A stretch of 64,000 nt of DNA, taken from Archivesica marissinica (taxonomy: Eukaryota > Mollusca > Bivalvia > Venerida > Vesicomyidae). Shown one piece after another: positions 1 to 64,000 of this stretch. The DNA lies in NCBI GenBank assembly GCA_014843695.1, contig CM026401.1, forward strand, positions 45,989,683-46,053,682, written 5' to 3'. The translations under genes and the position numbers were made by a program. Numbering within the stretch: the first letter of the stretch is position 1; each line of letters starts with the position of its first letter. The notes under the pieces were generated by a model, which saw only the letters and a program-made list of their open reading frames with translations, was not told the DNA's origin and did not search any database.

Positions 1-1735
1 AAGCCTCGGTGTACTGGCACTCGGTAGAACAGACCTGCGACAAGCCTTGGTGTACCGGCACTCGGGAGAACAGACCTGCGACAAGCCTTGGTGTCCTGGC
101 ACTCGGTAGAACAGACCTGCGACAAGCCTTGGTGTCCTGGCACTCGGTAGAACAGACTTGCGACAAGCCTTGGTGTACCGGCACTCGGTAGAACAGACTT
201 GCGACAAGCCTTGGTGTACCGGCACTTGGCAGAACAGACTTGCGACAAGCCTTGGTGTACCGGCACTCTGTAGAACAGAATTGCGACAAGCCTTGGTGTA
301 CCGACACTCGGGAGGACAGACCTGCGACACGCCTTGGTGTACCGGCACTCGGTAGAACAGACCTGCGACAAGCCTTGGTGTACCGGCACTCGGGAGAACA
401 GACCTGCGACAAGCCTCGGTGTACCTGCACTCGGTAGAACAGACCTGCGACAAGCCTCGGTGTACCGGCACTCGGGAGAACAGACCTGCGACAAGCCTCG
501 GTGTACTGGCACTCGGGAGAACAGACCTGCGACAAGCCTTGGTGTACTGGCATCTCGGGAGAACAGACTTGTGACAATCCTTGGTGTACCGGCACTCGGT
601 AGAACAGACCTGCGACAAGCATCGGTGTACCGGCACTCGGGAGAACAGACTTGCGACAAGCCTCAGTGTACTGGCACTCGGTAGAACAGACCTGCGACAA
701 GCCTCGGTGTACCGGCACTCGGTAGAACAGTCCTGCGACAAGCCTCGGTGTACCGGCACTCGGGAGAACAGACCTGCGACAAGCCTTGGTGTCCTGGCAC
801 TCGGTAGAACAGACTTGCGACAAGCCTTGGTGTACCGGCACTCGGTAGAACAGACTTGCGACAAGCCTTGGTGTACCGGTACTCTGTAGAACAGACTTGC
901 GACACGCCTTGGTGTACCGGCACTTGGCAGAACAGACTTGCGACAAGCCTTGGTGTACCGGCACTCTGTAGAACAGAATTGCGACAAGCCTTGGTGTACC
1001 GACACTCGGGAGGACAGACCTGCGACACGCCTTGGTGTACCGGCACTCGGTAGAACAGACCTGCGACAAGCCTTGGTGTACCGGCACTCGGGAGAACAGA
1101 CCTGCGACAAGCCTCAGTGTACCTGCACTCGGTAGAACAGACCTGCGACAAGCCTCGGTGTACCGGCACTCGGGAGAACAGACCTGCGACAAGCCTCGGT
1201 GTACCTACACTCGGTAGAACAGACCTGCGACAAGCCTCTGTGTACCGGCACTCGGGAGAACAGACCTGCGACAAGCCTTGGTGTACCGGCACTCGGTAGA
1301 ACAGACCTGCGACAAGCATCGGTGTACCGGCACTCGGGAGAACAGACTTGCGACAAGCCTCGGTGTACTGGCACTCGGTAGAACAGACCTGCGACAAGCC
1401 TCGATGTACCCGCACTCGGGAGAACAGACTTGCGACAAGCCTCGGTGTACTGGCACTCGGTAAAACAGACCTGCGACAAGCCTCAGTGTACTGGCACTCG
1501 GTAGAACAGACTTGCGACAAGCCTCGGTGTACTGGCACTCGGTAGAACAGACCTGCGACAAGCCTCGGTGTACCGGCATTCGGGAGAACAGACCTGCGAC
1601 AAGCCTCGGTGTACCGGCACTCATGAGAACAGACCTGCGACAAGCCTCGGTGTACTGGCACTCGGGAGAACAGACTTGCGACAAGCCTCGGTGTACTGGC
1701 ACTCGGTAAAACAGACCTGCGACAAGCCTCGGTTT
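1..1735. repeat. 41-bp minisatellite, cut by left window edge
   Basis: About 42 head-to-tail copies of a 41-bp unit (core ACAGACCTGCGACAAGCC) run in from the left edge. Units alternate GGTAGAAC or GGGAGAAC and CCTTGG or CCTCGG. Because 41 is not a multiple of three, the long open frames here (for example 663-1661 on minus) are periodic artefacts. The block at about 158-437 recurs 698 bp downstream. Confidence 0.95.
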
Positions 1736-1803
1736 CCTGGCCTTGGCATTAAGATAGATTAAAGCTTATGTTCTGCCACTAAAATTGAGATAAGAATTGA
1801 CAG

Positions 1804-1950
1804 AGATCTACAAAGGAACATGAATCCAATAAGACAGCTGTCAATGCTGGATCAAACATCTTCATGCCTCATCAAGAAGACTACATTGCGCCTAAAAGAT
1901 TAAAAAACCTGTTCCAAAAGTGCAGGTGTCCATTCTCTTACACGAGGTAG
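1804..1950 (+). other. Possible isolated coding exon, unidentified
   Basis: After a TTGACAG acceptor-like site there is an open frame that reads RSTKEHESNKTAVNAG and on through EDYIAPKRLKNLFQKC. It either reaches a possible donor (CAG then GTGTCC, 1926) or a stop at 1950. The composition looks more coding than the surroundings, but I do not recognise the protein. It could be the last exon of a gene to the left, a transposon remnant, or chance. Confidence 0.2.
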
Positions 1951-2035
1951 TATCCAAATATAATATGAAATGAACACGATATAAATAAATAAATAAAGCG
2001 ACATAAAAGTAGTTAAAGTATTCTGAGATAGCCAA

Positions 2036-2247
2036 GCTGAGGCAGCCATATGGTCGACAGGGCCGTCGTTTGCCGATTTTTGGGGGCCAAAATTCGGCCC
2101 CGTTCCCCCCTCGAAATAGTATGTTTTTTCCCCCCCAAGTATAGAAACATTCCCCCTCGAAAGAAAAAAAATTCAAGAACAAAATCGATACCCGATCGTC
2201 TTAGGAGCGTCTCGTAATTTAATAGGCTGAGGCAGCCATATGGTCGA
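2036..2247. repeat. Segment bounded by 22-bp direct repeats
   Basis: GCTGAGGCAGCCATATGGTC plus two bases occurs at 2036-2057 and again at 2226-2247. It brackets a C/G-homopolymer-rich stretch. This may be a target-site duplication or a small duplication; no family is recognised. Confidence 0.5.
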
Positions 2248-2344
2248 GCATAATCAATGGGGTAAGCCACCGTTATCAGCTGTGTCAGCTCGTTGGCATG
2301 CCGACGATCGATGTAATTGGGAGTATACTTTTGTTTAAGTTGTT

Positions 2345-2654
2345 TGTTTATTTATTATGGGTTTTAGCCTGCATCAGTAAGCCTCCTAATTGTGGGCTAT
2401 ATGTATATATCACTGGAGTGCAGTTTACCTAACAACACCTTTCTGGACAGGCTCCAGCGGTTAACCAGTACTTGGTGCACCAACCTCCGTAAGAAACTGT
2501 TAACTTTTTCATATAAATGAGACAAAACCTGAGCGGGGCTCAAACCCGTGACCATCAGTGATGATAGATCTACCAATATACTGGTCTGCCTCCGTGGTCG
2601 AGTGGTTACGGTCGCTGACTCGTATACCACTCGACCACGGAGGCAGACCAGTAT
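2345..2654 (-). mobile_element. SINE-A copy 1, with inverted duplication of its 5' end
   Basis: This is a tRNA-derived SINE read on minus. It has A box TGGTCGAGTGGTTA, B box GGTTTGAGCCCC, and a body with AAGTACTGGTTAACCGCTGG. The 29 bases at the 5' end (2626-2654) are repeated in inverted orientation at 2578-2606, so a strong hairpin forms. The 3' tail (TGATGCAGGC...AACCC) is diverged. Confidence 0.85.
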
Positions 2655-2982
2655 ACTCTTGACAGAGTGGAGTAATCATTAGAGATGATGATTTCATAAT
2701 GAGTTATACGCCAGCTCTGGACGGGGTTTGGTATGCTGCAGGGATACAGCTACTAGATGGGACTCTCAGACCCTCCAGGCAGGCAACCAGAGACAGAAAC
2801 ATTTGATTAGTATGATGTAGTCTGTTTGGTTACTGAGTACAATGAAACACAACAATCGTTTAAAAGTAAGACATTAACTCCTAGTAGTGAAAATAACGGT
2901 CAAATAAAATTATGTAATGAAATTTGATGAATACTGTTTTGTTTTAGTATGATTGCGAGTCAACTTTTTACAACATTAGATC

Positions 2983-3060
2983 ATAGGAACTTGAAATTTT
3001 ATCCATAAGCCACGAAAGGTCTCGTACCTCTATCCTAGGACACGCTCTATTAAAAAAAAG
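2983..3060. mobile_element. FB1 fold-back element, single arm
   Basis: One arm of the family complete at 4324-4462 (GGAACTTGAAATTTTATCCA, CTCTATCCTAGGACAC). A second diverged arm is at 3344-3409. Confidence 0.7.
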
Positions 3061-3095
3061 ATCTTGACATTTTATTTATTAAAAGATTAATCACT

Positions 3096-3205
3096 CTTAG
3101 TTTATACAAATTTATTTTAGCTTGATTGCGAAACAAGTTCTTTCAACTTATATTAAAGCGCTCTTGATAGAATCCATAACCATGAGGGAGAGAGAAAAGG
3201 CAATA
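3096..3205 (-). mobile_element. SINE-C 3' fragment
   Basis: It carries the SINE-C/D shared tail (TTTATTTTAGCTTGATTGCG, AACTTATATTA) followed by a piece of SINE-C body (GAATCCATAACCATGAGGGA). The tRNA head is missing. Confidence 0.75.
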
Positions 3206-3407
3206 AGGATTTACATGTTTTGATTGCTTAGCTCTTTGCACGCTACTAGTGATGAAAATAACAATCAAATATGTTATGAAATTTCATTACGACACAATTC
3301 TAATGAAATTTCCATGACACATTTCAAGCATTGTATGTTACAGCACAGGAACTTGAAATTTTATACATAAGCCACCAACGGTCTTGTACCTCTATCCTAG
3401 GACACAC

Positions 3408-3650
3408 CCCTCGTGTGTGTGTGTGTGTGCGTGCGTGCGTGCGTGAGTGCGTGTTTACGTTTATTTATCGTCGCTACCGGTTGCCCATATGAGCGACGCC
3501 TCCTGAAGATATTAGTCATTTTGGAGGATAGTGCAATGATACAGACTCCTCTGGTTCTTTTACGTGCACTGTGTAAAGCACTGACACGAGACCTCGGTTT
3601 AACGTCCCATCTGAAAGACTGTTAATTTTATTAGGGTCAGACGGGGGATT
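3408..3650 (-). mobile_element. SINE-B copy 1, head decayed, with (GT)n tail
   Basis: On minus this is the SINE-B body: CAGTCTTTCAGATGGGACGT, GCACGTAAAAGAACCAGAGG, and a tail ending TAAATAAACGTAAAC next to a GT/GC simple repeat (3413-3445). The 5' end stops at the end of the tRNA head, so it is 5'-truncated. Confidence 0.85.
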
Positions 3651-3993
3651 ACAGTAGCGTCATATATGTATATTTCAATAGCGGTGTCCCGACCATGTAT
3701 GATAGGTCAGAATATTAGCGGTGTGTAACCTAAACAATATCGCGAAAACATATGGCATTTTATTATTATATAGTTGTTCTAAACGTGCTGCCATTTAAAA
3801 TCTCGACAACTAATAGTTTGATGAAATGAATATTCACTTATCAAAGTTTAACTACATTAGTTGCTTGCATTTTGCAAACTTACCAAAATCTGCAAAACAA
3901 TTCACCGATGAGTGACAGTGTGACAGTGACCAAAGAGTAGTTTCCCTTGAAATTTGATGAAATCTTTTTTGCAACAAGTTCTGTAAGAACACA

Positions 3994-4092
3994 ATGTCAT
4001 TTAATAAAAATAGCAGTGAACTGAAGAAACGGGACCAGGGTGTTCTGGAAAGAGTTCAAGTTCTTGTTGACTCTAACATACGTGTCGTCCAG
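3994..4092 (+). CDS. C3orf33: C3orf33 exon 1
   Basis: 33 codons, MSFNKNSSELKKRDQGVLER and on to NIRVVQ, ending CAG before GTCTCT. Phase 0. No TATA box or clear promoter was seen upstream. Confidence 0.82.
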
Positions 4093-7000
4093 GTCTCTAT
4101 TTATTATCTCAAATTTTATTCATTTCTGTAGTCCTATAAAATAAATAAGACCTCTAGGCTCTACATAAAAAATTGTTTCTGTTATTTCATTTGAAAAATG
4201 CCTGGATAGTAAAATGTCACAATTTCCAAGTCTAAATAGTTGGACTATCATTTCTGATGTTGTTCTACCTTTCACCTGTTCATTGGTTCATTTGTACAGG
4301 GCCCACTCTGGACATTGTCGTACCACAGGAACTTTAAATTTTATCCATAAGCCACCAATGGTCTCGTACCTCTATCCTAGACACTTTTTAATAGAGGGGG
4401 GTGTCCTAGGATAGAGGTACGAGACCATTGGTGGCTTATGGATAAAATTTCAAGTTCCTGTGGTCGTACACAGTCAGTCTATCGTTGTGGTGTAGAAGAC
4501 CACCAACATTTCCTGGCTTGGTAGAAACCAATACTCAATTCTCCAACCTCTGCAAGTGACTGAGAACTTTTTCACAAGTCATCATTTTATTACTTGTCAT
4601 AGTCATAGTCCTATATACATATATAAGACCTCTACATAATTTTTTTTGGATCTTATCTTTCAAAAATGCCTCGATATTAAAATGTCATATTTGGACTAGG
4701 CCTACACTTGATAACAGCCACTAGAACACCAGCAATAAACATGTGACTGTTCTGTATTTCAAGCACTAATTTCACAAAACCAAAGTCACTTTAGTGTTCC
4801 TGTCTTTACGAATGATTCACCATCGATGAGAAATGTTAGTTCCCACACACATTGGACCAACTAAGAAAGTTCTGTAAACTGGCACGTCTCGTCTCGTAGA
4901 TCCTTCTGGTACCATTGGCTGCCACTACCGATTCCATCAACCTTGTATATCACCCTTTGGAAGTCATCTACTGCTGATAGTAACTGCTACCCGTAATTAT
5001 TTTTATTGAGTGTAGATTCAGATGGTATCGCTATGATTTAACGAAATTCCAACGTATTCTCCAATATAATCCAAACATAAGTATACATAGTCCAAAACGT
5101 AATATTTCGGATGTAATAACAGGTACAAAATTAATGTAGTCAACGTAAATATTCACCTATTCACTCAGTGTATCTGTATACTGTTTATCACTAATCAGTA
5201 GTGTTAGCTATCAGCCTATCACTGTTCAATGCAGTATGTCACTGTTCAATGCAGTACATCACTGTTCAATGCAGTATATCACTGTTCAATGCAGTACATC
5301 ACTGTTCAATGTAGTATATCACTGTTCAATGCAGTATATCACTGTTCAATGCAGTACATCACTGTTCAATGCTGTATATCACTGTTCAATGTAGTATATC
5401 ACTGTTCAATGCTGTACATCACTGTTCAATGCTGTACATCACTGTTCAATGCAGTATATCACTGTTCAATGCTGTACATCACTGTTCAATGCAGTACATC
5501 ACTGTTCAATGCTGTATATCACTGTATATCACTGTTCAATGCAGTACATCACTGTTCAATGCAGTATATCACTGTTCAATGCTGTACATCACTGTTCAAT
5601 GCTGTACATCACTGTTCAATGCTGTATATCACTGTTCAGTGCAGTATATCACTGTTCAATGCTGTACATCACTGTTCAATGATGTACATCACTGTGCAAT
5701 GCAGTAGCTCACTGTTCAATGCTGTATATCACTGTTCAATGCTGTACATCACTGTTCAATGCTGTACATCACTGTTCAATGCTGTATATCACTATTCAAT
5801 GCAGTATATCACTGTATATCACTGTTCAATGCTGTACATCACTGTTCAATGCAGTATATCACTGTTCAATGCAGTATATCACTGTATATCACTGTTCAAT
5901 GCTGTATATCACTGTTCAATGCAGTATATCACTGTTCAATGCAGTATATCACTGTTCAATGCTGTATATCACTGTTCAATGCAGTACATCACTGTTCAAT
6001 GCAGTATATCACTGTTCAATGCTGTATATCACTGTTCAATGCAGTATATCACTGTTCAATGCAGTATATCACTGTTCAATGCAGTATATCACTGTTCAAT
6101 GCAGTATATCACTGTTCAATGCTGTACATCACTGTTCAATGCAGTATATCACTGTTCAATGCAGTACATCACTGTTCAATGCTGTATATCACTGTTCAAT
6201 GCAGTACATCACTGTTCAATGCAGTATATCACTGTTCAATGCTGTACATCACTGTTCAATGCTGTACATCACTGTTCAATGCTGTATATCACTGTTCAAT
6301 GCAGTATATCACTGTTCAATGCTGTACATCACTGTTCAATGCTGTACATCACTGTTCAATGCAGTATATCACTGTTCAATGCTGTACATCAATGTGCAAT
6401 GCAGTAGATCACTGTTCAATGCTGTATATCACTGTTCAATGCAGTACATCACTGTTCAATGCAGTATATCACTGTTCAATGCTGTACATCACTGTTCAAT
6501 GCTGTACATCACTGTTCAATGCTGTAGATCACTGTTCAATGCTGTACATCACTGTTCAATGCAGTATATCACTGTTCAATGCTGTACATCACTGTTCAAT
6601 GCTGTACATCACTGTTCAATGCTGTATATCACTGTTCAATGCAGTATATCACTGTTCAATGCTGTACATCACTGTTCAATGCTGTGCATCACTGTTCAAT
6701 GCAGTAGATCACTGTTCAATGCTGTATATCACTATTCAATGCAGTACATCACTGTTCAATGCAGTATATCACTGTTCAATGACTCTGATGATAGTGGTGA
6801 AAGGCGAGTTCTAACAACGGTGTGATAGACCATGGAGGCTTTTGATATATCATGGACCACAAAAGTTTAAACTTCATTTATTTTACAATGATTGCGAAAC
6901 AAGCTTAACAACTTATATTAATCACTCTCATAGGCGCAGGTGAGATCGTAAATGTGGTCATTCGTGTTGGAGGAAACTAGAGTACCCGGAGAAATCCCAC

Positions 7001-10000
7001 CTGTTTGATCTAGTGACCACCGTACCGTACTCGGGGATGAAGCTAAGACACAATAAAGGAGAACATAGCCCCCTCCCCGGACCAGACCCCCCGAGAAGTT
7101 CTGCTCCATCTATCATCAGAACTTTAACTTTGCCATCAAAATTATTTTATACCAACTTATAAACTATGAAAAAGTTGGCAGTTTCTTACGGAGGTTGGTG
7201 CACCCAAGTACTGGTTAACCGCTGGAGCCTGCCCAGGAAAGGTGTTGTTAGGTAAACTGCCCGCCGGCGATATAGCCCAAAATGGTGCTGATGCAGGCGT
7301 AAAACCCGAAATATAACGAAATATAACATAACCAACTTATAAATGTGTACAATATATGTATGTTCCATTAATGTCAAATCCATGTTTTTCCTTGGCTGAG
7401 ACTTAGCTGACCTAAGTGGTTAACCAGTAATAAACATATGTGTGAGATGCCTTGCTCAATGACACCACATACATGCCCTGACCGAGGATCGAACCTGGGA
7501 CCTTCAATTCCAGATCCGACCACGGATGCCACACTGACGTATATATGGGGGTATGTATTATCATAAATATGTGTATTTGTATATATTGTGCACATTTATG
7601 TTGGTATCACAGGGATTCGGCACGTTTGGGGGTACTAGTATATATATATTTAAGTACTTAAATATATATACTAGTACCCCCAAACGTGCCGAATCCCTGT
7701 GGTTGGTATAAGACAATTTTGATTGGCAGATTTCATTAGTTCTATAGATAGATGGGGGAGATCAGTGCTCGAGGTTATGAAACTATTCCCAGATCGCAAA
7801 CTCAAGATCAAGTAATTTGATTGGTTAAGTCTGAGTTTTACACTTAGCAGAACCAATCAGAAGCTTGAGACTGAGTTTGAAATTGGAGAAAAGTGTTATA
7901 ACCTCGGGCCCAGGTCATGGGGCATGGTCTTTTCTGGGGTGGGAATTATGTTCTCCTTTATTGTATCCTAGCATGCTTTATTTGGACTCCCTCATCAAAC
8001 AAGCATGAAATCAGAATAACATATTGGAATCACCAATTAACCCTCTCCCTCATAGAAGCACCTTTTGACGCCATTACCATATGACATACAGGGATCATTC
8101 ATTTTTTTTTTGGTTTTTACGATTTTCACATTGTTTTCACATTTCAAATTGAATCTAGTAAGATACACTGGCCCATTATAAAGCACTCCTTCTATTCAAA
8201 TGTTGTAGTTAATGGTTGTACTGTGCATTTTAACCCTATTTTGCAGAAGTATATTAAAGAATACCATTTAAGAAAGCGATCACATGCTTTCTCATTTCTC
8301 CCAAAAATTGTGACCTAGAATGAACTTTGGACATACATTGACTTTGGGGAGGGCAGTTTACTAATGTTGCTAGAACTTGTTGCCCAACCCATTTTGCATG
8401 TTATCACATATAATGAATATTAAGTCTATATGTACTATATAATGTAAAATAGCAAATAAAATATGATTAAACATACATTGACAATATAGTAGCCAAACCA
8501 ATGTTCATAATAAAGGCTAGAATCTCATGTAGTCCCAGTAATATCTATGGAGGTGGGATAGATATGGCAACTACTTATTCACTGCATGATAGCTAAATGG
8601 CTGTCATTTGTATGGAGATATAATAGTATATTAACCTGAATCTCATGTAGTCCCAGTAATATCTATGGAGGTGGGATAGATATGGCGACTACTTATCCCC
8701 TGCATGATAGCTAAATAGCTGTCGTTTGTATGGAGATATAATAGTATATTAACCTAAATCTCTATGTAGTCCCAGTAATATCTATGGAGGTGGGATAGAT
8801 ATGGCAACTACTTATACACTGCATGATAGCTTAATGGCTGTCATTTGTATGGAGATATAATAGTATATTAACCTAAATCTCTATGAAGGAAAGGGTTAAG
8901 CATTCCCAGTAAACTCTATTGAGGTACAATATAGTGTAGATATATTGACTTCTTATTACTTAATTATGAATTTTATGAACCGCGGTACAAACCCAGTTCG
9001 TGTTCGAGTAATTTCTGTGAGCCGGAACCTAATTTCAAAATGAATATCTTGTCATAAAATCGTATTTCCTCGTCCACAATAACCTTGTGATCAATACTGT
9101 ACACTTATAGCTACTTAATATAATAAACCTGATAAATATAAACTTTTTTTCCGAAATTAAATAAATTGATATAATTTAGTAAATCCCGGTCAACGAAATC
9201 GGTTACTTGGCGACGATTATGAGGTCATGAAAAATCGCTCCGCTCGGTCATGGTATACTGTGGTGCATGCTGCGGTATATATCTTGGTGCTGCTATATAT
9301 GTATGGAGATACAGTAACATATAAACCTACATCTTTATGGGGAACCGGTTAAAGTTTATATTGTATTTAAGGATGTGAATGTAGTGTTGTTATATTGTAT
9401 TTAAGGATGTGAATGTAGTGTTGTTATATTGTATTTAAGGATGTGAATGTAGTGTTGTTATATTAACAGCAGTTTATTACAAGTTGTTATATTGTATTTA
9501 AGGATGTGAATGTAGTGTTGTTATATTGTATTTAAGGATGTGAATGTAGTGTTGTTATATTGTATTTAAGGATGTGAATGTAGTGTTGTTATATTGTATT
9601 TAAGGATGTGAATGTAGTGTTGTTATATTGTATTTACGGATGTGAATGTAGTGTTGTTATATTGACAGCAGTTTATTACGAGTTGTTATATTGACAGCAG
9701 TTTATTACAAGTTGTTATATTAACAGCAGTTTATTACAAGTTGTTATATTAACAGCAGTTTATTACGAGTCGTTATATTGACAGCAGTTTATTACAAGTT
9801 GTTATATTGACAGCAGTTTATTATAAGTTGTTATATTAACAGCAGTTTATTAAGAGTCGTTATATTGACAGCAGTTTATTACCAGTTGTTATATTGACAG
9901 CAGTTTATTAAGAGTCGTTATATTGACAGCAGTTTATTATAAGTTGTTATATTAACAGCAGTTTATTAAGAGTCGTTATATTGACAGCAGTTTATTACCA

Positions 10001-13000
10001 GTTGTTATATTGACAGCAGTTTATTATGCGTTGTTATATTGACAGCAGTTTATTACATGTTGTTATATTGACAGCAGTTTATTACATGTTGTTATATTGA
10101 CAGCAGTTTATTACATGTTGTTATATCGACAGCAGTTTATTACATGTTGTTATATCGACAGCAGTTTATTAAGAGTCGTTATATTTCAGAATGGGCTGTA
10201 TCTGATTGGAGCTACTGGGCTTGTCTTAGCTGCCCGGAGTATACACCTGGTAACTATCAAACCTGGTAACTATCAAACCTGGTAACTATCAAACCTGGTA
10301 ACTATCAAACCTGGTAACTATCAAATCGGGTAACTATCAAACCTGATAACTATCAAACCAGGTAACTATCAAACCTGGTAACTATCAAACATGGTAACTA
10401 TCAAACCTGGTAACTATCAAACATGGTAACTAACCTGGTAACTATCAAACCTGGTAACTGTCAAACATGGTAACTATCAAACATGGTAACTATCAAACCT
10501 GGTAACTATCAAACATGGTAACTATCAAACATGGTAACTATCAAACCTGGTAAATATCAAACCTGGTAACTATCAAACATGGTAACTATCAAACATGGTA
10601 AATATCAAACCTGGTAACTATCAAACCTGGTAACTATCAAACATGGTAAATATCAAACGGTAACTATCAAACCTGGTAACTATCAAACCTGGTAACTGTC
10701 AAACCTGGTAACTATCAAACCTGGTAACTATCAAGGTAACTATCAAACCTGGTAACTATCAAACCTGGTAACTGTCAAACCTGGTAACTATCAAACCTGG
10801 TAATTATAACTATCAAACCTGGTAATTATAATATCAAACCTGGTAACTATCAAACCTGGTAATTATAACTATCAAACCTGGTAATTATAACTATCAAACC
10901 TGGTAATTATAACTATCAAACCTGGTAATTATAACTATCAAACCTGGTAATTATAACTATCAAACCTGGTAATTATAACTATCAAACCTGGTAATTATAA
11001 CTATCAAACCTGGTAATTATAACTATCAAACCTGGTAATTATAACTATCAAACCTGGTAATTATAACTATCAAACCTGGTAATTATAACTATCAAACCTG
11101 GTAATTATAACTATCAAACCTGGTAATTATAACTATCAAACCTGGTAATTATAACTATCAAACCTGGTAATTATAACTATCAAACCTGGTAATTATAAAT
11201 ATCAAACCTGGTAATTATAACTATCAAACCTGGTAATTATAAATATCAAACCTGGTAAATATCAAACCTGGTAATTATAACTATCAAACCTGGTAAATAT
11301 CAAACCTGGTAATTATAAATATCAAACCTGGTAATTATTTATAGTGATTTCATGGATACTTCAAATCACTTGGCCATCACCGAAGTAGGTTCGAATCCCA
11401 CTGGGGGCGGAGGTGGGGGGGTTGTATTCTTTCATCTCGCATACTTCCCAGGTTTGAACTAATTTTCATGAAAATCTGTCCTTACCTGTTTTGCTTAAAG
11501 TTTAAATTTTTTTTTATTTTATAACGATTGCGAAGCAAGTTCTAACAACTTATATTAATCACTCTCGTTGGCGCAGATGAAAGCATAAATGTGGTCATTC
11601 GTGTGGGAGGAAACCGGAGTACCCGGAGAAAGCCCACCTGTCCGATCTGGCGACCACCGTACCATCTCACATACTTCCCAGTCTGAGGATCGAACCCGTG
11701 TTGCATTGGTGAGAAGCGAGCACGCTAACCACTGCGCTAATCGGACAACCAAGTGATGTACGCGGATAAAGGAACAATATGCTACTTTTCTGATTGCTTT
11801 CCTCGTGCTACATGATAAACTCACCTTTAACTGTTCCAACTGGCTATAATATTTGCAGTGTATATTTTGAGGCCCCGACAGATTAATTTTATAACATAAC
11901 TTTATGGGGGTTTATATATACCATAGTGATCTTAACAATTAATTGATTATCGAAAATGTAAACATTCTGCCATGATGGTTATGTATAAAACATTTACCAA
12001 ACCCAGCTATGTCAGCGGACAGTGTTCATTCCGAGACGAAGGCAATTCATTTATTTTTTACCAATGCTTACAAATGCTTACAAATTACAATGTACTCAAT
12101 TTAGTGCAGCCCTGCAACTTCAAGTGACAAAAATCTCGATAGCAAAAGAACATCAAAGACTATGCATAACTTAAAAAAGCACAACAGTGAAAACATGGAT
12201 TTGTTGATTCCTGGATTGCAGAGTTTCCGTGGATGCCAAGGATACACTCAGATCTTTATCAAGTTACATGTGGCATATGCACACAGTACCTGCAATTAGC
12301 AGATAATTACATGTGGCATATGCACACAGTACCTGCAATTAGCAGATAGTTACATGTGGCATATGCACACAGTACCTGCAATTAGCAGATAGTTACATGT
12401 GGCATGTGCACACAGTACCTGCAATTAGCAGATAGGATAGTTACATGTGGCATGTGCACACAGTACCTGCAATTAGCAGATAGTTGCATGTGGCATATGC
12501 ACACAGTACCTGCAATTAGCAGATATTTACATGTGGCATATGCACACAGTACCTGCAATTAGCAGATAGTTACATGTGGCATGTGCACACAGTACCTGCA
12601 ATTAGCAGATAGTTGCATGTGGCATATGCACACAGTACCTGCAATTAGCAGATATTTACATGTGGCATGTGCACACAGTACCTGCAATTAGCAGATAGTT
12701 ACATGTGGCATGTGCACACAGTACCTGCAATTAGCAGATAGTTACATGTGGCATATGCACACAGTACCTGCAATTAGCAGATAGTTACATGTGGCATATG
12801 CACACAGTACCTGCAATTAGCAGACAAAACATTGATTGAAAGTTGAAAGGTGAGACACATTTATAGCATATGTTATCTGTATGTCAAAACCATCTGCCAA
12901 GCATGTTATGTGTATGTCAAAACCACCTGCCAAGCATGTTATGTGTATGTCAGAACCATCTGCCAAGCATGTTATGTGTATGTCAGAACCATCTGCCAAA

Positions 13001-16000
13001 TATGTTATGTGTACGTCGGAACCATCTGCCAAGCATGTTATGTGTATGTCAGAACCATCTGCCAAACATGTTATGTGTACATCGGAACCATCTGCCAAGC
13101 ATGTTATGTGTATGTCAGAACCATCTGCCAAGCATGTTATGTATATGTCAGAACCATCTGCCAAGCATGTTATGTGTATGTCAGAACCTGAATCATAGGG
13201 CAAGTTTCCTTTGGAAGTTTGGTCTTAATGTTGGTGACAAGTAGGATTCAAGTAAACGTCCACGGACAATTGAAAAATTCGGAGATTTCCACACACCCCT
13301 GAACAATGTAATAAATGTATCATCTCTGTTTTAGGCCAAGGTGTTCACAACAGTGGAAGATATACCTGCTAAGTTTATATGTAAACAGGTGAAGTTACGA
13401 GGACGAGTGAGGAGAGTTAGTGATGAGGGAATATTAGACATACAACATATACCCATCATGAGGCTACCATTTATGAGGCGCACACAAACCACAGGTACGA
13501 GGAGTGTTAAGTCCTACTGCATGTCGCCATCCACAGGGGCCTGAAGTGCCAGGTGAAACTGTTTTAACACGCATGTGTCACTAGGACGACGCATAGAAAC
13601 CAAAGGTACGAGGAGTGTAAGTCCTACTGCATGTCGCCATCCACAGGGGCCTGAAGTGCCAGGTGAAGCAGTTTTAACACGCATGTGTCACTAGGACCAC
13701 AGCAAGACGAGGATTAGCGTACATTGTATGTTTAATTTTTTCTCGTTTCATTTCTTCATCACTTCTGTATGACTTCATATCCAGATAGGAACTGTATTAC
13801 CTCCAGATAGGAACTGTTGTATGTACCTCCAGATAAGAACAGTTGTATGTACCTCCTGGTAGGAACAGTTGTATTTACCTCCAGATAGGAACAGTTGTAT
13901 TTACCTCCAGACAGGAACAGTTGTATTTACCTCCAGATAGGAACTGTTGTATTTACCTCCAGATAGGAACAGTTGTATGTACCTCCAGATAGGAACAGTT
14001 GTATTTACCTCCAGATAGGAACAGTTGTATTTACCTCCTGGTAGGAACAGTTGTATTTACCTCCAGATAGGAACAGTTGTATTTACCTCCAGATAGGAAC
14101 AGTTGTATTTACCTCCAGGTAGGAACTGTTGTATTTACCTCCAGATAGGAACTGTTGTATTTACCTCCAGATAGGAACTGTTGTATTTACCTCCAGATAG
14201 GAACAGTTGTATTTACCTCCAGATAGGAACAGTTGTATTTACCTCCAGATAGGAACTGTTGTATTTACCTCCAGATAGGAACTGTTGTATTTACCTCCAA
14301 ATAGGAACAGTGTTACCTCCAGATAGGAACAGTATTTACCTCCAGATAGGAACAGTTGTATTTACCTCCAGATAGGAACAGTTGTATTTACCTCCAGATA
14401 GGAACAGTTGTATTTACCTCCAGATAGGAACAGTTGTATTTACCTACAGATGGGAACAGTTGTATGTACCCCCAGATAGGAACTGTTGTATTTACCTCCA
14501 GATAGGAACAGTTGTATTTACCTCCTGGTAGGAACAGTTGTATTTACCTCCAGATAGGAACAGTTGTATTTACCTCCAGGTAGGAACAGTTGTATTTACC
14601 TCCAGATAGGAACAGTTGTATTTACCTCCAGATAGGAACTGTTGTATTTACCTCCAGATAGGAACTGTTGTATTTACCTCCAAATAGGAACAGTGTTACC
14701 TCCAGATAGGAACAGTTGTATGTACCTCCAGATAGGAACAGTTGTATTTACCGCCAGATAGGAACAGTTGTATTTACCTCCAGATAGGAACTGTTGTATT
14801 TACCTCCAGATAGCAACAGTTGTATGTACCTCCAAATAGGAACAGTTGTATTTACCTCCAGATAGGAACAGTTGTATTTACCTCCTGGTAGGAACAGTTG
14901 TATGTACCTCCAGATAGGAACAGTTGTATTTACCTCCAGATAGGAACAGTTGTATTTACCTCCAGATAGGAACTGTTGTATTTACCTCCAGATAGCAACA
15001 GTTGTATTTACCTCCAGATAGGAACAGTTATATTTACCTCCAGATAGGAACAGTTGTATTTACCTCCAGATAGGAACAGTTGTATTTACCTCCAGATAGC
15101 AACAGTTGTATGTACCTCCAAATAGGAACAGTTGTATGTACCTCCAAATAGGAACAGTGTTACCTTCAGATAGGAACTGTTGTATTTACCTCCAGATAGG
15201 AACTGTTGTATTTACCTCCAGATAGCAACAGTTGTATGTACCTCCAAATAGGAACAGTGTTACCTCCAGATAGGAACAGTTGTATGTACCTCCAGATAGG
15301 AACAGTTGTATTTACCTCCAGATAGGAACAGTTGTATTTACCTTCAGATAGGAACAGTTGTATTTACCTTCAGATAGGAACAGTTGTATGTACCTCCAGA
15401 TAGGAACAGTTGTATTTACCTCCAGATAGGAACAGTTGTATTTACCTCCAGATAGGAACAGTTGTATGTACCTCCAGATAGGAACAGTTGTATGTACCTC
15501 CAGATAGGAACAGTTGTATTTACCTCCAGATAGGAACAGTTGTATTTACCTCCAGATAGGAACTGTTGTATGTACCTCCAGATAGGAACAGTTGTATTTA
15601 CCTCCAGATAGGAACTGTTGTATTTACCTCCAGATAGCAACAGTTGTATGTACCTCCAGATAGGAACAGTTGTATTTACCTCCAGATAGGAACAGTTGTA
15701 TGTACCTCCAGATAGGAACTGTTGTATTTACCTCCAGATAGGAACTGTTGTATTTACCTCCAGATAGCAACAGTTGTATGTACCTCCAAATAGGAACAGT
15801 GTTACCTCCAGATAGGAACAGTTGTATGTACCTCCAGATAGGAACAGTTGTATTTACCTCCAGATAGGAACAGTTGTATTTACCTCCAGATAAGAACAGT
15901 TGTATTTACCTCCAGATAGGAACAGTATTTACCTCCAGATAGGAACAGTTGTATTTACCTCCAGATAGGAACAGTTGTATGTACCTCCAGATAGGAACAG

Positions 16001-18058
16001 TTGTATTTACCCCCAGTAACAGTTTATATATACATTTTTGAAATTTCAACTGGTCCGGGGTTTTACGATACCATTTACGTTCAGGTAAATAAAATAGATG
16101 ATGCACCGACAATTGTATGGTTCACGTGGACGAACCAGTGTCCAATTAACATAATACCTCGAGAATCTGGGCCCCATCCAGACTACGAGAAACCACCAGA
16201 CTGAAATTACTGTCCCACACCACTGTAGGTTCGATTCCCACTGGGGAGTGTTGAATACCTTCGTGTGAGGAAGCTATCCAGCTGGCTTGCGGGCGGTCGG
16301 TGGTTCTACCCGGGTGCACATCTGTGTATGGAAATATTGCTCAATGTGGCAGCTGAGGTCTTACCTCTACCAATAACAGCTGGAAAGTTGCCATAGGAAC
16401 AAAGCTGTTGATGCAACTTTCACCCATTATCGTCCCCCTCCCCAAATGTTTAGATTTGCATGAAATTGTACATGTATTTCTCTAGCCATAGAAAGAAATT
16501 CAGAAGAATATAATGTTTGTGTATTTTCAGACTGTCTACCAGTGCACATGGCCTGCATAGATCTAAGTCCCGAGGCTAGACTCTGGCTGACCGACAACGT
16601 ATTAGAGAAGGTAGTCTGGTTCAATCTCCTCCACAGAACCAGCTCTCATGATGGAATGGCCCCGCAATTGTACAGTAAAATAGAGCTACCCCAGGTATGA
16701 TAATATAACAATACTGAGAGAGGAATAGCACTTACCATATTAGGGGTGCCAGACCAAACATATCTAACCTTCCCCCCCCCACCCCCATAGAGTCGCACTC
16801 ATATATGCTACTGTATACCTCAGGGTTCATTCTAGATCAGAATAATTGGGAGAAGTGAGAAAGGGCGTGATCGCTTCCTTAAATGGTGTTCTTTAATATA
16901 CTTCTGCAAAATAGGGTTAAAATGCACAGTACAACCATTAAATACAACATTTGAATAGAAGGAGTGCTTTATAATGGGCCAGTGTATCTTACTAGACAAA
17001 ATTTTGTTTGAAAATCGTAAAAACCAAAAATAATATTATTTTTTTTATTAGGGAGAAGTGCCCAGAGGGCGAAGTCAGGATCCCTAGGGCGACAATTTCG
17101 CCCACATCGCCCTCTAGAATGATCCCTGTACCTATGCATATTGTCGCCATTTACCTATCAAAATTTACTCCACCTACAGTACATAGAGATTTTTAGTATA
17201 TAGTTCATACAAATTTATTTTAGCTTGATTGCGAAACGATTCCTTACAACTTATATTAATCACCCTCGAGACCTCATTCCTGATGGAATCCAACGCCACG
17301 AGGCATATTTGTTCTTTGTTTGATGTAGTTTTAATGAACAAACTTATTATTAATTAATTCAGTTAACCCTTTCCTTCATAGAGATTTATGTTAATATATA
17401 ATATTATATCTCCATACAAACGACAGCCATTTAACTATCATGCAGTGGATAAGTAGTCACCATATCTATCCCACCTCCATAGATATTACTGGGACTACAT
17501 AGAGATTTATGTTAATATACTATTATATCTCCATACAAACGACAGCCATTAAGCTATTATCCAGTTAATATCTATCCCACCTCCATAGATATTACTGGGA
17601 CTACACGGGATTCTGGCCTTTATTATGAACATTGGTTTGGCTACTACATTGCTAATGTATGTCGTATTAGTAATGGCGTCAAGAGGTGCTTCCATGAGGG
17701 AAAGGGTTGAAAAAGTGTGGTTTCAAGTTTCAATTTGTTTTATATTTATGATTTATTTCAGAAATTCAGAAGAAACATCCGAGTCAATGAAAATCTGATC
17801 AAAGAAGGACTTAGTAAGATCTCATCACTCTCTTCATTGGAAGAAGCTGGCAAAATGCCAACCAATAAGAATTTGTTACTATATTTAGACAGACTGGTTC
17901 AGTTAGAGCAGCATGCCTCTCAGAAGGGTACTGGAATGTGGAGGCAGCCTAAGGAAGCGTCATTGGGGAGAAAAGGACTTGGGGCTGTGAGATCTGTTCT
18001 TAGTAGTCCTTATAAAGCAGTGAAATGGATCTACGGAAAGAGAAAGCGAAAGAAATAG
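3994..18058 (+). CDS. C3orf33: C3orf33 orthologue, complete, 5 exons, 259 aa
   Basis: Exons are 3994-4092, 10190-10249, 13335-13494, 16531-16694 and 17762-18058. All introns are GT-AG and phases match. The product resembles human C3orf33. A short polar N-terminus ends VDSNIRVVQ, a hydrophobic segment follows (residues ~35-52, GLYLIGATGLVLAARSI), then the hallmark VKLRGRVRRVSDEG...IQHIPI (~73-95). The family has a staphylococcal-nuclease-like (OB) fold. C-terminal features are EARLWLTDNVLEKVVWFNLL and a basic end (KRKRKK). Catalytic nuclease residues are not evident. From memory, the family (Drosophila CG30159/MISO) is tied to mitochondrial inner-membrane organisation; that role is family knowledge. 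The start ATG has A at -3. Human is about 294 aa, so this copy is slightly short. No canonical AATAAA follows before 18.98 kb. The introns hold most of the arrays in the left third of the window. Confidence 0.9.
4324..4462. mobile_element. FB1 fold-back MITE, complete
   Basis: A near-perfect palindrome starts CACAGGAACTT and ends AAGTTCCTGTG, with arms of about 65 bp and a short centre around 4385. The 7-bp sequence GTCGTAC flanks it on both sides (4317-4323 and 4463-4469), which is a target-site duplication. It lies in C3orf33 intron 1. The termini suggest hAT or P-like mobilisation. Confidence 0.88.
5222..6781. repeat. 20-bp minisatellite, about 78 units
   Basis: The unit is ACTGTTCAATGCAGTATATC with two main variable positions (GCAGT/GCTGT and TATATC/TACATC). 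A few 10-bp half units (ACTGTATATC) occur, at 5521, 5813 and 5881. All three plus frames stay open for hundreds of codons because the unit has no stop in any frame; this is not a gene. It lies in C3orf33 intron 1. Confidence 0.97.
6866..7035 (-). mobile_element. SINE-D copy 1, 5'-truncated
   Basis: The shared tail (ATTTATTTTACAATGATTGC, AACTTATATTAATCACTCTC) is followed by the SINE-D body (GTGGTCATTCGTGTTGGAGG, AGTACCCGGAGAAATCCCAC). The tRNA head is missing. Confidence 0.85.
7164..7330 (+). mobile_element. SINE-A copy 2, 5'-truncated
   Basis: It starts inside the body (AAAAAGTTGGCAGTTTCTTA) and ends with the tail GTAAAACCCGAAATATAAC. The 13-bp ACCAACTTATAAA flanks both sides (7151-7163 and 7331-7343), a LINE-type target-site duplication. 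Confidence 0.92.
7344..7540 (-). mobile_element. SINE-E copy 1
   Basis: Reads on minus with a partly decayed tRNA head, B box GGTTCGATCCTC, TGTCATTGAGCAAGGCATCT, and a tail ending TTAATGGAACATACATA. Confidence 0.8.
7608..7701. mobile_element. FB2 fold-back MITE, 94 bp, 8-bp TSD
   Basis: An almost perfect palindrome starts CACAGGGATTCGGCACGTTT, its arms meeting at TTTAAGTACTTAAA. It is flanked by GTTGGTAT at 7600-7607 and 7702-7709. An 8-bp TSD and a CAGGG-like end fit a hAT-type non-autonomous element. A diverged single arm is at 48267. Confidence 0.92.
7710..8036. other. Intron sequence without recognised features
   Basis: C3orf33 intron 1. No coding-like frame, array or element boundary was recognised. 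Confidence 0.5.
8089..8330 (-). mobile_element. M5 CAGGG element, copy 1 (internally deleted)
   Basis: Starts CAGGGATCATTC and ends GACCTAGAATGAAC plus a decayed terminus. ACATA lies on both sides (8084-8088 and 8331-8335), a 5-bp TSD. Inserted in the M1 copy. Confidence 0.85.
8343..8469 (+). mobile_element. Short retro-insert in M1
   Basis: ACATACATTGAC occurs at 8331-8342 and again at about 8472-8483. It brackets a stretch ending AGCAAATAAAATATGATTAA, i.e. an AATAAA-bearing, A-rich 3' end. This looks like a retrotransposed fragment of unknown source. Confidence 0.5.
8900..9357. other. Intron sequence without recognised features
   Basis: AT-rich C3orf33 intron 1 sequence. It contains a short piece similar to M1 ends (near 8905) but no array or exon. 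Confidence 0.4.
9358..9660. repeat. 34-bp tandem repeat
   Basis: Eight copies of a 34-bp unit (TATTTAAGGATGTGAATGTA) fall in two blocks, 3 and 5. They are separated by one 29-bp unit of the next array, so the two arrays interpenetrate. Confidence 0.93.
9656..10185 (+). repeat. 29-bp array that ends in the C3orf33 exon 2 acceptor
   Basis: About 18 units of GTTATATTGACAGCAGTTTA(TTACAAGTT). The true acceptor, GTTATATTTCAG at 10178-10189, is the last partial unit. Each unit therefore holds an acceptor-like GTTATATTGACAG. Confidence 0.9.
10190..10249 (+). CDS. C3orf33: C3orf33 exon 2 (hydrophobic segment)
   Basis: Exactly 20 codons, NGLYLIGATGLVLAARSIHL, phase 0 at both ends. It aligns with NISTGMAIAGIMLLLRSIRL of the human protein. 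It ends ACCTG before GTAACT. Confidence 0.88.
10246..11338 (+). repeat. Donor-site array: 16-bp then 22-bp units from C3orf33 exon 2
   Basis: The 16-bp unit CCTGGTAACTATCAAA starts inside the exon: CCTG are its last four bases and GTAACTATCAAA the first intron bases. It repeats about 33 times to ~10.8 kb, with CATGGT variants. It then grows to a 22-bp form with an inserted TAATTA (about 23 copies). Confidence 0.95.
11345..11450 (+). mobile_element. SINE-F head fragment
   Basis: CTTCAAATCACTTGGCCATC and GTAGGTTCGAATCCCACTGG match the SINE-F head at 63180 and 16190. The rest is missing. Confidence 0.6.
11503..11752 (-). mobile_element. SINE-D copy 2, full length
   Basis: On minus: A box TTAGCGCAGTGGTTAGCG, B box GGTTCGATCCTC, body TTTCCTCCCACACGAATGAC, tail AGTGATTAATATAAGTTG and TTGCTTCGCAATCG. 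The tRNA-like head is intact but lacks a pairing acceptor stem. Confidence 0.92.
11753..12260. other. Intron sequence without recognised features
   Basis: C3orf33 intron 2. No feature was recognised apart from a short repeated AATGCTTACA near 12062. Confidence 0.5.
12261..12825. repeat. 43-bp minisatellite, 13 units
   Basis: The unit core is ACATGTGGCATATGCACACA followed by GTACCTGCAATTAGCAGAT. Variants are CATATG/CATGTG and TTACATG/TTGCATG. It lies in C3orf33 intron 2. Confidence 0.95.
12874..13190. repeat. 33-bp minisatellite, about 9.5 units
   Basis: The unit is CATGTTATGTGTATGTCAGA plus ACCATCTGCCAAG. As 33 is a multiple of three, frames stay open on both strands (12817-13244). The translations are simple repeats, so this is intronic and not coding. 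Confidence 0.95.
13335..13494 (+). CDS. C3orf33: C3orf33 exon 3 (VKLRGR motif)
   Basis: 53 codons plus one base, AKVFTTVEDIPAKF... VKLRGRVRRVSDEG ... HIPIMRLPFMRRTQTT. Acceptor TTTTAG, donor ACAG before GTACGA. The end of the exon and its donor are duplicated downstream. Confidence 0.93.
13481..13702 (+). repeat. 111-bp tandem duplication over the exon 3 donor
   Basis: The segment GTACGAGGAGTG...TAAGTCCTACTGCATGTCGC...CACTAGGAC occurs twice, with the donor GT at 13495 and a second GT at 13606. The last exon bases before the second GT are diverged (ACCAAAG versus ACCACAG). Confidence 0.9.
13780..16015. repeat. 26-bp minisatellite, about 86 units
   Basis: The unit is GTATTTACCTCCAGATAGGA plus ACAGTT. 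Variants are CCTGGTAGG, CAGATAGC, ACTGTT and short units (ACAGTGTTACC). Blocks of variants recur, so larger segments were duplicated. It lies in C3orf33 intron 3. Confidence 0.96.
16180..16425 (+). mobile_element. SINE-F copy
   Basis: The head-like GTAGGTTCGATTCCCACTGG (B-box-like) is followed by GAAGCTATCCAGCTGGCTTG, GGTCGGTGGTTCTACCCGGG and a tail AACAAAGCTGTTGATGC. It matches 63170-63425. Confidence 0.8.
16531..16694 (+). CDS. C3orf33: C3orf33 exon 4
   Basis: Two bases plus 54 codons: CLPVHMACIDLSPEARLWLT, then DNVLEKVVWFNLLHR and YSKIELPQ. Acceptor TATTTTCAG, donor CAG before GTATGA. Corresponds to the human VKLAGVEL...LLWFQLL segment. Confidence 0.93.
16821..17128 (+). mobile_element. 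M5 CAGGG element, copy 2
   Basis: 308 bp, from CAGGGTTCATTCTAG to CTAGAATGATCCCTG (15-bp inverted ends with one mismatch). TACCT lies on both sides (16816-16820 and 17129-17133). A 5-bp TSD with CAGGG ends would fit the hAT5 type of hAT. Confidence 0.9.
17134..17350 (-). mobile_element. Right part of composite repeat shared with 51.1 kb, with SINE-C fragment
   Basis: The sequence after M5 (ATGCATATTGTCGCCATTTA, then a SINE-C tail and TTGTTTGATGTAGTTTTAAT) is found in inverted orientation at 51115-51340, also next to an M5. The two copies form a ~530-bp inverted pair. Confidence 0.85.
17363..17709 (-). mobile_element. M1 MITE copy 2
   Basis: Starts TTAACCCTTTCCTTCATAGA and ends CATGAGGGAAAGGGTTGA; the final TTAA is mutated to TTGA. 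The ~119-bp internal unit is present twice. It ends 52 bp before exon 5 of C3orf33. Confidence 0.87.
17762..18058 (+). CDS. C3orf33: C3orf33 exon 5 and stop
   Basis: 98 codons plus TAG. It starts KFRRNIRVNENLIKEGLSKI, then NLLLYLDRLVQLEQHA, and ends with a basic KWIYGKRKRKK. Acceptor TTATTTCAG. Confidence 0.92.
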   Translation, partial: KFRRNIRVNENLIKEGLSKISSLSSLEEAGKMPTNKNLLLYLDRLVQLEQHASQKGTGMWRQPKEASLGRKGLGAVRSVLSSPYKAVKWIYGKRKRKK

Positions 18059-18269
18059 AGATTTCTTATAAGACATAGACAGACACTACACTATATAGTG
18101 GTTAACCGTTAAAGTACTTTGTAATACTCAGAATGTGCAGCACACAAACAATTATTCCGTGTGGATGATCGGAGGTCGTGAAAACTCTCTTATATTCCGT
18201 ACTTCGATATTAATTGTTCCTGCGAAAAGCGGGGATTCATTGGTTTTGTGGTTGAACCGTTCAATCCAT

Positions 18270-20925
18270 GTTGCATCATCATCATCTCTGTATATGTATA
18301 AACAGCTGTGCACCTCACTAAACCAGACTGTCTAGTTCATCTCTGTATAAACAGCTGCACACCTCACTAAACCAGACTATTTCATTCATCTCTGTATAAA
18401 CAGCTGTGCACCGCACTAAACCAGACTCTATAGTTCATCTCTGTATAAACAGCTGCACACCTCACTAAACCAGACTCTCTAGTTCATCTCTGTATAAACA
18501 GCTGTGCACCTCACTAAACCAGACTCTCTAGTTCATCTCTGTATAAACAGCTGTGCACCTCACTAAACCAGACTCTCTAGTTCATCTCTGTATAAACAGC
18601 TGTGCACCTCACTAAACCAGACTGTAGTTCATCTCTGTATAAACAGATGCACACCTCACTAAACCAGACTCTTTCATTCATCTCTGTATAAACAGCTGCA
18701 CACCTCACTAAACCAGACTCTCTAGTTCATCTCTGTATAAACAGCTGCACACCTCACTAAAGCAACTCTAGTTCATCTGTATAAACAGCTGCACACCTCA
18801 CTAAAGCACTCTCTAGTTCATCTCTGTATAAACAGCTGTGCACCTTACTAAACCAGACTCTAGTTCATCTCTGTATAAACAGCTGCACACCTCACTAAAC
18901 CAGACTCTCTAGTTCATCTCTGTATAAACAGCTGCACACCTCACTAAACCAGACTCTAGTTCATATCTGTATAAACAGCTGCACACCACAATAAACCAGA
19001 CTCTCTCGTCCATCTCTGTATAAACAGCTGCACACCTCAATAAACCAGACTCTCTTGTCCATCTCTGTATAAACAGCTGCACACCTCAATAAACCAGACT
19101 CTCTTGTCCATCTCTGTATAAACAGCTGCACACCTCAATAAACCAGACTCTCTTGTCCATCTCTGTATAAACAGCTGCACACCTCACTAAACCAGACTCT
19201 AGTTCAACTCTGTATAAACAGCTGCACACCTCAATAAACCAGACTCTCTTGTCCATCTCTGTATAAACAGCTACACACCTCACTAAACCAGACTCTCTCG
19301 TCCATCTCTGTATAAACAGCTGCACACCTCACTAAACCAGACTCTCTCGTCCATCTCTGTATAAACAGCTGCACATCTCACTAAACCAGACTCTCTAGTT
19401 CATCTCTGTATAAACAGCTGCACATCTCACTAAACCAGACTCTCTAGTTCATCTCTGTATAAACAGCTGCACACCTCACTAAACCAGACTCTCTCATTCA
19501 TCTCTGTATAAACAGCTGCACACCTCACTAAACCAGACTCTCTAGATCATCTCTGTATAAACAGCTGCACACCTCACTAAACCACTCTCTTGTCCATCTC
19601 TGTATAAACAGCTGCACACCTCACTAAACCAGGCTCTAGATCATCTCTGTATAAACAGCTGCACACCTCACTAAACCAGACTCTCTTGTCCATCTCTGTA
19701 TAAACAGCTGCACACCTCACTAAACCAGACTCTCATCCATCTCTGTATAAACAGCTGCACACCTCACTAAACCAGACACGCATCCATCTCTGTATAAACA
19801 GCTGCACATCTCACTAAACCAGACTCTCTAGATCATCTCTGTATAAACAGCTGCACACCTCACTAAACCAGACTCTAGTTCATCTCTGTATAAACAGCTG
19901 CACACCTCACTAAACCAGACTCGTTAGTTCATCTCTGTATAAACAGCTGTGCACCTCACTAAACTAGACTCTAGTTATTATCTGTATAAACAGCTGCACA
20001 CCTCACTAAACCAGACTATCATCCATCTGTATAAACAGCTGCACACCTCACTAAACCACTCTCTCGTCCATCTCTGTATAAACAGCTGCACACCTCACTA
20101 AGCCAGACACTCGTCCATCGCTGTATAAACAGCTGCACACCTCACTAAACCAGACTCTCGTCCATTTGTATAAACAGCTGCACACCTCAATAAACCAGAC
20201 TCTCTCTTCCATCTCTGTATAAACAGCTGCACACCTCAATAAACCAGACTCTCGTCCATCTCTGTATAAACAGCTGCACACCTCAATAAACCAGACTCTC
20301 TCGTCCATCTCTGTATAAACAGCTGCACACCTCACTAAACCAGACTCTCTAGATCATCTCTGTATAAACAGCTGCACACCTCACTAAACCACTCTCTTGT
20401 CCATCTCTGTATAAACAGCTGCACACCTCACTAAACCAGGCTCTAGATCATCTCTGTATAAACAGCTGCACACCTCACTAAACCAGACTCTCTTGTCCAT
20501 CTCTGTATAAACAGCTGCACACCTCACTAAACCAGACTCTCGTCCATCGCTGTATAAACAGCTGCACACCTCACTAAACCAGAATCTCGTCCATTTGTAT
20601 AAACAGCTGCACACCTCAATAAACCAGACTCTCTCTTCCATCTCTGTATAAACAGCTGCACACCTCAATAAACCAGACTCTCGTCCATCTCTGTATAAAC
20701 AGCTGCACACCTCAATAAACCAGACTCTCTCGTCCATCTCTGTATAAACAGCTGCACACCTCACTAAACCAGACTCTCTAGATCATCTCTGTATAAACAG
20801 CTGCACACCTCACTAAACCAGACTCTCTTGTCCATCTCTGTATAAACAGCTGCACACCTCACTAAACCAGACTCTCTCGTCCATCTCTGTATAAACAGAT
20901 GCGCACCTCAATAAACCAGACTTTC
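18270..20925. repeat. 47-bp minisatellite, about 56 units, downstream of C3orf33
   Basis: Unit core CATCTCTGTATAAACAGCTG plus CACACCTCACTAAACCAGACTCT. Units with CTCAATAAACC contain AATAAA (first near 18.99 kb). A block of about 429 bp recurs (ends at 20335 and 20764). Minus-strand frames are periodic artefacts. The array starts ~210 bp after the C3orf33 stop and may be within its 3' UTR. Confidence 0.96.
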
Positions 20926-20957
20926 TCAAGTCCATGCAGTGGTAGCAGTCAGATCTG

Positions 20958-21515
20958 TTAACCTGTAACGTGCCAATCGTGACAAAAGTTGCTATTACAA
21001 ACAGAATAGAGCCAGATCAGACTTGCCAATCATGACTAAAGTTGCTATTACAAACAACATAGAGCCAGATCAGACTTGGCAATCATGACTAAAGTTGCTA
21101 TTACAAACAGCATAGAGCCAGATCAGACTTGCCAATCATGACTAAAGTTGCTATTACAAACAGCATAGAGCCAGATCAGACATGCCAATCATGACTAAAG
21201 TTGCTATTACAAACAGCATAGAGCCAGATCAGACTTGGCAATCATGACTAAAGTTGCTATTACAAACAGCATAGAGCCAGATCAGACTTGGCAATCGTGA
21301 CTAATGTTGCTATTACAAACAGCATAGAGCCAGATCAGACTTGCCAATTGCGACTAAAGTTGCTATTACAAACAGCATAGAGCCAGATCAGACGGCTCTA
21401 TACTGATTACTATTCGGATAGTGGAGCTAACACACTTGGCTGAATAGCAAACATAGATCCTGATCAGAGATGTTGCATTACGCCGCAGCTGCTTTGCATC
21501 TATGTTGTTTGCTCA
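20958..21515. mobile_element. M2 MITE copy with an internal 53-bp array
   Basis: Starts at GTTAACC and ends with M2 sequence (ATAGATCCTGATCAG...CTATGTTGTTTGC). Between these a 53-bp unit (GCCAATCATGACTAAAGTTG + CTATTACAAACAGCATAGAG + CCAGATCAGACTT) repeats about 8 times. The unit is the left half of M2. Confidence 0.85.
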
Positions 21516-21691
21516 TTCCGCCCAAATCCACAAGTTTCATGACCAAAGTAGTGGGGTCGCCTTATAGGGCAAGATCGCCTTATAGTCGAGTATGGTAATC
21601 TTAATTTTTATTATGATACTCGTAGTCTTTTTTCATTCGGCCCAAATTATCATAGCAAAGAAATGAATGTTCATTTAACATGTTTTATTGT

Positions 21692-22036
21692 AATTGCTAT
21701 ACGACATCACCATAGCGACCATTCTATACGACATCACCATAGCGACCATTCTATACGACATCACCATAGCGACCATTATATATGACATCACCATAGCGAC
21801 CATTCTATACAACATCACTATAGCGACCATTCTATGTGTCATCACCATATCGACATTTCTATACGACGTCACCATAGCGACCATTCTATATGACATCACC
21901 ATAGCGACCATTCTATACGACCATTCTATACGACATCACCATAGCGACCATTCTATACAACATCACCATAGCGACCATTCTATATGACATCACCATAGCG
22001 ACCATTCTATACGACATCACCATAGCGACCATTCTC
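21692..22036. repeat. 27-bp minisatellite, about 12 units
   Basis: The unit is ATACGACATCACCATAGCGA plus CCATTCT. The multiple-of-three period keeps frames open on both strands; not coding. Confidence 0.95.
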
Positions 22037-22260
22037 TAATGGGTTAATTATATACAGTAATGTAAAAGGTACGTGATAAAAAGAACAAATGGGAAGGATA
22101 GCACTCGAGACTATCTGAAACAATAGCGCACAATAAATAATATAATGTAAATGAGTGGGGTCGTAATTTTGTTAAAATTTCAAGGTTATTGGACTTGACT
22201 TAAAAGGTCAACTTTATTTAGGGCAGGAAACAACTGTTAAATTGAATAGTTTTTCCAGTG
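22037..22260. other. Intergenic, no recognised feature
   Basis: AT-rich sequence without array, element ends or coding-like frame. Confidence 0.5.
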
Positions 22261-22262
22261 TC

Positions 22263-22345
22263 ATGTTGTTTGTATTTTGGGGTTTAACGTTGCACCAACA
22301 GCTTAGGTCAAATGTTGCCTCTCTAGCTATTTGAGGAGGAAGACC
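22263..22345 (-). mobile_element. SINE-F tail fragment
   Basis: ATTTTGGGGTTTAACGTTGC, ACAGCTTAGGTCA and GAGGAGGAAGACCC match the SINE-F tail, the same sequence that makes the 78-bp array at 26.7 kb. Confidence 0.7.
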
Positions 22346-22524
22346 CTGTAGCGAAATTGTTGTCGTAAATGCACAAAGTACCCTTGACTTATAGAAGGAT
22401 CCAGCTTAATTTCGGGCCTTTCAAGCCAAAGGTTTGACCGTCGACTTTTGGCCGGGAACATACGGTAACCAGATTTAATAATTGCAAACAGAGGGATAAT
22501 AATGTCAAAATGCACGACAGAGTT

Positions 22525-22710
22525 CAGGGTTCATTCTAGGTCAGAATTTTTGGGAGAAGTGAGAAAGCGCGTGATCGCTTCCTTAAATGGTGTTTAAAAT
22601 GGGTGCAAAAAACTTCTCTTTTTTTAGGGAGAAGTGGGGCCCACAGAGGGCAAAGTCAGGGTCCCTAGGGGCGACAATTTCGCCCACATCGCCCTCTAAA
22701 CTGATCCCTG
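22525..22710 (+). mobile_element. M5 CAGGG element, copy 3 (186 bp)
   Basis: CAGGGTTCATTCTAG to CTAAACTGATCCCTG, internally shortened. GAGTT lies on both sides (22520-22524, 22711-22715), a 5-bp TSD. Confidence 0.9.
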
Positions 22711-22805
22711 GAGTTATTGAACTTGACCTGTGAATCAAACCACTTCATAATGAACATATACCAAATGATTTAAAATTTCAAGATGCACGACAGATTAATA
22801 ATATT

Positions 22806-23095
22806 ACATAAGGATCTGTAGTCCAGTGGTAACACGCTGGACTGGTAATCCAGGGATCGCAGGTTCGATCCCCCGTCTGACCCTAATAAAATTAACAGTC
22901 TTTCAGATGGGACGTTAAACCGAGGTCTCGCATCGGTGCTTTGCACCGTGCACGTAAAAGAACCAGAGGAGACTCTGGAATGGGTCTCTGTCTGTATCAT
23001 TGCACTATCCTCCAAATTCTAAAATGACTAATCTCTTCAGGAGGCGTCGCTCATATGGGCAACCGGTAGCGACGATAAATAAACGTAAAACACAC
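22806..23095 (+). mobile_element. SINE-B copy 2, full length
   Basis: Head TAGTCCAGTGGTAACACGCT, anticodon arm CTGGA-CTGGTAA-TCCAG (GGT, Thr-like), B box GGTTCGATCC, then body and tail TAAATAAACGTAAAACACAC. This is a SINE and not a tRNA gene: no acceptor stem forms and the body matches 54517-54808. Confidence 0.92.
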
Positions 23096-23148
23096 ACACA
23101 GTGCAGCTATATGGTGAGTGGTACCGGAGCTATACCAACCATATAATA

Positions 23149-23405
23149 TTTATGTTATATTTCGGGTTTTATGCCTGCATCAGCACCATTTTGGGCTGTA
23201 TCGCCGGCGGGCAGTTTACCCAACAACACCTTTCCTGGGCAGGCTCCAGCGGTTAACCAGTACTTGGGTGCACCAACCTCTGTAAGAAACTGCCAACTTT
23301 TTCATATAAATGAGACACGGCCTGAGCGGGGCTCGAACCCATGACCATCAGTGATGATAGGTTACAGTGGTATACAAGTCAGCGACCGTGACCACGGAGG
23401 CGGAC
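23149..23405 (-). mobile_element. SINE-A copy 3, full length
   Basis: All SINE-A landmarks are present. CCATATAATA lies on both sides (23139-23148 and 23406-23415). Confidence 0.93.
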
Positions 23406-23415
23406 CCATATAATA

Positions 23416-23749
23416 CTACTTGTAACCAAGCGGGCAGTGTGAGTACAATATCCCTTCTTGTTCTTCGGATAGACGAGATAAAACAAAATTAAAAAATCAT
23501 AATTATATGCATTTATTTTACAGAATGATGAAGTTAATGCAGTTTCAATGGTTTCGAGAATTATCGATTTTTCGAAAATCCGAATTCAAACTCAGTTATA
23601 AATACAGGATCTTGTAACTTACAATTGTATAATATTTATATAAGCCGATGATTGCTATTATGAATTTACTCGAATCCATGTATTATTCAGCAAATGTAGC
23701 AGTTCAACCCGGTACATCTAGATATCTAAGCACTGAAACATACCACGGG
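23416..23749. other. Intergenic, no recognised feature
   Basis: AT-rich; nothing recognised. Confidence 0.5.
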
Positions 23750-24012
23750 ATATTGCAATATGCACAAGATATTGCAATACATACTCAACATATTGCAATA
23801 CGTACAACAAGATATTGCAATACATACTCAAGATATTGCAATATGTACCACAAGATATTGCAATACGTACCACAAGATATTGCAATACGTACCACAATAT
23901 ATTGCAATATGTACAACAAGATATTGCAATACATACTCAACATATTGCAATATGTACAAGATATTGCAATACATACTCAACATATTGCAATGTGTACCAC
24001 AAGATATTGCTG
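23750..24012. repeat. About 23-bp tandem repeat
   Basis: About 12 units of AAGATATTGCAATACGTACC or ...CATACTCAAC form. Open frames here are periodic. Confidence 0.92.
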
Positions 24013-24097
24013 AACATATTTTGCTTGTGTGAACACACTCACTCGTTCAACTGCGAACTGCTGCATAAAATAAACACAAACTAAAACAAAACAATTA

Positions 24098-24222
24098 TGA
24101 ATTGTTTTTGACCAGTAATATCACCAGAATAGTTACTAATATGGCACATATCTGATCATTCAGTTTTTGACCAGCAATATCACCAGAAATGTTACTAATA
24201 TGACTCATATTTGATCCTGAAG
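24098..24222. repeat. Two-copy ~62-bp tandem duplication
   Basis: TTTTTGACCAGTAATATCAC ... TTACTAATATGGCACATA occurs twice with several differences. Confidence 0.85.
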
Positions 24223-24755
24223 ACTTATTCGGTTAAAGTTTGGAACTAAAAAAAATCAAATAAACCATAACAAAAGTGAAAAATATGAAATAAATTGTTG
24301 AAAACCTGTACATTAATTTCATTTCGTGGTACACTACAGTTTGGCAACATACCGATATAATAAACACATAAAATTGAAAAACGAGTACATTCTAATCATC
24401 TCTATGTAATTTAGTTTTACGTCGTAAAACAAGACACTATTGAACTAACTAAAAGATGGGTTCACATTTACCGATTTAATTTTTTTAAACATGAGAATTA
24501 TCAATTTCTAAATTTCACTTGTACCATATTCCATTTCAATCGCTTCATAGTTCCATGCAGACTTCTTCATGTTTTCATCTATTCAATGATAGCGGAATTA
24601 CTTCATAAGGGACGGAGTAAATGATTAATCTAAAAGCTAACAACAAAAATAAATACATGTAAACAAACATACGTATATGTACAATAACATTATATACTTT
24701 ATAAATAAAATCAATGTTATGAATGATAAACAGAGAAACAATTTTAAGGACTACA
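24223..24755. other. Intergenic AT-rich, no recognised feature
   Basis: No array, element boundary or coding-like frame seen on either strand. Confidence 0.5.
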
Positions 24756-25337
24756 TTAAAGTGACACTACATCAGTGAAAACGCAAATTTCTACAGAATG
24801 TATTTTCCTATTATATGGTATCATTTTTTCCTAAATATTTGCCTCAAAAACTGAGTATTTCAACTAATAAATAAGTGTCGCATACGCGGTTTGTTGACAT
24901 AACAAAATAATGTAAATAGTTTAATTTAAACATAATTTATTGCCACATATATACAGCAAAATAATGTAAATAGGATCGACATTCATGCGTAATACAACTT
25001 GTGTATCCTGAATAACACGATTTTATTGTACAGATTTACCGTTATATCTCACATGTATGCATATTTATTTGTAGACTAGTCTTAGTTAAATTATCTTTAA
25101 ACGACATTATGTCGCGTTTAGTATTGACTCCGATGACAAACAAACGTCAATTCAGGAGCGTGGATGATCGTTATATGAAATCCTACTTTCAATTGTTGAA
25201 AGTTTGTAGACCACAAAAACACTGTTTATTGATTCAATGTTAGTGTTCGAATGTATTCGGAAGAATTTGTAGTAGCAACACATTTATATGTGAAAAAATG
25301 CATTTTATTTGCTTTCTACGATGTAATGTCGCTTTAA
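24756..25337. mobile_element. M4 TTAA MITE, copy 1 (~580 bp)
   Basis: Ends TTAAAGTGACACTACATC and GATGTAATGTCGCTTTAA form inverted repeats with TTAA at both ends. The interior shares CCTACTTTC, AAACACTGTTTA and an AATGTTAG motif with the copy at 31541. Confidence 0.85.
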
Positions 25338-25344
25338 GTATAGT

Positions 25345-25552
25345 GGTATATACACATTTATTTTAGCTATATTGCGAAATACAATATTAGATTAATCACA
25401 GTCGAGACCTCATTCTTGAAGGAATCTCGCAGTCGAGGCCTCATTCTTGAAGGAATCTCGCAGTCGAGACCTCATTCTTGAAGGAATCTCGAAGTCGAGA
25501 CCTCATTCTTGAAGGAATCCATCACCATGAGGGAGAGATAAAAGGCGATGTG
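25345..25552 (-). mobile_element. SINE-C fragment with internal 31-bp quadruplication
   Basis: SINE-C tail (ATTTATTTTAGCTATATTGC) and body. CAGTCGAGACCTCATTCTTG plus AAGGAATCTCG repeats about four times at 25395-25520. Confidence 0.85.
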
Positions 25553-25570
25553 GACTTTAATACCTAAACT

Positions 25571-25743
25571 TTGTTATATTTCGGGTTTTACGCCTGCATC
25601 AGCACCATTTTGGGCTATATCGCCAACTTTTTCATATAAATGAGACACGGCCTGAGCGGGGCTCGAACCCATGACCATCAGTGATGATAGGTTACAGTGG
25701 TATACAAGTCAGCGACCTTAACCACTCGACCACGGAGGCGGAC
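25571..25743 (-). mobile_element. SINE-A copy 4, internally deleted
   Basis: Tail and head are present but ~95 bp of the body between GGGCTATATCGCC and AACTTTTTCATATAA is missing. TTAATACCTAAACT and TTAATCCCTAAACT flank it (25557-25570, 25744-25757), a 14-bp TSD with one mismatch. Confidence 0.9.
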
Positions 25744-25821
25744 TTAATCCCTAAACTAACAAAAAAATGCAGTTAATGGGACTAGCAATCAGTATAGTAT
25801 GTGGATGCATGCTTGGATTTA

Positions 25822-26056
25822 AACTATATTTATTTTTAAATGATTGCGAAACAAGTTTTAACAACTTATATTAATCACTCTCGTAGGCGCGGATGAAAGC
25901 GTGAATGTGGTCATTCGTGTGGGAGGAGACCGGAGTACCCGGAGAAAACCCACCTGTCCAATCTGGCGACCACCGTACCATCTCACATACTTCCCGGTCT
26001 GAGGATCGAACCTGGGTTGCATTGGTGAGAAGCGAGCGCGCTAATCGGACAGCCTA
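25822..26056 (-). mobile_element. SINE-D copy 3
   Basis: Tail TTTTTAAATGATTGCGAAAC, body GTGGTCATTCGTGTGGGAGG, B box GGTTCGATCCTC. The A-box half of the head carries a deletion (GCGAGCGCGCTAATCGGAC). Confidence 0.9.
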
Positions 26057-26200
26057 ACAGATTTCAACTCTCTCAGAACGAATCACTACCCTCATTCATT
26101 AATCTCGTGAATCGCTATCCATGTCATATTCAATAGCATGTTCTGTAGTCTGACAATACTCAAGCACATAATTTTATTAGCAATGGAAAACAAACGCACA

Positions 26201-26470
26201 CAGTCAAACCTGTGTTAGTGGTCACCGCTATTAAGCAGCCAACCTGTATTAGTACAGTCAAACCTGTGTTAGTGGTCACCGCTATTAAGCAGCCAACCTG
26301 TATTAGTACAGTCAAACCTGTGTCAGTGGTCACCGCTATTAAGCAGCCAGTTTCCAGATTCCCAATATGTAGTTTTATTATACATTTAACCTCTATTAAG
26401 CAGCCACCTGTGCTAAGCAGCCACTTTCTGTGAATCCCTTGGCTGGCAGCTAAAAGACAGGTTTGACTGT
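26201..26470. mobile_element. M7 element, copy 1, with internal 54-bp triplication
   Basis: CAGTCAAACCTGTGTTAGTG at one end and CAGGTTTGACTG plus TA at the other form inverted ends. The left 54 bp is repeated about 2.7 times. TA targets and CAG ends suggest a pogo/Tigger-like MITE. Confidence 0.82.
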
Positions 26471-26660
26471 ATATCTAATAGTAAACTAAACCACATATTT
26501 CAAACAGAAAAATACAATACATCGACTTCCAACTGTCTAATCTCATACCGTTATGTTAAGAGGCAGTTAAACAGATTATACCATAAACGCATGTCCACTT
26601 ATCAACTAAAATGTCTGTTCATATACACAAGGCCATTAAAGTTTGCACAGCAGACAAAAT

Positions 26661-28440
26661 AATTCGTTTGTTTCGGTGGTTAGTCGAGTTTTAGGTCATA
26701 TGGCGGCTCTGTAGGTGTTGTGAAGGAAGACCCAAAGGTTTGTTTTGGGGTTTAGTCGAACAAACAGCTTAGGTCATATGGCGGCTCTGTAGCTATTGTG
26801 AAGGAAGACCCAAAGGTTTGTTTTGGGGTTTAGTCGAACAAACAGCTTAGGTCATATGGCGGCTCTGTAGGTGTTGTGAAGGAAGACCCAAAGATTTGTT
26901 TTGGGGTTTAGTCGAACAAACAGCTTAGGTCATATGGCGGCTCTGTAGGTGTTGTGAAGGAAGACCCAAAGGTTTGTTTTGGGGTTTAGTCGAACAAACA
27001 GCTTAGGTCATATGGCGACTGTAGATGTTGTGAAGGAAGACCCAAAGGTTTGTTTTGGGGTTTAGTCGAACAAACAGCTTAGGTCATATGCGGCTCTGTA
27101 GGTGTTGTGAAGGAAGACCCAAAGGTTTGTTTTGGGGTTTAGTTGAACAAACAGCTTAGGTCATATGACGACCCTGTAGCTGTTGTGAAGGAAGACCCAA
27201 AGGTTTGTTTTGGGGTTTAGTCGAACAAACAGCTTAGGTCATATGGCGGCTCTAGATGTTGTGAAGGAAGACCCAAAGGTTTGTTTTGGGGTTTAGTTGA
27301 ACAAACAGCTTAGGTCATATGACGACCCTGTAGCTGTTGTGAAGGAAGACCCAAAGGTTTGTTTTGGGGTTTAGTCGAACAAACAGCTTAGGTCATATGG
27401 CGGCTCTAGATGTTGTGAAGGAAGACCCAAAGGTTTGTTTTGGGGTTTAGTCAAACAAACAGCTTAGGTCATATGGCGGCTCTAGATGTGAAGGAAGACC
27501 CAAAGGTTTGTTTTGGGGTTTAGTCGAACAAACAGCTTAGGTCATATGGCGGCTCTAGATGTTGTGAAGGAAGACCCAAAGGTTTGTTTTGGGGTTTAGT
27601 CAAACAAACAGCTTAGGTCATATGGCGGCTCTAGATGTTGTGAAGGAAGACCCAAAGGTTTGTTTTGGGGTTTAGTCGAACAAACAGCTTAGGTCATATG
27701 ACGACCCTGTAGCTGTTGTGAAGGAAGACCCAAAGGTTTGTTTTGGGGTTTAGTTGAACAAACAGCTTAGGTCATATGGCGGCTCTGTAGGTGTTGTGAA
27801 GGAAGACCCAAAGGTTTGTTTTGGGGTTTAGTTGAACAAACAGCTTAGGTCATATGATGACCCTGTAGCTGTTGTGAAGGAAGACCTAAAGGTTTGTTTT
27901 GGGGTTTAGTTGAACAAACAGCTTAGGTCATATGACGACCCTGTAGCTGTTGTGAAGGAAGACCTAAAGGTTTGTTTTGGGGTTTAGTTGAACAAACAGC
28001 TTAGGTCATATGGCGGCTCTGTAGGTGTTGTGAAGGAAGACCCAAAGGTTTGTTTTGGGGTTTAGTTGAACAAACAGCTTAGGTCATATGACGACCCTGT
28101 AGCTGTTGTGAAGGAAGACCCAAAGGTTTGTTTTGGGGTTTAGTCGAACAAACAGCTTAGGTCATATGGCGGCTCTGTAGATGTTGTGAAGGAAGACCCA
28201 AAGGTTTGTTTTGGGGTTTAGTCGAACAAACAGCTTAGGTCATATGGCGGCTCTGTAGCTGTTGTGAAGGAAGACCCAAATATTCCCCCTCATGAAGCTC
28301 TGCAAGCAGAAGACTAACACGAAGGTAGAACCACTGATCTTCATTAAGCTAGCTAGATAACCTCCTCACTTGAAAGAATTCGACACCCAAAGTGGTATTT
28401 GAACCTACAGTGGCAAGGGGCATGTGATTTGAAGCCAACG
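26661..28440 (-). mobile_element. SINE-F copy whose tail is amplified into a 78-bp array
   Basis: 26690-28285 holds about 20 copies of a 78-bp unit (GTTTGTTTTGGGGTTTAGTC + GAACAAACAGCTTAGGTCAT + ATGGCGGCTCTGTAGGTGTT + GTGAAGGAAGACCCAAAG), the reverse complement of the SINE-F 3' part. The rest of the SINE, head included (TGAACCTACAGTGGCA, GTGATTTGAAG), follows at 28286-28440. Confidence 0.88.
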
Positions 28441-28585
28441 ACAGTAAACACTCGACAAACCGACAAACAAACTGAACATCGTTTTCTAACAAACAACTAC
28501 AGTAGTATGCAAAACACATAAAGATACATAAAAACTTATACACCACAAACATCCTCATAAATAATGTACATCCAATGAGGGACCT

Positions 28586-28705
28586 CGCTTGCTTTTCTAT
28601 TACCTCCCTTGGTAGATAAAGTCTGAGTTACCACTAAATGTATAGCAGTCCTTTCAGTTGGAATCCTTTGTTTTTACAGTTGTTCCCAAACCAGATTATG
28701 ATAAA
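28586..28705 (-). repeat. CCAAGGGAGGTAATAG dispersed repeat, copy 1
   Basis: The reverse complement shares AACAAAGGATTC, CAGACTTTATCT and CCAAGGGAGGTAATAGAAAA with 50735-50835. Such a motif is common in molluscan dispersed repeats (recollection, not checked). Confidence 0.65.
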
Positions 28706-28825
28706 AGTGATTTTTATCCAAATCGTGTTAATTAATTGATAACAAAATGTTACAGATATTTTACCCATTGGATATACTGTAGGATATCTGTCGTGATATA
28801 TCAGCAGTAACATAGTAATTATAAA

Positions 28826-28972
28826 ATGAGAAAGTGGAAGAAAATAGATAGCATGTTGTGCAAAGGAAACAACGATAAAAACAGAGATAGCATGGTGTGC
28901 AAAGGAAACAACGATAAAAACAGAGATAGCATGGTGTGCAAAGGAAACAACGATAAAAACAGAGGAAACAAC
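28826..28972 (+). repeat. 39-bp triplication in a dispersed repeat
   Basis: GAGAAAGTGGAAGAAAATAG, then three units of AGCATGGTGTGCAAAGGAAA plus CAACGATAAAAACAGAGAT. A single-unit version lies at 54286-54361. Confidence 0.85.
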
Positions 28973-29218
28973 TTAACCCTTTCCCTCATAGAAGCACCTC
29001 TTGACGCCATTACCAATACGGCATACATTGACAATGTAGTAGCCAAGCCAATGTTCATAATAAAGTCCAGAATCTCATGTAGTCTCAGTAATATCTATGG
29101 AGGTGGGATAGATATGGCGACTACTTATCCACTGCATGATTGCTAAGTGACTGTCGTTTGTATGGAGATATGATAGTACATTGTATATTAACTTAAATCT
29201 CTATGAAGGAAAGGTTAA
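28973..29218 (+). mobile_element. M1 MITE copy 3 (single internal unit)
   Basis: TTAACCCTTTCCCTCATAGA to CTATGAAGGAAAGGTTAA with one ~119-bp unit; probably the basic form of the family. Confidence 0.92.
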
Positions 29219-29435
29219 AGAGGACCTACATACTATTAGAGTATTCAGGGGCAGTAACTGACCAATGTCTCTCATTAACACATTCTAACTCAGACTAATT
29301 CAGATATGATATGAGAATATAAATACAAATGTAAAATATTTTAAAAGTTGATGAACACCAATACATTCTTGTGTCGAGGCTGTTTATTGGGTGAAATCCT
29401 TGCATACATAGCGTCACCATTGGACGATCATAATG
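29219..29435. other. Intergenic, no recognised feature
   Basis: Nothing recognised. Confidence 0.5.
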
Positions 29436-29439
29436 ACAA

Positions 29440-29636
29440 GTAATTAAGAGTGCTTAACATGCCAACGTCGCTTTTGCTAACAGTATAGAGCCAGATCAGT
29501 CGGCACAAAATGTGCCATCTAATCAGGCTCTATGCTGTTTGCTATTCGGATACTGGAGCTAAAACACTTGTCTGAATAGCAAACAACATAGATCCTGATC
29601 AGACGCGGTGTCATGCCGCGGCTGATCTGGATCTAC
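29440..29636. mobile_element. M2 MITE, truncated copy
   Basis: Contains AGTATAGAGCCAGATCAGTC, GGCTCTATGCTGTTTGCTAT, GGATACTGGAGCTAAAACAC and GGCTGATCTGGATC. It stops where an M7-like sequence (TACAGTCAAACCTG) begins, so its right end is lost. Confidence 0.82.
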
Positions 29637-29735
29637 AGTCAAACCTGTTTTAAGCAGCCAGCCAAGGGAATCATAGAAAGTGGCTGCTTAGCACAGGTGG
29701 CTGCTTAATACAGGCCAACCATCCAATTTATTCGA
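29637..29735 (+). mobile_element. M7 fragment
   Basis: TACAGTCAAACCTGTTTTAA, GCAGCCA and GTGGCTGCTTAGCACAGG match M7. The far end is not recognisable. Confidence 0.7.
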
Positions 29736-29990
29736 CAGGTTACGGGTTAACACATTACCACATACATGTACAAGCATACAACCAGTGCTGCTTCTGGGTG
29801 CGAATCGGTTAATATTATAGTATAACAATGAATGATCGATCAAGCGATCGAATATTCGCTCAGAAGATCATATGAGTATTTGAATACCAAAATCACCATT
29901 CGTTGCCATTCCTAGTTATGAGATAAACATTTATTTTTTACCACTTGAATAAAACACATACACTCAACAAGATTCCTAATCAGTCACATG
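29736..29990. other. Intergenic, no recognised feature
   Basis: Nothing recognised apart from clustered CGATCG-type sites near 29835. Confidence 0.4.
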
Positions 29991-29995
29991 GCGCA

Positions 29996-30238
29996 AACTA
30001 ATAACCTAATAATATCAATATTCATATCATCTTATTGGTTATAATTTATTTGGTGCAAACTAATAACCAAATAATATCAATATTCCTATCATCTTATTGG
30101 TTATAATTTATTTGGTGCAAACTAATAACCTAATAATATCGATATTCCTATCATATTATTGGTTATAATTTATTTGGTGCAAACTAATAACCTAATAATA
30201 TCAATATTCATATCATCTTATTGGTTATATTTTATTAC
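29996..30238. repeat. 62-bp tandem repeat, four units
   Basis: AACTAATAACCTAATAATAT + CAATATTCATATCATCTTAT + TGGTTATAATTTATTTGGTG + CA. Confidence 0.94.
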
Positions 30239-30344
30239 AGATCGTTACGCATGATTTTCTGTATAATCATTTCGGACAGAATGCATTAAATGACAATAAG
30301 AAAATATTTACATTGTATGATTATTAATTCGATCCAAACATTAT

Positions 30345-30850
30345 AAACTACCAGGTGACCGATTAGGAAACTACCAGGTGACCGATTAGGAAACTACCAG
30401 GTGACCGATTAGGTAACTACCAGGTGTACCAGGTGACCGATTAGGTAACTACCAGGTGACCGATTAGGTAACTACCAGGTGTACCAGGTGACCGATTAGG
30501 TAACTACCAGGTGTACCAGGTGACCGATTAGGTAACTACCAGGTGACCGATTAGGTAACTACCAGGTGTACCAGGTGATCGATTAGGAAACTACCAGGTG
30601 ACCGATTAGGTAACTACCAGGTGTACCAGGTGACCGATTAGTTAACTACCAGGTGATCGATTAGTTAACTACCAGGTGATCGATTAGTTAACTACCAGGT
30701 GATCGATTAGGAAACTACCAGGTGATCGATTAGTTAACTACCAGGTGACCGATTAGTTAACTACCAGGTGATCGATTAGGTAACTACCAGGTGATCGATT
30801 AGGTAACTACCAGGTGATCGATTAGTTAACTACCAGGTGACCGATTAGGA
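30345..30850. repeat. About 22-bp minisatellite with 9-bp spacers
   Basis: About 22 units of ACTACCAGGTGACCGATTAG plus GTA. Several are joined by an extra TACCAGGTG. Later units read GATCGATTAGTTA. Confidence 0.94.
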
Positions 30851-30965
30851 ATTTTGTGTAGTGTACTTAAATGCAAAAGAAACACAGCATTTTCTATTCT
30901 TACACTACACTGCAAACCATTTTTCTAGTGATACACTTTAACTACTGTTTAGTACATCAAACTCA

Positions 30966-31180
30966 GGGTTCCCGCTGTCGGTCGCCAAAGAATAAATATT
31001 GGCACTAAATTTTGTGAATTAGCGAAAATATTTGGGGCAACTGTTATTTTTGGGGGGGCACATGTTTTGTCAAATACATGGCTTCAAATATTTATTTGTG
31101 AACTATATGGCTCTTAGTTGGCTCCAAGTTTTTTAAATTGGCTGAACAAACATTCAGACAGAGGGAACAGTGAAATTGTG
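30966..31180 (+). mobile_element. M6 CAGGG element, copy 1
   Basis: Starts CAGGGTTCCCGCTGTCGGTC and ends GACAGAGGGAAC. The interior GAACTATATGGCTCTTAGTT is intact, which makes it the empty-site reference for the M7 insertion at 33.9 kb. Confidence 0.8.
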
Positions 31181-31206
31181 ATTAAATGGATTATATTAAG
31201 GTGAAA

Positions 31207-31442
31207 TTAACCCTTTGCACGCTAGCGGCAGATAAAATCACCTTTGCAAACAGCATAGAGCCAGATCAGACGGCACAGAACGTGCCATCTGATCAGGCTC
31301 TATGCTGTTTGCTATTCGGATAGTGGAGCTAAAACACACAAACAAACAACAAACCTGATCAGACGAGGCGTTACGCCGTGGCTGATCTGGATCTATGTTG
31401 TTTGCAAAAGTAATTTTATTTACTCAGCAGGCAAAGAGTTAA
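31207..31442. mobile_element. M2 TTAA MITE, complete copy
   Basis: TTAACCCTTTGCACGCTAGC to GCAGGCAAAGAGTTAA. Two internal hairpins, each made of AGCATAGAGCCAGATCAGAC-type arms, straddle the centre GCTATTCGGATAGTGGAGCT. Confidence 0.9.
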
Positions 31443-31540
31443 TTAGTACCGTATATGTGATGACATTCACTTTTATTATTATTAAACGTTCACACATACA
31501 TATATATACATGTATATAGGGTTGCATTTATTTTTTATAT

Positions 31541-32132
31541 TTAAAGCAGCATTACATCGTAATAAAGGATGTTTTGGGTAAAATATAAATACTAATATGT
31601 GTGTGTTTACAAAAATCGAAATAGTCGCTCAGAAACGATAAAATTCCAATAAATTTAAACCATCCATTACGCGAATTTGTTTATCAACACATGAAATGTA
31701 AACACGCACAGCGCGCATGCGTGAAACAACAGAGGATGTAGAAAACAACGTATATATTTTGAACATGAAATATTATCTATCTATCGTCCTCTAATGTCGA
31801 ACCCCTCACGGGGATGTAGAAATGTCACTATCAGACTTAGATAACAGAGAAATGAATCAACATATCAAGTAATATAATTAAAAAAGACGTGGGACAAATG
31901 GGGACGATGCATTCCGAATGTAAACAAGTGCGGACAATGCGTTCCGGTTGTAAACAAGTGTGTGACCGATCGAATCGGAAAGTCCTACTTTCGGTTTCGA
32001 GTTTGTGTTATCGCAAAAAAACACTGTTTACCAAATGAACATAAGCATATAAAGTATAATGTTAGAATGTGTAGCAGCATTGCTACCCATATTCAAATAT
32101 CTTTTATTTCATACAATGTAATGCTGCTTTAA
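31541..32132. mobile_element. M4 TTAA MITE, copy 2 (~590 bp)
   Basis: TTAAAGCAGCATTACATCGT and ACAATGTAATGCTGCTTTAA are inverted ends. The interior (AAAACACTGTTTA, ATGTTAGAATG) matches copy 1 loosely. Confidence 0.87.
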
Positions 32133-32269
32133 GTATATAATAATGAATAATTGAATAGTGTACATAGCTCGGTAGAGTTGCTTATAACGATTGTAACTGG
32201 TCAAAAATCTCATATAAATATCATTTCAAAAGAATGTAATTAATTTTCTTTCCATCAATGTAAGCAGAC

Positions 32270-32793
32270 ACTTTCTGTGATTCCCTTGGCTGGCTGCTTA
32301 ACCCTTTCCCTCATAGAAGCACCTCTTGACGCCATTACCAATACGACACTCATTGACAATGTAGTAGCCAAACAAATGTTCATAATAATGGCCAGAATCT
32401 CATGTAGTCCCAGCATTATCTACGGAGGTGGGATAGATATGGTGACTACTTATCCACTGCATGATAGCTAAATGGCTGTCATTTGTATGGAGATATAATA
32501 GTATATTAACCTAAATCTCTATGTAGTCCCAGTAATATCTATGGAGGTGGGATAGATATGGCGACTACTTATCCACTGCATGATAGCTAAATGGCTGTCG
32601 TTTGTATGGAGATATAATAGTATATTAACCTAAATCTCTATGTAGTCCCAGTAATATCTATGGAGGTGGGATAGATATGGCGACTACTTATCCACTGCAT
32701 GATAGCTAAATGGCTTTCGTTTGTATGGAGATATAATAGTATATTAACCTAAATCTCTATGATGGAAAGGGTTAAGGCAGACTTGACTGTAGA
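32270..32793. mobile_element. M7 3' part, interrupted by M1
   Basis: ACTTTCTGTGATTCCCTTGG, CTGGCTGC on the left and GGCAGACTTGACTGTA on the right are the M7 end, split at TTAA by M1 copy 4. Confidence 0.82.
32298..32775 (+). mobile_element. M1 MITE copy 4 (three internal units)
   Basis: TTAACCCTTTCCCTCATAGA to TCTATGATGGAAAGGGTTAA with the ~119-bp unit three times. Inserted at a TTAA of M7. The intact M7 at 26440 reads GGCTGGCAGCTAAAAGACAG and that at 34074 reads GGCTGTTTAAGACAGG, the equivalent unfilled sites. Confidence 0.9.
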
Positions 32794-32799
32794 CTGATT

Positions 32800-33235
32800 G
32801 GTTTGATAGATATGAAGAGGTAACAAAGTATTGCACCTATTTCTGCCATTTGATTGGTAATTGCCACCTTAATGTTGGCAGGTATGAACCTCAAACTTTC
32901 CTGTGGCACACCCGCGCCCACTCGAACATGGGGAATGAACACTTGAGGGATGTCTTTTCAAAACAGGTTGATCGGTTAAAAAGATATTGAGCTGACACAC
33001 AAAATATTACATACATTTCTGACCTTTGACGGGCAGGTTTCACCTTGACCTTGGTGGTATGGACCCGGTTCTTGTGCTTAACATGTCGATGAAAAATACC
33101 GGGTAGTGAACATTTGTGTAAATCTCTTCTAATTCACATCGATCGTTTTCAAAAATATGGAGCGAACCTAAAAAATGTCACCCATTTCTGACCTTTGATG
33201 TCTTAAGCATGACCGTGACTTTGCAAATATGGACG
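32800..33235. repeat. Degenerate ~170-bp repeat with TGACCTTTGA motifs
   Basis: CATTTCTGACCTTTGA recurs at about 33020 and 33189 with CACCTTGACC or CATGACCGTGAC after it. It continues after the M5 insertion at 33546-33640. Loosely similar sequence lies at 48.66-49.04 kb. Confidence 0.6.
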
Positions 33236-33545
33236 CAGGGTTCATTCTAGGTCAGAATTTTTGGGAGAAGTGAGAAAGAGCGTGATCGCTTCCTTAAATG
33301 GTGTTCTTTAATATACTTCTGCAAAATAGGGTTAAAATGCACAGTACAACCATTAAATACAACATTTGAATATAAGGAGTGCTTTATAATGGGCCAGTGT
33401 ATATCTTCCTAGACAAAATTTTGTTTGAAAATCGTAAAAACCAAAAAATATTTTTTTTTAGGGAGAAGTGGGGGGCACCCAGAGGGCGAAGTCAGGGTCC
33501 CTAGGGCGACAATTTCGCCCACATCGCCCTCTAAACTGATCCCTG
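33236..33545 (+). mobile_element. M5 CAGGG element, copy 4
   Basis: CAGGGTTCATTCTAG to CTAAACTGATCCCTG, nearly identical to copy 2. It is inserted in a degenerate repeat; no clear TSD remains. Confidence 0.9.
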
Positions 33546-33820
33546 ATGTCAATCATTATGTTGAAAATGTGAGGTTATTTGAGAAAAGGCCCAGCGGTTC
33601 AAAAGATATGGAGCATGCATTAAATAGGGATAGACCTTCTGGCCAACATCTGCAAAACAATATACCCTACTGTCTACGAAAGGAATAGTAAGCTAAGAAT
33701 GGTAGACGGGTTAGTGGTCCAGTTGTTAACACGGTGGACTGTGAATCCAGGGATTGCAGGTTCGATTCCCCATTGGACCCTAATAATATATGTGTTTCAG
33801 ATGGGACTATGGGACTATAA

Positions 33821-34236
33821 CAGGGTCCCCTCTGTCTGAATGTTTGTCTGCGCCACTTCTGTCGCCCATTGAAACAAACTGGAGCCAATTTGAAAACCTT
33901 GGAGCCAACTAAGAGCCATATACAGTCAAACCTGTGTTAGTGGTCACCTCTATTAAGCAGCCAACCTGTATTAAGCAGCCAGTTTTCAGATTCCCAATAT
34001 GTTGTTTTACTATACATTTAACCTCTATTAAGCAGCCACTTGCACTAAGCAGCCACTTTCTTTGATTCCCTTGACTGGCTGTTTAAGACAGGTTTGACTA
34101 TAGTTCACAGATAAATATTTGAAGCCACGTATTTGACCCCCAATAAAAAGTTGTGCCAAATATTTTCGCCAATTCACAAAATGTAGCGCCAGTATTTATT
34201 TTTCTTCGCAAATGGTGACTGACAGTGGGAACCCTG
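33821..34236 (-). mobile_element. M6 CAGGG element, copy 2, interrupted by M7
   Basis: CAGGGTCCCCTCTGTCTGAA to GACAGTGGGAACCCTG, flanked by CTATAA on both sides (33815-33820, 34237-34242). It is the reverse of copy 1 and carries M7 inside. Confidence 0.88.
33923..34100 (+). mobile_element. M7 element, copy 2, nested in M6
   Basis: CAGTCAAACCTGTGTTAGTG to GACAGGTTTGACTA, between TA dinucleotides. The intact M6 at 31.1 kb reads CCATATAG (reverse strand) at this site, so a TA was duplicated on insertion. Confidence 0.9.
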
Positions 34237-34454
34237 CTATAACCCGAGGTCTCAAGTATGGGTGCTATACACAAGGCATGTATAAAGAACGGGGCATGCT
34301 TCTGTAATTGGAGCATCTTCCACTATCCTCCAAACAAAATAGAATTTACTAATATTCTTCTGGAGGTGTTGCCCCAATTAACCAATGGGTGACATAATAA
34401 TTGATTAAAAAAACAATATGTTGATGCAATAAAGGTAATGGAGGACTGCCTCAC

Positions 34455-35290
34455 AACCCATGTCACAGCCTGCATGGACGTCACAACCTGCATGGATGTC
34501 ACAACCTGCGTGGATGTAACAGCCTGCATGGACGTCACAACCTGCGTGGATGTAACAGCCTGCGTGGACGTCACAACCTGCGTGGACATCACAACCTGCA
34601 TGGACGTCACAACCTGCGTGGATGCCACAACCTGCGTGGATGTAACAGCCTGCGTGGATGTCACAACCTGCATGGACATCACAACCTGTATGGATGCCAC
34701 AATCTGCATGGATGTCACAACCTGCATGGATGTCACAACCTGCGTGGACGTCACAACTTGCATGGACGTCACAACATGCGTGGACGTCACAACCTGCATG
34801 GACGTCACAACATGCGTGGATGTCACAACCTGTATGGATGCCACAATCTGCATGGATGTCACAACCTGCGTGGATGTCACAACCTGCATGGACGTCACAA
34901 TCTGCATGGATGTCACAACCTGCGTGGATGTCACAACCTGCGTGGATGTCACAACCTGCATGGACGTCACAGCCTGCATGGACGTCACAACCTGCATGGA
35001 CGTCACAACCTGCATGGATGTCACAACCTGCATGGATGTCACAACCTGCATGGATGTCACAACCTGCATGGATGTCACAACCTACATGGATGTCACAACA
35101 TGCGTGGATGTCAGTCTGCATGGACGTCACAACCTGCATGACGTCACAACCTGCATGGACGTCACAACCTACATGGACGTCACAACCTGCGTGGATGTCA
35201 CAACCTGCATGGACGTCACAAAACCTGCATGGACATCACAACCTGTATGGACGTCACAACCTGCATGGACGTCACAACCTGCGTGGACAA
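34455..35290. repeat. 18-bp minisatellite, about 46 units
   Basis: Unit CACAACCTGCATGGATGT (variants GCGTGGACGT, AGCCTG). At 18 bp, long frames exist in several frames of both strands (34323-35544). They translate to strict 6-residue repeats such as TTCMDV and lack any non-repeat domain, so no gene is called. Confidence 0.96.
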
Positions 35291-35942
35291 CAGCCGACGT
35301 CGCACCATGCACGCAGTCACACCAGGAACGGTTAGCTACGTACACTCACATACAGCAATTGTCCTGCAATGCTCACCTTATATTGCAAATGAACTCCTCC
35401 AAAATGAAAGATGCATCGTCCATTAGAAAAAACATAGCCAAGAGTAGGGTACATATTATCGAGTTTTATAAACCTGCTAGTTTTTCTCGAGCGCCGATCC
35501 TTTTCCTCAGCAGTGTCCGTAACTATTTTATATACACTTTATGAATTTCTTAGAATTAATATTTGCCAACAGCAGAAAAATTCTGCAGAAGTTTAATAGC
35601 TTCAGGACTTCTCAAATATATCAGGGATAAAGTTTCGGAATGATTTCCGAGAAAGTTATCTCTGCAATATAAATACCACTACTTTGAACTACTGGGGAAG
35701 CATGCTATGTTGGCATGTTAGACCCAGAACGTACTCCTTTTTGAAGTGTCCATCTTGACTCCTGTTAACACTACAGACATCTCTGTCTTGTCTTTTCATC
35801 TTTACCACAGTTGTTCAAACAAAATAGAAATCAATTCATTGAAATATGACATTTCTTGTTCCGCACTCGAGACACAGGCTGGATGAGCAAGGGCACAGAA
35901 CTGGCCGTGAATGTGTGAGTCTATGATGAAGTGTTCACTGCG
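35291..35942 (-). other. PDE6D 3' flank / probable 3' UTR
   Basis: No element recognised. On minus, the variant poly(A) signal ATTAAA occurs near 35594; no AATAAA was seen between the PDE6D stop and the 18-bp array. Confidence 0.4.
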
Positions 35943-44077
<8,135 letters not shown>

Positions 44078-44201
44078 GTTCAATTTATTCAATAATCTTT
44101 GTTAAATCAATGGTATTGCTTTCCGTTTCCAACAGGTTCCCGATGTCAACAATCCAATATGGCTGACTTCCGCTTTGTACTTCTTTCGCTCCGCGGTAAA
44201 G
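44078..44201. promoter_or_regulatory. Candidate bidirectional promoter PDE6D / PEX5
   Basis: The interval lies between the PDE6D ATG (minus) and a good plus-strand donor (AAAG before GTAAGC, 44202) that could end a non-coding first exon of PEX5. It has an inverted CCAAT-like CCAATATGG, an ETS-type ACTTCCGC and no TATA box. A short frame MADFRFVLLSLRGK would stop after splicing to 46635. Confidence 0.45.
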
Positions 44202-44746
44202 GTAAGCTAACATATGTATGTCAGAGTTAATCAGTTAGATTTTAATGCCAAAACATATTTACAAAAGATATTTCTCTCACCAAATTCATTATTCTGAACT
44301 GAATAATGCTTAACCAATTTCGTATGACAGTAATAGCGCAATAACTTCCGTTTGGATGTCCTTAGGTCGAAAAATTAGAACGTTGTAGTTTTATACACGT
44401 TTATTTCTCATTAAATATCACTGCATTTGTTGACATACAGATTGTGTTTGTGTATTTAAGTGAGCATAATGTTTGTAACGTATGTCTGGGAAGCCTATGT
44501 AAATCTGTTTTCTAGAGTGCGGAATGTCAAGTTGATGTCTCTGGTCACTGGTCCAGTGACTGGGTCTAATCTAGAGTAGTCTCGACTAGTGGTTTCACGT
44601 TTCTCATAATCTCGAGGGTTCCTTATTCACGAATTATATGTTATTCAGCCACCTTTGTGTTTTAGACCACTTTACAAATGTTTACGATGTGTTTTTATCA
44701 AATGTTTACGTTAGAATGACAGACAGCGGAAATGTCAACAATTAAA

Positions 44747-44925
44747 TTGTGCCCTTAGGCATGGCATTTAAATTCCACGTTGCCTAGAAAAGAGCTTCTC
44801 TCCCTCGTGGCAATGGATTTCATCATAGTTGTAAATCCATCGCTACGAGGCATCGAAAAGAGGCTACATGGAATCTAAATACCTTGCCTAAGGACACAAT
44901 TGTAACGGCTCCCGTGTGGTTCGAA
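44747..44925. mobile_element. Head-to-head pair of SINE-C fragments
   Basis: ATTGTGCCCTTAGGCATGGC ... CTCCCTCGTGGCAATGG is followed by an inverted copy CCATCGCTACGAGGCATCG ... CCTTGCCTAAGGACACAATT, forming an imperfect palindrome. Confidence 0.82.
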
Positions 44926-45009
44926 CAGTGTTAAATGTTAACATTGTCACAGGTTGTGTTTTTATATGTACGTGTTTATATGACGGACGCGGCGTTCCAT
45001 AGTTAATGC

Positions 45010-45146
45010 AGTTTCAATAGCGCATGCGTCGTATGTACGGATGACTTCATGTCTTGTCGTTGTCTGTTCACTCGAGTGTGAATCGGTGACGATTGGCAAT
45101 GTCCGTCTGTGACGGAAATTGTCGACGTTCGCCGAATCAACCCCAG
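45010..45146 (+). promoter_or_regulatory. Candidate alternative 5' exon/promoter of PEX5
   Basis: A CpG-rich stretch has an NRF1-like GCGCATGCGT (45019) and ends in a strong donor, CCCAG before GTGAGC (45147). It has no long plus-strand coding frame. It could be a non-coding first exon. Confidence 0.3.
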
Positions 45147-45603
45147 GTGAGCAGTTGTCACTGTATTGTATTGTACATGTCCAATCGTTTTGTCTGTTGT
45201 ATGTATATGAATGAGAGATGTATGAAAGGTTTGAATGCATTGGCTCCTTGCTAATCTAATCCCTTTTCAGTTATTCTGAACTGTTTCTCAGTTGAGATCG
45301 ATAGATGAACTGTTACGAGATAGTCGACACTCGACAATAGTTTAAAGACTTTCCAATTTATATTGGAAAGATGTTTATTTAACGCTGTGGCCCTATCCCT
45401 ATACGTACACGAATAAATAATCGAACCTACGCCAGGCGTTGTTGTACAAGTGAGCCCTGTGACAACATTATCAAATTTTTACGCTAGAATGACAGACAAC
45501 GGAAATGTAAACAATCTACATGTAAATGTTGCAAAGTTGTCAATATTGAAAGGAGCCTCCTCCGTAGTGAAATGGAATTATGGATATGGTGTGATATACA
45601 TGT

Positions 45604-45817
45604 ATGGCGTCCGTGGTCCAATGATAGAGCGTCGGATTTGGAATCGAACGGTCCGGGTTCAATACTCAGTCAGGCCACGTATGTAGTGTCATTGAGCAAG
45701 GCACCTCATACACATTGCTTAGTACTGGTTAACCGCTATGGTCGGCTTAGCATACCCAGGAAAACATGTTTGGATCCCCGCAAGGGGTTTGACATTAATG
45801 GAACATACATACATATA
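45604..45817 (+). mobile_element. SINE-E copy 4, full length
   Basis: GGCGTCCGTGGTCCAATGAT, B-box-like GGTTCAATACTC, TAGTGTCATTGAGCAAGGCA, TACTGGTTAACCGC, tail TTAATGGAACATACATACAT. PEX5 intron 1. Confidence 0.9.
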
Positions 45818-46634
45818 TGAGATTAAACCCCGCCAGAACGTCGGCGATCCGTGGGAAAGACTTAAATCTACATGGCCTTTCCTCTGTCCCTCGTATACTT
45901 GTAAGGATGGATTATCAAGCACGATAACGATTTCGCTAATATTAAATTTGCATAAACTAAACTAATAGTTGAAATAGAATGAAACGTCAACCTAGCAAAA
46001 AATCTATTCATTGACTGTGAATTGACATTGATAAAAATGTCTGCAAATCCCAGGTTCATGAATGAATGACATGACCTTGTCAAATATGTAACTAACTGAA
46101 GCACCATTAAAATTAATGGATGATCACAATTTATGAACAATTTCTAGGTAGGAGTGGTTCTGTGTTATTTAAAATAGAGAGGAAAGATGGGCAGGGTGGG
46201 TCAGAAAAGAGGCACGGTACATTTTGAACAGAGATGATGTTCGGGGGGGGGATATTTTGGGGTTAGCCCCCAGAAAATTTGTGAAATTACGGTGATTGAT
46301 CAAAAAGGCAGTAAGTCAGTACATATTGATAAAAAGAGTGGACAAGTTCTAAGTTATATCTGTCTGCCCGTCCGGGCTCCAAAGGCACCTGTTGAGTCTT
46401 GTATTAAAAAAATAAGATAAGAGGGCGGGGCAAACAGGCGGGGCTAAAAAGGGCATGGTTGTGCGCCCTACCATTCTGCTCTAGAAAAAACCCTAAGTTA
46501 TTATTTAGTATTACAGGGTAAATAAATGATGTAGTCAGAGTCCCTCACTCCCTTGTGGCATACATGTATATAATAGAAAAAACAGAAAAACATAAACCAT
46601 TTTGCTTGCAAATGTATGGTTCTTCTATTTTCAG
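45818..46634. other. PEX5 intron 1, no recognised feature
   Basis: Only a G-run (46235) and short AT-rich stretches; no coding-like frame. Confidence 0.5.
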
Positions 46635-46647
46635 ATAATTAAAGACG

Positions 46648-63992
<17,345 letters not shown>

Positions 63993-64000
63993 GTACCGGT

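Follow-up and report, generated by a model that had tools for sequence, protein, structure and literature searches.

Genes and tandem arrays of the window

The stretch analyzed here, referred to below as the window, covers 64,000 nucleotides of the bivalve Archivesica marissinica (C16:45989683-46053682 of its own assembly of 1.54 Gb and 2808 contigs), and ~37% of it consists of tandem arrays with a unit of at least 10 bp. Three genes, C3orf33, PDE6D and PEX5, were rebuilt from this sequence, providing 18 exons and 31 testable junctions; the internal junctions of these models are all GT-AG, and translation runs through them with no internal stops. Their positions in the window are:

3994..18058, plus strand: C3orf33 gene, 5 coding exons (3994-4092, 10190-10249, 13335-13494, 16531-16694, 17762-18058)
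35943..44077, minus strand: PDE6D gene, 6 coding exons (44077-44037, 42636-42574, 41449-41424, 40394-40269, 37725-37620, 36024-35943)
46635..63992, plus strand: N-terminal coding exons 1-7 of PEX5 (46635-46743, 48208-48252, 52765-52800, 53653-53776, 54948-55146, 56272-56407, 63849-63992), the rest of the gene lying beyond the window end

The C3orf33 protein shares 66% and 68% identity with the top two homologues, of which one is a Mercenaria protein, and 54% with a third, and has no match among Pfam families. PDE6D, tested against the human protein without its first exon (133 aa), gives a gapless alignment (E 8e-72), and over the whole 147 aa it shares 94% identity with a Mercenaria protein. 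The product of PEX5 exons 1-7 is 42% identical to an approximate human PEX5 sequence; it scores 24.3 bits against the PEX18/PEX21 C-terminal profile, below the cut-off of 25, and finds no match among solved structures.

Repeats are also conspicuous away from these exons. A 41-bp array of ~42 copies occupies positions 1-1733 and continues past the window start, and the first 2 kb has a G+C content of 0.55, above all other 2-kb blocks. An 18-bp array of 46 copies (34462-35288), with a unit length divisible by three, lies downstream of PDE6D. Intron 6 of PEX5 holds, by eye, a long gene-like stretch (~57050-59640, apparently on the minus strand), flanked on both sides by similar repeats (~56650-57040 and ~59640-60180), which may be an inserted element. 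A SINE-like element occurs in two different genes, at ~37263-37484 and 62127-62362, with 215 identical aligned bases; at both sites it splits tandem copies and could serve to date the arrays.

An earlier note on this DNA had described tandem copies that include the splice site at six exon edges of the three genes, and TRF places the arrays where that note had put them. Those at or near splice junctions are:

9653..10189, plus strand: C3orf33 exon 2 acceptor array, 29-bp units, abutting the exon
10245..11338, plus strand: C3orf33 exon 2 donor array, 16-bp units (CAAACCTG/GTAACTAT) passing into 22-bp units, with 5 exonic bases and the donor spanned
13479..13697, plus strand: C3orf33 exon 3 donor duplication, two copies of 110-111 bp with 16 exonic bases per unit
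36007..37172, minus strand: PDE6D exon 6 acceptor array, 43-bp unit with ~18-20 exonic bases, ~27 copies
37171..37620, minus strand: end of PDE6D exon 5 and its donor region, two decayed copies (37576-~37490 and 37267-37171)
38696..40288, minus strand: PDE6D exon 4 donor array, 31-bp unit of 19 exonic and 12 intronic bases, ~51 copies
53471..53665, plus strand: PEX5 coding exon 4 acceptor duplication, two copies of 101 bp with ~20 exonic bases
55162..55266, plus strand: 20-bp array after PEX5 coding exon 5, ~12-15 bp into the intron, donor not included
56154..56271, plus strand: PEX5 coding exon 6 acceptor array, 37-bp unit, abutting the exon, intronic part only

Copied junctions and decoy splice sites

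All 31 junctions were scanned uniformly, using the 30 bases on either side of each as a query for copies within 4 kb; a copy was called spanning if it held at least 5 bases on both sides of the junction and scored above the best of 100 shuffles. Spanning intronic copies were found at five junctions, three donors (C3orf33 exons 2 and 3, PDE6D exon 4) and two acceptors (PDE6D exon 6, PEX5 coding exon 4), with copy numbers ranging from two (PEX5 exon 4, C3orf33 exon 3) up to ~50. A sixth, older spanned junction is the PDE6D exon 5 donor, where the 30-base scan gave one spanning match (score 26 vs. 27 for the best shuffle) and a longer query recovered copies in intron 5 scoring 87 and 56 against 44 for the best of 300 shuffles; these copies are split by the SINE-like element at ~37263-37484. 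The PEX5 exon 1 donor, with a single spanning match (score 25 vs. best shuffle 27), was left out of the count. Thus, five of the edges listed earlier as including the junction are indeed spanned, and the remaining one, the C3orf33 exon 2 acceptor, merely abuts its array, the scan having turned up no spanning copy there. The same applies to PEX5 coding exon 6, which had been considered a probable case: at both acceptors the unit holds zero exonic bases.

The 31-bp unit of PDE6D exon 4 agrees with the real junction in all but two of its positions (29/31), and its exonic bases code for a conserved stretch of the protein, from which it follows that copying went from the exon into the intron.

Nearly every unit carries what looks like a working splice site. 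Counting the real junction where an array contains it, the decoy GT or AG is intact in 149 of the 152 full copies of the five large arrays: 33/34 (16-bp) and 22/22 (22-bp) in the C3orf33 exon 2 donor array, 18/18 in the acceptor array of the same exon, 49/51 at the PDE6D exon 4 donor and 27/27 at the PDE6D exon 6 acceptor. For the small PEX5 exon 6 acceptor array the count is 3/4. Judged by eye from the column table, conservation of the splice dinucleotides does not exceed that of the other positions in the unit. The 9-mer of the real C3orf33 donor recurs in 20/34 rows of the 16-bp array, and that of the real PDE6D exon 4 donor in 19/51 rows, the real copy included; these counts, together with the intact dinucleotides, led us to reject the idea that decoys are systematically broken or weaker than the real sites. 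Use of 144 of the 146 decoys scored at six junctions is predicted to truncate the protein. Since decoy use would truncate products that are conserved, splicing at these arrays presumably uses the exon-proximal copy. The earlier comment that it would be unusual for splicing to stay functional among dozens of decoys stands.

Frequency in the window and in unselected genes

Whether the window is enriched in junction-spanning arrays depends on the null, and all P values in this paragraph are uncorrected for the window having been chosen on this very feature. With seeds placed anywhere in present introns, the six spanned junctions compare with 0.8 expected (P 4e-5); with seeds in pre-expansion introns, with 2.7 (P 0.019); and with the window's own array density, with 1.2 (P 0.001). 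Spanning and abutting cases together amount to 8 vs. 0.9 (P 4e-7, present lengths) or 3.0 (P 0.0012, pre-expansion), and spanning arrays with at least 3 copies to 4 vs. 0.4 (P 0.0004) or, pre-expansion, 2.1 (P 0.09). Present intron length was rejected as a seed space, PDE6D introns 4 and 5 being nearly all repeat (2543 bp now vs. ~164 bp pre-expansion, and 1595 bp vs. ~132 bp, respectively). A distance-zero placement null (5/30 junctions touched vs. 0.09 expected) was likewise rejected because it forbids junction-spanning seeds; the shuffled-distance null proposed in the earlier note would yield a spurious excess, the seed unit never being allowed across the junction. A null for tests based on the distance from repeats to splice sites must leave the seed unit free to span the junction. 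In terms of plain coverage, junctions are, if anything, touched less often than random intron bases at 5 bp (6/30 vs. 37.5%, P 0.03), with 8/30 touched within 15 bp (P 0.15). The local significance of the excess thus hinges on the choice of null.

The window also informs on where arrays arise. Their density is the same in introns and in intergenic DNA (0.72/kb vs. 0.74/kb; 27 vs. 18 hand-merged arrays, binomial P 0.88), which argues against a transcription-linked birth. Unit ends are scattered along the unit with no clustering at the junction; exonic bases make up between 0.15 and 0.74 of it (hand-set values, n=6; Kolmogorov-Smirnov vs. uniform, P 0.74).

For an unselected sample, exons of the same assembly were chosen by protein family, blind to repeats. 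The CCT/HSP60 set comprised 57 matches to PF00118 and six exons from a home-made profile. The Sec1 set comprised 12 of 15 matches to PF00995, three with long open frames being left out (two on C17 and C15:4885074), and the myosin head set 10 of 74 matches to PF00063, taken in roughly listing order and passing over long frames, one long exon match and near-identical paralogues. The gene names CCT7-like, CCT3-like and HSPD1-like are those suggested by the peptides. Across seven CCT gene regions, tandem arrays account for 24-53% of the sequence.

In the CCT set, a mechanical scan scored 6 of 110 edges, where 4.4 would be expected (P 0.28). Placement of junctions and reading reduced nine raw positives to the five counted, giving donors 5/55 and acceptors 0/57, i.e., 5 of 112 edges spanned vs. 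5.1 expected for CCT alone. The donor C18:41776124 was dropped (the profile match had overrun the exon and misplaced the junction), as were the acceptors C8:10271974 and C8:10282029, where the array stops short of the real acceptor; a pair on C11, representing one event in two paralogues, was counted once; and two matches on C10 as well as C19:19169516 were left out of the junction count as long open frames or separate loci. The two C8 sites belong to two near-identical copies of one exon with its upstream array, ~10 kb apart, with 335/341 bases identical around the acceptor, reflecting either a real duplication or an assembly error. In the CCT7-like gene, arrays start at two successive donors, one with 10 copies of 76 bp and the other with 26 copies of 42 bp; further donor arrays lie on C18 (13.8 copies of a 76-bp unit) and on C14 (35.7 copies of a 26-bp unit). 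Two HSPD1-like exons, outside the pooled edges given below, showed nothing by eye in the 60 bases upstream and 150 downstream.

For Sec1 and myosin, arrays were called by reading the sequence at the edges of the profile matches, with no placed junction, in flanks of 300 and 190 bp, so that long units would escape. Among Sec1 exons, 2/12 donors and 1/12 acceptors are spanned. The exon at C14:72400624-72400773 is spanned at its acceptor by an array of ~76-78 bp units and at its donor by a different array of ~119 bp units; in carrying arrays on both flanks it resembles C3orf33 exon 2. Among myosin exons, 1/10 donors and 0/10 acceptors are spanned. Five candidates with fewer than 5 exonic bases were not counted (C15:5183069, C14:5170421 and C14:72429799 in Sec1; the donors C4:23273144 and C14:69966453 in myosin).

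Pooled over the three families, spanning arrays occur at 9 of 156 exon edges, compared with an expectation of 7.1 (P 0.28), the denominators including paralogous and gene-end edges. The expectation uses the density of CCT regions (0.0455 per random ancestral point), applied also to the Sec1 and myosin exons; with the window arrays added it becomes 6.8 (P 0.25). Overall, the feature is confirmed to be real and to recur elsewhere in this genome, in CCT, Sec1 and myosin genes, and is no quirk of three genes, which bears out its earlier description as recurring; outside the window there is no overall excess of junction-spanning arrays. The earlier note had proposed a genome-wide comparison in which an absence of excess over chance would speak against its claim, and in this small-scale version none is seen; at this sample size the result does not support a mechanism that operates on splice junctions, such as R-loops or transcription-coupled breakage, one of two explanations then put forward. 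The other, that selection shapes what is seen, fits. Arrays wholly inside exons number 0 vs. 11.3 expected (nominal P 1.2e-5), in a test that is biased towards zero because a large internal array would break the exon-defining profile match.

A difference between donors and acceptors was noticed post hoc, on small numbers and with gene-end edges in the denominators. Outside the window, 8/77 donors vs. 1/79 acceptors are spanned (Fisher P 0.017); with the window included, the figures are 12/92 vs. 3/95 (P 0.015), and within the window alone 4/15 vs. 2/16 (P 0.39). Relative to array density, the unselected genes have 8 spanned donors for 3.5 expected (P 0.024) and 1 spanned acceptor for 3.6 (P 0.12). 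Both abutting arrays of the window sit on acceptors.

Origin of the arrays and their meaning

The anatomy of the arrays, the exonic origin of their units, the integrity of the decoys, the near-background rate and the failure to find any array wholly within an exon are established by these data, and the reading that we prefer, at a probability of roughly 0.7, is that of ordinary local minisatellites, born at random, removed when internal to exons and tolerated when they span a junction. Tandem duplications of ~15-150 bp would start at effectively random places; those wholly within exons would be eliminated and intronic ones tolerated. Duplications across a junction would be tolerated as well, we propose, because neither the coding sequence nor the outermost real splice site is disturbed. 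Growth would proceed by slippage or unequal exchange, each unit bringing with it bases of the exon and a donor or acceptor that looks functional, and the exon-proximal site would be chosen probably via exon definition and, for donors, by the true site being transcribed first. The exon can be named as the source since the units hold its conserved coding bases, and the lack of excess outside the window together with the equal intronic and intergenic density means that no junction-seeking process is needed. Two observations sit less comfortably with random seeding: the window exceeds the prediction, though it was picked for the feature, and a model of uniform seeds and uniform tolerance fails to predict the donor/acceptor split.

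A duplication process aimed at splice junctions, e.g., through R-loops or transcription-coupled breaks near exon-intron borders, would account for the local excess in the window and for replicate donors above expectation. We consider it improbable in view of the unselected genes, which show no overall excess and no enrichment at acceptors, of an intergenic array density equal to the intronic one, and of unit ends lying away from the junction. An equally long shot is that spanning arrays are kept or favored, redundant donors aiding splicing or tuning expression via unproductive isoforms, with donors preferred over acceptors. The almost complete integrity of decoy dinucleotides and the donor/acceptor asymmetry are consistent with this idea, the near-universal truncation upon decoy use could feed decay, and human IFI6 takes downstream repeat units as donors (PMC4526556); it is at odds with splice dinucleotides that appear by eye no better conserved than the unit remainder and with an overall rate close to background. 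That dispersed satellite or mobile repeats invaded introns and matched splice sites by chance is very improbable despite a region rich in arrays and SINE-like elements, as the units contain coding bases of the adjoining conserved exon and the PDE6D 31-bp unit, searched with three copies as queries in the 1.54 Gb assembly, had 21/21 matches in its own array and none at unrelated loci (such searches can miss copies), and a dispersed origin was rejected for this unit.

The asymmetry suggests a further reading that we regard as tentative and somewhat doubtful, namely that tandem duplication is borne differently by donors and by acceptors, donor arrays being common (~1 donor in 10) and acceptor arrays purged. 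On the donor side, the first-transcribed, exon-proximal site would beat any number of identical downstream copies; on the acceptor side, identical upstream acceptors would be met before the true one, and such arrays would be purged.

As far as open-licence literature searches go, the kind of feature is known from human IFI6, and its frequency, its occurrence at both site types and its donor bias are new; nothing closer than IFI6 turned up in the open-licence papers. The IFI6 minisatellite with multiple splice donors was reportedly described by Turri, Cuin and Porter in 1995 (Nucleic Acids Res 23:1854). According to two later papers, the minisatellite of IFI6 (6-16, G1P3) supplies multiple splice donors (PMC2572611, PMC4526556), and downstream repeat units are used as donors in the mRNA (PMC4526556). 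The likeness lies in minisatellite units that supply splice donors. An array that begins at and includes the real donor is found at C3orf33 exons 2 and 3 and PDE6D exon 4, as well as in the CCT, Sec1 and myosin examples (the four acceptor cases of the window fall outside this description), and an intact splice dinucleotide in each unit is the rule (149/152 in the large arrays, 3/4 at PEX5 exon 6). IFI6, however, is one human gene, its minisatellite being said to sit at an exon 2 donor, whereas the clam arrays recur in unrelated genes, at donors and acceptors, with up to ~70 exonic bases per unit (C18:21527802) and with a measured background rate; and IFI6 downstream units are used in mRNA, whereas the clam decoys are candidate sites.

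Two other systems are related in part. In the Rogers model, introns are gained by tandem duplication of AGGT-containing exon segments (PMC4974935), which likewise involves exon sequence with splice signals and leaves the protein unchanged; that model makes a new intron, and none is seen in the clam genes, where a junction already present appears to have been duplicated into its own intron. All copies are intronic, and the order of the coding sequence matches that of homologues. Ordinary intronic minisatellites or VNTRs (PMC8096271) share the short tandem units in and around genes; unlike them, the unit here includes the exon-intron junction.

Genes for PDE6D, CCT subunits, the Sec1 family and myosin appear to pick one splice site among up to ~50 near-identical ones. 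The choice of the spliceosome between identical sites seems to have been studied mostly with engineered duplications, and the arrays described here offer natural test cases in both donor and acceptor settings and with known spacings. Expansion from an intron's own splice junctions is also a possible route of intron lengthening. If the donor/acceptor asymmetry is true, this clam genome would hold thousands of natural experiments on the choice among n identical splice sites, and its introns would lengthen through duplication of their donor ends.
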